Shown: in pieces, positions 1 through 64,000 of the stretch
Numbering within the stretch: position 1 is the first letter of the stretch
Layout: every line of letters begins with the position of its first letter
Assembly: GCA_026129405.1 (NCBI GenBank)
Contig: JAHCID010000004.1
Location: 1-64,000, forward strand
Source: a bacterium
GTDB taxonomy: Bacteria > Desulfobacterota > Binatia > DP-6
Length of the DNA stretch: 64,000 nucleotides
Direction: 5' to 3'
The notes under the pieces: generated by a model
Told to the model about the DNA's origin: nothing
The model's input: only the letters and a program-made list of their open reading frames with translations
Database searches by the model: none
Translations under genes and position numbers: made by a program

Positions 1-108
1 CCCGGCGGATCGGACGCGAGACGTCGGGAGCGGCGCGGCCGCGCACGCGTCGGCCAAACCACGCACCACGCGCCGGGTCAACGGAGATCGCCGCCGGCGC
101 GCGACGGC

Positions 109-975
109 TCAGGCGAGCGCGCGGCGCGTCGCCTGCCCGAGCCAGCGCACGGGGGGCGCGAGCGGCGGGCGCGCATAGCCGAAGGTGGCCATCTGCGTAC
201 CGAGGCCGGCGTCGAGCACGGCGCGCCAGAGGAGCGGCAGGCGCGTCCAGCGCTCGTGCACGTCGCCCGCGGAGAACGAGCTGCCGCGGCCCTCGCCGGA
301 CGCGATCACCGCGCGCTGCGCGTCGCCGAACCCGTGCCCGAGGTCGCGGACGAGATCGTGCACGGCGCCGCGCTCGGCGACGAGCTCCTCGTAGACGACC
401 CAGAAGCAGCGCGCGCCCGACGTCGCCTCGAACTCGCGATAGTGGGCGTAGCGCCGCGACCAGCGCGTCGTCTGCCGCACCAGCGCGGGCAGCGTGCCGG
501 CGCCACCCGGCATGCGCCGGTGCGAGGCGAAGGTGTTGAGCGGGTTGCGCACGACGAACGCGAAGCGCGCGTCGGGCCAGAGCGCGTGCAGGAACGCCAG
601 CGTGCGGTCGCCGGGCTCGGCGCCGTAGCGGATCTCCTTGAAGCCCCACACGCGCTTGCCCGGCAGGCCCTCGGGCACGAAGAGCGTCTCCAGCATGCGG
701 CGGAACGCGACCGGCCACTCGGCGGGGCCGAGCCACGTCATCCACGCCTGCCACGACGAGGCGGCGGCCGAGTCGCGCAGCACCTCGGCGAGCGGGCGCG
801 CGTGCTCGAAGAGGTTCGGCGTCGCGAGGCCGCCGAAGTAGGCGTCGGCGAGCGGCCGCACGATGCCCGCGTGCTCGCCCCAGACGAGGACGTCGTCGTA
901 CGAGTTGAGCACGCGCTGGAGCAGCGTCGTGCCGCTGCGCGCGTGCCCGAGGACGAAGACGGGGCCCGCGCTCAC
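109..975 (-). CDS. Sulfotransferase family protein
   Basis: A PAPS-dependent sulfotransferase is the likely role, moving sulfate to a sugar, lipid or protein. The first residues after the GTG start give VFVLGHARSGTTLLQRVL, which matches the 5'-phosphosulfate-binding P-loop of this family. The stretch FVVRNPLNTFASHRR fits the 3'-phosphate-binding region (R, S). About 288 residues is a normal family length. The GTG start lies inside a GTGA overlap with the stop of the upstream glycosyltransferase, which fixes the start and shows that the two genes are translationally coupled. The pair probably decorates a surface glycan; the acceptor is unknown. Confidence 0.85.
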   Translation of the reverse strand: MSAGPVFVLGHARSGTTLLQRVLNSYDDVLVWGEHAGIVRPLADAYFGGLATPNLFEHARPLAEVLRDSAAASSWQAWMTWLGPAEWPVAFRRMLETLFVPEGLPGKRVWGFKEIRYGAEPGDRTLAFLHALWPDARFAFVVRNPLNTFASHRRMPGGAGTLPALVRQTTRWSRRYAHYREFEATSGARCFWVVYEELVAERGAVHDLVRDLGHGFGDAQRAVIASGEGRGSSFSAGDVHERWTRLPLLWRAVLDAGLGTQMATFGYARPPLAPPVRWLGQATRRALA

Positions 976-1829
976 GACGCCCTCCACAGCCCGAGGCGAT
1001 GGCCCGGATGCAGCGGCTGGAGCGCGACGGCGCGTCCGTAGCCGGCGCGGGCGGCGTCGCGCTCGCCGCGCTCCAGGCGGCGCCGGGCGACGCGCGACCA
1101 CTGGCGCGCGATCATCGCCCGCACGCGCCGCGCGCCGATCGCCGCGACGACGTCGGGCGGCAGGTCTTCCAGGATGCGCGCGATGTCCTCGCGCGTGCCG
1201 AGGAGATCGGCGCTGGTGTTGGTCGGGTGGCGGCGCCAGTGGAAGCCGGTGCGGTCGACGAAGGCCGCGCGGCAGCGCGGCAGCAGGCGATAGCCGTAGG
1301 CGATGTCGGGCTGCACCGGGAAGCGTGCGTCGAACGGGCCGGCGGCGTCGAAGGCGCGGCGCGGGACGAGCGCGCCCTGCCAGTAGATCGGGAAGCCGGC
1401 GAAGAGATCGGCGACGCCGACGCGGCGGCCGTCGCAGCGCGCGGCGATGCGATCCGGGACGACCGGGCTGCCATCCTCCATGCGGGCGCCGTTCTGGAAC
1501 ACGGCGTCGAACTCGGCGTGCGCGGCGAGCCACGCCCGCGCGACGGCGAGGCGGTCGGGCGCGGCGACGTCGTCGGCGTCGTGGAAGGCGATCCAGTCGC
1601 CGCGCGCTTCCGCGAGGCAGAGGTTGCGGGCGGCCGGCAGGCCGGCGTGGCGTCCCGGCACCACGCGCAGGCGCTCGCCGTACGCCGCGAGCACCGCGGG
1701 CGTGTCGTCCGTCGAGCCGTCGTCGACCACCACGAGCTCGTCGCCCGGCTCCAGCTGCGGCAGGATGCTGTCGAGCGACGCGCCGAGCCACGGCCCGCAG
1801 TTGTAGGTCGGGATCAGGACCGAGATCAT
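972..1829 (-). CDS. Family 2 glycosyltransferase
   Basis: A GT-A fold inverting glycosyltransferase that would transfer a sugar from a nucleotide donor. The protein opens with MISVLIPTYN and continues with VVVDDGSTDDTP, the classic nucleotide-binding signature. The DXD-like metal site appears as FHDADD near residue 90. The ATG at 1829 was chosen because the family consensus starts there; an upstream ATG would run into the divergent CoA-transferase. It is about 285 residues with no membrane segments. Its stop overlaps the sulfotransferase start by four bases. Pairing with a sulfotransferase suggests synthesis and sulfation of an exported glycan. Confidence 0.88.
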   Translation of the reverse strand: MISVLIPTYNCGPWLGASLDSILPQLEPGDELVVVDDGSTDDTPAVLAAYGERLRVVPGRHAGLPAARNLCLAEARGDWIAFHDADDVAAPDRLAVARAWLAAHAEFDAVFQNGARMEDGSPVVPDRIAARCDGRRVGVADLFAGFPIYWQGALVPRRAFDAAGPFDARFPVQPDIAYGYRLLPRCRAAFVDRTGFHWRRHPTNTSADLLGTREDIARILEDLPPDVVAAIGARRVRAMIARQWSRVARRRLERGERDAARAGYGRAVALQPLHPGHRLGLWRAS

Positions 1830-1938
1830 CCGCGTTGCCGGGGCACCGTCTCGCACGCGGTCGCGCGGGGCGCAATCGCGCCGGGGCCACGAGGCCCGGT
1901 TTGACCGCGGCGGCGAGCCCTCGCTAAACGCGCGACCC

Positions 1939-3153
1939 ATGGCTGCACTCCCGCTTCCGTCCGGCGCCCTCGCGGGCATTCGCGTCATCGACATGAGCCA
2001 TCAGGCCGCCGGCCCGTGGTGCACGACGCTCCTCGGCGACATGGGTGCCGACGTCATCAAGGTGGAGAAGCCCGGCCGCGGCGATTCGATCCGCTACGCC
2101 GACCGCTCCGGCCGCCTGCCGCCCGAGATCGGCGGCCCGAACTTCCAGGGCCTCAACCGCAACAAGCGTGCCTGCACCGTCGACATCTCGAAGCCCGCCG
2201 GGGTGGCGCTGCTGCAGCGGCTCGCGCGCGACGCCGACGTGCTGGTCGAGAACTTCCGCCCCGGCGTGATGGACCGGCACGACCTCGGCTGGGAGCACCT
2301 GCGCGCGATCAACCCGAAGCTCGTCTACTGCTCGATCACCGCGTTCGGGCCGCGCGGGCCGCTCGCGCAGAAGCCGGGCATGGACCTCATCGTGCAGGCG
2401 ACCGGTGGCGTCATGGGGCACACGGGCGAGGAGGGCGGGCCGCCCATCAAGTCGGCGCCGCCGGTGGCGGACATCACGACGGGCGTCTATGCCGCGCTCG
2501 CGGTGACGTCGGCGCTGGTCGCGCGCGGGCGCACCGGCGAGGGCCAGCACGTCGAGGTCGCCATGCTCGACGCCGTCGTGTCGCTCTTCGCCGACAACGC
2601 CTGCAACGTGCTCACCGAGGGCACGCGCTTCCCGAAGTTCGGCAGCGGGCATCCCGACCTGGTGCCGTACCAGGCGTTCCCGGCGAGCGACGGCTGGTTC
2701 ATCGTCGCCTGCCTCACCAACGCCTTCTACAAGCGCCTGTGCGTGGCGCTCGAGCGCAACGACCTCCTCACCGATCCACGCTACGCGACCAACCCGGCGC
2801 GCGTCGAGCGGCGGGCGGAGATCGTCGGCGTGCTGAGCGACATCTTCCGCGCGCAGCCGGTCGACCACTGGATCGCGCTGCTCGAGCACCACGACATCCC
2901 CGCATGCCGCGTGCAGCGGCTCGAGGAGATCCTCGCGCACCCGCAGATCGCGGAGAACGGCCTCGTGGTCGAGTACAGCGACGAGAAGCGCGGCCGCATC
3001 GGGCTGCTCGGGCCGCTGCTGCACATGTCGGGCACGCCGACGGCGTTCACGCGCCCCGCGCCCGGCCTCGGCGAGCACACCGACGAGGTGCTGCACGAGT
3101 TCGGGCTCACCGACGCGGAGATCGCCGAGCTGCGCGGCGCCGGCGTCGTCTGA
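1939..3153 (+). CDS. CaiB/BaiF family CoA-transferase (type III)
   Basis: Family III CoA-transferases move CoA from a donor acyl-CoA to a free carboxylate through an aspartyl intermediate. The N-terminus (GIRVIDMSHQAAGPWCTTLLGD, here split as GIRVIDMSH then AAGPWCT) and the segment RNKRACTVDI are typical. Asp149 in KPGMDLIVQATGG aligns with the catalytic aspartate. The length of 404 residues is usual. It is divergent from the glycosyltransferase and followed by a short hairpin at 3161. A second, more distant CaiB/BaiF protein is encoded at 32996-34141. The substrate cannot be read from the sequence; a carboxylic acid entering beta-oxidation is likely given the surrounding genes. Confidence 0.92.
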   Translation: MAALPLPSGALAGIRVIDMSHQAAGPWCTTLLGDMGADVIKVEKPGRGDSIRYADRSGRLPPEIGGPNFQGLNRNKRACTVDISKPAGVALLQRLARDADVLVENFRPGVMDRHDLGWEHLRAINPKLVYCSITAFGPRGPLAQKPGMDLIVQATGGVMGHTGEEGGPPIKSAPPVADITTGVYAALAVTSALVARGRTGEGQHVEVAMLDAVVSLFADNACNVLTEGTRFPKFGSGHPDLVPYQAFPASDGWFIVACLTNAFYKRLCVALERNDLLTDPRYATNPARVERRAEIVGVLSDIFRAQPVDHWIALLEHHDIPACRVQRLEEILAHPQIAENGLVVEYSDEKRGRIGLLGPLLHMSGTPTAFTRPAPGLGEHTDEVLHEFGLTDAEIAELRGAGVV

Positions 3154-3160
3154 GCCCGCG

Positions 3161-3180
3161 CGGTGCCAGGCGCGGCACCG
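3161..3180 (+). terminator. Hairpin after the CoA-transferase gene
   Basis: CGGTGCC (3161-3167) and GGCACCG (3174-3180) form a perfect 7-bp stem with a six-base loop, eight bases after the stop of the CoA-transferase. No U-tract follows, so this is a weak terminator candidate. Confidence 0.35.
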
Positions 3181-3400
3181 TGCGCCCGCACACTGTGCCG
3201 GCGGTGGCGCAGCGCGTGCCCTGTGGTGCGCCATCGGGCCTACCCGATCCAAGTGAGTGGCGCCCCGGAAACGCAGCAGGCAGGCAGCCGGCGGGATGCG
3301 AGACGCCGCGGTGCGGTCGCTGCCGGCGTCCTCCGGGCCACGTCGTTCGGAGGCGAGCTGGCGGGCGCCGTGCGGGATGCGCGGCGGCGCCGCCGCGGGG

Positions 3401-5254
3401 ATGGCGGGCTGCCTGCACGCGGCCGTCTGCGTGTCTCCGACTGCGAACGAGCACGTTCGGGCCTACCGCGAGCACGGCGCCGTGCTCGGGCGGCGTGCAC
3501 TGCTGATCGCTGGCGGCCTCAGCCTGCTGCTCTCCCTCGTGTTCACCGCCGTCCACGACCGGCAGTTCGACGCCGACGTGTACGCCCATCTCCTCCATCT
3601 CCGCATCGCCCACGGGCTCGGGCTCGGGGTGATCGTGGCCGCGGCGCTGTGGACCGCGTGGGGCCGGGCGCACGTCTGGGCGCTGGCTTTTCTCGGCACC
3701 ATGCTCGGGACGGCAATGGTCCTCGCGATGATGCCGTGGAGCGGTGGCCACGCGAGCCCGTACTTCGGCGGGCTCGGCCTGGTGATGCTCGGATCGGCCC
3801 TCTTCTACCCGTCGCCCGCGCGCTGGACGATCGCCTCGGTGATCGCGATCCCGCTGGCGTACGTCGGCTTCGTCGCCTGGGTGCCCGGCAGCGCGGACGT
3901 CGTGGTGCGCAACCTCGTGGGACTGGTCGCGACGGCGCTCATCGCACTGGCGGCGGCGTTGCCGCGCGAGCGACTCCGCCGCCGCGAGTTCGTCGCGCGC
4001 CGGGAGGCCGAGCTGGCGCGGAGCACCGCCAACCAGGCGCTCCTGACGGCGCGGCGCGAGGGCGCCGTCACCGCGGGGCTGTCGTGCGCGGGTCGTGAGA
4101 TGTTGGAGCTGTCGCAGCCGGCGCTCGTGGTCGACCGCCTCTGCACGCTCAGCACGACCCTGCTCGCCGCCGACGCCGCCGTGCTGCTCATTCCCGCGGC
4201 GCCGGCGGGCGGCTGGCGGGTCACCGCCACGACGCGGCAGCCGGAGGGCGCACCGGCGGTGGGCGCCGAGCTGGATCGCGCGGTGATCGACCCCCTGCTG
4301 CCCGCGCTCCAGCGCGGCGCCGTGATCGCGTGCACCGCCGCATCCCACGCGGGTCTGCTCGCGAAGCTCGCGGCGGCGTCGGCGCTGGCGTTCGCGCTCC
4401 GCGACGGCGGGCGCGTGGTGGCCGTTCAGCTCGTCGCCTTCGCCGAGCTGACGATCCCGCCGGCATGGCCGGTGCGCCGCCTGGCCCGCGGGCTCGGCAA
4501 CCTGGGCTCGCTGGCGCTGGCGCGGGCCCACGTGCTGCGCGACCTGACGGCGAGCCGCCAGGCGGCCGAAGCCATGCTCGCGTCGCTGTCGCACGAGTTG
4601 CGAACCCCGCTGAACGTCATCCTCGGCTTGTCCGAGATGGCGACCGAGACCGACGACCTGGCGGAGGCGCGCGAGCTGATCGGCGGCGTGCGGCGCGCCG
4701 GCGAGCGCCTGGCGTCGCTGGTGTCCGACCTGCTGGCGGCACGCGACGTGTCGGGCGGGCCGCTGCGTGTGGTGCCCGTGCCGCTGCTCGTGCGCGAGCT
4801 CCAACGGGCGACCGCGGGGCTGCGCCCCGCGCCGGGTGTACGCCTCCGGTGGCCGTCGCGCGTGCCGGCGCTGGCGGTGCGTTGCCATGCAGGCGAGCTG
4901 ACCGGCGCGCTGTCCTACCTCCTCGTAAACGCCGTGCAGTTCACGCGTCACGGTCTCGTGGCGCTGGAGGTCGAGCGCCGCGGGCGGACCGTGCGCTTCG
5001 TCGTGCGCGACACCGGTGTCGGCATCGCGCCGGAGGATCGCGAGCGCGTCTTCGAGCTGTTCCGCCACGGCGAGAGTCGGGAAGAGCAGCTCGGGCTCGG
5101 CGTCGGCCTCTACGTCGCGCGCCGGACGATCGAGGCGATCGGCGGCGTGCTCGAGGTCGAGAGCACGCCGGGCGTGGGCTCGGCGTTCACGGCCGTCCTG
5201 CCGCTGGCGACGTCTCGCGAGGCGGGGCCGGCGGCCGACGACCGGGCCGCCTGA
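3401..5254 (+). CDS. Membrane sensor histidine kinase
   Basis: A membrane-bound two-component sensor kinase. About six hydrophobic segments (roughly residues 30-200) are followed by a coiled linker, a degenerate GAF-like stretch, the H-box LASLSHELRTPLN with phospho-acceptor His398, the N-box LLVNAVQFT, the G1 box RDTGVGIAPEDRERVF and the G2 box GLGVGLYVARR. The catalytic core is therefore complete. The reading frame is open back to a GTG at 3257, but that extension is Arg/Gly-rich. The ATG at 3401, just before the first hydrophobic segment, looks more likely; the start is uncertain. No receiver gene is adjacent; the orphan receiver-STAS protein at 8247-9023 is one possible partner. Confidence 0.85.
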   Translation: MAGCLHAAVCVSPTANEHVRAYREHGAVLGRRALLIAGGLSLLLSLVFTAVHDRQFDADVYAHLLHLRIAHGLGLGVIVAAALWTAWGRAHVWALAFLGTMLGTAMVLAMMPWSGGHASPYFGGLGLVMLGSALFYPSPARWTIASVIAIPLAYVGFVAWVPGSADVVVRNLVGLVATALIALAAALPRERLRRREFVARREAELARSTANQALLTARREGAVTAGLSCAGREMLELSQPALVVDRLCTLSTTLLAADAAVLLIPAAPAGGWRVTATTRQPEGAPAVGAELDRAVIDPLLPALQRGAVIACTAASHAGLLAKLAAASALAFALRDGGRVVAVQLVAFAELTIPPAWPVRRLARGLGNLGSLALARAHVLRDLTASRQAAEAMLASLSHELRTPLNVILGLSEMATETDDLAEARELIGGVRRAGERLASLVSDLLAARDVSGGPLRVVPVPLLVRELQRATAGLRPAPGVRLRWPSRVPALAVRCHAGELTGALSYLLVNAVQFTRHGLVALEVERRGRTVRFVVRDTGVGIAPEDRERVFELFRHGESREEQLGLGVGLYVARRTIEAIGGVLEVESTPGVGSAFTAVLPLATSREAGPAADDRAA

Positions 5255-5337
5255 CCGCCCGTGGGCCGAGCCGGCGGGTGCCCCGCGGTCGCCACCCCTG
5301 GCCAGCGCAGGCGCGGGGCTGGTAGAGCCGTCGGCCC

Positions 5338-6117
5338 ATGACGCCCATCGATCTCGGCTCGACCCACCTTCGCGGCGCCCGCGCCGGCGGCGTCCTGCGT
5401 GTCGTCCTCGACCGGCCCGAGCGCCGGAACGCCTGCACCATCGAGATGTACCACGGCATCAAGAAAGCCGCCGTGCTCGCGGAACGCGACCCGGAGGTCG
5501 ACCTGCTGGTGCTCACCGGGAGCGGCGACCACTTCTGCGTGGGCGGCGAGATGGGGGGCCGGCACGAGGGCGGGCAGCCGCTCGACCGCGAGACCGACGG
5601 CCTCGATCTGACCCCGTTCGTGCAGCTCGAGCGCTGTCCGAAGGTCGTCATGGTGGCGATCAACGGCATGTGTCAGGGCGGCGGGCTCGTGATGACGCTC
5701 ATGAGCGACGTCGCGGTCGCGTCGGATCGCGCCACGTTCCGCGTGCCCGAGCTGCTGCGCGGCGTCGCCGACTGCTACCTCGGCGCGCGCCTCGCCGCCC
5801 GCGTCGGCATGGGGCGGGCGAAGTGGCTCCTTTTCACCGCGCAGCCGTTCACCGCCGCCGAGGCGTTGGCGATGGGCCTCGTCTCCCGCGTCGTGCCGCA
5901 CGATCGCCTCGAGGCGGCGGTGGACGAGACGATCGGATGGATCCGCCAGACCGCTCCCGGCGCCCGCACCGCGCTCAAGCGCGACCTCAACCGCAGCCTG
6001 CCGCGCATCGACCTCGAGATGTTCGCGGAATCGCTGCGCGGTCCCGAGGTCCAGGAGGGGTTCCGGGCGTTCGTAGAGAAGCGGCCTCCGTCGTGGGCCC
6101 CGCGCGCCAGGAGCTAG
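5338..6117 (+). CDS. Enoyl-CoA hydratase/isomerase family protein
   Basis: A crotonase-fold protein of 259 residues acting on an acyl-CoA thioester. LDRPERRNACT and GDHFCVGGEMGG give the CoA-binding and first oxyanion-hole segment, and INGMCQGGGLVMTLMSD the second. Glu138 in RVPELLRG matches the first catalytic glutamate of hydratases. The region where the second glutamate normally lies reads RAKWLLFTAQPF and lacks it, so isomerase or another crotonase reaction is as likely as hydration. The gene stands alone between the kinase and the TetR gene. The overall fold assignment is firm; the reaction is not. Confidence 0.85.
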   Translation: MTPIDLGSTHLRGARAGGVLRVVLDRPERRNACTIEMYHGIKKAAVLAERDPEVDLLVLTGSGDHFCVGGEMGGRHEGGQPLDRETDGLDLTPFVQLERCPKVVMVAINGMCQGGGLVMTLMSDVAVASDRATFRVPELLRGVADCYLGARLAARVGMGRAKWLLFTAQPFTAAEALAMGLVSRVVPHDRLEAAVDETIGWIRQTAPGARTALKRDLNRSLPRIDLEMFAESLRGPEVQEGFRAFVEKRPPSWAPRARS

Positions 6118-6393
6118 CGCGCCGTCGTTCGGTCGACACCGAGATGCGCGGCGAGGCTGCACGCGCCCGCCTCTCACCGGAGGCGTCCCCGGCTTCGCGA
6201 CCTGACACTGGTTCGTGTCGGGAGCGACCCGGGTCCGGGGCGCGGTCGCGATCGTGGCGTCCCGCACCGGTGCGCCGGCGCGCCGCAGGACCGGGCGAGG
6301 CGGATGGCCATGGCGGTGTCCTCCTGCCGCCGCGCGGCACACGGCGCCCCCTCGGGGAAGGGAGCCGGCCCGACGTCCGGGGCGGCCCGCGCC
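6118..6393. other. Intergenic region with no gene recognised
   Basis: Together with the promoter and operator that follow, this leaves about 340 bases between the crotonase stop and the TetR start codon. I see no convincing coding frame, RNA gene or repeat in it; composition stays G+C-rich until the AT-richer operator at 6394. Confidence 0.5.
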
Positions 6394-6423
6394 TTGACGA
6401 ACGTTCGTTCATTTCAGTAAGCC
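6394..6423 (+). promoter_or_regulatory. Promoter and palindromic operator of the TetR-dehydratase operon
   Basis: TTGACG (6394-6399) is a good -35; at 18-bp spacing TAAGCC (6418-6423) is a weak -10. A perfect 12-bp palindrome, ACGAACGTTCGT, covers 6397-6408, so a bound repressor would block the -35. The string TTGACGAACGTTCGTTCA fits a pattern TTGACRAACNNNCGTTYR that recurs, reading on the minus strand, at 18699-18716 and 40190-40207. Confidence 0.6.
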
Positions 6424-6459
6424 ACCCGGACGTTGTCCGTCCGCGCCGAACGAACCCGC

Positions 6460-7119
6460 ATGGCCACGCCGACCCCACAGCCGACGCGCGAGGCCATCCT
6501 CGATGCGGCCGAGCGGCTCTTCTCGCAGCACGGGGTCGACGGCGTGGCGGTGCGCGACCTGGCGCGCGAGCTCGGGCTGACGCCGTCGAGCCTCTACAAC
6601 CACTTCCCCGGCAAGCAGGCGCTGTACGAGGCCGTCCTCGAGCGCGGGCTGCGGCCGATCGTCGAGGTGACGGCGGCGTCGTGGAAGGGCGAGATCCGGC
6701 GCGACTCCGTGGCCGGGACGCTCGACGTGCTGGTCGCGCACCTGGCCCAGCACCGGCACCTCGGACGGCTGCTGTACCGCGCGCTGCTGGAGGAGAAGGG
6801 CAGCGTGCAGCAGCTGCTGAACCGCTGGCTCGCGCCGCTCTACAGCGAGGGCGTGAACGTGGTCGAGAGCGCCGCCGAGGCCGCGGGCTGGGAGGGGGAC
6901 GAGGTCGCGCACCTCGCGCTCGGCCTGTTCGGGCTCGTGTTCGCCTACTTCGTGAACGGCGAGGCGCTGCGCCGCTTCGGGCCGTGGCCCGCCGATCCGT
7001 CCGATCCCGAGCTGCTCGCCGCGCAGCGCCGCTTCCTCGAGAAGGCCATCCTGCGACTGATCGGTCCGCGCCCGCGCGGCGCCGCCGATCCCAACCGACG
7101 AAGGACTCCCAATGGCTGA
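6460..7119 (+). CDS. TetR/AcrR family transcriptional regulator
   Basis: A one-component repressor. The N-terminal helix-turn-helix is clear: AILDAAERLFSQHG, VRDLARELGLTPSSLYNHFPGKQALYEAVL (motif at about residues 10-60). The C-terminal helical ligand domain is of ordinary size (about 219 residues from the ATG at 6460). There is no Shine-Dalgarno sequence before that ATG; an in-frame TTG at 6433 would sit about three bases from the predicted transcript start and cannot be excluded. The stop lies inside the next gene (ATGGCTGA overlap), so regulator and dehydratase are coupled. Autoregulation through the palindrome at 6397-6408 is likely. A similar TetR is encoded at 15392-16063. Confidence 0.9.
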   Translation: MATPTPQPTREAILDAAERLFSQHGVDGVAVRDLARELGLTPSSLYNHFPGKQALYEAVLERGLRPIVEVTAASWKGEIRRDSVAGTLDVLVAHLAQHRHLGRLLYRALLEEKGSVQQLLNRWLAPLYSEGVNVVESAAEAAGWEGDEVAHLALGLFGLVFAYFVNGEALRRFGPWPADPSDPELLAAQRRFLEKAILRLIGPRPRGAADPNRRRTPNG

Positions 7120-8239
7120 CGTGGCCGGGCACGGCGCCCGCATCACCGACGAAGGCATCGCCCGCATCCGCGAGCGCATCGGCAAGGGCTTCACCAACCG
7201 CCGGCCGTGGCGCACCGAGGTGACGCGCGACGCCGCGTATCACATGGCGCTCGGCATCGGCGATCTGTCGCCGCTCTACCACGACGAGGCCTACGCCAGG
7301 CAGACGAAGTGGGGCGGCCTTCTCGCGCCCTACATCATGATCCAGACCTTCGACACGCTGCGCTCGGTCGGCTCGAGCGGACTCCCCGAGGGTCTGCCCG
7401 GCGTGCACTCGATCTGGACCGGCTCGCTCTACGAGTGGAAGCGCCCGCTGAAGGTCGGCGACGCCGTCACCGCGAGCTCGTACCTCAAGTCGGTCGAGGA
7501 GCGGCAGAGCAAGTTCGGCGGCGGCCGCTCCATCTACCAGACCTACGAGGCGGTCTACACCGACCAGAACGGCCAGGACCTCGGGCTCCGCAACGACACC
7601 TGGATCCGCATCGAGCGCCACAAGACCGCCGAGACGAAGAAGTACGGCGAGATCGGGCTCGCGCAGTGGACCCCCGCCGACGTCGAGCGCTTCATGGCCG
7701 AGTACGCCGCCGAGACGCGCGCGACCGAGCGCTTCTGGGACGACGTCGCCGCCGGCGACGAGCTGCCCCAGCGTATCAAGGGCCCGCTCACGCCGACCGC
7801 CGAGATCGCCTTCGAGTCGCAGCTCGGCATCTACTTGGTCGGCAACCAGGTCGCCGCGAAGCTCTACGCCAAGCACCCGAAGCTCTTCATCACCAACGAG
7901 CAGGGCGTGCCGGAGCCGCCGCAGCGCGTGCACTGGGACAACGCCTTCACGACGCGTCTCCTCGGCCTGCCGGGCGCCTACGACCTCGGGCCGGAGCGCT
8001 GCGCCTGGCTGATCCAGGTCATCACCGACTGGATGGGTGACGCGGGGCACCTCGCGAAGCTCGAGTGCCGCTATCTCAAGTTCAACTACATCGGCGACGT
8101 CACGTGGATCCGCGGCCGCGTCACGGAGAAGTTCGAGCGCGACGGCAAGACGCTCGTGAAGTGCACCGTCGAGTGCGTGAACCACCGCGACGAGGTGACG
8201 GCGGCCGGCACCGCCGAGGTCGAGCTGCCCCGGCGCTGA
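7112..8239 (+). CDS. MaoC/FAS1-like double hot-dog dehydratase
   Basis: A 375-residue protein with two hot-dog halves, as in acyl-CoA dehydratases of the MaoC/FAS1-DH group. The first half has GDLSPLYHDEAYARQTKWGG followed by LLAPY, the usual N-terminal MaoC pattern with D and H near the active site. The second half has DNAFTTRLLGLPGAYDLGPE and ITDWMGDAGHLAKLECRYLKF, again with D and H positioned as in hydratase 2. It overlaps the TetR gene by eight bases and should be under its control. Reversible hydration of a 2-enoyl-CoA, perhaps with a bulky or branched chain, is the best guess; the exact substrate is unknown. Confidence 0.85.
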   Translation: MADVAGHGARITDEGIARIRERIGKGFTNRRPWRTEVTRDAAYHMALGIGDLSPLYHDEAYARQTKWGGLLAPYIMIQTFDTLRSVGSSGLPEGLPGVHSIWTGSLYEWKRPLKVGDAVTASSYLKSVEERQSKFGGGRSIYQTYEAVYTDQNGQDLGLRNDTWIRIERHKTAETKKYGEIGLAQWTPADVERFMAEYAAETRATERFWDDVAAGDELPQRIKGPLTPTAEIAFESQLGIYLVGNQVAAKLYAKHPKLFITNEQGVPEPPQRVHWDNAFTTRLLGLPGAYDLGPERCAWLIQVITDWMGDAGHLAKLECRYLKFNYIGDVTWIRGRVTEKFERDGKTLVKCTVECVNHRDEVTAAGTAEVELPRR

Positions 8240-8246
8240 GACGACG

Positions 8247-9023
8247 TCAGCCGACTTGCACGGCGGGGGAGGTGAGGACCTCCTCCGCGGCGCCCGTGAC
8301 GACCGTCCACGCGGCGTCGCGCGTGGCGCGATAGGCGGCGCGGGTCTCCGCGATCGCCTGCAACGAGGCCGCGGTCTGCTCGTCGGCGACGGCCGCGACC
8401 CGCAGGCGTCGGGCGCGTGCGGCGGTGAGCGCTTCGGCCACGAGGCGCATCGCGCCCGGTGCCAGCGTGTGCAGGGCCGTCAGGTCGACGATCATGCGGC
8501 GGTGTCCCGCCTGCGCCAGCGTCTCGACGGTACGCTTCATCGCGTCGCCGAGCACGGCGAACGTCGTGGACGGCGGCCACGGCAGCACGACGACGGGGAC
8601 GCCGTCGAACGTCTCGACCACGATCTCGGGCGCCGCCGCCCCGGTGCCCGGCGCGCCGAGCACGCGGCTGATCTCGCGATCGAAGCGGTCGCGCGTGATC
8701 GGCTTCACGAGGTACCCGCTCACGCCGAGTGCGCCGATCGCGGCCACCATGTCGCGTGACGCGAGCGCCGTCGTCATGATGACCGGCGTGGCGCGCAGCT
8801 GCGGATCGTCGTTGGTGCGCAGCACCGCGAGCACGTCGTGTCCGCTCAGGGCGGGCAGCATGATGTCGAGCAGCACGAGGTCGGGCCGCTGCTCGCGGAT
8901 CAGACCCAGGCCGCTCTGGCCGTCGCCCGCCTCGTGGATGCGGCATCCCCAGCGGCGTAGCAGCGCGACGTACAGCGCGCGGATCCCTTCGGTGTCTTCG
9001 ACGATGACGACCTGTCTGGGCAT
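8247..9023 (-). CDS. Response regulator: receiver domain fused to a STAS-like domain
   Basis: The first ~120 residues are a CheY-type receiver: VVIVEDTEG with acidic residues, phospho-acceptor Asp53 in LVLLDIMLP, Thr84/85 in IMTTALAS and Lys107 in GYLVKPIT. Residues ~130-258 look like a STAS/anti-sigma-antagonist fold (FAVLGDAMKRTVETLAQAG, MIVDLTALHTLAPGAMRLV) rather than a DNA-binding domain. The ATG at 9023 begins exactly at the receiver consensus. It is convergent with the dehydratase gene, with only seven bases between stops. Output through protein-protein contact, such as partner switching, is inferred. No cognate kinase is adjacent. Confidence 0.8.
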   Translation of the reverse strand: MPRQVVIVEDTEGIRALYVALLRRWGCRIHEAGDGQSGLGLIREQRPDLVLLDIMLPALSGHDVLAVLRTNDDPQLRATPVIMTTALASRDMVAAIGALGVSGYLVKPITRDRFDREISRVLGAPGTGAAAPEIVVETFDGVPVVVLPWPPSTTFAVLGDAMKRTVETLAQAGHRRMIVDLTALHTLAPGAMRLVAEALTAARARRLRVAAVADEQTAASLQAIAETRAAYRATRDAAWTVVTGAAEEVLTSPAVQVG

Positions 9024-9125
9024 CCCGATCCTCGTGGACCACCCCACGTCCGCCCCGCCGCCTCGGCTCGGTGCAACTGCGATGCCATGGGATACACAAC
9101 GCGGGCGCGGCCCCCGCACGTCGCC

Positions 9126-9169
9126 GGTGGCACACCGGGTGGCACACCGGGTGGCACACCGTGTGCCAC
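9126..9169. repeat. Three 12-bp tandem repeats ending in a near-perfect hairpin
   Basis: GGTGGCACACCG occurs three times in direct tandem (9126-9137, 9138-9149, 9150-9161). The last copy continues into GTGTGCCAC, so GTGGCACAC-C-GTGTGCCAC (9151-9169) is a 9-bp inverted repeat around one base. It lies about 100 bases upstream of the receiver-STAS gene and just before the glycosidase remnant. It may be a multi-copy regulator binding site; only three copies and no spacers, so not a CRISPR. Confidence 0.6.
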
Positions 9170-9245
9170 GGGTGCCTTTCTAGTCCCGCCGTCCGGCGGG
9201 TCCCGGCGTGTCACTGCGGCGCCGGGGTCGCCGGAATGCCGCGCG

Positions 9246-9560
9246 ATGCGCGTCGGGTGGCGGACGACGGTGGCGGCGGCGCTGCTCGTGGCACGGGCCG
9301 CGGCGGCTGCGCCCTACGGGGGAGCCCCGGCAGGCCGCACGGCCGATCGACGCGGTGGGCCTCCACGCCTACGCCGACGACGCGCGCGACGTGAAGGCGC
9401 AGGTGCGCCGGACAGGTGCGCCGGATACGTTCGCGCGTGCGCACGGTGTCGCCGAGTTGTGGATGACCGGTTCGGCTTCGGCACGCCCGGTCTCGGTCCG
9501 CGCACGGGTGCCGCCGGTCGGCTGGCCGCCGCCCGCGGGAGGACCGCGCAGCGCACGAGA
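9246..9560 (+). pseudogene. Remnant of a secreted clan-A glycosidase
   Basis: An ATG at 9246 opens a convincing signal peptide (MRVGWRTTVAAALLVARAAA, then AAP). About 25 codons later, in the next frame, the text reads PIDAVGLHAYADDARDVKAQ and then VAELWMT, which resembles the last barrel strands of GH5/GH39-like enzymes (usually ending in a W-x-T-E-F-G motif with the nucleophile Glu). After WMT the DNA is acc-gg-ttc-ggc-ttc-ggc-acg: one base is missing where the Glu codon should be, and FGFGTPGLGPRTG continues in the third frame. Most of the barrel is absent. I read this as a decayed gene; the family call is tentative. Confidence 0.4.
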
Positions 9561-9592
9561 TCTCCGGCGCGTCGCGCACCGCGTCGACACGG

Positions 9593-9627
9593 CACGTGTC
9601 TGCACGTGTCTGCACATGTCTTGCACG
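9593..9627. repeat. Short tandem repeat of about 10 bp
   Basis: The unit TGCACGTGTC is repeated with small changes (GCACGTGTC, TGCACGTGTC, TGCACATGTC, TTGCAC) just upstream of the DUF1329 gene. It contains CACGTG palindromes and could be a regulatory site; function is unknown. Confidence 0.45.
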
Positions 9628-9709
9628 CCGCGACGAGCGCGTGTTAGCGACCGCCCCCAGCAGCACACGCGTCGTCGCGGGAGCTCGACGCTCCCAGGGA
9701 GGGTGGTCG

Positions 9710-11107
9710 ATGCCCGTTCGTTTGCTCGCGTTGCTCGTGGTCCTCGTGCTGGTGCGTGCGGTCCCTGCCGGCGCCGGCACGGTCGATGGACGCGAGTGGC
9801 CGCCCGATCCGAGCAAGTACGCGCCCGCGGGCACCGAGGTCGCGCCGGGACTCAAGATCGGCGACACCCTCGATCAGAGCAACGCGCAGACGGCGAAGGA
9901 TCTCCTGCCGCCCGAGGTGCTCTCGCACTTCGAGAAGAACGAGTACCAGAACCCGATCGTCTCCTGGCCCGAGGGCATCATCCATTGGGATCAGTCGTTC
10001 GACGCCGCGACGAAGGAGAACGCGGCGGGACGGTTCCGCGTCGACGAGCAGGGCGCGATCATCGACGCCGCCACCGGAAAGATGCCCGAGTACGTCTACG
10101 GCATCCCGTTCCCCAACGTCTCGCCCGACGACCCGCAGGCGGCGCTGAAGGCGCTGTGGAACAACTTCCACGTCTACTGGAACACGGGCAGCTACAACTT
10201 CAACGCGCAGATCGTCTGGGTGGCACCGACCGGCGTCGACCGCATCTCGCTCCAGGACGTCTACTTCCAGTACTACGAGAACCAGAATCCGCGGTATCGC
10301 GTGCCGAACCCACAGGAGTTCTCGTGGCAGTCGCTCGCCGCCGCGAAGACCCCCGCCGACCTCCAGGGAACGGTGGCGCTCAGCTACCGCTACCGCGATC
10401 CGGCCAAGCGCGACTCGGTGTGGACGTACGTCCCGGCGCTGCGCCGCGTGCGCGCCGTGAGCCCGTCGAACCGCTCCGACGGCTTCCTCGGCTCCGACCT
10501 GAGCCAGGACGACGGCAACTTCTTCGACGCCAAGCCCGAGGACTTCAAGTGGAAGACGGTCGGCGTGAAGGAGGGGCTGCGCTTCGTCGATCCGCTGTCG
10601 ATCAAGGGTGAGGGCGGGGCGCTCCAGTGGGTGCCGTCCGGCGGCTACCGCCAGGTGTGGGACAAGGGCCTGCCGTCGGCCGGGTTCCAGAAGGAAGGGT
10701 GGACGGGCATCGCCTGGGCGCCCGTGAGCGCGGCGCTGGCCAAGCGCAAGTTCCTCGTCATCGAGGGCGTGCCGAACGACCGCTACTACCTCTACGGCAA
10801 GGTCGAGCTGTGGATCGACACGGAGTCGTGGATCGGCGCCTTCAACCGCAAGTTCTCGTGGAAGGGCGAGGCCCTCAACACGTACCAGGTCGACGGCTAC
10901 CTGAATCACCCGACCCAGAACCCCGACGGCGAGTACGACTGGTTCTGGAGCTCGCAGCACGCCTGGCAGTGCGCGGAAGCGCTGAAGCACAACCGCGCGA
11001 CGCTCGCCGGCCTGCGCCAGGACATGACGCTGCCGTTCGACCGGCGGGTGAAGCACAACACCGGCCAGCTCTTCGACGTCAACACGCTCAGCCGGTTCGG
11101 CAAATAG
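9710..11107 (+). CDS. DUF1329 family exported protein
   Basis: A protein of about 465 residues with a signal peptide (MPVRLLALLVVLVLVRAVPAGA) followed by a mature part typical of DUF1329, including the hallmark PALRRVRAVSPSNRSDGF and GSDLSQDDGNFF. Related proteins have a LolA/LolB-like beta fold and are found with outer-membrane transport genes in degraders of hydrophobic compounds. The ATG at 9710 is preceded by AGGGAGG, a good ribosome-binding site, and gives the signal peptide directly. Genes for the usual DUF1302 partner are not in this window. Role in handling lipophilic substrates at the outer membrane is inferred. Confidence 0.88.
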   Translation: MPVRLLALLVVLVLVRAVPAGAGTVDGREWPPDPSKYAPAGTEVAPGLKIGDTLDQSNAQTAKDLLPPEVLSHFEKNEYQNPIVSWPEGIIHWDQSFDAATKENAAGRFRVDEQGAIIDAATGKMPEYVYGIPFPNVSPDDPQAALKALWNNFHVYWNTGSYNFNAQIVWVAPTGVDRISLQDVYFQYYENQNPRYRVPNPQEFSWQSLAAAKTPADLQGTVALSYRYRDPAKRDSVWTYVPALRRVRAVSPSNRSDGFLGSDLSQDDGNFFDAKPEDFKWKTVGVKEGLRFVDPLSIKGEGGALQWVPSGGYRQVWDKGLPSAGFQKEGWTGIAWAPVSAALAKRKFLVIEGVPNDRYYLYGKVELWIDTESWIGAFNRKFSWKGEALNTYQVDGYLNHPTQNPDGEYDWFWSSQHAWQCAEALKHNRATLAGLRQDMTLPFDRRVKHNTGQLFDVNTLSRFGK

Positions 11108-11123
11108 GCGGTCCCGGCGCGGG

Positions 11124-11152
11124 TTGCACATCGCGCACCCTCTCGGGATAGT
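11124..11152 (+). promoter_or_regulatory. Promoter of the ACP mini-operon
   Basis: TTGCAC (11124-11129) and GATAGT (11147-11152) are separated by 17 bp. The predicted transcript start is about 11159, three bases before the ACP ATG, so the mRNA would be practically leaderless. Confidence 0.45.
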
Positions 11153-11161
11153 GGGCGGGCG

Positions 11162-11401
11162 ATGCCCGATGTCCACGACCGCCTGGTCCGCTGCTTCGCC
11201 ACCGTGCTGCCCGCGCTCGACCCGGCCCAGATCGCCACGGCGGTGCTGGGCGAGGCCCCGGGGTGGGACTCGCTCGCGACGATCAACCTGATGCTCGTGA
11301 TCGAGGAGGAGTTCGGCGTGCAGCTGTCGCTCGACGAGCTGCCCGACCTCACGTCGTTCGCGCGCATCAAGGCGCACCTCGAGAAGGAAGCCGCCGCCTG
11401 A
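11162..11401 (+). CDS. Stand-alone acyl carrier protein
   Basis: A 79-residue acidic helical protein with the phosphopantetheine attachment motif GWDSLATINLMLVIEEEFGV (Ser in D-S-L), the usual size and layout of a discrete ACP. It has no strong similarity by eye to the highly conserved fatty-acid AcpP (no DSLDTVEL), so it is probably a dedicated carrier for a specialised acyl group. It is the first gene of a tight cluster with a VOC protein and an acetyltransferase-like protein; the next gene appears to start within its stop codon. A biosynthetic acyl-modification pathway is inferred. Confidence 0.88.
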   Translation: MPDVHDRLVRCFATVLPALDPAQIATAVLGEAPGWDSLATINLMLVIEEEFGVQLSLDELPDLTSFARIKAHLEKEAAA

Positions 11402-11829
11402 CCGACGCGGTCGACCTGCGGCTCCACCACGTCGGCATGCTGGTGGCGGACGTGGCGGCTGCCGCTCCCGGGTATCTCGCGCGCTTCGGCTACGTCGAGC
11501 GCACGGGCGTCATCCACGATCCGACGCAGACCGCCCACGTGCAGTTCCTGCACCGTCCGGGTGAGCCGTTCTACCTCGAGCTGGTCGCGCCCGACGGCCC
11601 GCAGAGCAAGCTCGCCAACGCGCTCGCCAAGGGCGGCGGTCTGCACCACGTCTGCCACAGCACGCCGGACATCGACGCCGCCGTCGCCCATCTGCGTGCC
11701 CAGCAGATGCTCCTGGTCCTGAAGCCGACGCCGGCCGTGGCGTTTGACGGGCGTCGTATCGCCTGGCTCGCCGGTCGCGATCGCCTGCTCCTCGAGCTGG
11801 TCGAGCGCGGGCCGGAGGGCAGCCTCTGA
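11398..11829 (+). CDS. VOC superfamily protein, methylmalonyl-CoA epimerase-like
   Basis: About 143 residues with the two beta-alpha-beta-beta-beta modules of the vicinal-oxygen-chelate fold: LRLHHVGMLVADVAAAAPGY, LELVAPDG, then GGLHHVCHSTPDIDAAVAHL and LLELVERG. Metal ligands H (LHHVG), E (YLEL), H (LHHVC) and E (LLELV) can be placed. No ATG, GTG or TTG lies upstream of the first metal-binding His without a long extension over the ACP gene, so I place the start at CTG 11398, in a CTGA overlap with the ACP stop. Epimerase-like or isomerase chemistry on an ACP- or CoA-bound substrate is a guess. Confidence 0.75.
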   Translation: MTDAVDLRLHHVGMLVADVAAAAPGYLARFGYVERTGVIHDPTQTAHVQFLHRPGEPFYLELVAPDGPQSKLANALAKGGGLHHVCHSTPDIDAAVAHLRAQQMLLVLKPTPAVAFDGRRIAWLAGRDRLLLELVERGPEGSL

Positions 11830-12857
11830 AACGGGTCGAGTTCGAGCCGCAGCTGTTCCCGCTGCTCGACGCGACGCTCGCCCCGGTGGCGCCGGGCGAG
11901 GCGCTTCGCCACCGCCCGTTCGTCGAGCACTTCTACCTGAGCCACCCGTCGTGCCGCCTGCACCTGCTGATGGCGGACGACGGCTCGATCGCCGGCATCC
12001 TCGGCATCGCCCGCATGCGCTTCGAGTGGAACGGCGCGGAGCTGACGATGGCGTTCGGGGCCAACTTCCACGCGCTGCGCCCCGGCGCGGGCGGGCTGCT
12101 CTATCTCCACTGGACGCGCTCGGCCCCCGTCGGTCTCGTCTTCGGGGGCAGCACCGACGCGCATCGCATCTACCGCGAGCAGAAGTGGGTCTACTTCCCG
12201 GGGGCACGCGTGATGATGCTGAACCCCGAGCCGCTCCAGCGCCCCGGCGATCCGCTCTGGCGGCGCGTCGCGCGGCAGCTGCGGGCGCGCGTCCAGCGCA
12301 AGCCGATCGGTCGCTACGGCGTGCGACTCCCCGCTGCGGCGCGCGGCGTGACGGTTCGCGAGGAGGCCCGCTGGGACGAGGCGCTCCTGCCGCGCCGCTC
12401 GCCGTTCGCCCTACGCTATGCGCCGCCGCTCGACGAGCTCACCTGGCGCTATGCGCTCGATCTGCCCCACGTGCGCTACCGTCTGTTCCGCGTCAGCCGT
12501 GACGGCACGCCGTGCGGGTACGTCGTGCTCCAGGACCGGCCCGAGCGCATCCTCGTCGCCCACGCCGACGGCGAGGATCCCGGGGCGCTCGCGGGGGGCA
12601 TCGTGCGGGCGGTGCTCGCGGTCGGCGGAACGGATCGCACCGCGCGCAGCGTGGTCCTGGCCAGCACGTGCCCGACGATGCGCGAGGTGTTCCTCGACGT
12701 CGGCTTCCGGGTCCGCGCGGAGCGGCCGCTCGCGATGCGGGCGTTCCGCCCGTCGCAGGCGCTGCCGGCCGATCCGGGCGGCTGGCTCGTGAGCTTCGAT
12801 TGGGGCGACAACGGGCTGCGCACCCCGTTCCTCGACCAGCCCGCCGTCCCTGCGTGA
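11826..12857 (+). CDS. GNAT/FemAB-like acyltransferase
   Basis: About 343 residues with a GNAT-like pattern: an N-terminal core (RLHLLMADDGSIAGILGIAR, then GANFHALRPGAGGLLYLHW and GSTDAHRIYREQKWVYFPG) and a second similar half (VRYRLFRVSRDGTPCGYVVL, MREVFLDVGFRV). This suggests two tandem acetyltransferase folds. The reading frame is open from CTG 11826, which overlaps the stop of the VOC gene as CTGA; the intervening codons (KRVEFEPQLFPLLDATL) look like real protein. The first GTG is at 11886. Together with the ACP it may transfer an ACP-borne acyl group to an amine, which is inference only. Confidence 0.65.
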   Translation: MKRVEFEPQLFPLLDATLAPVAPGEALRHRPFVEHFYLSHPSCRLHLLMADDGSIAGILGIARMRFEWNGAELTMAFGANFHALRPGAGGLLYLHWTRSAPVGLVFGGSTDAHRIYREQKWVYFPGARVMMLNPEPLQRPGDPLWRRVARQLRARVQRKPIGRYGVRLPAAARGVTVREEARWDEALLPRRSPFALRYAPPLDELTWRYALDLPHVRYRLFRVSRDGTPCGYVVLQDRPERILVAHADGEDPGALAGGIVRAVLAVGGTDRTARSVVLASTCPTMREVFLDVGFRVRAERPLAMRAFRPSQALPADPGGWLVSFDWGDNGLRTPFLDQPAVPA

Positions 12858-12883
12858 AGTTTTCATAACGCGGATAGGGTTGC

Positions 12884-12913
12884 TTGACGCTCGCCGGAGC
12901 CGGCGCCTCTAAT
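12884..12913 (+). promoter_or_regulatory. Sigma-70-type promoter giving a leaderless mRNA
   Basis: TTGACG (12884-12889), an 18-bp spacer and TCTAAT (12908-12913). The expected +1 is 12920, which is the A of the ATG of the small exported protein. Confidence 0.6.
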
Positions 12914-12919
12914 GTCGGG

Positions 12920-13216
12920 ATGACCCGCCACGGCGCCGCCGCGATCCTCCTCTCCGCCTGGGTTCTCATCGAGGTCCCCCCCGACACGATGGACAGCCAG
13001 GCGCAGGCGCCGGCGATCGGCAAGGCGCGACGCATCCAGACCTTCGCCTCGTACCAGGACTGCGACAACTATCGCATCGAGATCATGCAGGACGAGGCGA
13101 TGACGGGCAGCGACGTCGGCCTCGACCAGACGAACCAGATGCGCTGCGTGCCCGAGGCGCAGCTGAACCCGGCGCCGACCACCACCACCGTCCCGGCGCC
13201 CCCCGGCGGAAGCTGA
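12920..13216 (+). CDS. Small exported hypothetical protein
   Basis: A 98-residue protein I do not recognise. It starts MTRHGAAAILLSAWVLIEV, a short hydrophobic segment that may be a signal peptide or anchor. The middle has two cysteines (YQDCDNYR and MRCVPEAQ) about 40 residues apart that could form a disulfide, and the end is a Pro/Thr-rich tail (NPAPTTTTVPAPPGGS), a style also seen in the large secreted protein at 59495-63271. The start was chosen because it coincides with the transcript start of a clear promoter. It is followed closely by the aldehyde dehydrogenase gene. Confidence 0.65.
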   Translation: MTRHGAAAILLSAWVLIEVPPDTMDSQAQAPAIGKARRIQTFASYQDCDNYRIEIMQDEAMTGSDVGLDQTNQMRCVPEAQLNPAPTTTTVPAPPGGS

Positions 13217-13261
13217 CGGCTCGCCTTGGCCGCCGTGCGGCCGGGGTGTACGACCGACGAC

Positions 13262-14713
13262 GTGGAGCACGGAGCCGAGATCGTCGCGCCACGGCAGCTC
13301 TGGATCGGCGGCCGCTGGCGCGCCGCCGCCGACGGCGCGACCTTCCCGGTGATCGACCCGGCCACCGAGGAGCAGATCGCCGCCGTCGCGGACGGCACGG
13401 CGGCCGACCTGCTCGACGCGGTCGCGGCGGCCGAGGCCGCGCGCCATGCATGGGCGGCCCGCCCGCCGCGCGAGCGCGGCGAGGTCCTGCGTCGGATTCA
13501 CGCAGAGATGCTCGCGCACGCCGACGCGCTCGCCGAGCTCATCGTCCGCGAGAACGGCAAAGCGCTCGGCGAGGCGCGCAGCGAGGTGACGTACGCGGCG
13601 GAGTTCTTCCGCTGGTATGCCGAGGAGGCCGTGCGCCTCGAGGGCCGCGTGGTGACGGCACCGGGCGGCGCGAACCGCATTCTCGTGCTGCACCAGCCGA
13701 TCGGCGTCGCCCTGTGCATCACGCCCTGGAACTTCCCCGCGGCCATGGCGACGCGGAAGATCGCGCCCGCGCTGGCCGCGGGATGCGGGGTGGTGCTGAA
13801 GCCCGCCAGCGAGACGCCGCTCACGGCGCTCGCGCTCGCGGCACTCTATGCCGCCGCGGGGGTGCCGGCCGGCCTCGTCAACGTCGTGCCCACCCGCCGG
13901 CATCGCGAGGCCGTCGGCGCCGCGCTCCGCGATGCGCGCGTGCGCAAGCTGAGCTTCACGGGCTCGACCGAGGTGGGCCGCGCGCTGCTCGCCCAGGCGG
14001 CCGAGCGGGTGGTGAAATGCTCGATGGAGCTCGGCGGCAACGCCCCGTTCGTCGTCTTCGCCGACGCCGACCTCGAGGGTGCGATCGCAGGCGCCATGAT
14101 CGCCAAGATGCGCCACGGCGGCGAGGCGTGCACGGCGGCCAACCGTTTCCTCGTCGAAGCCTCGATCGCGCCGGCGTTCACGGCGCGCCTGGCCGCGGCG
14201 ATGGGGGCGCTGCGCATGGGGCCCGGCCTGGCGCCCGGCGTCGAGCTCGGCCCGATGGTGAACGCCGCGACGCGCGACAAGATCGACGGGCTGGTACGGA
14301 CGGCCGTCGCCGGCGGCGCCCGCGTCGTCACCGGAGGGGTGCGGCCGCGCGGGCGCGGCTTCTTCTATCCGCCGACCGTGCTCGCCGACGTCGCACCGGA
14401 CGCCGCGATCCTGGGTGAGGAGATCTTCGGTCCCGTCGCCCCGATCGTGACCTTCGACGACGAGGCGACGGCCGTGCGGCTCGCGAACGCGACCGAGCAC
14501 GGGCTCACGGCCTACGTCTTCACCGGCGATCTCGCGCGTGGGCTGCGCGTCGCCGAGCGCATCGAGGCGGGCATGGTCGGCCTCAACCGCGGCCTCGTCT
14601 CCGACCCCGCGGCGCCGTTCGGCGGCATGAAGCAGAGCGGCGTCGGACGCGAGGGCGGGCGCGAAGGCCTGCTCGCCTTCACCGAGACGCAGTACGTCGC
14701 GGTCGCCTGGTGA
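13262..14713 (+). CDS. NAD(P)-dependent aldehyde dehydrogenase, succinate-semialdehyde type
   Basis: A full-length ALDH of about 483 residues. ITPWNFPAAMATRKIAPALA, then LKPASETP, form the cofactor-binding region; FTGSTEVGRALL and MELGGNAPFVVFADADL carry the catalytic Glu; GGEACTAANRF carries the nucleophile Cys. EEIFGPVAPI and PFGGMKQSGVGREGG complete the fold. The closest family by eye is succinate-semialdehyde dehydrogenase (GabD). The GTG at 13262 was taken because the consensus begins near VAPRQLWIGG; a TTG at 13226 would add twelve residues. It would oxidise an aldehyde to an acid in the cytoplasm; specificity is not proven. Confidence 0.88.
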   Translation: MEHGAEIVAPRQLWIGGRWRAAADGATFPVIDPATEEQIAAVADGTAADLLDAVAAAEAARHAWAARPPRERGEVLRRIHAEMLAHADALAELIVRENGKALGEARSEVTYAAEFFRWYAEEAVRLEGRVVTAPGGANRILVLHQPIGVALCITPWNFPAAMATRKIAPALAAGCGVVLKPASETPLTALALAALYAAAGVPAGLVNVVPTRRHREAVGAALRDARVRKLSFTGSTEVGRALLAQAAERVVKCSMELGGNAPFVVFADADLEGAIAGAMIAKMRHGGEACTAANRFLVEASIAPAFTARLAAAMGALRMGPGLAPGVELGPMVNAATRDKIDGLVRTAVAGGARVVTGGVRPRGRGFFYPPTVLADVAPDAAILGEEIFGPVAPIVTFDDEATAVRLANATEHGLTAYVFTGDLARGLRVAERIEAGMVGLNRGLVSDPAAPFGGMKQSGVGREGGREGLLAFTETQYVAVAW

Positions 14714-14715
14714 GC

Positions 14716-15345
14716 TCAGGCGAGACGACGCTGCAACGCCTTGATCGACGCGAGCTGCTCGGGCGTCAGCGCGAACCGCGTCGGGCCGAGCTGGCCCTGC
14801 ACCTCGCGCGAGTCGGCCATGCGCGCGAGCGTCGCCCGCGGGATGTCGATGCGCAGGATCTCCTTGACGCGGCTGCCCTGGCGGACGGCGGTGACCACTT
14901 CGGTCTTGTAGGACGTCACCGCACAGTCGTACGGGGTGCCGTCGATCGACAGCATCATGGTCTTCGCGTCGCGGTACGCCGAGCCGGAGCCGTCCGTTTC
15001 GATGACGGCCTCGACCTTGCCGGGGTCGCCGGCGACGGTGCGGAACGCGATCCAGTGCCGCGAGCGGGCACCGGCCTCGCGCTCGAGGAGGCTGAACGCG
15101 GTCTGGACGCCAGCGCCGTCCCCCTTCGTGGTGACCGTCTCCTCGGCGCGCCGCTCGAGCGCCGCCGCGAGCGGCGCCGACGGGGCCTCGCGCTTCAGGG
15201 TGGCCACCTCGTTCTCGAGCTCGGCGACGCGCGCGCGCAGGCGCGCGTTCTCGTCCTCGAGCCGGCGGAGCGCGGCGTCGTCGGCCAGTGCGGGGCCCGC
15301 GAGGGCGAGCAGGAGGACGAAGCTCCACAGGGGATGCGACCGCAT
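14716..15345 (-). CDS. Secreted coiled-coil protein of unknown function
   Basis: About 209 residues: signal peptide MRSHPLWSFVLLLALAGPAL(A) followed by a heptad-like coiled coil (ALRRLEDENARLRARVAELE, residues ~25-50), then a beta-rich domain with IAFRTVAGDPGKVEAVIETD and MMLSIDGTPYDCAVTSYKT and a helical tail ending in ASIKALQRRLA. I do not recognise the family. It is convergent with the aldehyde dehydrogenase gene, with the stops two bases apart. The start ATG at 15345 sits directly before the signal peptide. A periplasmic or outer-membrane-associated location is likely. Confidence 0.7.
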   Translation of the reverse strand: MRSHPLWSFVLLLALAGPALADDAALRRLEDENARLRARVAELENEVATLKREAPSAPLAAALERRAEETVTTKGDGAGVQTAFSLLEREAGARSRHWIAFRTVAGDPGKVEAVIETDGSGSAYRDAKTMMLSIDGTPYDCAVTSYKTEVVTAVRQGSRVKEILRIDIPRATLARMADSREVQGQLGPTRFALTPEQLASIKALQRRLA

Positions 15346-15391
15346 GGCGCGGGCTGCTATCAGACGGCGTCGCAGCGGGCCAGCACGGTGC

Positions 15392-16063
15392 TCAGCTGGA
15401 GCGACGTCGCAACGTCCGTGGGGCGGGCTCCGGCGCGGGGCCGGCAAAGAGGCGGCCGAGCGCGCTCTTGACGAAGCGGCGCTGGCGCATGACGGCCGCG
15501 GGGCTGCGCGGATCCTGCTGCGTGACCGCCTCGAACAGGGCGGCGCTCGCGAAATACCCGAAGATGAGGAGGTAGAGCGCCGAGGCCAGGTGGGGCATGT
15601 CGGCCGGCGCCCACGGCGTGCGCGTCTCGGCGAGCGCGCGCAGGCCCTGCTGGTAGAGCGGGCGCAGGAGGCGCGGGATGACGCTCGGCAGGTAGCGCCG
15701 ATCTTCGAGCGCGGCGCGCTGGATCAGGCGGGGCAGGTGCGGGTGGTCGGCGAGGTAGACGACGAGCCGATCGACGGCCGTTTCGCCCCAGCTGCCCGGC
15801 GCGCCCGCCGCTGCGCTCTCCGCGACGAGCCCGAGGATGGGCTCGATGCCGCGCGCGAGCACGGCCTCGTAGAGCGCGCGCTTGTGGCGGAAGTGGTGGT
15901 AGAGGCTCGCCTGGTTGCGCAGGCCCGCGTCGGCGGCGATCTCGCGCATGGAGACGCCGGCGAAGCCGCGCTCCGCGAAGCGGCGCTCCGCGGCGTCGAG
16001 GATGACGTCGCGCGTCGACGCCGCTTCTCGACCGCGGGCGGCGGCCGGGGTGCGCCGGCTCAT
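15392..16063 (-). CDS. TetR/AcrR family transcriptional regulator
   Basis: About 223 residues. The HTH is clear: VILDAAERRFAERGFAGVSM, REIAADAGLRNQASLYHHFR and HKRALYEAVLARGIEPIL. It resembles the TetR protein at 6460-7119 through the HTH and into the ligand domain, so the two are probably paralogues. It is divergent from the Zn-alcohol dehydrogenase, with about 200 bases between the starts, so it may repress that gene; no obvious palindrome like the 6397 site was found in this gap. The ATG at 16063 precedes an Ala/Arg-rich tail of ~18 residues before the HTH. Confidence 0.88.
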   Translation of the reverse strand: MSRRTPAAARGREAASTRDVILDAAERRFAERGFAGVSMREIAADAGLRNQASLYHHFRHKRALYEAVLARGIEPILGLVAESAAAGAPGSWGETAVDRLVVYLADHPHLPRLIQRAALEDRRYLPSVIPRLLRPLYQQGLRALAETRTPWAPADMPHLASALYLLIFGYFASAALFEAVTQQDPRSPAAVMRQRRFVKSALGRLFAGPAPEPAPRTLRRRSS

Positions 16064-16185
16064 GGACGTCTCCTCATGTGCGCGCGTTCCTCCCCGCCGC
16101 GCGGGTGCGCGGCCGCCGCTTCCGTAGCCCGAGGCGGTGCGGAAGTCCACGCGCGCCGCGACCGCGCCGGCGTCGGAGCGCGCGC

Positions 16186-16215
16186 TTGACGCCTCTTTTC
16201 GCCCCGGCCTATAGC
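16186..16215 (+). promoter_or_regulatory. Promoter of the alcohol dehydrogenase gene
   Basis: TTGACG (16186-16191), an 18-bp spacer and TATAGC (16210-16215). Predicted +1 near 16222, leaving a 43-base leader that contains GGGAGGGG, a clear ribosome-binding site, before ATG 16265. This contrasts with the leaderless promoters nearby. Confidence 0.6.
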
Positions 16216-16264
16216 CCTGACCCTCACGTCAACTTTGCAGCACCCACGCGGGAGGGGTTACGCG

Positions 16265-17356
16265 ATGGTCAAGGGAGCAGTACTTCATGGCTTCCTCGAG
16301 CCGCTCAAGATCGAGTCGCTCGAGCTGAAGGCCCCACGTCCGAACGAGGTCGTCGTCAAGCTTGCGGCGAGCGGCGTCTGTCACTCGGACCTGTCCGTGC
16401 AGCAGATGAAGCTGCCCTTCCCGCCGCCGGTGGTTCTCGGCCACGAGGGCGCCGGTATCGTCGAGGAGGTCGGCAAGGACGTCACCACGCTCGCGCCGGG
16501 CGATCACGTCGTCCTCTCGTGGGTCGAGAACTGCGGCCACTGCCATTACTGCGACAAGGGCACGAGCCACCTCTGCGAAGCCGGCATGCAGTCGATGATG
16601 ATGGGCCAGGAGGGCGTCTTCACGAAGGACGGCCAGGACATCTCACGCATGGCCGGCGTCGGCTCGTTCGCGGAGCGCACCGTGGTGCGCGCCACCGCCG
16701 CCATCAAGGTACCGAAGGACGTGCCGCTCGACCGCGCCTGCCTCGTCGGCTGCGGGGTCATGACCGGCGTCGGCGCGGTCTTCAACACGGCCCGCGTGAA
16801 GCCCGGCGAGACGGTCGCGGTGTTCGGCTGCGGCGGCGTCGGCCTCAACGTGATCCAGGGCGCGGCGCTCTCCGGCGCGGCGCGCATCGTCGCCGTCGAC
16901 CTGTCTCCGAAGAAGCTCGAGATGGCGATGCAGTTCGGCGCCACCGACGCCATCAAGGCGGGCGGCGACACCGATCCGGCCATGGCCATCAAGGACCTCC
17001 TCGGCGGCCTCGGCGTCGATTACGCCTTCGAGGTGATCGGCGCGCCGCCGGTGATCCTCCAGGCGTTCAACGCGCTGAAGCGCGGCGGCAAGGTGATCGT
17101 CGTCGGCGTGCCCGGCATGGGCACCGACATCACCGTGCCCGGCGCGGCCGTGCCGCTCGAGGAGAAGTCGGTGATCGGCTCGCTCTATGGGTCGGGCAAC
17201 GTGAAGCGCGACATGCCGCTCCTGATCGATCTCTACATGCGCGGCAAGCTCAAGATCGACGAGCTGGTCTCGCGCCGCATCAAGCTCGACGAGGTGAACG
17301 ACGCCTTCGCCGCGATGGAGGCGGGCGAGGTCGCCCGTAGCGTCATCGTCTACTGA
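16265..17356 (+). CDS. Zn-dependent alcohol dehydrogenase (MDR family)
   Basis: A 363-residue medium-chain dehydrogenase. Catalytic zinc ligands are in SGVCHSDLS and GHEGAG; the structural zinc lobe is NCGHCHYCDKGTSHLC with four cysteines; the Rossmann motif is VFGCGGVGLNVIQGA; and DYAFEVIGAP and the C-terminus IVY are typical of class III/benzyl-alcohol-type enzymes. It interconverts an alcohol and an aldehyde with NAD(P). Start at ATG 16265 has a strong Shine-Dalgarno. The nearby aldehyde dehydrogenase and P450 suggest stepwise oxidation of hydroxylated substrates. The gene is divergent from a TetR regulator and is closed by a strong hairpin at 17364. Confidence 0.92.
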   Translation: MVKGAVLHGFLEPLKIESLELKAPRPNEVVVKLAASGVCHSDLSVQQMKLPFPPPVVLGHEGAGIVEEVGKDVTTLAPGDHVVLSWVENCGHCHYCDKGTSHLCEAGMQSMMMGQEGVFTKDGQDISRMAGVGSFAERTVVRATAAIKVPKDVPLDRACLVGCGVMTGVGAVFNTARVKPGETVAVFGCGGVGLNVIQGAALSGAARIVAVDLSPKKLEMAMQFGATDAIKAGGDTDPAMAIKDLLGGLGVDYAFEVIGAPPVILQAFNALKRGGKVIVVGVPGMGTDITVPGAAVPLEEKSVIGSLYGSGNVKRDMPLLIDLYMRGKLKIDELVSRRIKLDEVNDAFAAMEAGEVARSVIVY

Positions 17357-17363
17357 CGCCGGC

Positions 17364-17397
17364 GGTCGCGCGGCCGGCCCTGGCCGGTCGCGCGACC
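17364..17397. terminator. Bidirectional hairpin between convergent genes
   Basis: GGTCGCGCGGCCGG (17364-17377) and CCGGTCGCGCGACC (17384-17397) pair over 14 bp with one G-T-type mismatch and a six-base loop. It stands between the alcohol dehydrogenase and the oppositely oriented P450, as expected for a shared terminator. There is no clear U-tract. Confidence 0.55.
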
Positions 17398-17452
17398 CCT
17401 CGGCGGCCCGTGCTCGAGGCTCGGATGTGCCGGGCGCGCGCCGGCGTGGCGG

Positions 17453-18679
17453 TCAGGCGCGGGCGCGCGCGCGCTCCGGGGTGAACCGGATCGGCATGCG
17501 CTTGATGCCGTTGATGAAGTTGGAGCGCAGGCGCTCGACCGGGCCGGCCAGCTCGATGTCGGGCAGACGGCGCAGCAGCTCCTCGAACATCACCCGGATC
17601 TCGAGCCGGGCGAGGTTGGCGCCGAGGCAGAAGTGCGGGCCGATGCCGAAGGCGAGATGCTCGTTCGGCGTGCGGCCGACGTCGAAGCGCTGCGGATCGG
17701 CGAACCTGGCCTCGTCGCGGTTCGCGGAGGCATAGAAGAGGACGACCTTGTCGCCCTCCTTGATCGCCTGGCCGCCGAGCTCGACGTCGCGGGTGGCCGT
17801 GCGCCGGAACTGATTCACGGGCGTCACCCAGCGCAGCATCTCCTCGACCGCGGCGTCGAGCAGCGACGGATCGGCGAGCAGGCGGGCGCGCTCCTCGGGG
17901 TGCTCGATCAGCGCCAGCATGCCGCCGGAGACGAGATTGCGCGTCGTCTCGTTGCCCGCGACCAGCAGCAGCATGAAGAAGCTGTTGAACTCCATCAGCG
18001 TCAGCTTGCTGCCGTCGACTTCGGCCTGCATGAGGTCGGTGACGAGGTCTTCGCGCGGGTGCGACAGGCGCTGCTCGGCGAGCGCGTTGGCGTACATGAA
18101 GAGCTCGGCGGCGGCGATCTGCGGGACGGCCGGATCCGTCTGGTACTCCGGATCGTCGAAGCCGATCATCTTGTTGCTCCAGTCGAGCACGCGATGGCGG
18201 TCGCTCTGCGGCACGCCGATGAGCTCGACGATCACCCGCAGCGGCAGCTCGGCCGAGATCGAGGCGACGAAGTCGCACTCGCCCTGGTGCGCGATCTGGT
18301 CGATGATGTCGTTGGTGATCTCGCGGACGTGGGGCTCGAGCCGGCGGATCATCTTGTTCGAGAACCCCGTGCTGACGAGCCGCCGGTACTTCGTGTGCTG
18401 CGGCGGGTCGAGGTTCACGAGCATGCCCGCCTGCGGCTCGTACTCGCCGTCCTTCCACGAGCGGAGGATGACGCCGCCGCGCGCCGACGAGAACGTCTTC
18501 TGGTCGAGCGACACCTTGAAGACGTCGTCGTAACGCGTGACCGCCCAGAAGCCGATGTCGTTCGGCATCTCGTGCCACGTCACCGGCTCCTCGGCGCGCA
18601 GGCGCGTGAAGTCGGCGTGGGGCGGACCCTGCCGAGCGTAACGGTCCTGGTCGAAGAGATCGATTCCCGGCAGCGACAT
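17453..18679 (-). CDS. Cytochrome P450
   Basis: A bacterial class I P450 of about 408 residues. Helix I has LLLVAGNETTRN with the A/G-x-E-T-T oxygen-activation motif, ExxR is EEMLR, and the haem loop is FGIGPHFCLGANLAR with the axial Cys. Sequence style resembles the CYP124/125/142 group acting on steroid side chains or branched lipids, but specificity is inferred. ATG 18679 is one base from the predicted transcript start; another ATG at 18691 overlaps the -10 box, so the shorter form is preferred. Redox partners are not adjacent. The promoter carries the palindromic operator described at 18699. Confidence 0.92.
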   Translation of the reverse strand: MSLPGIDLFDQDRYARQGPPHADFTRLRAEEPVTWHEMPNDIGFWAVTRYDDVFKVSLDQKTFSSARGGVILRSWKDGEYEPQAGMLVNLDPPQHTKYRRLVSTGFSNKMIRRLEPHVREITNDIIDQIAHQGECDFVASISAELPLRVIVELIGVPQSDRHRVLDWSNKMIGFDDPEYQTDPAVPQIAAAELFMYANALAEQRLSHPREDLVTDLMQAEVDGSKLTLMEFNSFFMLLLVAGNETTRNLVSGGMLALIEHPEERARLLADPSLLDAAVEEMLRWVTPVNQFRRTATRDVELGGQAIKEGDKVVLFYASANRDEARFADPQRFDVGRTPNEHLAFGIGPHFCLGANLARLEIRVMFEELLRRLPDIELAGPVERLRSNFINGIKRMPIRFTPERARARA

Positions 18680-18686
18680 CGGGGCG

Positions 18687-18716
18687 GGCATACGAAACCA
18701 AACGTTTGTTTGTCAA
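18687..18716 (-). promoter_or_regulatory. Promoter and operator of the P450 gene
   Basis: Read on the minus strand: TTGACA (18716-18711), an 18-bp spacer and TATGCC (18692-18687). The spacer begins with AACAAACGTTTG, giving TTGACAAACAAACGTTTG (18716-18699), which contains the palindrome CAAACGTTTG. This fits the same TTGACRAACNNNCGTTYR pattern as the TetR promoter at 6394. Confidence 0.6.
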
Positions 18717-18797
18717 GGTCGATTCCAGGCGCGGCGTGGCGCCTTGCCGAGGCCGGCGGCGAGCGAGACGTCGTCCCGCCGCCGAAGGCGGCGCGGG

Positions 18798-20147
18798 TCA
18801 CAGGCGCGCGCTCACCTCGGCGACGGCGCGCTCGGCGGCCTGTAGCGCACCCTCCATGTAGCCGGTCCACGCGGTCGCGGTCTCGGTGCCCGCCCAGTGC
18901 ACGCGGCCGACGGGGGTGCGCAGCGCCGGTCCGAGCATGACGAGGGTGCCCGGGCTCGGGTTGCCGACCGGACAGCCGCCGCTCCACGCCTCGGTCGACC
19001 AGTCCTGCTCGAGCCAGTCGACGGGCTGCTTCGCGGCCGAGCCGAAGCAGCGCGCGAAGACGTCGAGCACGGCGGCGCGGCGCTCGGCCGGATCGCGGCG
19101 CCCCCAGGCGCGGGCGGCGTCGCCGACGCCGAAGCCGAGCAGGGCGGGCACGCGGCCGTCGTGCGACGTGTTGTCGAAGGCGACCGCGACCGGGCCGCGG
19201 TCGCAGACGAGCTCGCCCGAGTAGCCGGCCTCGCGCCAGAACGGGCGCTCGTAGAGCGCGTGGAACTTGATCGTCGCGCCCATGGGAAAGCGCGCCGTCA
19301 GATTGTCGCGGTCCGGCGGCATGCCCGGATCCCAGCGGATGCGCCCGGCGAGCGACGGCGGGATCGCCACGATCGCGTAGCGGCTCCGCCACGTGCCCGC
19401 GTCGGTCGCGAGCGAGACGCCCTGCGCGTCCTGCACGACGGCGCGCACCGGCGCGCGCAGCACGACGCGGTCGCCGAGCGCCGCGGCCATGCCGAGCGAC
19501 ACGGCCTGCGCCCCGTCGACGAAGCGCTGCTCCTGGGCGCCGTTCTCGATCTCGACCAGGCTGCGCATGCCGCCCCCGGCGCGGAGATAGGCGAGGAACC
19601 ACAGCATCGACAGCTCGCCCGCCTCGGCGCCGAAGACGGTGCGCACTGCCGCGTCCATCACGCCGCGCACGTCGCTGCCCATCGGCGTGAGGCGCCGCCA
19701 GGCCTCGACCGTGACCGCGTCGGCGAGGGCCGCGAGGCGTGCCGTCCAGGGCGCTTCGGCGGACACGCGCCGCGCGAGCACGTCGGCGCTGCGCAGCAGG
19801 ACGTGCAGCAGCACGAGCTTGTGCGGCGCCATCGAGGGCAGGGCACCGGCGTAGGACGAGATGCGATCGCCGAGCCACAGGACCTTGCGCCCCTGGTGAT
19901 GGGTCGGGAAGAGGCGCAGCCCGAGCGCCTCGCACAGCGCGGCCATGCGCGGCTGGTTCGAGCCGCGCCACTGGCCGCCGCGGTCGAACCAGGCGCCGTG
20001 GCGCTGCTCGCTCCACGTCCGCCCGCCGACGCGATCCCGGGCCTCGAGCACGACCACCGACGCGCCCTGCGCCGCGAGCGCCCGTGCCGCGCCGAGCCCG
20101 GAGATGCCGCCCCCGACGATCGCGACGTCGACCGACGCCGCCGTCAT
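18798..20147 (-). CDS. Flavin monoamine oxidase-like FAD-dependent oxidoreductase
   Basis: About 449 residues of the amine-oxidase/phytoene-desaturase group. The ADP-binding motif VDVAIVGGGISGLGAARALA is followed by VLEARDRVGGRTWS, which binds FAD. The C-terminal GRVHWAGTETATAWTGYMEG, with its AxxxxGAxxAG-like end, is the second FAD motif. The substrate could be an amine, a cyclic ketone or an alkene. The ATG at 20147 lies inside an ATGA overlap with the SnoaL-like gene stop, so this is the last gene of the four-gene operon running down from 22759. Confidence 0.9.
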   Translation of the reverse strand: MTAASVDVAIVGGGISGLGAARALAAQGASVVVLEARDRVGGRTWSEQRHGAWFDRGGQWRGSNQPRMAALCEALGLRLFPTHHQGRKVLWLGDRISSYAGALPSMAPHKLVLLHVLLRSADVLARRVSAEAPWTARLAALADAVTVEAWRRLTPMGSDVRGVMDAAVRTVFGAEAGELSMLWFLAYLRAGGGMRSLVEIENGAQEQRFVDGAQAVSLGMAAALGDRVVLRAPVRAVVQDAQGVSLATDAGTWRSRYAIVAIPPSLAGRIRWDPGMPPDRDNLTARFPMGATIKFHALYERPFWREAGYSGELVCDRGPVAVAFDNTSHDGRVPALLGFGVGDAARAWGRRDPAERRAAVLDVFARCFGSAAKQPVDWLEQDWSTEAWSGGCPVGNPSPGTLVMLGPALRTPVGRVHWAGTETATAWTGYMEGALQAAERAVAEVSARL

Positions 20148-20590
20148 CGGGGCACCGGCGGCAGCGTGACCGGGTCGAGCCGCTCCCAGACGAAGGTGAC
20201 GCGCCGCCGCCGGATGCGCCACACCTCGCCGTCGCGGGCGAGCGCGTCGCGATAGTGGAGGGCGCAGACGCGGTCGACGAGCCGGTCGCCGTCGTGGTGA
20301 CGGTGGTAGCAGACGGCATAGCTCTCGCAGCGCGCCACGTCGCCCGCCAGCTCGACCAGCACGTTGCCGCCGAAGTGCATCGTCGACTCGAAGAACGCGA
20401 GGCCGCGCTGGATCGCCGCCAGCACCTCGTCGCGCGGGCCGCGGAAGACCGCGTAGTCGAGCTCGGCGTCGTCGCTGAAGCAGCCGCGCACGGCCTCCCA
20501 GTCGCGCCGGTCGACGGCCAGGAAGTAGCCGACGACGAGGTCGTGGATCGCGGCGCGGTCGGCCAGTGCCTGGAGGTCGGGGGGAGACAC
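20144..20590 (-). CDS. SnoaL/NTF2-like protein
   Basis: A 148-residue single-domain protein of the NTF2-like superfamily: LQALADRAAIHDLVVGYFLA then VDRRDWEAVRGCFSDDAELD, followed by LVDRVCALHYRDALARDGEVWRI and the closing strand. Such proteins act as small hydrolases, isomerases or dehydratases, or as ring-hydroxylating dioxygenase beta-like subunits. The start is GTG at 20590, seven bases after the upstream gene's stop. It overlaps the amine-oxidase-like gene by ATGA. Its chemistry cannot be assigned. Confidence 0.85.
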   Translation of the reverse strand: MSPPDLQALADRAAIHDLVVGYFLAVDRRDWEAVRGCFSDDAELDYAVFRGPRDEVLAAIQRGLAFFESTMHFGGNVLVELAGDVARCESYAVCYHRHHDGDRLVDRVCALHYRDALARDGEVWRIRRRRVTFVWERLDPVTLPPVPR

Positions 20591-20597
20591 GTCCTCG

Positions 20598-21968
20598 TCA
20601 GTCCTCGCGCGTGACGCGCGTGATCAGCTCCTCGTGCAGCATGAAGAGCGTGAGGTCTCCGTCGATCTTGAGCTTGCCGTCGAGGAACGCGGCGAGACGA
20701 TCGAGCTCGCCGCGCTGGACGGCGCGCCAGTCCGCGTGCAGCGCGGTGAGCGTGGCGTCGGGGCTGTCGTGGACACCGGGGTGGCGCGTCGCCTCGCTGC
20801 CGTGGATGACGACGTACCAGTCGCCGCCGCCGGGCCCGTCGAGCCGCAGCTGGAGGTGTACGGGCGCGGCCGCGTCGCGCGTGCCGACGGTCGTCTGCCT
20901 CTGCGCCTCGCCCGGAGGCGGGAGGCCGAGGAGCCGGGCCACGGCCTGCGTCGGCACGTTGTTGGTCGCGAAATCGGGCGACGGCGTGCTGGCGCCGATC
21001 GCCTCGAGACGGGTTGCGACGCGCGCCATGATCGCGCCGTAGCGGAAGGCGGCGAACACCTCGTGCCAGTGGGCGTTGCGGACCGGGTGACCGGTGAGCT
21101 CGGCGTAGCGCGCCAGCGTGTCGTCTTTGCCGGGGATGCCGTCCAGATGCGGCGCGCCGTAGCCCTCGTTGTTCGCCCAGTCGAGGAAGCACCACCACAG
21201 GAGATCGGACTCGGGGTCGCCGAGGAACGCCATCTCCCAGTCGAGCACCGCGACGACGCGGTCGTCGCGGAACATGAGGTTCGGCATGCGCGCGTCGCCC
21301 CAGCACAGCGCGGTGCGGGCGGGCGTGAAGCGGTTCGTGCGCAGCCAGGACAGCGCCGCCTCGAGCGTCGGCTGCTCGGGGCCGTCGGCCGTCACCCAGC
21401 GCAGATAGCGCTCCCAATACGCGAGCTGGCGGTCGAGCGGGTCGGTACCCGGACCGGGCGCGCCGAGGACGTCGAGGCCGCGCGCCTTCCAGTCGATCGC
21501 ATGCACGTGGGCGAGCGCCTCGAGGCCGTTCCACCAGATGCCGGGCCGGCGCGCCGGATCGGCGTCGCGGATCCAGCCGTAGACGTGGAACGACGGCACC
21601 TCCGACGGCACCTCGCCGTCGACCGCGTCCATGACGTAGAAGGCGCTGCCGAGGACGTCCGGATCGGGCTCGTGCCAGCGTACGTGCGGCACCGGGACGC
21701 TCGTGCCCTCGAGCCGCTGCATGACGCCGGTCTGCACGCCGAGGTCGTACTCGGGGAAGACGAGGAAGTCGGTGGGTTGGAGGCGCGCGACCATGCGTCG
21801 TGCGCCGCCGCGCCAGGTGGCTTCGAAGAGGAAGGTCTCGTTCGAGACGCCGGCCTTCGGCGCCCGCAGCGCGGAGATCGCGAGATCGCGCGCGTCCGGC
21901 ATCTTGCTGCGCAGCCAGCTCGTGAGCGCCGCGTGGACGGCGTCGAGATCGCGGTGGCGTCCGAGCAT
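20598..21968 (-). CDS. APH-type kinase fused to an SCP2 sterol-carrier domain
   Basis: About 456 residues. Residues ~30-340 are an aminoglycoside-phosphotransferase/ACAD10-11-like kinase: AGVSNETFLFEATW (nucleotide loop), LCWGDARMPNLMF (Brenner-type loop, with W replacing the usual H) and AVLDWEMAFLGDPESDL (metal-binding D). From ~365 on, the sequence (HLQLRLDG, YVVIHGSEA, DATLTALHADWRAVQRGEL, LKIDGDLTLFMLHEEL) is an SCP2 lipid-binding domain. Related kinases phosphorylate 4-hydroxyacyl-CoAs. The fused SCP2 domain could present a lipid-CoA substrate; this is inference. Two bases separate it from the SDR stop upstream. Confidence 0.85.
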   Translation of the reverse strand: MLGRHRDLDAVHAALTSWLRSKMPDARDLAISALRAPKAGVSNETFLFEATWRGGARRMVARLQPTDFLVFPEYDLGVQTGVMQRLEGTSVPVPHVRWHEPDPDVLGSAFYVMDAVDGEVPSEVPSFHVYGWIRDADPARRPGIWWNGLEALAHVHAIDWKARGLDVLGAPGPGTDPLDRQLAYWERYLRWVTADGPEQPTLEAALSWLRTNRFTPARTALCWGDARMPNLMFRDDRVVAVLDWEMAFLGDPESDLLWWCFLDWANNEGYGAPHLDGIPGKDDTLARYAELTGHPVRNAHWHEVFAAFRYGAIMARVATRLEAIGASTPSPDFATNNVPTQAVARLLGLPPPGEAQRQTTVGTRDAAAPVHLQLRLDGPGGGDWYVVIHGSEATRHPGVHDSPDATLTALHADWRAVQRGELDRLAAFLDGKLKIDGDLTLFMLHEELITRVTRED

Positions 21969-21970
21969 GG

Positions 21971-22759
21971 TCAGCCTCCGTAGGGCGGGAAGCCGCTGAT
22001 CGGCGAGCCGCAGGTGAGCCCGCCGTCGACGACGACGGCCGCGCCGGTGATCGCCGAGGACTCGTCGCTGGCGAGGAAGAGGGCGACGTTGGCGATCTCG
22101 TCGGGCCGCAGCAGACGTCCGAGCGCGTGCGCCTCGGCGATCGCCTCGCGCGGCTTCGGCGCCACCGCGAGCAGCCGCTCGAGCATCGGCGTCTCGACGA
22201 CGCCGGGGCAGATGCAGTTCGCCCGGATGCCGCGCCGGCCGTACTCGACGGCGACCGTGCGCGTCAGGTTGATCATGCCGGCCTTCGCCGTGTTGTAGGG
22301 CGCGGCCAGGATCTCCGCGACGATGGCCTCGATCGAGGAGGTGTTGACGATCGCGCCGCCGCCGCGGGCCAGCATCGCGGGAATGGCCGCCCGCATCCCG
22401 TAGAAGACGCCGGTCAGCATGATGCGGATGCTGACGTCCCAGATCTCGGGATCGAGGTCGCCGACGTAGCCGCCGCCCGACCAGGCGGCGTTGTTGTGGA
22501 CGACGTCGAGCCCGCCGAAGCGGTCGACTGCGAACGCGACCGTCGCCTCGAGGTCGGCGAGGACGGCGACGTCGGTGTGGCGGAACTCGCCCGTGCCGCC
22601 GGCGCGCCGGACTTCGTCGACCACGCGGGCGCCGCCCTCGTCGTCGATGTCGGCGCAGACGACGGACGCGCCTTCGGCCGCGAAGCGGCGGAGCGTCGCG
22701 GCGCCGATGCCGGACGCGGCGCCCGTGACGATCGCGACCTTGCCCGCCAGTCGACCCAC
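21971..22759 (-). CDS. Short-chain dehydrogenase/reductase
   Basis: A classical SDR of 262 residues: cofactor motif VTGAASGIGAATLRRF, acidic CADIDD which favours NAD, HNNAAWSG, catalytic Ser in IVNTSSIEA, Tyr and Lys in PYNTAKAG (YxxxK), and the C-terminal AITGAAVVVDGGLT. It begins with GTG at 22759, about two bases from the predicted transcript start, and heads the operon SDR - APH/SCP2 - SnoaL-like - amine oxidase-like. It probably oxidises or reduces a hydroxy/keto intermediate handled by the same operon. Confidence 0.92.
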   Translation of the reverse strand: MGRLAGKVAIVTGAASGIGAATLRRFAAEGASVVCADIDDEGGARVVDEVRRAGGTGEFRHTDVAVLADLEATVAFAVDRFGGLDVVHNNAAWSGGGYVGDLDPEIWDVSIRIMLTGVFYGMRAAIPAMLARGGGAIVNTSSIEAIVAEILAAPYNTAKAGMINLTRTVAVEYGRRGIRANCICPGVVETPMLERLLAVAPKPREAIAEAHALGRLLRPDEIANVALFLASDESSAITGAAVVVDGGLTCGSPISGFPPYGG

Positions 22760-22767
22760 GGCGGCGC

Positions 22768-22797
22768 ACCATAGAAGGGGCCGTCTCGCGGCGTCAA
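22768..22797 (-). promoter_or_regulatory. Promoter of the SDR-kinase operon
   Basis: Minus-strand TTGACG (22797-22792), an 18-bp spacer, then TATGGT (22773-22768). The expected +1 is about 22761, two bases before the GTG start codon, so the transcript would be nearly leaderless. Confidence 0.55.
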
Positions 22798-22806
22798 GAA
22801 AACGCG

Positions 22807-22839
22807 ACGGCCCGCGCGTCGCGGGAACGCGCGGGCCGT
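22807..22839 (-). terminator. Strong hairpin after the Hsp20 pair
   Basis: ACGGCCCGCGCG (22807-22818) and CGCGCGGGCCGT (22828-22839) are perfect 12-bp complements around a nine-base loop. On the minus strand the stem is followed by CGCGTTTTCTT, so this is a plausible intrinsic terminator for the chaperone genes. Confidence 0.6.
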
Positions 22840-22865
22840 ACGACGGAGGAGGTGTCGGGGACGGA

Positions 22866-23270
22866 TCAGCCGACCGCCACGTCGATGCGGCGCGGCTTCG
22901 CCTTCTCCGCCTTCGGCAGCTTCACGGCGAGGACGCCGTTCGTGAGCTTCGCCGTGACCTGCTCGCGGTCGAAGTGCTCACCGCTCGGCAGCGTGAAGCG
23001 ACGCTGGAAGTTGCCGACGTTGTACTCGGTGTAGAGCGGCGAGAGTCCCTCGTACCCCTGCGTCGAGATGCGGCCGGCGATCGTGAGCACGTCGTCGTGC
23101 AGCTCGACCTCGACGTCCTTCTGCGCGACGCCGGGCATGTCGGCCCACAGCCACAGGGCGTCCTCGTTCTCGCGGATGTCGACGTCCGGCACGTAGGTGC
23201 GACCGGGGCGGGTGTGCTCGCGCTCCGCGAGCTCCTGCTTCTCCTTGGCCTCGAGTTCCTGGGTCGTCAT
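22866..23270 (-). CDS. Hsp20/alpha-crystallin small heat-shock protein
   Basis: About 134 residues: a charged N-terminal arm, then an alpha-crystallin domain (VPDVDIRENEDALWLWADMP, GVAQKDVEVELHDDVLTIAG, FQRRFTLPSGEHFDREQVTA, NGVLAVKLPKAE with the conserved GVL motif). It is an ATP-independent holdase that keeps unfolding proteins soluble. ATG 23270 is ten bases downstream of the stop of another Hsp20 gene, so the two are co-transcribed and should form mixed oligomers or cover different clients. A strong hairpin follows. Confidence 0.93.
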   Translation of the reverse strand: MTTQELEAKEKQELAEREHTRPGRTYVPDVDIRENEDALWLWADMPGVAQKDVEVELHDDVLTIAGRISTQGYEGLSPLYTEYNVGNFQRRFTLPSGEHFDREQVTAKLTNGVLAVKLPKAEKAKPRRIDVAVG

Positions 23271-23280
23271 GTTCGTCTCC

Positions 23281-23715
23281 TTACGCCGCCTGCACCGTGA
23301 TCTGGCGCGGCTTGGCGGCGGCATGCTGCGGGATGCGGACGGTGAGCACGCCGCTCGCGTACTCGGCCTTCGCCTGCGAGACGTCGACGTCCTCGGGCAG
23401 GATCAGCGTGCGCGAGAAGCGGCCGAACGCACGCTCGCGGCGGTGGAACCCGGCGTTCTGCACGTCGGCGTCGGCCTTGCGCTCACCGCTGACGGTGAGG
23501 CGGCGGCGCTCGGCGTTCACCTGGACGTCCGCCGGCGCGACGCCCGGCAGCTCGGTGCGGACCACGAGGCCTTCCGCGTCGCGGAAGACGTTCACCTGCG
23601 AGTAGGCGCGCGACGGACCCTGTCCGAAGAACCCCGCGGCCGGATTGCGCCGCCACGAATCGAGCTCCTTCTGGAGCCGGAGCAGATCGCCGAGCGACTG
23701 TTGGAAGAGACCCAT
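23281..23715 (-). CDS. Hsp20/alpha-crystallin small heat-shock protein
   Basis: A 144-residue small heat-shock protein: AYSQVNVFRDAEGLVVRTEL, PGVAPADVQVNAERRRLTVSG, FSRTLILPEDVDVSQAKAEY and ASGVLTVRIPQHA with the GVL motif. It is the first gene of a two-gene chaperone operon. The start ATG at 23715 is preceded, on the minus strand, by AGGAGGTAAC, an almost ideal Shine-Dalgarno sequence, indicating strong translation. No CIRCE-like inverted repeat was noticed upstream; regulation is probably by a heat-shock sigma factor or is not visible here. Confidence 0.93.
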   Translation of the reverse strand: MGLFQQSLGDLLRLQKELDSWRRNPAAGFFGQGPSRAYSQVNVFRDAEGLVVRTELPGVAPADVQVNAERRRLTVSGERKADADVQNAGFHRRERAFGRFSRTLILPEDVDVSQAKAEYASGVLTVRIPQHAAAKPRQITVQAA

Positions 23716-23856
23716 GACCAGTTACCTCCTTCGCGTCGGCGTCGTCGCCGACCTCGTTGCTGGCGCGAAGGTGGGACCGGTCGCGCGGACGTCAAGGGGG
23801 CGTCGCGCGCTCGATGCCCGCGCCGGGCGCGGGTGCCGTGGCGGATGCGGGGCGGG

Positions 23857-24783
23857 TCAGGCGAGCGCGGCGCGGAGTGCCGCGGCCGACTCGGCGACCG
23901 CCCGTGCACCCTGCCCGAGCAGCGGCCCCATGGTGAAGAAGCCGTGGATCATGCCGTCGTAGCGCGTCAGGGTCGTCGGCACGCCGGCCTCGCGCAGGCG
24001 ACGCGCGTAGGACTCGCCCTCGTCGCGCAGCGGATCGAACTCGGCCGTGATGACGAGCGCCGGCGGCAGCCCGGCGAGGTCCGCCGCCCGCAGCGGCGAC
24101 GCCGTCGCCGCGGTTCCGGCATCGCCCCCGAGGTAGTGGTTCCAGAACCACACCATCGCTGCCTTGGTGAGGAAGTAGCCGTCGGCGTTCTCGGCGTACG
24201 ACGCGGTGTCGTAGGAGTGGTCCGTCACCGGGTACACGAGGAGCTGGAGGCGAACGCGGGGACCGCCGCGGTCGCGCGCCTGGATGGCCGTGACGGCGGT
24301 GAGGTTGCCGCCCGCGCTGTCGCCGCCGATCGCGAGCCGTGTCGGGTCGGCGCCGAGGGCGGCCGCGTTCGCCGCGGCCCAGACCAGGGCGGCGTAGCAG
24401 TCGTCCGCTGCTGCCGGGTAGCGATGCTCCGGCGCCAGTCGGTAATCGATGGAGAGGACCGCACAGCCCGCCTGGTTGGCGAGGCTGCGGCACACGCCGT
24501 CGTGCGACTCGAGGCCGCCGAGGACCCATCCGCCGCCGTGGTAGTAGACGAGCAGCGGCAGCGGCGCGTCGCCCGCGGGCCGGTAGAGTCGCGCGGGGAT
24601 CGTACCGCCGGGCCCGGGCACGGTGCGGTCTTCGACGTGCGCGATCGGCTCGGGCTCGCCCATGAGCCCGCGCATCGACTCCATCAGCAGGCGGGCGTCG
24701 GCGACGGGCAACGATTCGAGCGGCGGCGTCCCCATCGCGGCCATCTGATCGAGGAGCTGCTTCGCCTGCGGATCGAGCGCCAT
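23857..24783 (-). CDS. Alpha/beta hydrolase of the hormone-sensitive lipase family
   Basis: A 308-residue carboxylesterase. The oxyanion motif is YYHGGGWVLGG, the nucleophile elbow GGDSAGGNL, and the remaining triad members fit ITAEFDPLRDEG (Asp) and YDGMIHGFF (His). These are hallmarks of HSL/family IV esterases, which cleave esters of short to medium acids, often of aryl or sterol alcohols. No signal peptide, so cytoplasmic. The gene is divergent from the ankyrin-repeat gene and has no co-transcribed neighbour. Confidence 0.92.
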   Translation of the reverse strand: MALDPQAKQLLDQMAAMGTPPLESLPVADARLLMESMRGLMGEPEPIAHVEDRTVPGPGGTIPARLYRPAGDAPLPLLVYYHGGGWVLGGLESHDGVCRSLANQAGCAVLSIDYRLAPEHRYPAAADDCYAALVWAAANAAALGADPTRLAIGGDSAGGNLTAVTAIQARDRGGPRVRLQLLVYPVTDHSYDTASYAENADGYFLTKAAMVWFWNHYLGGDAGTAATASPLRAADLAGLPPALVITAEFDPLRDEGESYARRLREAGVPTTLTRYDGMIHGFFTMGPLLGQGARAVAESAAALRAALA

Positions 24784-24892
24784 GCGGAGCCCATAGCCGC
24801 CGGCGTTCGCGGCCGTCAACGCGCGCACGCTTGGACCCGCGGTGGCTGGCGACGTAAAGAAGGACGGTGGTGCCCGACTCGGAGGGAGGCCA

Positions 24893-26221
24893 ATGAGCGA
24901 CGCGGGGGGAGACGAGGCGGCGCTCGCGGAGGCGGTCGCGCGCGGCGACGTACCCGCGACGGCGCGCGCGCTGGCCCGGCTGCGCGCATGCGGATGGCAG
25001 CCCGCGGTGATCGCCGGCCAGCCGTCGCTCCTCCATCGCGCCGTCTCCAGCGGCCTGCCCGGCGCCCGTGCCGTCGCCGAGCTCATGCTGCGCGCCGGCC
25101 ATCCGATCGATGCGCGCGGTCCGGGCGGCCTGACGCCGCTCCACCAGGCGATCGCCCATGGCGCCGACGAGGTCGCCGCCTGGCTCGTCGACCGTGGCGC
25201 CCGCGTCGATCTCGCCGCCGCCGACGGGCGTGCCGCGCTCACGATGGCGATCGCCGCGCCCGGTCCGCACGAGGGCCGGCGCACGACGCTCATCCAGCGC
25301 CTGCTCGCCGCCGCGGCGCCGCCGCCCGAGGAGCTGCGGATGCTCCTGCACGCCGCCGTGCGCCAGCAGTCCCCGTCGGTGGTCGAGACGCTGCTCGCGA
25401 GCGGTGCGGATGCCGCGGCGGCGGGCGCCGACGGCGAGACCGCGCTGCACGCGCTCGCCGAGCGGGCCACGATCGGCGCCGAGGCCCCGACGGCGATTCT
25501 CGACCTCCTGCTCCGGCACGGCGCCGCGCTCGAGGCGCGAGACGCCGCCGGGCGCACCGCCCTCCACCGGGCCACCCGTCGCGACTCGACCATCGTGGCG
25601 GCGCTGCTGCTCGATCGCGGCGCCGAGCTCGAGGCCCGCACCGCGGACGGCAGCACGCCGCTGCTGGTGGCCGGCGAGTACCACGACATGGTCGACCTGC
25701 TGCTCGCGCGCGGGGCCGACGCCGGCGCCGTCCGCGACGACGGCCGGACGGCGCTCCACGTCGCGGCGGCCGAGGGGCGCCTCGAGACCGTGCGGCGCAT
25801 GGCGGGCGTCGCTGCGGCGCTCGCGGATCGCAGCGGTGAAACCCCGCTCCACGTGGTGTCGGGCGAGATGGCCGCGGCGATCGTCGATGCGCTCGTCACC
25901 GCCGGCGCGGCGCCGAACGCGCGCACGACGAGCGGCCTCACGCCGCTGCACACGGCCGCGCTCGGCGGCGAGCTGGCGGCGGTCACGGCGCTCCTCGCGC
26001 GGGGAGCCGACGTCAACGCGCGCTCGACGGCGCCCGGCGAACGCGCCGGGATCGCGATCCCGAGCGGCGCGACCGTTCTCGACCTGGCGGAGCTCGAGGC
26101 CGACGGGCCCGTGTCGCCGGCGGACGTCACGCGTCGCCGCGTCGCGGAGGTGCTGCGCGAGCGCGGCGGGGTTCGCGGCGGCGGCATCTTCGGCCGGGTG
26201 CGCCGTTTCCTCGGCGGCTGA
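24893..26221 (+). CDS. Ankyrin-repeat protein
   Basis: About 442 residues made almost wholly of ankyrin repeats. Recognisable units include GGLTPLHQAIAHGADEVAAW, GETALHALAERA, AGRTALHRATRRDSTIVAAL, DGRTALHVAAAEGRLETVRR, GETPLHVV and SGLTPLHTAALGGELAAVTA then LLARGADVNARS, roughly ten repeats from residue ~40 to ~390. The tail is basic and glycine-rich (GGGIFGRVRRFLGG). Start ATG 24893 is preceded by GGAGGGAGG. No signal peptide, so it is probably a cytoplasmic binding scaffold; the partner is unknown. Confidence 0.92.
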   Translation: MSDAGGDEAALAEAVARGDVPATARALARLRACGWQPAVIAGQPSLLHRAVSSGLPGARAVAELMLRAGHPIDARGPGGLTPLHQAIAHGADEVAAWLVDRGARVDLAAADGRAALTMAIAAPGPHEGRRTTLIQRLLAAAAPPPEELRMLLHAAVRQQSPSVVETLLASGADAAAAGADGETALHALAERATIGAEAPTAILDLLLRHGAALEARDAAGRTALHRATRRDSTIVAALLLDRGAELEARTADGSTPLLVAGEYHDMVDLLLARGADAGAVRDDGRTALHVAAAEGRLETVRRMAGVAAALADRSGETPLHVVSGEMAAAIVDALVTAGAAPNARTTSGLTPLHTAALGGELAAVTALLARGADVNARSTAPGERAGIAIPSGATVLDLAELEADGPVSPADVTRRRVAEVLRERGGVRGGGIFGRVRRFLGG

Positions 26222-26233
26222 CGCGGGGCCGGG

Positions 26234-27223
26234 TCAGGCGGTCGGGACGAGGCGCGGAAACCGGCGCCGTGCCCGCGGCGGATCGAAGCACAGCACGTCG
26301 AGCCGCCGCCCGAGCTTGCGCGACCGCAGCCGCAGCGGCCGCGCGCCGAGCGGCTCGACCCCGACGCGGCGGCAGCCGTCGCGGTCCACCATCACGGCAC
26401 CCGCCGCCGACTCGGCGCACAGGACCGCCGCGACGTTGACCGGCTCGCCGATGGCGCCGACCTGCTTCTTGCCCGACGGCCCGACGAAGCCGAGCGTCAC
26501 CCGCCCGAAGCTCAGCCCGACGCCGAGCCCGATCGGTGTCGTCGCGCGGCCCGCCGCCCGCCACTCGGCGCGCCAGCGCGCGTGCAGCGCATCGAACGCG
26601 TGGTGCAGCCGCGGGCACATCTCGTGCACCAGACGATCAACCATCGCCGCCGGCGGGACGCCGGCCAGCTCGGGTAGGAACAGGGCGAGGAAGCCGTCGC
26701 CGGTGTACTGGAAGACGACGCCACGGTGCTGCTCGACGGTGGCGGTGAGGACGGTCAGATACTCCTCGAGCAGGTCGGCGAGGTACTGCGTGTCGTCGAG
26801 CGCATGCGTGAGCTGCGAGAAGCCGCGCATGTCGAGCGCGAGCACGGCGACGTCGTGCGGATGCGGCACGAGGAGGCCCGGGTGCGCCCGCGGGCGCAGC
26901 GGCCCATCCGCCGCAGCCGCGGCGACCCGATCGACGAAGCCGGCCACGGCGCCGCCGAGGTAGCGCACGAGCGCCGATCCGGTCGGGCCGAAGGCTCGCC
27001 CCGCCTGCTCGGCGAGTGCCCGCAGCATCGCGTGCGGGAGGCCGGTGAGGTGGACGACGGTCGGCCGCGCCTGCACCTCGCCGAGCCAGCGGACGGCCGG
27101 TGCCGGCACGGCGCGGCTCCGTGCCGCCGAAGCCGCGAGCAGGCGCAGCCGTGCCGGCGAGTACCGCACCGCGTCCACCGCCGCCCGGACCGCCGCCCAG
27201 ACGAGATCGTCCACCGCAACCAT
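26234..27223 (-). CDS. Class III adenylate/guanylate cyclase domain protein
   Basis: About 329 residues. The N-terminal ~120 residues are helical without a recognised sensor. The C-terminal half is a class III nucleotidyl cyclase domain: VAVLALDMRGFSQLTHALDD with the first metal Asp, VVFQYTGDGFLALFLPELAG with the second metal Asp in GDG, GLGVGLSFGRVTLGFVGP, then AIGEPVNVAAVLCAES. The usual Asn/Arg transition-state residues seem to be matched by NVAAVLC, so activity is plausible. It is convergent with the ankyrin gene, with a 12-base gap. It probably makes cAMP or cGMP in response to an unseen signal. Confidence 0.85.
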   Translation of the reverse strand: MVAVDDLVWAAVRAAVDAVRYSPARLRLLAASAARSRAVPAPAVRWLGEVQARPTVVHLTGLPHAMLRALAEQAGRAFGPTGSALVRYLGGAVAGFVDRVAAAAADGPLRPRAHPGLLVPHPHDVAVLALDMRGFSQLTHALDDTQYLADLLEEYLTVLTATVEQHRGVVFQYTGDGFLALFLPELAGVPPAAMVDRLVHEMCPRLHHAFDALHARWRAEWRAAGRATTPIGLGVGLSFGRVTLGFVGPSGKKQVGAIGEPVNVAAVLCAESAAGAVMVDRDGCRRVGVEPLGARPLRLRSRKLGRRLDVLCFDPPRARRRFPRLVPTA

Positions 27224-27290
27224 GCTCTGAGGCTCCTGCTGCCCGGGCCGCGTACGCGGTCCCGGCTTCCGGGTTACCAGACGCGGCGCG

Positions 27291-28718
27291 TCAGCGGAAT
27301 GTGCCTGGAGCCATGGCGCGTGATGCGGCGTCTGCGGTGGCAGATGCCGGCGCGGAGGACGCGGGCAGGTCCCAGAGCGCCAGCCGCCGGTCGGCGTCCG
27401 CGGAGACGAGCACGGCGCCGGCCCAGGCGAGGCCGCGCACCTGGCCGTCGTGCCAGCCGAGCGTGTCGACGATGCGGCCGTCGGGCAGGGTGTGGAGGCG
27501 GATGCGGCCGGTCCGGTCGGCGGTCGCGGCGCGGCGGCCGTCGGCGGTGACGGCGAGCCGCAGGAGCGGCGTGCCGACGTCGACGCGGGCCTCGGGCTCG
27601 CCGCGTGCCGCGTCCCAGACGCGCAGCACGCCGTCCGCCGACGCGGTGACGATGCGCTCGCCGGCGAACGCGACCGCCTCGATACGCTCGCCCGCCTCGC
27701 CGAGCGTCCGCGTCGCACCGTCGCCGAGGGAGACGAGCACGAGGGTGCCTTCCTCCGTGCCGACGGCGGCGACGTCGGCCGACGGCGATGCCGCGAGCGC
27801 GGTGGCCTCGCCGTCGATCTCGACCGTGCGCCGGGGCGTGCCGTCGGTCGCGTCGAGGACGTGCACCGTGCCGCTGGCGAGCAGGGTGGCGACCAGGCTC
27901 GTGCCGTCGGTGCTCCAGGCGACGTGCCGCAGCGGCGGTCCCGGCGCGGCCAGCTCGCGCACGAGACGTCCGGTGGCGAGATCGTGCCGGAACAGGTGCT
28001 CGCCGATCGCGAGCACGACGTCGCGTCCGTCGGGCGCGATCGCCATCGCGACGGGCTCCTCGACGTGCGGCGCGTGGCCCGGACCGAGGTCGACCGGCGG
28101 TGGCGCCGCCATGCTCGCCGCCAGCGTGCCCTCCGGGAGCCGCCAGACCGTGGTCGGGCTCTCGAGCGCGGCGACCACGACGACGCGGCCGTCGCGCGGC
28201 GTCGCGATCGGGCCGACCGCCTGGAGGAACGGCAGCACGCAGCGCGGCAGCGTTCCCTCTCCCGGCTCCGGCGGGAGGCAGCCGCGCACGGACACCGTCG
28301 CGGCGCCGGGGGCGCCGGCCCGCAGCGGCACCACGACCGGCAGGCGCAGCGTCTGCCCGGGGCGGTCGACGGCGATCTCGAGGCCGATGGTGTCGCCGGT
28401 CAGCGTCGGGCCCTGGGCCTCGAGCACCTCGCCGCGCACGGCGAGCGGGACGGTGGGCGACTCGGGTGCGCCGACGAACGTGACCGAGCCGTGCAGGTCC
28501 TGGAGCGACACCGGCTGCCGCCACTCGTCCGTGATCCATACGCGCACGCGCCCGTCCGGCTGCGCCGTCGTCTCCAGCACGACGCGCGGGCCCGCGAAGA
28601 CGACGCCGCCGTGATGCGGTCCGTGGTCCTGGAGGCCGGGGCGACCCGTCGGGGTGGACGGTTCGCCGCCGCAGGCGACGAGGATCACGGCGGCGAGGAC
28701 GGCGGCCAACGAGCGCAC
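27291..28718 (-). CDS. Lipoprotein with an HHGG N-terminal domain and a beta-propeller
   Basis: About 475 residues. The GTG start gives VRSLAAVLAAVILVACGGEP, with a lipobox (LVAC) and Cys16 as the lipidation site. Next comes DHGPHHGGVVFAGPRVVLET and a beta-sandwich with VRVWITDEWRQPVSLQDLHG, a pattern often seen in periplasmic metal-efflux-associated proteins. Residues ~190-460 form WD40/YVTN-like blades (AMAIAPDGRDVVLAIGEHLF, LRHVAWSTDGTSLVATL, VRGLAWAGAVLVSADADRRL). A periplasmic, membrane-anchored sensor or binder is likely. It lies 68 bases upstream of the cyclase on the same strand. Confidence 0.75.
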   Translation of the reverse strand: MRSLAAVLAAVILVACGGEPSTPTGRPGLQDHGPHHGGVVFAGPRVVLETTAQPDGRVRVWITDEWRQPVSLQDLHGSVTFVGAPESPTVPLAVRGEVLEAQGPTLTGDTIGLEIAVDRPGQTLRLPVVVPLRAGAPGAATVSVRGCLPPEPGEGTLPRCVLPFLQAVGPIATPRDGRVVVVAALESPTTVWRLPEGTLAASMAAPPPVDLGPGHAPHVEEPVAMAIAPDGRDVVLAIGEHLFRHDLATGRLVRELAAPGPPLRHVAWSTDGTSLVATLLASGTVHVLDATDGTPRRTVEIDGEATALAASPSADVAAVGTEEGTLVLVSLGDGATRTLGEAGERIEAVAFAGERIVTASADGVLRVWDAARGEPEARVDVGTPLLRLAVTADGRRAATADRTGRIRLHTLPDGRIVDTLGWHDGQVRGLAWAGAVLVSADADRRLALWDLPASSAPASATADAASRAMAPGTFR

Positions 28719-28797
28719 GCCCGGCGCGTTAGCACGCGTGCCGCCGTGGGGGCGAGCGGTTGACAGCTGCGGCGGTCGGCGTCGAAAAAGCCCCGCC

Positions 28798-28878
28798 ATG
28801 CCCGGACGACTCGACGGCACGGCAGCGCCCGGCGCCGGCGGCGGTCGCGCGGCGATCCTCCGCGAGGCCGCGCGGTGA
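28798..28878 (+). CDS. Possible 26-residue leader peptide before the thioesterase
   Basis: An ATG at 28798 opens a 26-codon frame (MPGRLDGTAAPGAGGGRAAI, then LREAAR) whose TGA overlaps the GTG start of the thioesterase as GTGA. A TTGACA lies at 28760-28765, which at the usual spacing would put the transcript start about two bases before this ATG, though the -10 (GAAAAA) is poor. Translational coupling of a short leader to the thioesterase is possible. It is too short to identify by sequence. Confidence 0.3.
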   Translation: MPGRLDGTAAPGAGGGRAAILREAAR

Positions 28879-29714
28879 CCGGTGATCCGCTCGCGCGCCT
28901 GCTGCGCCGCCTCCACCTGACGCCCGCCGGCGCCGACGCCTTCACGAGCGAGCCGGGCCGCGGCGAAGGCCGCGTCTTCGGCGGTATGCTGCTGGCGCAG
29001 GGGATGGTCGCGGCCGGACGCACGGGTGCGGAGGGCGTGCCGGCCTCGCTCCACGCGCACTTCCTGCGCCCGGGACGCCACGGCCTGCCGCTCGCGTGGC
29101 AGGTCGTGCGGCTGCGTGACGGGTGGGCGTCGGCGGCGCGCTACGTGACCGGCGCCCAGAACGGCGAGACCGTGATCGCGCTCACCGTGAGCTTCACGCG
29201 CCAGCGCAGCGGCCTCGCGCACCAGGGCACGATGCCGGTGGTGCGCGGCCCCGAGACGCTCGAGGACTGGGAGGACACGCGCGCGCGGGCCCTCGGCGAC
29301 GCGACCGCCCGGCGACCCGACGGCCCGATCGAGATGCGCGACGCCGATCCCGAGCTGGTCGGCCGGATGGAGGACCGCGCCGCGGCTCGCCGCTTCTGGG
29401 TGCGGCCGCGCGGCCCCCTGCCCGACGATCCCGTGCTGCACGCTGCGCTGCTCGCCTACGCCAGCGACCGCGGGCTGCTGACGACGGCCATGCTGCCGCA
29501 CGGCATCGCCTGGACGTCGCGCCAGGGCGCCAGCCTCGATCACGCGCTGTGGTTCCACCATCCGCCGCGCTTCGCCGGCTGGGTGCTCTACGCGACCCAC
29601 AGCCCGGTCGCGGTCGCGGGCCGCGCGCTCGTGCACGGGACGCTGTGGGCGGCCGACGGGTCGCTGGTCGCGTCGACGGCCCAGGAGGGCATCGTCCGCG
29701 CGGTGCGCGCTTGA
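28875..29714 (+). CDS. Acyl-CoA thioesterase II (TesB-like)
   Basis: A 279-residue double hot-dog thioesterase. RVFGGMLLAQGMVAAGRT then SLHAHFLRPGRHG in the first half and SLDHALWFHHPPRFAGWVLY in the second are family hallmarks; the Asp in SLDHALWFH and the Q/T residues near the end (STAQEGIVR) match the TesB catalytic triad. It hydrolyses acyl-CoA to free acid and CoA and can relieve CoA trapping during lipid degradation. The start is the GTG at 28875, inside an overlap with a possible leader peptide. Confidence 0.93.
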   Translation: MTGDPLARLLRRLHLTPAGADAFTSEPGRGEGRVFGGMLLAQGMVAAGRTGAEGVPASLHAHFLRPGRHGLPLAWQVVRLRDGWASAARYVTGAQNGETVIALTVSFTRQRSGLAHQGTMPVVRGPETLEDWEDTRARALGDATARRPDGPIEMRDADPELVGRMEDRAAARRFWVRPRGPLPDDPVLHAALLAYASDRGLLTTAMLPHGIAWTSRQGASLDHALWFHHPPRFAGWVLYATHSPVAVAGRALVHGTLWAADGSLVASTAQEGIVRAVRA

Positions 29715-29727
29715 GCACGCCCGACGC

Positions 29728-30924
29728 CTACGGGCAGCCGTCGGTGACGGGGACGTCGAACCTCGCGCCGATGCCGACGATCGCGCCGCCCGCCGTGAAG
29801 CCGATGCAGCCGCCCGGCGCAGCGTAGAAGCGCCCGCGTGCGGTCAGGTCGTCGTCGGCGCTGCCGACGATCGTGCCGCCCGGCCGCGCGTCGAAGGTGC
29901 CGTCGAGGACGAGCGGGCCGTCGGTCGCCGAGGCGCGGAACGTCCCGCCCGGGCCGCGCTGCCCGCGCAGGTTCGGCTTGCCCTTCACGCTCACCGCGGC
30001 GCCGGTGAGCGTGATCGTGCCGCCGGCGGTGCGGCCCTGGGCGCGCGGCGACGCCGACAGCTGCACGTGCGTCGTGCCGCCGACCGTGATCGTGCCGGCG
30101 GGGCCGCTCTTGCCGACGACGGACAGCACGCCGCCGACGGCGACGTCGTCGCCCAGCACCGTGACGGTGCCGCCCCGGCCGCCCTCCATCGCGATGTCGC
30201 GCTTCAGCGTGATCTTCGGCGCGGCGACGAGGAAGGTGCCGCCGGTGCCGCTCGTCGCCCGCGCCCGGATGTCGGTCTCGACGAAGACCGGCCCGTGCGT
30301 GCTCGAGATCTCGAAGTTGCCGCCCTCGCGGCCGCCGGCGTCCCAATGGCTGCCGAGCGGCATCGTGACGCCCTGCCGGCCGCGCAGGATCGCCTCGCCC
30401 GCCGGCGTGTCGGGACGCCCGCGCACGTCGGTGCGGCAGGCGCGGCAATCGATCACGCCCTGCGCCTCGATGCGCACGCGCCCCGCCGGCGAGCCGGCCG
30501 TGCCGCTGGTGGGCGCCATGACGTTGCCGCGCAGCGCGATCGTGCCGCCGGCCTCGAGCAGGACGCGGCCCGGCGTGACGTCGCCGGCGCTGCGGATGCG
30601 CGCCCGCGTCTCCAGGTCGCCGTCGGTGCGCAGCGTGATCTGCGGCCCGGCGGCGCCGCTCTGGCCCTCGATGCCGCCGGCGACCAGCATGCTGCCGGCG
30701 CGCAGCGCGAGCACGCCGCCGGCGGGCACCGTGAGCTTGCCTTGCACGACGAGGCGGCGGCTGCCGAAGTCGAGCTCGCACGGGCTCGACACGGTGACGG
30801 GTGCGACGACGCACGGGTCGCCGGTGCACAGCGCATCGGGACCGGTGCAGGTGACCTGTGCCCGGGCGGCGGCGGCCCCTCCCAGCGCGGCGAGCACGAT
30901 GACGACGGCACGACGCGGGCCCAT
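29728..30924 (-). CDS. Secreted glycine/threonine-rich beta-solenoid-like protein
   Basis: A 398-residue exported protein with signal peptide MGPRRAVVIVLAALGGAAAA. The mature part begins with four cysteines (VTCTGPDALCTGDPCVVAPV, then SPCELDF) and continues as repeats of about 20-25 residues of alternating beta strands and Gly/Thr turns (GGTIALRGN, GGTFLVAAPKITLK, GGTVTVLGDDVAV, GGTITLTGAAVSVKG), as in right-handed beta-helix or filamentous-haemagglutinin-like solenoids. It ends with a Cys pair (GGCIGF, TDGCP). No enzyme motif was seen. It is convergent with the thioesterase gene, 13 bases apart. It is probably a surface or extracellular structural protein. Confidence 0.7.
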   Translation of the reverse strand: MGPRRAVVIVLAALGGAAAARAQVTCTGPDALCTGDPCVVAPVTVSSPCELDFGSRRLVVQGKLTVPAGGVLALRAGSMLVAGGIEGQSGAAGPQITLRTDGDLETRARIRSAGDVTPGRVLLEAGGTIALRGNVMAPTSGTAGSPAGRVRIEAQGVIDCRACRTDVRGRPDTPAGEAILRGRQGVTMPLGSHWDAGGREGGNFEISSTHGPVFVETDIRARATSGTGGTFLVAAPKITLKRDIAMEGGRGGTVTVLGDDVAVGGVLSVVGKSGPAGTITVGGTTHVQLSASPRAQGRTAGGTITLTGAAVSVKGKPNLRGQRGPGGTFRASATDGPLVLDGTFDARPGGTIVGSADDDLTARGRFYAAPGGCIGFTAGGAIVGIGARFDVPVTDGCP

Positions 30925-30965
30925 GGGCTCGGGCTACGGCAGCCGGGCGGGCGCGGCAACCCGGG

Positions 30966-31913
30966 TCAGCGCCAGTCGTCGAGGACGAAGGAGCCGGGCT
31001 CGTCCCAGCCGGACACGCCGTCGCGGCTCATCGATACGCCCTGGATGGCCGTGCGGAAGCCGCGGGCCGTCAGCGCTTCCCAGGCGGCGCGGCGTGCGGT
31101 GTTGACGCCCGCGAGCACGGTGTGTGCGCCGCGGGCCGCCGCGAGGCCGTCGACGCCGTCGAGCAGGCGCGCGAAGCGGGCGGCCGCGTCGGGCCCGGGT
31201 CGCACGGCGCCGAACTTCACGTAGCAGGTGTCGCTGCCGGCCTCGCTGCCGGTGCCGAGGTGGCATAGCGCGAGGCCCCCGACGCGTTCGCCGTCGCGCA
31301 CGAGGACGGTGTCGCCGAGGCCCTGGCCGGCGACGGCGTCGATCTCGGCCGTGAGGTCGAGGCCGGGAAAGACCGCGCCGGTGCAGGCGCGACCGGCGGC
31401 GAGCACGGCGTCGCGCTCCCCCGATGGCACGGCGGAGAGCGGGTCGGGCGGCGGCGTGCCGGCCGGCACGTCGCGCGCGAGGACGACCGTCAGGAAGCGC
31501 GGCCAGAAGCCGTGGCGGCGGTAGAGCGTCACGTGCTTCGCGCTTTCCGCGAAGGTGAAGATGCCGGCGTGGCGCACCTCCCAGCGCGCGAAGCAGTCGA
31601 GGACGGGGACGAGGAGCTTGCGGCCGACGCCCGCGTTCCACAGCGACGGCGCGACCGAGAGCGGGCCGAAGAACCCGAAGCTGCCCCAGCGGCTCGCCAG
31701 GTTCGAGCCGACGAGGACGCCGTCGCGCTCGGCGACGAAGGCCGCGTCGGGCGCGGCCCGCCAGCGGGGCCGGACCCAGTCGGAGTCGCCGGCGAACGCC
31801 ATCGGGTCGGGGAGGCCGACGAAGGTCCCGAACGCGAGCCGGAAGACGCGGTCCGCGGCGTCGAGGTCGGCCTCGACCATCGGCCGCACGCGGACCGCGC
31901 CGGCGTCGCTCAC
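30966..31913 (-). CDS. Double GNAT-like N-acetyltransferase
   Basis: About 315 residues. The N-terminal half is a standard GNAT: VRPMVEADLDAADRVFRLAF, VAERDGVLVGSNLASRWGSF, LSVAPSLWNAGVGRKLLVPV (the acetyl-CoA loop) and TLYRRHGFWPRFL. The C-terminal half (GGLALCHLGTGSEAG, VKFGAVRPG, LAGVNTARRAAWEALTARGF) repeats the fold in degenerate form. The GTG at 31913 overlaps the stop of the amidohydrolase gene as GTGA. It forms the end of an operon CoA-transferase - amidohydrolase - GNAT. The acceptor is unknown. Confidence 0.82.
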   Translation of the reverse strand: MSDAGAVRVRPMVEADLDAADRVFRLAFGTFVGLPDPMAFAGDSDWVRPRWRAAPDAAFVAERDGVLVGSNLASRWGSFGFFGPLSVAPSLWNAGVGRKLLVPVLDCFARWEVRHAGIFTFAESAKHVTLYRRHGFWPRFLTVVLARDVPAGTPPPDPLSAVPSGERDAVLAAGRACTGAVFPGLDLTAEIDAVAGQGLGDTVLVRDGERVGGLALCHLGTGSEAGSDTCYVKFGAVRPGPDAAARFARLLDGVDGLAAARGAHTVLAGVNTARRAAWEALTARGFRTAIQGVSMSRDGVSGWDEPGSFVLDDWR

Positions 31914-32986
31914 TGCGATAGTCCGTAGAAGCGCGCCGCGTTGCCGCCCGCGACCTTCGCGCGCACGTCCTCGGAGATGTCGTCGCGCGTGCGCAGCGGC
32001 CTGGTCGCGTTCGGGAAGTCGCTGTCCCAGTGCGGATAGTCGCTCGCCCACATGACGAAGTGGTCGCCGAGCTGCTCGACGGCGAGCGGCAGGCCGCACT
32101 CCTCGGCCTCGAAGCTCACGTAGAGCTGGCCGCGCGCGATGTAGTCCTTGGGATGCCGCTTGCACTCGGGCGTCAGGCGGCCGCGCTTCTCGAGGTGCTC
32201 CTCCATGCGCTCCATGAAGTAGGGCACCCAGCCGATGCCCGACTCGAGCAGCGCCACGCGCAGCGTCGGATGACGCTCGAAGACGCCGCCCAGGACGAGC
32301 GCCGTCGACGCCACCATCATGTCGAACGGGAAGCTCACGCAGTGCACCTGCAGGTAGTTGTCGAAGCGGTGCGAGCCCAGGTTGGGCAGATGGATGCCGG
32401 GGGCGCCGTGGATGCCGAGCGGCATCTCGAGGTCGGCGGCCGCGGCCCAGAACGGCTCCAGGTCGGGATGGTCGAGGTTCCGCGACTTGAGCACCGCCGG
32501 CACCATGGTGGCGACCAGCCCGAGCTCCTTCGCCTCGCGCATGATCGCGATCGACGTCGGTACGTCCTCGATCGGCACGAGGCCGACGCCGAAGAAGCGG
32601 CCCTTCCCGCGGCCGCACCAGTCGGCCATCCAGGCATTGTAGGCGCGCGCCATGTCGGCGGCGAAGCGCTGGTCCTCGTAGCCCGGCAGCCCGAGCGCGG
32701 CGCTCGGGAAGAAGACCATGCGCTCGATGCCCTCCTTGTCGGCGTCGGCGAGGACGCCGTCGGCGCTGAAGGGATTGGCGCCGCGGTCGAGGCACATGCC
32801 TTCCTCGGCCTTGCAGCCGGCGCCGGGGCCGGACGACTGCGGATAGGCGCGGCCCTCGATGACGAGGGCGGTGCCTTCGCCGGGCTGCGCGAAGCGGACC
32901 TTGTCGGGGAAGCGCTCCATGATCTGCATCATGAACTCGCCGCCCTCGACCACGTGGGCGTCGCTGTCGACCACTCGAAGAGCCAT
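31910..32986 (-). CDS. Amidohydrolase-2 family metal-dependent hydrolase
   Basis: A 358-residue TIM-barrel hydrolase/decarboxylase-like protein: RVVDSDAHVVE at the N-terminus gives the first metal ligands (D, H), MPLGIHGAPG a middle His, and MWASDYPHWDSDFPNA the conserved Asp near the C-terminus. This is the pattern of the amidohydrolase-2 proteins that occur with CoA-dependent degradation genes. The gene lies between a CaiB/BaiF CoA-transferase (9 bases upstream) and a GNAT (GTGA overlap). C-C or C-N bond hydrolysis, or decarboxylation, of a ring-opened intermediate is plausible. Confidence 0.9.
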   Translation of the reverse strand: MALRVVDSDAHVVEGGEFMMQIMERFPDKVRFAQPGEGTALVIEGRAYPQSSGPGAGCKAEEGMCLDRGANPFSADGVLADADKEGIERMVFFPSAALGLPGYEDQRFAADMARAYNAWMADWCGRGKGRFFGVGLVPIEDVPTSIAIMREAKELGLVATMVPAVLKSRNLDHPDLEPFWAAAADLEMPLGIHGAPGIHLPNLGSHRFDNYLQVHCVSFPFDMMVASTALVLGGVFERHPTLRVALLESGIGWVPYFMERMEEHLEKRGRLTPECKRHPKDYIARGQLYVSFEAEECGLPLAVEQLGDHFVMWASDYPHWDSDFPNATRPLRTRDDISEDVRAKVAGGNAARFYGLSQ

Positions 32987-32995
32987 CGCGTCCTC

Positions 32996-34141
32996 CTAGA
33001 CGACGCCGCCGTCGCGCAGGCGGCCGATGTCGGCGGGCGACAGGCCGAGGCCTGCCAGCACCGCGTCGGTGTGCTCGCCGAACCCGGCCGGCGGCGTACG
33101 GACGGACGCGGGCGTCTCGGAGAGCTTGATGGGCGGGCCGATGTAGCGCTTCGGGCCCGCCGGCGTGTCGGTTTCGATCACCATGCCGCGCGCGCGCAGC
33201 TGGGGGTCGTCGTAGGCCTCGGCGATGTCGAGCACCGGGCCGAAGCAGATGTCCTTCGCGCCCAGCTCGGCCATCCACTCGTCGCGCGTCTTCTCGCGGA
33301 AGGCGGCGCGCAGGACGGCGAAGATCTCGTCGCGGCGCTCGCCCTCCGCCCACTGGTCGGCGATGAAGTCCTCGCGCCCGAGGTGGCGGCACAGGGTCGC
33401 CCAGAAGTGGCCCTCGTAGGCGCCGACGGTGACGAACCTGTCGTCGCGGCAGGCGTAGACCGCGTAGCAGGGAAACGAGCCCGTCAGCTGCTCGCGCCCG
33501 CGCTGCGGCAGCGCCTCGCGGTACCAGTGCAGCACCTGGTGCGCGACGTTCCACGATGCGGCGCCATCGAGCATGGCGACGTCGACCATCTGGCCGCGCC
33601 CGCTCTCGTCGCGCGCCATCAGCGCCGACAGGATACCGATCGCGGCCATGAGCGAGCCGGCGCCGACGTCGGCCACCTGCACGCCGGGGATCATCGGCGG
33701 ACCCTCGGGCGGGCCGCAGTATTCGAGCACGCCGGCGTAGCCGAGGTAGTTGACGTCGTGGCCGACCTTGTCGCGGTACGGCCCGTCCTGGCCGTAGCCC
33801 GAGATGGCGCAGTAGACGAGACGCGGGTTGCGTGCGCGCAGCGTCTCGCAGTCGAGCCCAAGCCGGGCCATCACACCGGGCCGGAAGCCCTCGAGCACGA
33901 CGTCGGCCTCGCCGGCCAGGCGCAGGAAGAGGTCGCGGCCCTCGGGCGTCTTCAGGTTCAGCGTCATGTGGCGCTTGTTGCGGGCCAGGAACGGGATGCC
34001 CATCTGGAACGGATCGTTCGGCGCCGAGATCACGAGGACGTCCATCCCGAGGTCGGCGAGCACGGTGGAGCAGAACGGACCGGGGAGCTGACGCGAAAGG
34101 TCGAGCATCCGGTAGCGGCGCAGCGGCGGCGTCGAACGCAT
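32996..34141 (-). CDS. CaiB/BaiF family CoA-transferase (type III)
   Basis: A 381-residue family III CoA-transferase. YRMLDLSRQLPGPFCSTVLA then DLGMDVLVI form the N-terminal Rossmann part, and ARNKRHMTLNLKTPEG and DVVLEGFRPGVMARLGLD are typical. Asp129 in KVGHDVNYLGYAG is the catalytic aspartate; the family's C-terminal HTDAVLAGLG is also present. It heads a three-gene operon with an amidohydrolase and a GNAT. It would activate a carboxylic acid as a CoA ester or exchange CoA between acids. Confidence 0.93.
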   Translation of the reverse strand: MRSTPPLRRYRMLDLSRQLPGPFCSTVLADLGMDVLVISAPNDPFQMGIPFLARNKRHMTLNLKTPEGRDLFLRLAGEADVVLEGFRPGVMARLGLDCETLRARNPRLVYCAISGYGQDGPYRDKVGHDVNYLGYAGVLEYCGPPEGPPMIPGVQVADVGAGSLMAAIGILSALMARDESGRGQMVDVAMLDGAASWNVAHQVLHWYREALPQRGREQLTGSFPCYAVYACRDDRFVTVGAYEGHFWATLCRHLGREDFIADQWAEGERRDEIFAVLRAAFREKTRDEWMAELGAKDICFGPVLDIAEAYDDPQLRARGMVIETDTPAGPKRYIGPPIKLSETPASVRTPPAGFGEHTDAVLAGLGLSPADIGRLRDGGVV

Positions 34142-34196
34142 GTTCGATTTCGGGTGCTAGCGCGACGGCTTCGAAGGCGTCAACCGCAGCAGCGTC

Positions 34197-36056
34197 CTAT
34201 GGGCTCGCGGCCTTCGCCGCTTCGCGCGCTGCCGCGAGCCCCCGCTGCGCGGCGACGCTGTTCGGCTCGAGCCGCAGCGCCTCCTCGAGGATCGGGATCG
34301 CCTCGGCCGGGCGCCCCTGGCGGCGGAGCGCGACGCCGAGGTTGATGCGCGCGCCGACCTGGCTCGGGTCGGCGTCGAGGACCGCGCGCAGGTTCTTCTC
34401 GGCCTCGGCGGGCTCGCCGGCTTCGAGTTGCACTGCGGCGAGGCCGGTGCGCGCCGCGGTCTGGGTGGGGTCGCCGGCGAGCGCGCGCTCGTAGGCGAGC
34501 GCCGCCTCCGCGGTGTTCTTCGTGCGCAGGAGGACCGCACCGACCGTGAGCATCGCCGGCGCGTCGTCCTGCCCCACGCCCAGCGCACGCAGCGCCGCCG
34601 TGCGGGCGTCGTCGGCATCGCCCGCCATGAGCGACTGCATCGCCACGGTGGCCCAGCCGCGCGTGAGGTTCGTGCGCACCGTCTCCAGCACCGGCTCGGG
34701 CGTGTCGCGGCCCATGAGGAGGGCGAGCACGACCTCCGCCTGCGGCAGCGCGTCCGCCAGCCGGTCCTGCGCCTGCAGCGCGGCGCCGAGCGCCGTGCGC
34801 GCGAAGGCGTTCTGGCCGTCGACCTCGACCGCGCGCGTCCACAGCGCGACGTCGTCGTGCCAGTACTGCGTCTGGCGCCACGTCGCCGCGCCGAGCCCGA
34901 GGATGGCGACGCCCGCGAGCGCGCCGATCGCCGCGGCGCGTGCCGGTGAGGTCCCGAACGCCGCGTAGAGCCCGCCCGCGGCGAGCGCGAAGAAGGGCAG
35001 GGTGGCGAGATGCGCGTAGCGGTCGGCGACCAGCTGCGGCCCCACCTGCGCGAGCCCGAGGACGGGCGACACGATGACGACGTACGCGGCGACGGCCGCG
35101 AGCAGCGCGGGCCAGCGGCGCCGCTGGACCACGAGCAGCGCGGCGGCGGCGAGGAGCAGGACGATCGGCGCCCCGAAGCGCGGCTCCGCCGGATCGAGCG
35201 GCGGCACCAGCTCGTGGAGCGGCGAGAGGCCGGTCGGCACCAGCGTCGTCCACGGGTACCAGACGAGCCCGTATGCCGCCTGGACGAGGCGGCTCGGGAG
35301 TGGATGGTTCTCGAGGCCCGTCGGCATCGCCGCCTGCGCGAGGCGCGTCGCCGCCGCGGCGAGCAGCGCGAGCACGACGAACGGCAGCTTCTCGAGCAGG
35401 ATGGCGCCCACGCGCTCGCGGCCGAAGCGGCGCAGCGGCCAGGCGTCGACGATCAGCAGCACGGCGGGCAGGGTGATGGCCCACGCCTTGCCGAGCAGCG
35501 ACAGCGCCGTCGCTGCGACGGCCGCCGCGAGCCATGGGCCGCGGCGGCGGCCGGGAGCGTGGGCGCGCAGATACGCGAGCACCGCCGCGAGCCAGAACAG
35601 CGTCGAGACGAGGTCGCGGCGCTCGGTCACCCAGGCGACCGACTCGACGCGCAGGGGATGCAGCGCCCAGGCCGCGGCGGCGAGCGTGGCGGCGAGCGTC
35701 ACGCGGGCGGCGGCGACGGGCGGCGGCTCCGCCGCGCGGAGCAGGGCGGCGAGCACCGCCATGACGAGGACCGCGGCGAGGGCATGCCAGGCGAGGTTCG
35801 TCAGGTGGTAGCCGCGCGGCTCCATGTCCCAGGCGGCGTGGTCGACGGCGAGCGTCAGCCAGGCGAGCGGCTGCCAGTGCCCGCCGACGGTGGCCGTCGC
35901 CATCCAGCGCAGGTGCGCCGGCGAGAGGCCCCGGAAGGCGAGGTTCTCGGTGACGGTGATGTTGTCGTCGTAGTCGACGAAGCCGTTCTGGAGCGTGGGA
36001 GAGAACGCGACCGCGACGAGGACGACGAGGGCGGCCGCACAGAGCCAGCGCAGCAT
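34197..36056 (-). CDS. TMTC-like membrane protein with C-terminal TPRs
   Basis: About 619 residues. The N-terminal ~390 residues hold about ten or more hydrophobic segments with the motif NGFVDYDDNITVTEN, HWQPLAWLTLAVDH and HPLRVESVAWVTERRDLVST, diagnostic of the TMTC/DUF1736 group of GT-C-like proteins. The loop YDDN is where metal or sugar-donor-binding acidic residues lie. Residues ~420-619 carry TPR repeats (AALAYERALAGDPTQTAART, AEKNLRAVLDADPSQVGARI, AIPILEEALRLEPNSVAAQR). In animals such proteins O-mannosylate cadherins; bacterial substrates are unknown. It is 47 bases downstream of the crotonase gene, so it may share its transcript. Confidence 0.88.
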   Translation of the reverse strand: MLRWLCAAALVVLVAVAFSPTLQNGFVDYDDNITVTENLAFRGLSPAHLRWMATATVGGHWQPLAWLTLAVDHAAWDMEPRGYHLTNLAWHALAAVLVMAVLAALLRAAEPPPVAAARVTLAATLAAAAWALHPLRVESVAWVTERRDLVSTLFWLAAVLAYLRAHAPGRRRGPWLAAAVAATALSLLGKAWAITLPAVLLIVDAWPLRRFGRERVGAILLEKLPFVVLALLAAAATRLAQAAMPTGLENHPLPSRLVQAAYGLVWYPWTTLVPTGLSPLHELVPPLDPAEPRFGAPIVLLLAAAALLVVQRRRWPALLAAVAAYVVIVSPVLGLAQVGPQLVADRYAHLATLPFFALAAGGLYAAFGTSPARAAAIGALAGVAILGLGAATWRQTQYWHDDVALWTRAVEVDGQNAFARTALGAALQAQDRLADALPQAEVVLALLMGRDTPEPVLETVRTNLTRGWATVAMQSLMAGDADDARTAALRALGVGQDDAPAMLTVGAVLLRTKNTAEAALAYERALAGDPTQTAARTGLAAVQLEAGEPAEAEKNLRAVLDADPSQVGARINLGVALRRQGRPAEAIPILEEALRLEPNSVAAQRGLAAAREAAKAASP

Positions 36057-36103
36057 GCGCGGCGCGGTATACCGGCTCCGGCCCGGGCGGGCCACTTGCG
36101 GCG

Positions 36104-36916
36104 CTACTGGCCCGTGAAGATGGGCTTGCGCTTCTCCTTGAACGCCTTCGTGCCCTCGCGGCAGTCGGCCGACATCGACACCGGGATGCCGAGCTCCAGC
36201 TCCTTCTCGAGGGCTTCCTCCGGCGACAGCTCCATGCCGAGGACGACCGAGCGCTTCACCGCCTGCACCGCGAGCGGCCCGGCTTCCTGGATGATGCGCG
36301 CGTAGCGCAGCGCCTCGGGCATCACCTGGTCGGGCGGCACGACCTTGTTGACGAGGCCCATCTGCATGGCGCGCTCGGCCGAGAGCTGCTCGCCGGTGAG
36401 GAGGATCTCCATCGCGTGGCAGTAGGGGATCTGGCGCGGCAGGCGGACCGTGGAGCCGCCCATCGGGAAGAGGCTCCACTTCACCTCGGCGAGGCCGAAG
36501 CGGGCGTCGTCGCCGGCGACGCGGATGTCGGTGCAGGTGAGCATCTCGGTGCCGCCCGCGACGCAGAAGCCGCGGATGGCCGCGATGATCGGCTTCCACA
36601 CCTTGTAGTTGCGCAGCAGCCCTTTGTAGATGATCGCGGTGTCGTTGCGGACGCGCTCGTCGTACTCGGTCTCCGGCGGGCGCAGGCCCTGGAGCATGCG
36701 CACGAGGCGGTCGAGGTCGGCGCCGGCGCAGAACGCCTTGTCGCCCGCGCCGGTGAAGATGGCGACGCGGACCGCGTCGTCGTCGTTGACGTCCTGCCAC
36801 GCGTCGGCGAGGCGGCAGAGCATCTCGGTGTTGATGGCGTTGCGCACCTCGGGACGGTTCATCGTCACGAAGGCGATGCCGTCGCGCTTCTCGTAGAGGA
36901 CGGCGGGCTCGGCCAT
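36104..36916 (-). CDS. Enoyl-CoA hydratase/isomerase family protein
   Basis: A 270-residue crotonase with both catalytic glutamates: Glu144 in RFGLAEVKWSLFP and Glu170 in CHAMEILLTG. The oxyanion hole is formed by CAGADLDRL and GFCVAGGTEMLT. It should hydrate a 2-enoyl-CoA to a 3-hydroxyacyl-CoA. It is the last member of a tightly packed operon with two thiolase-like and two DUF35 proteins, two bases after the thiolase-like stop; the hydrated product is therefore a reasonable substrate for the thiolase/aldolase pair. Confidence 0.92.
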   Translation of the reverse strand: MAEPAVLYEKRDGIAFVTMNRPEVRNAINTEMLCRLADAWQDVNDDDAVRVAIFTGAGDKAFCAGADLDRLVRMLQGLRPPETEYDERVRNDTAIIYKGLLRNYKVWKPIIAAIRGFCVAGGTEMLTCTDIRVAGDDARFGLAEVKWSLFPMGGSTVRLPRQIPYCHAMEILLTGEQLSAERAMQMGLVNKVVPPDQVMPEALRYARIIQEAGPLAVQAVKRSVVLGMELSPEEALEKELELGIPVSMSADCREGTKAFKEKRKPIFTGQ

Positions 36917-36918
36917 GG

Positions 36919-38073
36919 TCAGGGCGCCTCGGTGGAGACGACCCACATCGCAAAGTACTGCGCGCCGCCGCCGTAGGCGTGGCCGAGGGCGTTCTCGACG
37001 CCGTCGACCTGGTGCGCGCCGGCGCGGCCCATCACCTGGAGCGCCGCCTCGCCGAGCCGCAGCATGCCGGACGCGCCGATCGGGTTCGTGCACAGCACGC
37101 CGCCCGACGGGTTGATCGGCAGGTGCGCGCCCATCTTCTGCTCGCCCCGGTCGATCGCCTTCCAGCCCTCGCCGACGTCGCGGAAGCCGAGGTTCTCGAG
37201 CCACATCGCCTCGAACCAGGCGAACGGGACGTAGATCTCGGCGGTCTGGATCTGGTTCCACGGATCGGTGATGCCGGCCTGATCGTACACGTGCTTGGCG
37301 CACACCTGGCCGGCGCGCGGGCTCACCTGGTCGCGGCCCGGCACCCACATCGCCTCGGCGTACGACGCCGCGCCGCGGATCCAGGCCGGCTTGCGCGGGC
37401 CCTGCTTCGCGAGGTCGCCCGCCGCCAGCACGAGCGCGACGGCGCCGTCGGACGAGGGGCAGGTCTCGAGGTAGCGGATGGGATCCCACAGGACGGGCGA
37501 GTTCATCACGTCCTCGACCGACATCGGGTCGCGCAGGTGGGCGTACTCGTTGCGCGTGGCGTTGTCGCGCGCGTTCGCGGCCGTCATCGGGCCGATGTGC
37601 GGCGGGCAGCTCGTCTTCGCGATGTAGGCGCGGCAGTACGGCGCGAAGAAGCCGCCCGCGCCGGCGACCAGCGGCGGCGTGAACGGCATGTTCGGCGACA
37701 GCGCCCACATGGCGTTGCCTTCGGACTGCTTCTCGAACGCGATCGTCAGCACGCGGTCGTAGAGCCCCGACGCGACGTGCGTCATCGCCGCGATCGCCGT
37801 CGAGGCGCCCACCGAGCCGGCCGTGTGCACGCGCAGGACGGGCTTCATGTAGCCGCCCATCGCCCCGACCAGGAACTGCTCGGGCTGGCAGACGCCCTCG
37901 AGCATGTCGGGCGCCTTGCCGATCACGATCGCGTCGATGTCGTCGTGGGTGAGCCCGGCGTCCGTGAGCGCGCGATCGACGGCCTCGCGGATGAGACCGG
38001 GGATCGAGAGGTCGGCGCGCCGGGCGCCGTGGTGCGTCTGGCCGACGCCGACGACCGCGACGGGGCGCTTCAT
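36919..38073 (-). CDS. Thiolase-fold lipid-transfer-like protein, atypical active site
   Basis: A 384-residue thiolase-superfamily protein of the SCP2-thiolase/Ltp type: VAVVGVGQTHHGARRADLSI, VHTAGSVGASTAIAAMTHVA, SSDGAVALVLA, NPSGGVLCTNPIGASGMLRL. Around HTAGSVG (residues 83-89) there is no nucleophilic cysteine where thiolases have one, and Asn330 replaces the usual His of the GHP motif. Classical thiolysis is thus unlikely. Ltp2-type retro-aldolases, which work with DUF35 partners in steroid side-chain loss, show similar departures. It overlaps the next thiolase gene by ATGA. Confidence 0.85.
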   Translation of the reverse strand: MKRPVAVVGVGQTHHGARRADLSIPGLIREAVDRALTDAGLTHDDIDAIVIGKAPDMLEGVCQPEQFLVGAMGGYMKPVLRVHTAGSVGASTAIAAMTHVASGLYDRVLTIAFEKQSEGNAMWALSPNMPFTPPLVAGAGGFFAPYCRAYIAKTSCPPHIGPMTAANARDNATRNEYAHLRDPMSVEDVMNSPVLWDPIRYLETCPSSDGAVALVLAAGDLAKQGPRKPAWIRGAASYAEAMWVPGRDQVSPRAGQVCAKHVYDQAGITDPWNQIQTAEIYVPFAWFEAMWLENLGFRDVGEGWKAIDRGEQKMGAHLPINPSGGVLCTNPIGASGMLRLGEAALQVMGRAGAHQVDGVENALGHAYGGGAQYFAMWVVSTEAP

Positions 38074-39191
38074 GACCACCTCCGCTGGGCGCCGAGCACC
38101 CAGACGATGTTCTGCTGGAGACAGTGTCCCATCGAGGCGTGGGCGAGGGCACGCCGTGCGCCGGCGACGCCGCGCTCGCCCGCGGTGCCCGTGAGCTGCC
38201 GGAAGACCTCGCCCAGCCGCACGAGGCCGGTGCTCATGATCGGATGTCCGCAGAGGGGGCCGCCCGAGGGGTTCACGACGGGCTTCTTCGCCGTGGCGTC
38301 GAGGCCGAGGGCCTCGCAGAGGATCAGCTCCTCGACCGGGGTCGTCGCCATGAGCTCGACGAGGTCGACGTCCTTCGCCGCGCCGACGTCGGCCATCGCC
38401 AGCGCCTTCTCGCCCGCGAGCTTCGCGCCCGCGCTGCGGGAGAGGTCGCGCGCGCCGAGCGACTGCATCTCGCTGCGGTGGTCGACGCCCTGGATCCATA
38501 CCGGGCGCTCGCAGAGCTTCTCGGCCTTGCCCTCGGCGGCGATGACGAGGCAGGTCGCGCTCTCGCCGATCGGCGGCAGGTAGCCGGTGCGCAGCGGCTC
38601 GACGGCCCAGTCGGTCCGCTGGAGCGCCGTCGCGGCGGCGGCCTCGCGCACCTGCGTGTCGGGGTTCTTCGCGCCCGCGGCGCGGCTCCTGGCCGCGACC
38701 GCGGCGAGGTCGGCGTCGGTGGCGCCGGTGCGCGCCATGTAGGCGCTCGCCTGGAGCGCCGACGTCGCCGTCGGCCCGAGGCCTATCGGCGCCTGGTAGT
38801 AGGGGTCGAGCGCGAGGTTCAGGATACGCTCGGGCTCGCCCTCCGACGTCTTGCCGTGGCCGCAGACGATGGCCGAGTCGGCCTCGCCGGCCTGGATCTT
38901 CAGCCAGGCATAGTAGGCGGCGAAGCTGCCGTCCATCTCGAGATGCAGATCCTGGCGCGGCGGCCAGGAGCCCATGACGTCGAGGGCGGCGACGAAGCCG
39001 AAGGGGCGGCCGTCCATGTAGTCGGTGGAGGCCGAGACCTGGTAGGCGATGTCGTCGCGCGTGGCGCCCACCTGCGCGAGCGCCTCGCGGACCACCGGAT
39101 AGAGCATCTCGGTGGACATGCGATGGCGGTCGCGCGCGACGATGGGTCCCTGCGCGAAGCCGACGAGGGCGACGTTGCGGAGTGCGCTCAT
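38070..39191 (-). CDS. Thiolase-fold protein paired with DUF35
   Basis: A 373-residue thiolase-superfamily protein: VALVGFAQGPIVARDRHRMS, DLHLEMDGSFAAYYAWLKIQ, IGESATCLVIAAEG, NPSGGPLCGHPIMSTGLVRL. His316 in CGHP is kept, but the region of the nucleophilic cysteine reads EMDGSF (residues 85-90) without Cys. It overlaps the DUF35 gene upstream and the second thiolase gene downstream by ATGA on each side, so a fixed-ratio complex is likely. A retro-Claisen or retro-aldol cleavage of a branched acyl-CoA is inferred from the pairing. Confidence 0.85.
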   Translation of the reverse strand: MSALRNVALVGFAQGPIVARDRHRMSTEMLYPVVREALAQVGATRDDIAYQVSASTDYMDGRPFGFVAALDVMGSWPPRQDLHLEMDGSFAAYYAWLKIQAGEADSAIVCGHGKTSEGEPERILNLALDPYYQAPIGLGPTATSALQASAYMARTGATDADLAAVAARSRAAGAKNPDTQVREAAAATALQRTDWAVEPLRTGYLPPIGESATCLVIAAEGKAEKLCERPVWIQGVDHRSEMQSLGARDLSRSAGAKLAGEKALAMADVGAAKDVDLVELMATTPVEELILCEALGLDATAKKPVVNPSGGPLCGHPIMSTGLVRLGEVFRQLTGTAGERGVAGARRALAHASMGHCLQQNIVWVLGAQRRWS

Positions 39192-39688
39192 AGCCGGTTG
39201 ATGTAGGACTCTCGGGGCGCGTCGGGCTCGCCCGTGGGACGGAAGTACTGGATGTCGGTGTGGTCGCCGGTGCGCTCCGCGGCGGGCTTCCACACCGCCT
39301 CGACGCGCATGCCCATGCGGACCTCGTCGGCCTTGCACTTCTGGATGAGCGCGAAGATCGAGATGGCGGCGCCGTCGAGCGCCACCGACGCCGCGACGTA
39401 CGGGATCTCGAGGTCGCGGCCGATGACCGGGATGTTGACGACGCAGAAGGTCGTCACCGTGCCGCGGTCGTCGAGCTGCACGATCTCCTCGCACGGCGCG
39501 AAGCTCTCGGGCGAGTTCAGGATCGGCGGGACGAAGATCTTGCCGGTCTTCGAGTCCTTCGATCCGAGGATCTTCCCCTCGCGCAGCCCGTTCAGGTAGA
39601 TCGCGCGAAAGTCGCCGGCCACGTAGTGGTAGGGCAGGTAGACGTTCGCGTCGACGTACTTGACGGGTTCCTTCGGCGGCTCGGTCAT
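39188..39688 (-). CDS. DUF35 OB-fold protein (thiolase partner)
   Basis: A 166-residue DUF35 protein. The C-terminal OB fold is clear: GTVTTFCVVNIPVIGRDLEI, PYVAASVALDGA, DEVRMGMRVEAVWKPAAERT. The N-terminal rubredoxin-like zinc ribbon common in this family is degenerate: GSKDSKTGKIFVPPILNSPE lacks the paired cysteines. DUF35 proteins bind thiolase-fold enzymes and channel acyl-CoA or support aldol chemistry. The ATGA overlap with the thiolase start supports direct partnership. Start is the ATG at 39688, 21 bases after the preceding DUF35 gene. Confidence 0.9.
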   Translation of the reverse strand: MTEPPKEPVKYVDANVYLPYHYVAGDFRAIYLNGLREGKILGSKDSKTGKIFVPPILNSPESFAPCEEIVQLDDRGTVTTFCVVNIPVIGRDLEIPYVAASVALDGAAISIFALIQKCKADEVRMGMRVEAVWKPAAERTGDHTDIQYFRPTGEPDAPRESYINRL

Positions 39689-39709
39689 TGGGACTCCTCG
39701 GCCGGCAGG

Positions 39710-40168
39710 TCAGTCGGCCAGACGGAAGGTGGCGATGTCGCGCAGGCTGCCGGTGCGCTCGCCCTCGGGCAGGAACTCGGCCGTGACGCGCGAGCCGACC
39801 GTCACCTTGTCGGCGTCGTCACGCACGAGGTGCGCGAGGGCGGTGTCGGCGCCGTCGAGCTTCACCAGCACGAACGCGAACGGCTTCGCTTCCGGATGCA
39901 GCCGCTCGATCGGCTGGTGCACCTTCGCGACCGCGGTGACCGTGCCGGTGTTCTCGACCAGCACCCAGTCGCCGCCCTCGGACGAATCGGTCTCCGAGTA
40001 GCCGAGCGGCGGCACGACGACGCCCTGTCCCGCGATGCGCTGCCCCCAGATGCGCCCCTGCTCCTTCAGCCCGGCGAGGAAGCGTCCGATGGTCTGTCCC
40101 GTCGAGTGCTTGTACGGGAATTCCATCGCGGTGCGGAGCTCGAGCGGGTCGGCGCGGATGTCGGCCAT
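39710..40168 (-). CDS. DUF35 OB-fold protein, first gene of the thiolase operon
   Basis: A 152-residue DUF35 protein with OB-fold strands (GTVTAVAKVHQPIERLHPEA, FAFVLVKLDGADTALAHLVR, VTVGSRVTAEFLPEGERTGS). The ribbon segment WGQRIAGQGVVVPPLGYSET contains no cysteine, so no zinc site is expected. ATG 40168 is about three bases from the predicted transcript start; an upstream in-frame TTG at 40207 is actually the -35 box. With two DUF35 and two thiolase-like genes in one operon, two heteromeric enzymes may be formed. Confidence 0.87.
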   Translation of the reverse strand: MADIRADPLELRTAMEFPYKHSTGQTIGRFLAGLKEQGRIWGQRIAGQGVVVPPLGYSETDSSEGGDWVLVENTGTVTAVAKVHQPIERLHPEAKPFAFVLVKLDGADTALAHLVRDDADKVTVGSRVTAEFLPEGERTGSLRDIATFRLAD

Positions 40169-40177
40169 GGGGCTCGG

Positions 40178-40207
40178 TGGGTAGTACTTCAAACGAGCGT
40201 TTGTCAA
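40178..40207 (-). promoter_or_regulatory. Promoter and operator of the DUF35-thiolase operon
   Basis: Minus-strand TTGACA (40207-40202), an 18-bp spacer and a weak TACCCA (40183-40178). TTGACAAACGCTCGTTTG (40207-40190) includes the dyad CAAACG-CT-CGTTTG and fits the same pattern as the sites at 6394 and 18699. Confidence 0.55.
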
Positions 40208-40374
40208 CGCGCGCCACGGCGTCGCGCACGTCGCAACGGCCGCCCCGGCCCCGGCGTCGAGCGCCCCGCTCGGCGAGCCCGGCGACCGGGATTTTCCGCG
40301 CAGACGACACAGCCCACGCGGCGCCGGATTTCTTTGACCCCCGCCGGCGGCGGGTGGTAGCCCTCCCGCCCGAC

Positions 40375-41262
40375 ATGGACGCGCGCGAGGGGGCGAACGC
40401 GTGGGCGGAGCGGCCGCAGGCCCTCGCCGCGGCGGTGCGGACGGCGCCCGCAGTCTCCGCGTCGCCGTCCGCGGCTCGTGATCTCCTCTGGGCGCTGACC
40501 GCGTCCACGCTGCACCGCGTCCGGCGCGGGGAGGGGGCGCTGCTGGCGATCAACCTCTCCCTCATCGCCACCCGGGCGACGGACGCGGCGCAGGCCGTCG
40601 CCGCGGCGCTGGTCTCGCTGCTCGTGATCGCCGCGATGTACGCGGTGAACGACCTGTGGGACGCGCCCGCCGACGCGACCAACCCGAAGAAGGACCCCGC
40701 GCTCGTCGCCGTCTACCTCGAGCGGCGCGCCCTCGCCGTGTGGAGCGTCCTCGGGCTGAAGACGCTCACGCTGCTCTTCGCCGCGGCGACGCTCGGCCCC
40801 GCGCCGTCGCTGGCGGTCGCGGCGACGATGCTCGTGAACGTCGTGTACTCGGCGGCGTTGAAGGGCGTTCCCGTGCTCGACGTCGTCTGGTGCGGCGTGT
40901 GGGGCGCCGCCTACGCGGCGATCACCGGCGCGTCGCCGACGTTGCTCGTCGTCGTCGGCCTGATGACGGCAGTCTGCCATCTCTATCAGGCGCTGGACGA
41001 TCGCGCCGCCGACGCCGCGAGCGCGATCACGACCACCGCGGTCCGCTCGCGGGCGCTGTCGGTGCTCGTGCTCGGGGTGCTGGTCGCGCTGCTCGGCGTC
41101 GCGCTCCGGCCGGCGCTCGGCCTGCCCGGGGCGGTGAGCGCGGCGACGCCCCTCGCGGTCCATCTCCTCGTGCCGAGCGCGCGCATCGGCTGGCTCGCGA
41201 CGAAAGCGTACTTCGGGGTCGTCTGGCTCTGCCTCCTGGGGCTTCCCGATGCGTTTCAGTGA
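40375..41262 (+). CDS. UbiA-family prenyltransferase-like membrane protein
   Basis: About 295 residues with some seven to eight hydrophobic segments. The first Asp-rich motif is VNDLWDAPADATNPKKDPAL (N92-D100, NDxxDxxxD) and the second YQALDDRAADAAS, both required to bind a prenyl diphosphate. The NP-K-K/D pattern resembles the DPPR-synthase branch, which moves a phosphoribosyl group to polyprenyl phosphate, but other acceptors are possible. The ATG at 40375 begins a hydrophilic N-terminal arm. It overlaps the radical SAM gene by 14 bases, so the two are co-translated. Confidence 0.85.
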   Translation: MDAREGANAWAERPQALAAAVRTAPAVSASPSAARDLLWALTASTLHRVRRGEGALLAINLSLIATRATDAAQAVAAALVSLLVIAAMYAVNDLWDAPADATNPKKDPALVAVYLERRALAVWSVLGLKTLTLLFAAATLGPAPSLAVAATMLVNVVYSAALKGVPVLDVVWCGVWGAAYAAITGASPTLLVVVGLMTAVCHLYQALDDRAADAASAITTTAVRSRALSVLVLGVLVALLGVALRPALGLPGAVSAATPLAVHLLVPSARIGWLATKAYFGVVWLCLLGLPDAFQ

Positions 41263-42256
41263 CAAGCTCGCGATCGGCTACGCGTACGGCACGAGCCTTC
41301 TCGCCTGGATGACCGACGGCGCACCGCGTCCGTTCTCGGCGACCTTCGCGGTGACCAACCGCTGCAACCTCCAGTGCAGCTACTGCAACTGCCCCTTCAT
41401 CGACCCGACGCAGCTGGCGCTCGATCGGATCGACGTCCTGTTCGGCCGCCTCCAGGCGATGGGCGTGCGCCGCCTCGGGCTCGCCGGCGGCGAGCCGATG
41501 ATGCGCCGGGACCTCGGCGAGATCGTGGCGCTCGCGAAGGCGCGACGCTTCTTCGTCACCCTGAACTCGAACCTGACGCTCTACGATCGCCACCCCGAGC
41601 GCCTCGCCGGCGCCGACCTCGTCTACACCAGCCTCGACGGCGACGCGGCGGCGCACGCGGCGGCGCGCGGCGCCCGCGCGCACCAGGGTGTGCTCGCGGC
41701 GATCGCGCGCCTGGTCGCGGCGGGCAAGCCGGTGATCGCCATCTGCGTCGTCACCGAGCACAGCCTGGCGCAGGTGGACCACCTCCTCGACCAGGCGGCG
41801 CGGATGGGATTCCGCATGCACTTCCAGCCGCAGTGCACCGACACCGACGTCGTGCGCGGGACGGTGCCCGCGTCGGTGACCAACGAGCGCTTCCGCGCGT
41901 TCTGGCGCCGTCTCCTCGCCGAGAAGCGGCGCGGCCGGCCGATCGTCAGCTCGACGCCGTACCTCGAGTTCCTCGCCGAGTGGCGCGACTTCTCCGTCTC
42001 CGCCTATGCCGAGCCGGGGGCGCGCTGTCCCGCCGGACACGGCTACCTCTACGTCGATCCGCTCGGGCGCGGCTGGGCCTGCGCGTACACCAAGCTCAAG
42101 ATGACCTCGGTCGACCTCCTCGCCGACGACTGGCGCACGGCGTGGGACCGCACGACGCCGTGCACGACCTGCTCCGTCGGGCCGATGCTCGAGTTCAACA
42201 CGCTCTTCCGCCGGCCGCTCGCGGCCGCGCTCGAGGGCCTGCGGAGCTACGGATGA
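41249..42256 (+). CDS. Radical SAM protein with a SPASM-like C-terminus
   Basis: A 335-residue radical SAM enzyme. CNLQCSYC (Cys39, Cys43, Cys46) is the CxxxCxxC cluster motif; GLAGGEPMMRRDLGEI is the GGE SAM-binding segment. The C-terminus (ARCPAGHGYLYVDPLGRGWA, CAYTKLKM, PCTTCSVGP) contains further cysteines in a SPASM/twitch-like arrangement, so at least one auxiliary cluster is expected. Such enzymes modify peptides or other substrates. It lies between a UbiA-like gene and a JmjC gene with overlaps on both sides. No precursor peptide was found next to it. Confidence 0.9.
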   Translation: MRFSDKLAIGYAYGTSLLAWMTDGAPRPFSATFAVTNRCNLQCSYCNCPFIDPTQLALDRIDVLFGRLQAMGVRRLGLAGGEPMMRRDLGEIVALAKARRFFVTLNSNLTLYDRHPERLAGADLVYTSLDGDAAAHAAARGARAHQGVLAAIARLVAAGKPVIAICVVTEHSLAQVDHLLDQAARMGFRMHFQPQCTDTDVVRGTVPASVTNERFRAFWRRLLAEKRRGRPIVSSTPYLEFLAEWRDFSVSAYAEPGARCPAGHGYLYVDPLGRGWACAYTKLKMTSVDLLADDWRTAWDRTTPCTTCSVGPMLEFNTLFRRPLAAALEGLRSYG

Positions 42257-43095
42257 GCGCCGGCGTCCGGGTGCCGGGCGCGGACGACGCGCCGGCGTTC
42301 GCGTTCCGCACGCACCCGCTCGGGCGCGTCGAGGCGCCGGATGCGGAGACGTTCGCGCGCCGCTGGCTCGCGCCGCGCGAGCCCGTGGTGTTGACGGGCC
42401 TGACGCGCGGCTGGGCGCCGCCGTCGATCTGGGCCCCCGACAGCATGGGCGCGCGCTGGGGGGCGGCGCGCGTCGTCGCCGCCGAGCTCGCCGGCGGCAC
42501 GCTGCGCGACGATCCGCACCAGGGCGTGCTCTTCCGGCGCATCGCGCTGCGCACGTTCACCGCGTCGCTCGGGTCTCCGGGCTCGGCGCGTCACTACGTG
42601 ATGGCGCCGACGTGGAACTTCCCGCCGCTCTTCCAGGAGACCTTCCGCGTGCCGGCGTACTGCACCGGCGCACCGCACCTGCGCGCCAAGGTGTGGCTCG
42701 GCAAGGCCGGCACGGTGACGCCGCTCCATCGCGACGTTCCGCACAACCTCCACGTCCACCTCCACGGCCGCAAGCGCTGGCTGCTCTTCCCGCCGGGCGC
42801 GCGCGGCATGTACCCGCGCGGCGTCTTCTCGGGCATGCCGAACTTCTCCACGGTCGACCCCGAGCGTCTCGACGCCGCGGAGCATCCGCGCTTCGGCCGC
42901 ACGCCGGCGCGCGTGGCGACGCTGGCGCCCGGCGAGACGCTCTTCATCCCACACGGGTGGTGGCATCACACGCGTTCGCTCGACGACGCCGTGGCGATGA
43001 ACTTCTGGTGGGGCGGCCGGCTCGTGCAGGGGCTGGCGCACGCCTCGACGGCGTGGAAGCGGCTGCGCGGCATCCGCCGCGACGAGTGGACGTGA
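42253..43095 (+). CDS. JmjC/cupin-8 2-oxoglutarate-dependent oxygenase-like protein
   Basis: A 280-residue cupin-like JmjC protein. PVVLTGLTRGWAPPSIW starts the fold; LGKAGTVTPLHRDVPHNLHV carries the HxD iron ligands (H-R-D), and ETLFIPHGWWHHTRSLDDAV carries the distal His. KRWLLFPPGARGMYPRG is the usual strand for 2-oxoglutarate binding with Lys/Arg. All ligands are present, so hydroxylase activity is likely. ATG 42253 overlaps the radical SAM stop as ATGA. With UbiA and radical SAM this makes a three-gene unit of unknown product. Confidence 0.88.
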   Translation: MSAGVRVPGADDAPAFAFRTHPLGRVEAPDAETFARRWLAPREPVVLTGLTRGWAPPSIWAPDSMGARWGAARVVAAELAGGTLRDDPHQGVLFRRIALRTFTASLGSPGSARHYVMAPTWNFPPLFQETFRVPAYCTGAPHLRAKVWLGKAGTVTPLHRDVPHNLHVHLHGRKRWLLFPPGARGMYPRGVFSGMPNFSTVDPERLDAAEHPRFGRTPARVATLAPGETLFIPHGWWHHTRSLDDAVAMNFWWGGRLVQGLAHASTAWKRLRGIRRDEWT

Positions 43096-43120
43096 GGCGA
43101 CGCGGATTGCGCGCGCCGAC

Positions 43121-45225
43121 CTACCGGCAGCCCGTCCGACGCCAGCGGCCGGGCGGCAGCGCCGGCGTCCAGCGGCGGCCGCCGATGTCCGCCGCGAGCA
43201 CGCGGCTCGCGTCGGCCGCGTCGCGCAGCTCGTAGACGTCGGCCGCGGGCCACTGCGCGCACACCGCTCGGGTCACCTGCGCGTCGGCGTCGAGACCGGG
43301 GCTCCAGACCAGGACGTCGATGCCGTCGGCGGCAAAGCCGTCCTGCGGCAGTGGGCCGCCGTCGTACTCGAGGAAGCCGAGCGGGAACCGGCCCGCGAAC
43401 GCGGTGATCGGGCCGGTGAAGAGCCAGCGCACGTCGCTGCTCACGGCGTGCGCGTGGCCGAGCACGACGACGCGGCCGGCATCGGCGTCGTGCAGCCCCT
43501 CGATCGCGATGGCCGGCGCCGACGCCGGCAGGATGCGCGGGTTGACGCCGTCGAAGAGCGCGGTGCCGCCGACGGCGATGGTCGCGACCGCGGCCGCCGC
43601 GGCTCCGCGTCGCACCGCGTGCGGCAGACGCCGCCCGATGCTGCGCGCGCCCGCGCCGGCCAGCAGCGCGATCGGTAGCGGGATCACCACGGCGTGCACG
43701 ATGTCGACGCGGTCGACCGGCGAGACGAAGGCCGGCGCCAGCGCGATCACGTAGTACGCGACGAGAAATGCTGCGCCCGGCGAGGTCGGCGCCGCGCGCC
43801 CGCAGGCCACGAGGCCGACGCCGAGCAGCGTCGCGCCGAGCGGATCGACGATCGCATCACCCCACAGGCGGATGGCGAGACGCGCGTTCGCGAACGGCTC
43901 GACCAGCGCGCCGAGCACGACGTCGAGCGGTCGCCAGATCTGTGCCGCGCGCGCCTCCGCGAAGGCGCCGATCGGTAGCTGCCCCAGCAGCGCCGGCTCC
44001 AGCAGCGACACCGTGCCGTGTAGATGGAAGTGCTGTGCCATGCGGCCGATCTGCATGACGTCGGGCAGCGCCGGCCCCACGACCGCAACCAACGCGGCGA
44101 GGCCCGCCGCGGCTCCCACCCACAGCTGGCGCCAGTCGCGGCGCAGCTGCCAGAGCGTCACCAGGACGCAGAAGCCGGCGGCGGGGACGACGCCGGGGTA
44201 GGTGAGCGCGACGCCCGACGCCGCGCCGAGCGCGGCCAGCGCCGCGTTCGAGCGTCGCCGGCAGGCCGTGAGCGCGAGCAGCGCGATCGCGGTGCCGTAG
44301 AGCGGCCCCACCAGGAACGGTCCCGGGAAGAACGCGACGAAGCGCGTGTAGGGCGCGAACAGAAACACGGCGACGGCGACCAGCTCCGTGCCGGCTCCGA
44401 CCAGCCGCCGTGCCAGCAGTGCGACGCCCGCTGCGCAGACGGCGAGCCAAGCGATCTGCTGCACCTGCATGGCGGCGAGCGTCAGCGGCACGACGCCCGC
44501 CTGCACGAGCGGCATGCCGTGGAAGGCGGTGAGGATCGCGCCGACGCCGGCGAGATCGGCGTCGAACGGTTGCGTCAGGAGGTTCATGCCGCGCGCAGCG
44601 AACAGCACGAGATCGACCCAGCCGCGCCAGCCGTCGACGACGGTGGCGACGCGCGGCGAGCCGAGGTCGGCCGCGAGGCACCAGCCGGCCCAGAGCGCGA
44701 CCAGTGCGGCGACGGGCAGCGTGCGCCGCCAGCGCGGCACCCGCACGCGCCACGGCAGCGTCAGGATCGCCGCGGGGACGAGGAGTGCGGCGAGATACAC
44801 CGTCTGGCCGCCGGGGCCGAGCCTCGTCGCCCACGGGAACACGGCTGCGTGCAGGAGCGCGATGGCGAGCGCCGTGGCCGCCGGGACGCGCGGCGGCGCG
44901 CTCGCGGCGCGCCGAGCCCGAACGGCTGCCGCCTCACGGGCGACGGCCCGCCCGCGAGCAGCAGCACGGCGCCGGCGAGCGCCAGCAGGCGCAGCGCGAT
45001 CCACGCCGGCGGCACGCCGGGGAAGAGCCGCGTGAGCAGGCCGGCGTCGGGCGGCCCCGCGGGTGCCCCCGCGGGCGGCGGCCAGTAGAGCGGCAGCGCG
45101 TACGCCAGGAAGAGCACCGCTGCGGCGCCGAGGCGCGCAGGCCCCAGCGCGCGCGGGGGACGCGGGTCGACCGGCGGGAGCGGAGACAGGCCGAGTCTGC
45201 TCGCACGAGCGGGAGCGAGCGTCAA
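43121..45225 (-). pseudogene. Multi-pass membrane protein split by a frameshift
   Basis: Two frames together make one GT-C-like membrane protein of about 700 residues. The N-terminal frame (from a TTG at 45225) reads LGAAAVLFLAYALPLYW, then WIALRLLALAGAVLLLAGG; around 44900-44945 the coding signal passes to the next frame, which continues SAPPRVPAATALAIALLHAA and about ten more hydrophobic segments (VYLAALLVPAAILTLPW, AIALLALTACRRR, TYPGVVPAAGFCVLV), ending in a soluble C-terminal part. The second frame alone is 627 codons, but its first ~35 residues are Arg/Ala-rich out-of-frame text. A single-base indel, real or from assembly, is the simplest reading. Function unknown. Confidence 0.6.
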
Positions 45226-45306
45226 ACGCGGCGCCCCCGTTGCCGCTTCCGCGGACGCAGGCTACCCGGAAGGACCGGTATGCACGCCGGCAAAGGAGGA
45301 CCGAGC

Positions 45307-46152
45307 ATGCAGCAGCACCCAGCGCTCACGGCGGGACGCACGGCAGTCGTCACTGGTGCAGCGAGCGGGATCGGGCTCGCCGCGGCGCGCCGCCTGGCGT
45401 CGATGGGCATGCGTGTGTGTCTCGCCGATCTCGACGGCGAGCCGCTGCGCCGCGCCGCCGCCGACGTCGGGCAGCACGCGAGCGCCGGGGCCGACGCCGT
45501 GCTCGCCGTCGGTACGGACGTCTCCCGGGTGGAAGACCTCGAGCGGCTCCAGGCGGTCGTCATGCGCGAGCTCGGCGACGTCGCGTTCCTCATGAACAAT
45601 GCCGGCATCGGCACGGGCGGCGGTCCGCTCGAGCATCCCGAGCGTTGGCGCCGACTGCTCGACGTCAACCTCTGGGGCGTGATCCACGGCTGCCAGACGT
45701 TCGTGCCGACGATGATCGCCGAGGACCGGCCCGGCTGCGTCGTCAACACCGGCTCGAAGCAGGGCATCACGACGCCGCCCGGCAACACGGCCTACAACGT
45801 CGCCAAGGCCGGCGTGAAGGTCTACACCGAGGGCCTCGCGCACGATCTGCGCAACCGGCCGGGCTGTCGCGTGACCGCGCATCTCCTGATCCCCGGCTTC
45901 ACGTTCACGGGCATGACGGGCGCCGCCGAGAAGCCCGCCGGCGCGTGGACGCCCGAGCAGGTCGTCGAGTTCCTGCTCGCGGGTCTCTCGGCGGGCGACT
46001 TCTACGTCCTGTGTCCCGACGACGACGTCACGCGCGCGATGGACGAGCGCCGCATGCAGTGGGCGATCGGCGACGTGATCGAGAACCGTCCCGCGCTGTC
46101 GCGCTGGCACCCGGATTGGGCCGAAGCCTTCGCGGCGTTCATGCGCGCGTAG
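45307..46152 (+). CDS. Short-chain dehydrogenase/reductase
   Basis: A 281-residue SDR: VVTGAASGIGLAAARRLASM, CLADLDGEPL (Asp favouring NAD), LMNNAGIGTGGGPLEHPERW, catalytic Ser in VVNTGSKQGITT, and Tyr/Lys in NTAYNVAKAGVKVY. The C-terminal part is longer than usual (AGDFYVLCPDDDVTRAMDER), a feature of a subgroup found in catabolic bacteria. ATG 45307 follows AAAGGAGGACCGAGC, an excellent ribosome-binding site; an earlier ATG at 45280 lacks one. It is divergent from the frame-split membrane protein. Substrate unknown. Confidence 0.9.
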   Translation: MQQHPALTAGRTAVVTGAASGIGLAAARRLASMGMRVCLADLDGEPLRRAAADVGQHASAGADAVLAVGTDVSRVEDLERLQAVVMRELGDVAFLMNNAGIGTGGGPLEHPERWRRLLDVNLWGVIHGCQTFVPTMIAEDRPGCVVNTGSKQGITTPPGNTAYNVAKAGVKVYTEGLAHDLRNRPGCRVTAHLLIPGFTFTGMTGAAEKPAGAWTPEQVVEFLLAGLSAGDFYVLCPDDDVTRAMDERRMQWAIGDVIENRPALSRWHPDWAEAFAAFMRA

Positions 46153-46159
46153 GCGCGCC

Positions 46160-46573
46160 TCAGCCGGGACGGACGTCGCCGCGCGGCGTCTCGGTGCGGA
46201 ACCCGGCGAAGGCCCATACCAGCAGGTAGAACGGCCCCCAGACGAGTGCCGCCCACGTCGCCTGGCGGACGGCAAGCGTGCGGACGGCGCGGCGCCATCG
46301 GACGGTGGTCCAGCGCGGCACGTCGCGCGTGGTGTCGACGACGGGCGGGGGCGCGCGCAGCGCGCCGAGCAGCCGGTCGGTGAAGCCGAGCGCGGCGGGG
46401 TCGGGCGGCACCGCGCATTCGTCGTAAGGCGGGGCGTCGGTCTCGACGCAGGTATTGCCGAGGGGCGCGAAGAGCGGCTCGGCCGTCCACCAGACGAGCG
46501 CCACGGCACCGAGCGCCCAGAGGAGCAGCGTCAGCCGCCAGAAGCCGCGGCGCAGAGCCAGTGCGGACGCCAC
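46160..46573 (-). CDS. Small membrane protein of unknown function
   Basis: About 137 residues. A first hydrophobic segment (LTLLLWALGAVALVWW) near residue 17 is followed by a loop with two cysteines (GNTCVETDAPPYDECAVPPD), which could form a periplasmic disulfide, and a second segment near the end (WAALVWGPFYLLVWAFAGF). The GTG at 46573 is the first usable start after the poly-G tract at 46585; the true N-terminus could be longer if that tract is an artefact. It lies downstream of EF-G on the same strand. I do not recognise the family. Confidence 0.55.
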   Translation of the reverse strand: MASALALRRGFWRLTLLLWALGAVALVWWTAEPLFAPLGNTCVETDAPPYDECAVPPDPAALGFTDRLLGALRAPPPVVDTTRDVPRWTTVRWRRAVRTLAVRQATWAALVWGPFYLLVWAFAGFRTETPRGDVRPG

Positions 46574-46584
46574 GGCGCGACGCT

Positions 46585-46652
46585 GGGGGGGGGGGGGGGG
46601 GGGGGCGGCCGCGGGGGGCGGGGGGGGGGGGGGGGGCGGGCCCCCCCCCCCC
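46585..46652. repeat. Poly-G/poly-C tract
   Basis: A run of 21 G (46585-46605), then CGGCCGC and six G, then 17 G (46620-46636), C, GGG and 12 C (46641-46652). The G and C runs can fold on themselves. Homopolymers of this length are unlike the rest of the window. Either an assembly or sequencing artefact or a real unstable tract between EF-G and the small membrane gene. Confidence 0.8.
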
Positions 46653-46659
46653 GCCGGGA

Positions 46660-48777
46660 TCACTTCTTGCCCGCCTCGGCCGCGAGCTTCTCGCGGTGCT
46701 TCTTGATCATCTCCTCCTGCTCGCTCTTCGGCAGGGCGGCGTACTTCGCGAACTCCATCGTGAAGGTGCCCTTGCCCTGGGTGGCGGAGCGGAGGTCGGT
46801 GGCGAAGCCGAACATGTTGTTCAGCGGCACCTCGGCGGTGACGGTGACGGCGGCGTCGTCGGCGACCGTGTCGACGATCATGCCGCGGCGCTGGTTGAGG
46901 AGCCCGACGACGGCGCCCTGGCCCTCGCTCGGCGCCTCGACCTCGACCTTCATGAGCGGCTCGAGGATGACCGGCCTGGCGCGCTCGAAGCCCTCGCGGA
47001 AGGCCATGAGCGCCGCCGTCTTGAACGCCATCTCCGACGAGTCGACCGCGTGCGAGGCGCCGTCGTTGATGGTGGCGCGCACGCCGACGACCGGGAAGCC
47101 GACCAGCGAGCCCTTCTTCACCGCCTCGCGGAAGCCCTTGTCGCAGGCGGGGATGAACTCGCGCGGGATGGCGCCGCCGGTGATCTCGTCGACGAACTCG
47201 TAGGACTCGACCGAATCGCTCGGCAGCGGCTCGATGAAGCCGCCGACCTTCGCGTACTGGCCCGAGCCGCCGGTCTGCTTCTTGTGCGTGTACATGAACT
47301 CGCCGCGCGTCGTGATCGCCTCGCGGTAGGCGACCTGCGGCTTGCCGGCGATCACGTCGCAATTGTACTCGCGACGCATGCGCTCCATGTAGATGTCGAG
47401 GTGGAGCTCGCCCATGCCGCTGATGATCGTCTCGCCGGACTCCTCGTCCTGGTGGACGCGGAAGGTGGGGTCTTCCTTGGTGAAGCGGTTGAGCGCCTTC
47501 GAGAAGTTCTGCTCCCCGGCGCGCTCCTTCGGCCGCACCGCCAGCGAGATCACCGCCGCCGGCACGTGCATCGAGGTCAGCGTGACGTTGAGCTTGCCGT
47601 CGGTGAAGGTCTCGCCCGACGAGCACTCGACGCCGTAGAACGCGACGATGTCGCCGGGCCCGGCCGACTGGATCTCCTCGCGCTCGTCCGAGTGCATGCG
47701 GAACATGCGCGGCACGCGCACCTTGCGCAGCTGGTTCGACGTGTTGATGATCGTGTCGCCGGTGCGGACCGTGCCCTGGTAGACGCGGAAGTAGGTGAGC
47801 TGGCCGTACTTGTCCTGCGTCAGCTTGAACGCCAGCCCGACCATCGCGCCCTCGGGGTCGGGCGAGAGCAGGATCTTGTGCTCGCCGCCCTGCTGGTCGT
47901 AGGCCTCGTTCTCGCGCTCGGTCGGGTTCGGCAGGTACATGCAGACCGCGTCGAGCAGCAGCTGGACGCCCTTGTTGCGGAAGGCCGAGCCGCACATGAC
48001 GGGCGTCATCTTGAGGGCGAGGGTGGCGCGGCGGATCGCGGCGCGCAGCTCCTCGACCTTGATCTCCTCGCCGCCGAGGTACTTCTCGGCGAGCTCGTCG
48101 TCGACCTCGGCGACCTGCTCGATCAGCTCCTCGTGCGCCTTCTGGGTGCGCTCGGCGTACTCGGCGGGCACGTCCTCCTTGCGGATGTTCTCGCCGTTGT
48201 CGCCGTCGAAGTAGTAGGCCTTGCGGTTGACCGCGTCGATGATGCCCTGGAAGCGGTCCTCGGCGCCGATCGGCACCTGCAGCTTCACGGCGTGGTGATG
48301 GAGCTTCTCCTTCAGCATCGCCGCGACCCGGTCGTAGTCGGCACCCGGGTTGTCCATCTTGTTGACGAAGGCGATGCGCGGAACCTTGTACCGCTTCATC
48401 TGGCGGTCGACGGTGATCGACTGCGACTGCACGCCCTTGCCGGAGTCGAGCACCAGGATCGCACCGTCGAGGACGCGCAGCGCGCGCTCCACCTCGATGG
48501 TGAAGTCGACGTGCCCGGGCGTGTCGATGATGTTGACGTTGTGCTCCGGTAGCTGGTCGCGGGAGCCACGCCACAGGCAGTACGTCGCCGCCGACTGGAT
48601 GGTGATGCCCTTCTCGCGCTCGAGATCCATCGAGTCCATCTTGGCGCCGACGCCGTCCTTGCCGCGCACCTCGTGGATCGCGTGGATGCGACCCGTGTAA
48701 TAGAGGATGCGCTCGGTGAGCGTCGTCTTGCCGGAGTCGATGTGGGCGGAGATGCCGATGTTGCGGATGGTGTCCAT
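46660..48777 (-). CDS. fusA: Elongation factor G, spdEFG1/mtEFG1-like
   Basis: A 705-residue translational GTPase. G1 is [14 protein letters not shown] (Ser instead of the Ala found in most EF-Gs), switch [14 protein letters not shown]3 DTPGHVDFT (residues 85-93) and G4 NKMD. The stretch [20 protein letters not shown] and the Ser in HIDSGKTT are features of mitochondrial EF-G1 and the bacterial spdEFG1 group. Domains II-V follow ([37 protein letters not shown]). It would catalyse ribosomal translocation. It is not in a str operon: no rpsL, rpsG or tuf genes lie beside it. The start ATG 48777 matches the family N-terminus. Confidence 0.93.
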
Positions 48778-49166
48778 AGGTTGTCCTAAACCCGCCACTT
48801 TGCCCGAACACATCCTCCGGAGAAAGACCCGTCGTCAAATTTTCGTCACTCACCTCGCTCCCGAACGCCCGGGCATCGCGCCGGGGGCGCGATGCGGGAA
48901 AACCCGTACGCGAGTCTTGCCCGCGCCCGCTCGCCGCGCTCGGCCGCGGCGTCGCGCTCCAAGAGAGGTCCGAGGAGAAGCTCCGAGGAGAGCACCGAGG
49001 CGATGCGCGGCATGCTGGCGATGGTGGTGACGGCGGCCCAGGGCTGGGATGGCCGCGACCCGGTGTGCGCCGGCTCGGGGGATGCGGGTGCCCTGGACGG
49101 CGGGGAATTTCGCGCGCTGCCGAGGAATGGCTTGCCCCCCGAGCAGCCGGATCCGTAGAACCGCAC
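48778..49166. other. Divergent intergenic region between EF-G and the CAP-GH26 gene
   Basis: About 390 bases. On the minus strand TTGACG (48838-48833), preceded by an AT-rich AAAATT, is a possible -35 of the EF-G gene, but I see no good -10. Beyond 48850 the sequence is G+C-rich with no recognised gene; it holds the upstream region of the plus-strand gene. Confidence 0.4.
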
Positions 49167-50567
49167 GTGACCTTCGCCCGCGCGCTGCCCTCGCTGCTGC
49201 TGCTCACCATGTCGACCGGCTGCGTGGAGCTGATCCCGCCCCGCGTGGCGACCCTGCGCACGAATGCGGGAAGTCCCATGGTGCGCTCGGTGCCGTCGCT
49301 CGCCGCGGCCGCGAAGGCCAGCGCGGCGCGGATGTGCGCCGCCGGGGTCGCGAGCCCGGCGGCGCACGCGCTCACGACCTACGGCGAGCCCACGACGACC
49401 GCCGTCCACGAGCTCGCCGCGTCGGCGGTGCTCGATCCGGGGCTCGAGCGGCCCATCGATCGCAACGGCGTCGCCACGAACGTCGTCTGGGCGGCGTGGG
49501 CGAACGATCCCGTGCTGGTCGAAGCACGCTGGAACGAGATCGGGGTCGGCGAGGTCGAGTGCGCCGACGGCAAGCTCTACATGAGCCTCGTCCTGCGCGA
49601 CGTGCCGCCCGGACTGCACCCCGAGGGCAAGACGTGGCTCTTCATGGGGCAGGAGCTCGGCGCCGTCGGCGGCTTTCCGGCCTCGCTCGGCTTCGGCTAC
49701 GTCCACGACCAGGGCTACGTCGATTACGTCGGCATGCCCGAGGGCGTGACGATCTACACCGACGTCCGCTTCACGTTCCTGCTCCGCCACCGCGTGAACT
49801 TCGGGACCGGAGATCTGTGCGGCCAGTGCTACCTCGACAACCCGGCGTTCGCCGGGCGGATGATCGCCATCGGCCTGTACATGGTCGGCGATCTCGAGAA
49901 CGTGGTCTCCGGCGCGCGCGACGCCAGCATCACGACGCTGGGCGAGTTCATCCGCGACGTCGGCCGGCCCGTCTTCCTGCGCATCGGCTACGAGTTCGAC
50001 GGCAGCTGGAACGGCTACGACAAGGCGCTCTACGTCCAGGCGTTCCGCCGCATCATGGACCGGCTGCGGGCCGAGGGCGTGACCAACGTGGTGTCCGTCT
50101 GGCAGTCGAGCGGCTTCACGACGAGCCGGTCGACGCTGCTCCAGTGGTACCCCGGCGACGACTACGTCGACTGGGTCGGCTACTCGTACTTCAAGCAGTC
50201 GAACCCGAGCGGCGGTATGATGACGATCGCGCGCGAGCGCCGGAAGCCGGTGATGATCGCCGAGGCGACGCCGCAGCGGAACCTCTCGCTGGGCGACGAG
50301 CAGACGCACTGGGACACGTGGTTCGCGCCGTTCTTCGCGCACGTCCACGCCAACGCGGACATCGTGAAGAACGTCGCCTACATCAACACGCGCTGGTTCG
50401 ATCAGCCCGAGTGGGGTGCCGGCTGGGGCGACTCGCGCGTCCAGATCCGCCCGCTCGTCAAGGCGAGCTGGATCGCCGAGATGCAGGATCCGATGTGGGC
50501 GCCCGGCGATTTCGCGAACGCGGCCAACACCTACGTGCTGACGCCGCACGACCTGACGCCGCCGTAG
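49167..50567 (+). CDS. Secreted CAP-domain/GH26-like protein
   Basis: About 466 residues. The GTG start gives VTFARALPSLLLLTMSTGC, a lipoprotein-like or ordinary signal peptide. Residues ~30-150 resemble a CAP/SCP domain (PMVRSVPSLAAAAKASAARM then CAAGVASPAAH, and EARWNEIGVGEVECADGKLY). The C-terminal ~300 residues look like a GH26-type beta-mannanase/endoglucanase barrel with GRPVFLRIGYEFDGSWNGYD (acid/base Glu), GVTNVVSVWQSSG, and KPVMIAEATPQ (nucleophile Glu). Both catalytic residues are present, so it may be active outside the cell on a polysaccharide. The combination is unusual. The gene is monocistronic. Confidence 0.72.
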   Translation: MTFARALPSLLLLTMSTGCVELIPPRVATLRTNAGSPMVRSVPSLAAAAKASAARMCAAGVASPAAHALTTYGEPTTTAVHELAASAVLDPGLERPIDRNGVATNVVWAAWANDPVLVEARWNEIGVGEVECADGKLYMSLVLRDVPPGLHPEGKTWLFMGQELGAVGGFPASLGFGYVHDQGYVDYVGMPEGVTIYTDVRFTFLLRHRVNFGTGDLCGQCYLDNPAFAGRMIAIGLYMVGDLENVVSGARDASITTLGEFIRDVGRPVFLRIGYEFDGSWNGYDKALYVQAFRRIMDRLRAEGVTNVVSVWQSSGFTTSRSTLLQWYPGDDYVDWVGYSYFKQSNPSGGMMTIARERRKPVMIAEATPQRNLSLGDEQTHWDTWFAPFFAHVHANADIVKNVAYINTRWFDQPEWGAGWGDSRVQIRPLVKASWIAEMQDPMWAPGDFANAANTYVLTPHDLTPP

Positions 50568-50571
50568 GGCG

Positions 50572-51387
50572 TCAGAGCACCAGCAGGCCGCCGTCGACGC
50601 GCAGCTCGAGCCCGGCGACGTAGGCGGCCTCGTCGGAGAGCAGGAACACGGTGGCGTAGGCCACCTCCCACGCCGTGCCCTGTCGCCCGAAGGGAAGCCG
50701 GCGCGTGCGATCCGGCCGCTGCGCGGTGGCGAGGCGGCCGAGGCTGGTGTCGATGAGCCCCGGCACGACGGCGTTGACGCGCACGCCGCGTCGCATGCCC
50801 TCGCCGGTGGCGTGGCGCAGCAGCCCGGAGAGCCCGGCCTTGGAGGCGTCGTAGGCGGGGACGCGGCTGCCGGCGCGGTGGCCGGCCACGGACGAGACGA
50901 GGACGACCGCGCCGCCCTCCGGCAGCAGCGCCAGGCCGTGCTTCAGGCACAGGAAGTGGGAGCGCAGGTTGGTCGCGAGCACGAGGTCCCAGTCCTCGGC
51001 GCTCGTGCCCGCGAGGCCGAAGCCGCGCCCGATACCGAGGTTGCAGACGATCGCGTCGAGTCCCCCGAGCCCCGCCACGGCCTCCGTGAGCATGCGGGCG
51101 ACCTCGGCGTCGGAGGCGGCGTCGGCGGCGATGGCCAGCGCCGTGCCTCCTTCGAGGGTGCGGACCTCGTCCGCGGTCGCCTGCGCGCGTTCGGCGACGA
51201 GGTCCGCGCATGCGACCGCCGCCCCCTCGCGCGCCGCCAGTCGCGCGATCGCCTGACCGTTGCCGGGCGGCGGATCGGGCATGCCCCAGGTCTCGCGGCC
51301 GGCGCCGACGACGAGGACGTGCCGGCCGCGCAGCCGGCCGAGGCCGGGGGCGGTGCCGGCGCCGGCGGGGGAAAGCGGGATGGCCAT
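50572..51387 (-). CDS. Short-chain dehydrogenase/reductase with altered glycine motif
   Basis: About 271 residues. The fold is SDR, with VLVVGAGRETWGMPDPPPGN then GQAIARLAAREGAAVACADL at the cofactor site: the TGxxxGxG motif is stretched by an insertion (ETWGMPDPPPGN), as in some SDRs related to bacterial enzymes acting on bulky substrates. NLGIG replaces NNAG; catalytic residues are kept (VLVSSVAG, PAYDASKAG). RVNAVVPGLIDTS and YVAGLELRVDGG are typical. ATG 51387 is preferred to the GTG at 51393. It is convergent with the CAP-GH26 gene. Confidence 0.87.
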   Translation of the reverse strand: MAIPLSPAGAGTAPGLGRLRGRHVLVVGAGRETWGMPDPPPGNGQAIARLAAREGAAVACADLVAERAQATADEVRTLEGGTALAIAADAASDAEVARMLTEAVAGLGGLDAIVCNLGIGRGFGLAGTSAEDWDLVLATNLRSHFLCLKHGLALLPEGGAVVLVSSVAGHRAGSRVPAYDASKAGLSGLLRHATGEGMRRGVRVNAVVPGLIDTSLGRLATAQRPDRTRRLPFGRQGTAWEVAYATVFLLSDEAAYVAGLELRVDGGLLVL

Positions 51388-51419
51388 GCCCACCTGTTAG
51401 CCCGCAGGGGCCCGGGCCG

Positions 51420-52064
51420 TCACGCCTCGTGGGCGGCCGGGAGGGCCACCACGAACGGCTGCTGCACGAGCCGGAAGGGCTCCAGCGCCTCGCAGCGCTC
51501 CGCATGCGCCGCCAGCGCGGGATGGGCATCCGCGTCGAACACGCCCGGATGCGCCTCGTGCACGAAGCGCAGCGCGCACGCGACCGCGACGTCCGCGTGC
51601 CCGAGCGCCTCGCCGAACCACCACGGCCCTGGCCCGGCCGCGCGCTCGGCTTCGAGCACGCGCAGGACGTCGCCGATCTGCGCCCGGCAGCGCGCCGTCC
51701 ACAGCGGCGTGCTGCGGGCGTGGAGCACGCGCTCGTAGACCAGCGCCACGGCCTTGTCCGCGAGCCCCGATGCCAGCGCGCACGCCTTCTGGGCCGCGCG
51801 GCGCTCCGGACCTGCCGGCGCGATCAGCGCCCGGCCCGCGCCCACCTGCTGATCGAGGGCGTCGAGGATGGCGCTGGTCTCGATCAGCACCTCGCCGTCG
51901 TCCAGGACGAGTGTCGGCACCCGGCGCAGCGGGTTGTATGCGGCGATCGCCTCCGCGTCGCCGAAGACCGACCAGGGACGGTGCTCGAAGCCGATGCCGT
52001 AGAGGTGCAGCGCGATGCCGACGCGGCGGACGAAGGGGGAATCGTACTGGCCGATCAACAGCAT
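51420..52064 (-). CDS. Glutathione S-transferase family protein
   Basis: A 214-residue GST. The N-terminal thioredoxin-like domain has LLIGQYDSPFVRRVGIALHL, YNPLRRVPTLVLDDGEVLIE (cis-Pro in VPTL) and TSAILDAL; the helical C-terminal domain ends with WWFGEALGHADVAVACALRF, the N-capping Asp motif of GSTs. The Ser in YDSPF is at the position of the catalytic residue. It may conjugate or reduce electrophiles, or isomerise a ring-cleavage intermediate. ATG 52064 begins at the thioredoxin-fold consensus. Confidence 0.9.
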   Translation of the reverse strand: MLLIGQYDSPFVRRVGIALHLYGIGFEHRPWSVFGDAEAIAAYNPLRRVPTLVLDDGEVLIETSAILDALDQQVGAGRALIAPAGPERRAAQKACALASGLADKAVALVYERVLHARSTPLWTARCRAQIGDVLRVLEAERAAGPGPWWFGEALGHADVAVACALRFVHEAHPGVFDADAHPALAAHAERCEALEPFRLVQQPFVVALPAAHEA

Positions 52065-52072
52065 GTCGTCTG

Positions 52073-52306
52073 CTAGGGCGGGTGCCGGACCCATGCAAGC
52101 CGCTGCACGATCGCGCCGTCGTCTCCGACGACGAATACGGGAAGATGCGCGCGCATGGTCGCGGTCCTGGCCGCGACCATCGCCGCGGTACCCGGCTGCT
52201 CGTACTGGCGGGCCTGCCTGGTAGCGATGCGGCGTCCGCGAGCTGGAGGGACGCCGCCCGGGTAGCCGTTGTGGGCACGGCGAACGCCCCGACCGCGCGC
52301 GGCCAT
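52073..52306 (-). CDS. Possible small protein of unknown function
   Basis: A 77-codon frame with ATG 52306 and TAG at 52073-52075. The C-terminal half (RQARQYEQPGTAAMVAARTA, TMRAHLPVFVVGDDGAIVQR) reads like real protein, with a short beta-turn-beta pattern, while the first part is Arg-rich. It fills the gap between two GST-like genes on the same strand and ends nine bases before the next start. I cannot identify it, and it may be a fragment. Confidence 0.35.
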   Translation of the reverse strand: MAARGRGVRRAHNGYPGGVPPARGRRIATRQARQYEQPGTAAMVAARTATMRAHLPVFVVGDDGAIVQRLAWVRHPP

Positions 52307-52443
52307 GCCCGTGCCGGCCGTGACGCAGCTCCTCCACGACCTCGAACATCTCCTCCGCGGTGGCGCGATCGGCACGGCGAGAATACCAGCGCCGCCGCCG
52401 CGCGATGCTCGAGACGAGTTCGGCCGCCGCGCGATGCGGCCGC

Positions 52444-53502
52444 TCACGCTCCGGCGCGGAATGGCTGGTTGTCGGCCGGCCGCGGCGGCGCCGCCGGGTC
52501 GGGGATCGCCGTCGCCTGGTCGGTGTGGTCGGCGAGCCAGCGCAGGATGCCGGCGCGCTCCAGCAGCGTATCGAGCGCCGGGCTGCGTGCGGCCACGTAG
52601 CGCGCCATGAGGATGCCGCGGGCGACGTCGAGGAAGTTCGTGGTCGCGATCTCGGCCGTCACGCCCGACGCGAAGTCGACCGTGGCGGCGCCGGCGCGGG
52701 TCGCGCGCGTGACCCAGGGGAGGTAGTGGCGGCCGGTCTCGGCGAGGAGGGCGACGAGCGTGTCGGGCAGCGCGCCGGCGTCGAGCCAGGCGCCGGCGGG
52801 CCGCCGCTCCGGCGCGAGGAACGCGTGCGTGTACGCGACCATCTCCGGCGCTGCGTCCTCGACCCAGCGGCAGCACAGCGGGTCGCCGAGGAAGTGCGCG
52901 ACGTTGCCGCCGAAGAGCGCGAAGTCGGCGAGCGACGGCCGCCCGCCGAGGACGCCGCCGTGGATCGCGACGTGCGCGCCGAGCGCGCGCTGCCAGGGCA
53001 GCAGCGACTCGGTGACCCACGCGTCGACGTTGGCGGGGGTCACGCCGAGGCGCGGCAGGCAGGCCGTCATTGCGCCCGTCACCAGCTCGCGCGTCGCGCC
53101 GACGCCGATGCCCGTCTCGAGTGCGCCCTCGCGCGCGATGTCCCAGCTGCCCGACGCCGCGTTCTCCGGGAAGAGCCAGCGCGTGCCGACGGCGTGGCGG
53201 TAGAGCCATTCGTCGGCGAAGTCGTCGAGCAGGAAGGCGAGGAAGGCGAGCAGCGGGTCGTCCGGGACGACGCTCGCGCCGGGATGGCGGCGCTCGAGAT
53301 GCAGGATGACCGCCGTCGAGTCCCAGATGCGCGTGCCGTCGGGGGTCGTGACGACGGGGATGCCGCCGTTCCAGCCGTCCTGCCGGGCCTCGAGGTTGGC
53401 GCCGATGCTCGGGCGGAGCCGCCACGGTAGGCCCTTGTGGTCGAGGTATCCGGTGACCTTGCGCGTGAAGTAGGACGGCGTCAGGCCGTGGACGACGTAC
53501 AT
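52444..53502 (-). CDS. Glutathione S-transferase-like protein
   Basis: About 352 residues, longer than ordinary GSTs. The N-terminus is a GST thioredoxin fold: YVVHGLTPSYFTRKVTGYLD, GGIPVVTTPDGTRIWDSTAV then ILHLERRH. The helical domain has HGGVLGGRPSLADFALFGGN with the N-capping box. The C-terminal ~120 residues form an extra helical region (VAYTHAFLAPERRPAGAWLD, LLAETGRHYLPW). Large GST-like proteins of this kind occur in catabolic gene groups. Function is unknown beyond the fold. It is followed, on the same strand, by a possible small gene and the second GST. Confidence 0.83.
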   Translation of the reverse strand: MYVVHGLTPSYFTRKVTGYLDHKGLPWRLRPSIGANLEARQDGWNGGIPVVTTPDGTRIWDSTAVILHLERRHPGASVVPDDPLLAFLAFLLDDFADEWLYRHAVGTRWLFPENAASGSWDIAREGALETGIGVGATRELVTGAMTACLPRLGVTPANVDAWVTESLLPWQRALGAHVAIHGGVLGGRPSLADFALFGGNVAHFLGDPLCCRWVEDAAPEMVAYTHAFLAPERRPAGAWLDAGALPDTLVALLAETGRHYLPWVTRATRAGAATVDFASGVTAEIATTNFLDVARGILMARYVAARSPALDTLLERAGILRWLADHTDQATAIPDPAAPPRPADNQPFRAGA

Positions 53503-53534
53503 CGCCGCTCGTGTAGGCCGGGCGGGCGGTCGGC

Positions 53535-54290
53535 TCAAGGCCGGCGCAGTGCGACGCGCAGCTGGTCGTAGGCGAAGATCGTGCCGCCCGCCCAGCGGTC
53601 GAGCACGTCGGCGATGAAGGCGTCGATCAGGTCCGCCGGCAGCTCGCCGGTCCAGGCGACGAAGGTCGCGTGCGCGAAGCGCGCGAAGGCCGCGCGGCTG
53701 CCGAAGTCGAACGCTCCCTCCAGCACCTCGAGCCGCTCGATCGCGAAGCCGGCCGACTCGGCGAGCGCGGCGAAGGCCCCGGGATACGGATGTGCGAACG
53801 GCGTGCGGTGCGCGGGGAGCTGCGCCGTCCAGGGCGGCGAGGCGGCGACCGCCTCGATCGCGTCCTCGAGCGACCGGCGCTGCGTGCGCGGCACCAGCTG
53901 GAGCAGGGCGCGGCCGCCCGGCCGCAGCGCCGCGTGGATCGCGCGCAGGGCCGCGTCCTGCTCGTGCACCCAGTGCAGGGCATTGAACGAGACGACGCGA
54001 TCGAAGGCCCCGGCGTGCCCGAGCGTCCGGGCGTCGCCGACCTCGAAGGCCAGGTTCGGCGCGGCATGCGTCCGCGCCGCGAACGCGATCATGTCGTGCG
54101 ACGGATCGACGCCGAGCACGCGCCCCGACGGCGTGCGCGCCGCGATCGCGGCGGTGACGCGGCCGTCGCCGCAGCCCACGTCGAGCACGTGCTCGCCGTC
54201 GGCGAGCGTCACGGCGCCGAGGGCGGCGGCGGCGAGCTCCTGCTGGAGCCGCGAGACGGCCTCGTACTCGGCGCCCTGCCACTCCGTCAT
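53535..54290 (-). CDS. Class I SAM-dependent methyltransferase
   Basis: A 251-residue methyltransferase: HVLDVGCGDGRVTAAIAART (motif I), VLGVDPSHDMI (acidic end of strand beta-2), VGDARTLGHAGAFDRVVSFN (motifs II/III) and LHWVHEQDAALRAIHAALRP. It resembles trans-aconitate methyltransferase-like enzymes (methyltransferase 11/25 group). It starts seven bases after the P450 stop, so the two are co-transcribed. A small acid or hydroxyl could be the acceptor; this is not shown by the sequence. Confidence 0.9.
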   Translation of the reverse strand: MTEWQGAEYEAVSRLQQELAAAALGAVTLADGEHVLDVGCGDGRVTAAIAARTPSGRVLGVDPSHDMIAFAARTHAAPNLAFEVGDARTLGHAGAFDRVVSFNALHWVHEQDAALRAIHAALRPGGRALLQLVPRTQRRSLEDAIEAVAASPPWTAQLPAHRTPFAHPYPGAFAALAESAGFAIERLEVLEGAFDFGSRAAFARFAHATFVAWTGELPADLIDAFIADVLDRWAGGTIFAYDQLRVALRRP

Positions 54291-54296
54291 GACGTG

Positions 54297-55511
54297 CTAT
54301 GCCGCCCGGAAGCGCAGCGGCAGGCGCCCCGGCACCCGGAACAGCGACGGCCCCCACGTCACCGTCGGCTCGACGAGCGCGAGGTCGGTGAAGCGCTGCA
54401 CGAGGCCGCCGATCGCGAGCTGCCCCTCCAGGCGTGCGAGGTGCGCGCCGAGGCAGAAGTGCGGCCCCCCGCCGAACGCGAGGTGGGGGTTGGGATCGCG
54501 CCCGACGTCGAGTCGGTCGGGGTCCGCGAAGACCGCAGGGTCGCGGTTGGCGCTGGCGAGCATGGCCCAGATGCGCGCGTCCTTCGGGATCACGACGTCG
54601 CCGAAGGCGAGGTCCTCGTGCGCGACGCGCCCGGTGAGGACGATGGGCCCGTCGAAGCGCAGGCACTCCTCGAGCGCCGACCTCGTCAGCTCCGGCTGCG
54701 CGCGCAGCAGGGCCAGCTGGTCGGGATGGCGGACCAGCGCGCGGACGCCGTTGGCGATGAGCCCGATCGTGGTCTCGAAGCCGGCGATGAGCAGCCCGAT
54801 CGCCTGCGAGAGCAGCTCGCTCGGGCTCAGATGGTCGCCCGCCTCCTCGGCGCGGATCAGCTCGGAGAGGATGTCGTCGCCCAGGCGCTCGCGGCGTGCG
54901 GCGACCAGCTCCTGGAAATACATGGCGAGCTGCATGGCCGCGGTCTGCGTCTCCGCCAGCTGCTCGGGCGTGAGGAACGACGACGCCAGCGCGTGCGTGG
55001 CCTTCGCCGTCCACACCGTGAAGCGGTCGCGGTCCGCGACCGGCACGCCCATCATCTCGCAGATCACCGTCGAGGGAACGGGCAGCGCGAGGTCGGCGAC
55101 GACGTCCATCTCGCCACGCGGCGCGACGCGGTCGAGGCACTCGTCGACGATGCGGGCGACGTTGGCTTCGAGCGCGGCGATGGCGCGCGGGGTGAAGGCC
55201 CGGCTGACGAGCTTGCGCAGGCGCGTGTGCGCCGGCGGGTCGCGCTGGAGCATGAACTCGCGCGGCCCGGTGAGCGACTCGTCGACGCCCGGCAGGGCGC
55301 CGTCGGTGGTGCGGACGCCGACCGGCGAGTCGTGCAGCAGCCGATCGACGTCGGCGTATCGCGTCACGCGCCAGATGCCGGCGGGCGTCAGGTGGATCGG
55401 CGCCGTGTCGCGCAGCCGCGCGAGCAGCGGATACGGGTCGTCGCGAAACTCCTGGCTGAAGGGGTGACAGCCGAACCAGGGATCGCCGCCGGTAGCCGTG
55501 GGGTTCCGCAT
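54297..55511 (-). CDS. Cytochrome P450
   Basis: A 404-residue bacterial P450: helix I IGLLIAGFETTIGLIANGV (A-G-x-E-T-T), ExxR in LEECLRFDG, and the haem loop FGGGPHFCLGAHLARLEG with the axial Cys. It is only moderately similar to the P450 at 17453-18679 and probably has a different substrate. It resembles broad-range CYP107/CYP109-like hydroxylases, which is inference. The 3' neighbour is a methyltransferase. There is no TTGACRAACNNNCGTTYR site upstream, so it seems not to share the regulon of the first P450. Confidence 0.93.
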   Translation of the reverse strand: MRNPTATGGDPWFGCHPFSQEFRDDPYPLLARLRDTAPIHLTPAGIWRVTRYADVDRLLHDSPVGVRTTDGALPGVDESLTGPREFMLQRDPPAHTRLRKLVSRAFTPRAIAALEANVARIVDECLDRVAPRGEMDVVADLALPVPSTVICEMMGVPVADRDRFTVWTAKATHALASSFLTPEQLAETQTAAMQLAMYFQELVAARRERLGDDILSELIRAEEAGDHLSPSELLSQAIGLLIAGFETTIGLIANGVRALVRHPDQLALLRAQPELTRSALEECLRFDGPIVLTGRVAHEDLAFGDVVIPKDARIWAMLASANRDPAVFADPDRLDVGRDPNPHLAFGGGPHFCLGAHLARLEGQLAIGGLVQRFTDLALVEPTVTWGPSLFRVPGRLPLRFRAA

Positions 55512-55551
55512 GGGGCCCGTCTCACCACGGCCGTCCGGCCCTCACAAGCAT

Positions 55552-55581
55552 GGGCCCGGCCGTTCTCGGCCGGCCGGGCCC
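55552..55581 (-). terminator. Hairpin between the small gene and the P450 gene
   Basis: GGGCCCGGCCG (55552-55562) and CGGCCGGGCCC (55571-55581) are perfect 11-bp complements around an eight-base loop, just after the stop of the gene at 55588. No clear U-tract follows. Confidence 0.5.
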
Positions 55582-55587
55582 GTGCAT

Positions 55588-55977
55588 TCAGGCGGCGTTG
55601 CGGCCGTCGGCCTGCGGCTCGGGGGCCGGTGCCGGGGTCGTCTTCTCGATACGCGGCGCCAGACGCCGCGCGCGGCTGCGCAGCCAGTCGCCGTCGATGC
55701 CCAGCTGGTTCGTGACCCAGCGGAACGAGAACGGCGACTCCGCGTCCGAGGCGATCCAGGCGCGCGCCTCGTCACGCTCGGCGTCGCGGCTGCGGCCGGA
55801 GGCGTCGAGCAGGGCGCGCTCGAGCACCGCCAGCACCAGGCGGCGGCACGGGTCGTCCGGCGGGGCGGCGCCTGCCATCTGGCTCGGGAGAAGCAGGTCG
55901 GGCTGGAAAACCGTGCCGGTGGGGTCGGTGGGGAGGGACCGATCGATCTCCTTCGTGGGCTCGTCGTGGTGTTGCAC
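55588..55977 (-). CDS. Small hypothetical protein
   Basis: About 129 residues from the GTG at 55977. The N-terminus is polar; the middle (PCRRLVLAVLERALLDASGR, SRDAERDEARAWIASDAESP, FSFRWVTNQLGIDGDWLRSR) is a compact helical domain with a conserved-looking A-W-I-x-S-D and F-S-F pattern that I have seen as a recurring theme in hypothetical proteins of deltaproteobacterial-type genomes. The tail is Pro/Ala-rich. It could be a small DNA-binding regulator (the last helices resemble an HTH), but that is a guess. The start is uncertain. Confidence 0.55.
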   Translation of the reverse strand: MQHHDEPTKEIDRSLPTDPTGTVFQPDLLLPSQMAGAAPPDDPCRRLVLAVLERALLDASGRSRDAERDEARAWIASDAESPFSFRWVTNQLGIDGDWLRSRARRLAPRIEKTTPAPAPEPQADGRNAA

Positions 55978-56059
55978 GCGGGCGAGGTAATCATTCCGGC
56001 GCGCTATGGCCAGCCCGCGTCTGCGCAGAAGGCGCTCGCAGCGGCCTCCGGCACGCCGA

Positions 56060-57833
56060 TCAGGGTGCCGGCAGCGCCGCGACCACGGCCGTTCCCGGGC
56101 CCTTCTCCACGCGGAAGCGCATGTGCACCGGCTGCCCCTGCACCTCCCAGGAGGCGACGTAGTCGCCGAGCGTCGCACGCAGCTCGACCACGCCGGTGGC
56201 GTCGGCGGTGAGGCTCGCGCGCGTGCGCCAGCGGTCGTTCAGCAGCGACGCCACCGCGGCGCCGTGGCGGGTGAGGGAGCCGTCGTCGTCCCACAGCCCG
56301 TGGTGGAGGTGATTGCGGGCGTTCACCGCGTTCCACAGGCCCCAGAACACGATCTGGTCCACCGCCGGATGGCCCCACCAGACGCGCATCAGCGCCTCGG
56401 CCTGCGCCGCGCGCAGCTCGGGCGCGTCGGGGGCGACGAAGTTCACCTCGGTCATGTGGATCGGTAGGCCCGTCTCGGCGAGCGTCTCGAGCGCCGCCGC
56501 GTAGTCGTCGATGCGCGTGCGCCGTGAGAGGTCGGCGGTCCCGCCGGCGTAGACGATGCCCGGGACGAAATGGGCCTGTTGGCCGATGGCATGGATCGGC
56601 ACGCCGGCCGCGCGCAGGGTGCGCACGCGATCGCGCACGTCGGCGGCGCTCGGACCCGGAAGGCCGGTGAAGACCTCGGTGATCCACTCGTTGAAGACGA
56701 GCTGGCAGCCGGGGTCGATGGCGTGCACCCAGGCGTAGATCTCGGGCAGGATCTCGACGCCGAGCCGGTCCATCAGGAACGGCGTGAACAGATTCAGGGT
56801 CTCGTTGGTGACGTCCCAGACGTCGATGCGGCCGCGGTAGCGGGAGACGGTCGCCTCGACGTACGCCTTCAGGTAGCCGCGCAGCTCCGCGCGCTGTGCG
56901 AGCGTCAGGGTCGGGTTCGGGAAGCGCTCGCGGATCCACACCGGCACGCCGGAGCCGCTCGAGAACGGCGGGACGTTGCCCCAGAAGAGCGTATGCCCCT
57001 TCACGGGGAACGCCTGTCCCGCGGCCCAGGTGATCTCGGAGTCGGCGAGCTCGAACGCGAAGCGATCCGGCGTCGGCTGCGCCGTCCGCCACTTCATGCC
57101 GGTCTCCATGACGACGAAGTTCGCGTGCTTCTGGGCGAGGTCGGTGTAGAACGCGAGCTCGCCGGGCGCGTTCACGAACTCGCGCAGGTCGATGGGGAAG
57201 CCGAAGGCGAAGCCGTGACGCGTCTGCGTGACGGTCACGGTCGCGCCCGGTGCGCCGACCCACAGCCGCAGCGGGCGCGAGCGCAGCGTCGCGGCGCGCG
57301 CGTCCGCGGCGGCGACGACGGCCTGCTCGGCGCCGTCGAGCAGCAGCGCGAGATCGGCCGGCTCGCCGGCCGGCAGGTCGGGCAGGGTCGCCGTCCCCGT
57401 CTCGGCGTGCGCGACGGCGTAGCCGCACGACGCTTCGCCGGCGGCGCGGGCGCGCTCGCAGCCGAGGGAGCAGTGGAGGTCCCTGCGGTCGCAGCGGGCG
57501 CGGCATCCCTGGTACGCGGCGCGGGCGGCGCTGCGGCAGCCGCGAGTCGTTGCCGCACAGCTGGCGTCAGCCGCGGCGCAGGCGACGGCGCAGGCGTCGA
57601 CGGCGCGGCAGTCGGCCTTTCGCGGTCGTGCGCGCCGCGCGGCATGCCGCGCGACAGGTCGCGATCACGGGACGCTCCCCGAGCCGCGTGCAGTTGCCGT
57701 CGCAGGCGCGCGCCGCCCAGGCCGCGGCGGCGCCGCAGGCGCTGCGCACGGCGCGGCAGGTGGGGCCGGCCGCCGACGCCGACGAGGACGGCGCGGCGAC
57801 GAGCAGGGCGACGACGAGGGTGAGGACGGACAT
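56060..57833 (-). pseudogene. GH10 xylanase with Cys-rich N-terminus, split by a frameshift
   Basis: ATG 57833 opens a signal peptide (MSVLTLVVALLVAAPSSSAS) and a Cys-rich region (PTCRAVRSACG, ACDGNCTRLGER, TCRAACRAAR). Near 57620-57650 the coding signal moves to the next frame and continues KADCRAVDACAVACAAADAS, YQGCRARCDRRDLHCSLGCE, then a beta-rich linker. A GH10 endo-beta-1,4-xylanase barrel follows: KGHTLFWGN, WDVTNETLNLF (acid/base Glu) and IHMTEVNFVAPD (nucleophile Glu), WGLWNAVN. The last 392 codons (from GTG 57238) are intact and retain both catalytic glutamates. One indel, real or an assembly error, separates the two parts. Confidence 0.7.
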
Positions 57834-58074
57834 CTGCGGCAGGTTCACGCGGCACAGCGAACCACGCGCGCCTCCGGGCGCGCAACGAAAGACCGCCGTC
57901 GCCGGCGACGGCCGTGGCGGCGCGGTGCCGTTCGGGGGAGCCTTCGGGCGTCGATCGGGGCGTCGCTCGCTCGCCGTGAGGGGGGAGCGCCGTCGAGGCG
58001 TTCGGCCGCGACCCCCCTCGACAGGACCCACGATCGGCGCATGGTGGCCCCACCGACGCTCGCGGGAGGGGCTC

Positions 58075-59430
58075 ATGCGGACCGTTCGGGGACTTCGCGC
58101 CATCACCGCCGTGGTGGTGTGTCTCGTGCCGGGACTGGCCAGGGCGAGCGGCTTCGCGCTGACGGAGCACGGGGGGCGCGGGCTCGGCAGCGCCTGGGCC
58201 GGCGAGGCGGCCGTCGCCGAGGACGCCCGCACCATCTACTTCAACCCGGCGGGCATGACGCTGCTGCGCGGCACGAACCTCGTCGGCGGCATGGCGGGCA
58301 TCCGTACCTGGGGCACGTTCGACGACGAGGGCTCGCATCTGAACCCGATCGCCGGCGGCGGCCGGCTGCGCGGCAGCGACGGCGGCAACGGCGGCGCGCT
58401 CGGTGCCGTGCCGTCGTTATACGTCTCGCACCAGCTGCTCGACCGCCTCTGGATCGGGCTCGGCGTCGACGCCCCGTTCGGGCTCCGCACCGCCTGGGAG
58501 CCCGAGTGGGTCGGCCGCTACAACGCCGTCGTCTCGGACCTCAAATCCGTCAACGTCAACCCGAGCCTCGCCGTGCGCGTGCTGGATCGGCTCTCCCTGG
58601 GCGCCGGCCTCAACGTGCAGTACGCGCACGCGAAGCTCACCAACTTCCTCGACCTGGGGACGCTCTGCATCGAGCAGGGGCTGACGCCGGAGCTGTGCAC
58701 CGCCGCCGGGGTGCCGCCGCAGGGGGCGGACGCGTTCGTGAAGATCGTCGGCAGCAGCTGGGGCGTGGGCTGGAATCTGGGTGCCATGTGGGAGCCGCGC
58801 AGCGGCACCCGCGTCGGCCTCACCTATCGGTCCCGCGTCCAGCACGTGCTCGAGGGCGACGCCGACTTCAGCGTGCCGCCGCAGGCGCGCGCGCTGGTGC
58901 GGCCGACCGGGCAGCTGCGCGACACCACCGGCAAGGCGCCGGTCGAGTTCCCGGACTCGGCCTCGCTGGCGGCGTTCCAGCAGATCACGAAGCGGCTCGC
59001 GGTCATGGGTGACGTCACCTGGACGCACTGGGACCGCTTCCAGACGCTCTACGTGAACTTCGCCAACCCGAAGCAGACCGACTTCAGCGCGCCCGAGCAC
59101 TGGCGCGACAGCTTCCGCGTCGCGCTCGGCATGCGCTACGACGCCACCGAGCGCTGGAGCCTGCGCGCCGGCTTCGCGTGGGACGAGACGGTGATCTCGA
59201 GCCCGCGCTTCCGCGACCCGCGCATCCCGGACAACGACCGCTACTGGCTCGCCTTCGGCGCCGGCTACCAGGTGACGCCGGCGTTCCGCCTCGACGCCGG
59301 ATACGCCCACATCTTCATCCCCGACGCCTCGACCCGGAACCGCGATGCGGTGACGGGCAACGTGCTGAAGGGCGAGTTCTCGGCGATGGCCGATCTCGTC
59401 GCCTTCCAGGCGACGCTGACCTTCGACTGA
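58075..59430 (+). CDS. OmpP1/FadL/TodX family outer-membrane transporter
   Basis: A 451-residue outer-membrane beta-barrel. Signal peptide RAITAVVVCLVPGLARA, then the FadL N-terminal hatch start SGFALTEHGGRGLGSAWAGE and the NPA motif IYFNPAGMTLL. Aromatic-alternating strands run to the C-terminus (DRYWLAFGAGYQVTPAFRLD, AYAHIFIPD in the form YAHIFIPD), ending ATLTFD with the C-terminal aromatic needed for barrel assembly. It imports fatty acids or other hydrophobic compounds. ATG 58075 follows GGGAGGGG. This fits the lipid-catabolic content of the window. Confidence 0.93.
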   Translation: MRTVRGLRAITAVVVCLVPGLARASGFALTEHGGRGLGSAWAGEAAVAEDARTIYFNPAGMTLLRGTNLVGGMAGIRTWGTFDDEGSHLNPIAGGGRLRGSDGGNGGALGAVPSLYVSHQLLDRLWIGLGVDAPFGLRTAWEPEWVGRYNAVVSDLKSVNVNPSLAVRVLDRLSLGAGLNVQYAHAKLTNFLDLGTLCIEQGLTPELCTAAGVPPQGADAFVKIVGSSWGVGWNLGAMWEPRSGTRVGLTYRSRVQHVLEGDADFSVPPQARALVRPTGQLRDTTGKAPVEFPDSASLAAFQQITKRLAVMGDVTWTHWDRFQTLYVNFANPKQTDFSAPEHWRDSFRVALGMRYDATERWSLRAGFAWDETVISSPRFRDPRIPDNDRYWLAFGAGYQVTPAFRLDAGYAHIFIPDASTRNRDAVTGNVLKGEFSAMADLVAFQATLTFD

Positions 59431-59452
59431 CGGGCGGCCCGGAAGCCGCCCG
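59431..59452 (+). terminator. Hairpin directly after the FadL gene
   Basis: CGGGCGGC (59431-59438) and GCCGCCCG (59445-59452) form an 8-bp stem with a six-base loop starting at the base after the stop codon. Confidence 0.5.
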
Positions 59453-59494
59453 CTGGTCGAAGGGACGTCCGCTCAGGATTCCTTTAGGGCTTCC

Positions 59495-63271
<3,777 letters not shown>

Positions 63272-63399
63272 CGCATGGACCCCCCTCTATGGATCGCGGT
63301 GGTCGCTCTACCCGGATGCAACGGCGGGCGTCCAGCGTTTTCCACGTCGCCGCTCGCCGTGCGGCGCGGGTACGGTCCCCGCACGCGGACCCGCCGCGC

Positions 63400-63765
63400 C
63401 GTCGTCTCGCCGTGTTGCTGCTGTGCGCCGTGCGGGGCGGAGCCGCGGAACGCTGCGCGAGCCCCGTCCATGCGGCCGGCCTCGGCGTCGACGGGTGGCA
63501 GCAGACTATCTGTGATCCTCTGCTCCCAGAACGCTGTATGTTGCCATTCCCCAACGACTTCTTCGCGGCGAAGGACCCGCCCGCCGGCGCCCCGGAGGGC
63601 GGATCGCGGCGACGGTCGCAGCCCGCCCGAAGAAGGTCGCCGGCACCCCGATCGGCGCCGTCGCGCCGAGCCGCGACGACGGCTTCGGCCCCGGGGGCGG
63701 CCCTCCTGCCGTGGATGCCCGGCGTCGACCTCGTCCTCGGCGCGCGCCGGGCGCTCAGCGCTTGA
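63400..63765 (+). pseudogene. Decayed start of a large secreted protein gene
   Basis: One frame reads LAVLLLCAVRGGAAERCASP (signal-like) and TICDPLLPERCMLPFPNDFF then AAKDPPAGAP. Near 63600 the coding pattern shifts to the next frame (RIAATVAARPKKVAGTPIGA, VAPSRDDGFGPG), then returns near 63695 to the first (GAALLPWMPGVDLVLGARRA) and stops at 63765. The motif C-D-P...C-x-L-P-F-P-N-D-F-F and D-G-F-x-P-G...P-G-V-D-L occur together in large exported proteins of this kind of organism. Two compensating shifts and an early stop indicate a non-functional remnant. Confidence 0.45.
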
Positions 63766-64000
63766 ATCTGATGAGGAGGCCGAGGAGCTGCCGCGTCCGT
63801 GCCGAGTAGGGCGGGTAGAACATATGCAGCAGCGAGAGGCGCGGGTTCTTGAAGACGGGGCGCAGCTTCGAGAACTCGAGGAAGCCCTCGTGTGCGTGGT
63901 AGTGGCCCATGCCGCTGGCGCCGATGCCGCCGAACGGCATGTCGTGCTGGGCCACGTGCAGCATGCAGTTGTTCACCGTGACGCCGCCCGAGATGGTCGA
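63755..64000 (-). CDS. Aldehyde dehydrogenase, C-terminal part (cut by window edge)
   Basis: Only the last ~81 residues are in the window. NNCMLHVAQHDMPFGGIGAS followed by GMGHYHAHEGFLEFSKLRPV is typical of the C-terminus of coniferyl-aldehyde-dehydrogenase-type ALDHs, which end with a hydrophobic tail (here LSLLHMFYPPYSARTRQLLG). The catalytic Cys and Glu lie beyond 64000. It would oxidise an aromatic or aliphatic aldehyde. Its stop overlaps the end of the decayed gene at 63400-63765. Confidence 0.85.
   Translation of the reverse strand, partial: STISGGVTVNNCMLHVAQHDMPFGGIGASGMGHYHAHEGFLEFSKLRPVFKNPRLSLLHMFYPPYSARTRQLLGLLIRFKR

Follow-up and report, generated by a model that had tools for sequence, protein, structure and literature searches.

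A conserved candidate repressor-binding promoter element, two predicted sister TetR repressors and a putative sterol-type side-chain regulon in Binatia

The three promoters and their genes

Three promoters in the window, the 64,000-nucleotide stretch analysed here, carry variants of one 18-mer (operators 1 to 3 in Table 1) before a TetR-dehydratase operon, a cytochrome P450 gene and a DUF35-thiolase operon. The first-pass annotation had described these sites as sharing a single operator-promoter layout, and this is borne out: all three 18-mers occur verbatim at the coordinates and strands listed in Table 1, and all fit the pattern TTGACRAACNNNCGTTYR. The pattern has no other exact match in the whole genome (5.63 Mb, 15 contigs), and the reversed pattern, run as a control over the same genome, has none. 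Base composition predicts ~0.007 matches genome-wide, a figure that is only suggestive because the pattern was fitted to the three sites themselves; conservation in relatives is therefore the independent test. These and the other genome-wide statistics come from pattern searches, with genes called from codon composition rather than with a gene finder. The 14-mer dyad described in the same annotation, CRAACGNNCGTTYG, is exact at 40190 only and has one mismatch each at 6398 and 18699. Allowing up to two mismatches, 15 copies of this 14-mer were found in the window against 20.6 expected, and the loose 14-mer alone was rejected as a signal for this lack of enrichment.

Table 1. Coordinates of the operators, predicted promoter elements and genes in the window
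Feature	Position	Strand	Remarks
Operator 1, TTGACGAACGTTCGTTCA	6394..6411	+	TetR1 type: G at position 6, C at position 17
Predicted -10, TAAGCC	6418..6423	+	TA at site positions 25-26
TetR1 repressor gene	6460..7119	+	Pfam TetR_N; TetR1 clade 100/99
MaoC/FAS1-type dehydratase-domain protein	7112..8239	+	Pfam FAS1_DH_region; downstream of TetR1
TetR2 repressor gene	15392..16063	-	Pfam TetR_N; TetR2 clade 99/91; preferred candidate regulator for operators 2 and 3
Zinc alcohol dehydrogenase	16265..17356	+	Pfam; between TetR2 and CYP125
CYP125-like cytochrome P450	17453..18679	-	Best PDB match CYP125MRCA; predicted leaderless start 18679
Predicted -10, TATGCC	18687..18692	-	Site positions 25-30; TA conserved
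Operator 2, TTGACAAACAAACGTTTG	18699..18716	-	TetR2 type
Thiolase-like protein, Ltp3-type	36919..38073	-	NCBIfam PRK08313, 584.9 bits (cut-off 514)
Thiolase-like protein, Ltp4-type	38070..39194	-	NCBIfam PRK07937, 339.7 bits (below cut-off 419)
DUF35/ChsH2-type OB-fold protein b	39188..39688	-	Pfam OB_ChsH2_C
DUF35/ChsH2-type OB-fold protein a	39710..40168	-	Pfam OB_ChsH2_C; first gene behind operator 3
Predicted -10, TACCCA	40178..40183	-	Site positions 25-30
Operator 3, TTGACAAACGCTCGTTTG	40190..40207	-	TetR2 type; exact CAAACGNNCGTTTG dyad

Operator 1 contains the -35-like hexamer TTGACG. In 32 aligned operators upstream of TetR1 and TetR2 orthologs, TTGAC occupies the -35 position and the dyad lies within the spacer; 30 of the 32 have TA at site positions 24-26. 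The other side of the dyad carries no mirrored TTGAC, and in some other dyad promoters the TTGAC/TA spacing is kept with the dyad placed elsewhere (upstream of an acyl-CoA dehydrogenase, or ACAD, gene in the window genome, G000, and in G003, judged by eye), so that TTGAC is best read as part of the promoter and the dyad as the operator. The earlier suggestion of a TetR-type operator overlapping the -35 is supported, as a prediction from promoter geometry and conserved sites. Because the ATG at 18691 falls within the predicted -10, the ATG at 18679 is the likelier start of the P450 gene, and a leaderless message is predicted.

Among solved P450s the window P450 is closest to CYP125, scoring 542 bits with the ancestral CYP125 (CYP125MRCA), 335 bits with Mtb CYP125 and 327 bits with CYP124; hydroxylation of sterols at C26 is predicted on this resemblance. 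The models PRK07937 and PRK08313, which we take to represent the Ltp4 and Ltp3 types, respectively, place the two thiolase-like proteins of the DUF35 operon. The zinc alcohol dehydrogenase gene has the same placement in G003 (76% identity), and the dehydratase-domain gene stays adjacent to TetR1 in relatives.

Conservation of the element and two versions of the operator

The exact element was found in 10 of 38 near genomes, and the reversed-pattern control matched in one, these counts, like all genome comparisons given here, being drawn from genomes that are not phylogenetically independent. In other genera of the family it stands before orthologs of the same three genes: TetR1 plus the dehydratase in G003, G005 and G006 (sites orthologous to operator 1 precede TetR1 in these and other genomes), the P450 in G001, G003 and G005, and DUF35a in G003 and G004. 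Operator 3 has counterparts in G003, G004 and G090, in each case with a DUF35a ortholog behind the element. The recurrence of the same element before the same three genes in other genera indicates functional DNA, and the element is an evolutionarily conserved, candidate repressor-binding element. Across the class Binatia, TTGACRAACGNNCGTTYR occurs in 14 of 148 genomes, all of them among the 43 that encode a TetR2-like protein, and further TetR2 homologs were found in Chloroflexota.

Both TetR proteins of the window have a TetR_N helix-turn-helix domain scoring above the Pfam cut-off of 24 bits (TetR1, 63.8 bits; TetR2, 54.1 bits), and they share ~40% identity. In a tree of 58 homologs they fall into separate clades (support values in Table 1), the Chloroflexota proteins lying within the TetR2 clade. 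TetR1 orthologs are preceded by TTGAC[G/T/C]AAC..., and TetR2 orthologs, frequently in an operon with the P450, by TTGACAAAC...GTTTG; TTGACAAACNNNCGTTTG lies directly upstream of TetR2 orthologs in both Binatia and Chloroflexota, again often before TetR2-CYP125 operons. An 18-mer identical to operator 2 is carried by TetR2 orthologs in G090, in G091-G094 and in Chloroflexota, and a single operator precedes neighbouring TetR2 and CYP125 genes in G002, G004, G005, G090, G091 and several Chloroflexota. Two operator positions separate the clades: position 6 is A in 15 of 16 TetR2 sites vs none of 16 TetR1 sites, and position 17 is T in 16 of 16 vs 1 of 16 (Fisher 5.7e-8 for each). The recognition helices also differ, reading L[RK]NQASLYHHF in TetR2 and LTPSSLYNHF in TetR1.

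Genome content follows the same division. In G090, a genome rated 100% complete that has no TetR1 ortholog, both TetR2-CYP125 and DUF35a have TetR2-type operators in front of them. Twenty TetR2-positive genomes contain on average 2.6 copies of the dyad CAAACGNNCGTTTG vs 0.25 in the 128 others, and the means are 3.9 in TetR2-only genomes vs 0.33 in TetR1-only genomes (p 8e-4). The operator code, the clades, G090 and the dyad counts together assign site 1 to TetR1 and the other two sites to TetR2, and the element thus appears to be read by two predicted sister repressors rather than one. Several observations run the other way. The promoters of the window TetR2 gene itself and of its G003 ortholog lack the operator, and the DUF35 site of G003 is mixed (CAAAC...GTTCG). 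The exact G-type dyad is absent from several TetR2-positive genomes (G013, G032 and G091-G093), the last three of which have CAAACAAACGTTTG instead. A structure model of TetR2 (pLDDT 85.8) matched many solved TetR folds with tied scores, and the ligand is not identified thereby; KstR is unlisted among these fold matches, an absence that carries no evidential weight.

The wider set of dyad-bearing genes

The genome scan proposed in the first-pass annotation was in effect run, and further copies of the dyad exist outside the three loci. All five exact CAAACGNNCGTTTG copies in the window genome are intergenic by codon-composition gene calls, and for four of the five the gene that follows closely is a catabolic one. 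Among the genes with a dyad in front are a second CYP125-like P450 gene (C1:225245; 58% identity to the first), an acyl-CoA synthetase gene (C1:1100159) whose product matches PRK07798 above cut-off, and an ACAD gene (C4:322037); another is found at a TetR/CecR-type gene. The best PDB match of the ACAD is 4x28 (461 bits), presumably ChsE4-ChsE5, followed by Tcur3483 (398 bits), with all others at 147 bits or less, and its dyad is kept in four families and stands in G003, G025, G090 and G098. Three genomes of family f11 (G025, G087 and G088) have the element flanked by a CoA-transferase gene on one side and, on the other, a gene resembling that of KstD, the 3-ketosteroid dehydrogenase; the best solved relative of the G025 KstD-like protein is a 3-oxosteroid 1-dehydrogenase (602 bits). 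The proposed three-locus lipid/steroid-type regulon is supported as a putative catabolic regulon with a common operator, and extends to more than three loci. Its lipid/steroid label is strengthened by the presence of a CYP125-like P450, Ltp3/Ltp4-type thiolases, a ChsE4-like ACAD and, in a related family, KstD under the same operator.

Searches of the window genome for enzymes of ring degradation returned no KstD above cut-off (best 74.6 bits vs 788) and no HsaC-type protein above cut-off (best 35.4 bits vs 366), so that neither ring degradation nor complete sterol mineralisation is supported there. Full-length KstD-like proteins (~600 bits, also below the 788-bit cut-off) were found in G012, G025, G088 and G098, four of the nine genomes searched. 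The window genome may shorten sterol side chains, may use an unknown ring route, or may have another branched lipid as its substrate.

A proposed repressor pair and its relation to known systems

From the observed sites, their conservation, the promoter geometry, the clade-specific operator code and the resemblance of the target genes, we infer binding, repression, the ligand and the actual substrate as follows. It is fairly probable that the element combines a TetR operator with a core promoter, that TetR1 and TetR2 read two versions of it, and that the TetR2 set serves degradation of a sterol-type side chain. The core would comprise a -35 TTGAC, the dyad (C)RAAC-N4-GTTY(G) across the spacer and a -10 starting with TA ~18 bp after the -35, and a repressor dimer seated on the -35 and spacer would block RNA polymerase. 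TetR1 would repress its own operon, which encodes TetR1 and the MaoC-type dehydratase, via TTGACGAAC...GTTCA, and TetR2 would repress CYP125, the DUF35-Ltp operon and the distant genes via CAAACNNNCGTTTG. The TetR2 set is predicted to cover C26 hydroxylation, CoA activation, the first dehydrogenation and aldol/thiolytic cleavage, with a side-chain intermediate, probably an acyl-CoA, releasing the repressor.

The first-pass annotation had instead put all three sites under TetR1 alone. TetR1 does stand directly behind site 1, and one degenerate consensus covers the three sites; positions 6 and 17, however, segregate by TetR clade, TetR1-only genomes nearly lack CAAACGNNCGTTTG, TetR2-positive genomes devoid of TetR1, such as G090, still have the element in front of TetR2-CYP125 and of the DUF35 operon, and both the operator code and the dyad counts track TetR2. 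Control by TetR1 alone is accordingly highly improbable, and a single TetR for all three sites was rejected on the operator code and the absence of TetR1 from G090. A single regulon in which TetR1 and TetR2 each bind all three sites as partly redundant repressors would account for the AAC-N4-GTT core common to the operators, which differ mainly at two outer positions, for the mixed DUF35 site of G003 and for a TetR1-clade gene that adjoins a CYP125-like gene in L137. Such cross-talk is nevertheless unlikely, since many genomes with both repressors keep distinct operator versions at their own promoters and genomes with TetR1 only are almost free of TetR2-type dyads. Sites 2 and 3, along with the dyads found across the genome, could be read mainly by other TetR proteins with similar half-sites, giving several overlapping regulons: members of a third clade, separate from TetR1 and TetR2 and found in families f4 and f6, are likewise preceded by GAACGNNCGTTC-type dyads, and one dyad of the window genome is at the TetR/CecR-type gene. 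Against this, the CAAACGNNCGTTTG count follows the presence of TetR2 across the 148 genomes and sites 2 and 3 agree with the operator in front of TetR2 orthologs, which makes a leading role for other TetRs quite improbable.

The identity of the substrate is a separate question, in that the regulatory reading is compatible with methyl-branched or isoprenoid lipids other than sterols. Here the P450 scores almost equally with CYP124, which acts on methyl-branched lipids, and with Mtb CYP125, and the best KstD and HsaC hits of the window genome stay below cut-off; the far higher score with the ancestral CYP125, the specifically ChsE4-like ACAD and the KstD gene behind the same element in the three f11 genomes all favour sterols, leaving a non-sterol substrate somewhat unlikely. 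The preferred reading remains that of two sister repressors with a sterol-type TetR2 set.

Reviews report CYP125-type oxidation of sterol side chains from Actinobacteria and describe it as absent from Proteobacteria (PMC4810484, PMC6678751), and a genome survey of Binatota does not mention steroids (PMC8262859). For the Chloroflexi clade SAR202 a steroid route had already been put forward, as mentioned in PMC5790920, and this fits the Chloroflexota homologs found in this study. A conserved operator on CYP125-like, Ltp3/4-type, ChsE4-like and sometimes KstD genes points to regulated catabolism of a sterol type in uncultured soil phyla, and the operator offers a sequence tag for locating the rest of the pathway. 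The paired repressors, with their two-base operator code, also provide a clean test of how specificity diverges between TetR paralogs.

The predicted role in controlling acyl-CoA degradation, and the fold, recall FadR of Bacillus, PsrA and BkaR; these acyl-CoA-responsive TetRs have different targets, and the NCBIfam PsrA match (46.9 bits) covers the HTH only and is far below cut-offs. KstR2 and Mce3R of Mycobacterium are likewise TetR-type regulators of cholesterol catabolism, and the solved structures that the TetR2 model matches in fold include KstR2 (Z 18.0); KstR2 has, however, only ~17% identity to TetR2, many other TetRs tie on Z, and the genes here give no evidence of KstR2 targets (rings C/D). 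The closest parallel is the KstR regulon, in which Rv3520c/Rv3521 presumably correspond to DUF35-ltp4-ltp3, Rv3545c to cyp125, Rv3503c/Rv3504 to the chsE4 region and Rv3515c/Rv3516 to fadD19/echA19. KstR (Rv3574) has sites at each of these loci, with the motif TnnAACnnGTTnnA (PMC1995591). As in that regulon, a TetR-type repressor is predicted to bind a palindromic operator over the promoter. Genes resembling cyp125, ltp3/ltp4/DUF35, chsE4 and the side-chain CoA ligase carry the dyad here, as putative targets and candidate counterparts of the Mtb genes. The operator is of the form AAC-N4-GTT (CAAACNNNCGTTTG) here vs TnnAACnnGTTnnA in KstR (PMC1995591), it lies over the -35 and spacer rather than the -10, and the organisms belong to separate phyla. 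TetR2 gave no match to the KstR model NF033703 (cut-off 280 bits) and TetR1 scored 23.3 bits, so that an identification of TetR2 as KstR is unsupported. The system would work like KstR, but differs from KstR in both sequence and operator. We hold it an evenly balanced proposition that the Binatia and Chloroflexota sharing this TetR2 independently wired a KstR-like side-chain regulon, using a non-KstR TetR, a different operator and a paralog pair diverged at two bases and in the recognition helix, to form a two-channel repressor system.

Clades and operator variants of the TetR proteins

In the tree of TetR homologs, the Binatia clade of TetR2, one of the two paralogous repressors of the window, encloses the TetR2 proteins of Chloroflexota (loci L120-L129 and L131), and this nesting suggests that the regulated module moved between the two phyla. 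CYP125-like genes adjoin several of these Chloroflexota TetR2 genes. A third, related TetR clade is present in families f4 and f6 (L098-L100, L224, L226), where the dyads upstream of the TetR genes, GAACGNNCGTTC, lack the TTGAC -35.

Many operators of L065-L071 (e.g., L069:19686-19703) contain overlapping dyads offset by 4 bp, CGAACAAACGTTCGTTTG, an arrangement that might leave room for two registers or two dimers. At L137:9569-11598, a CYP125-like gene lies directly downstream of a TetR1-clade gene, and this pair carries a hybrid operator, TTGACCAACAAACGTTTG.

Genes neighboring the elements and the catabolic cluster

Because the UbiA-type and radical SAM genes are oriented divergently from the DUF35 operon, the putative operator 3 could affect these genes as well. 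In other genomes, DUF1329 relatives also lie beside genes for TetR2 or DUF35. A CaiB-type CoA-transferase gene and a 3-ketosteroid dehydrogenase-like gene flank the operator-promoter element in three genomes that belong to another family.

Features of the window and element copies in other genomes (contig:position)
Feature	Location	Remark
DUF1329/LolA-like protein gene, then stand-alone acyl carrier protein gene	window 9596-11401	
UbiA-type prenyltransferase and radical SAM genes	window 40177-42256	divergent from DUF35 operon; UbiA start uncertain
Glycosyl hydrolase family 10- and 26-like genes	window 49065-57238	close to catabolic cluster
Further P450	window 54297-55511	inside 49065-57238 stretch, close to catabolic cluster
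Element copy, CaiB-type/3-ketosteroid dehydrogenase-like interval	G025 C85:97635	L076
Element copy, same interval type	G088 C138:11635	L110
Element copy, same interval type	G087 C109:2341	L109
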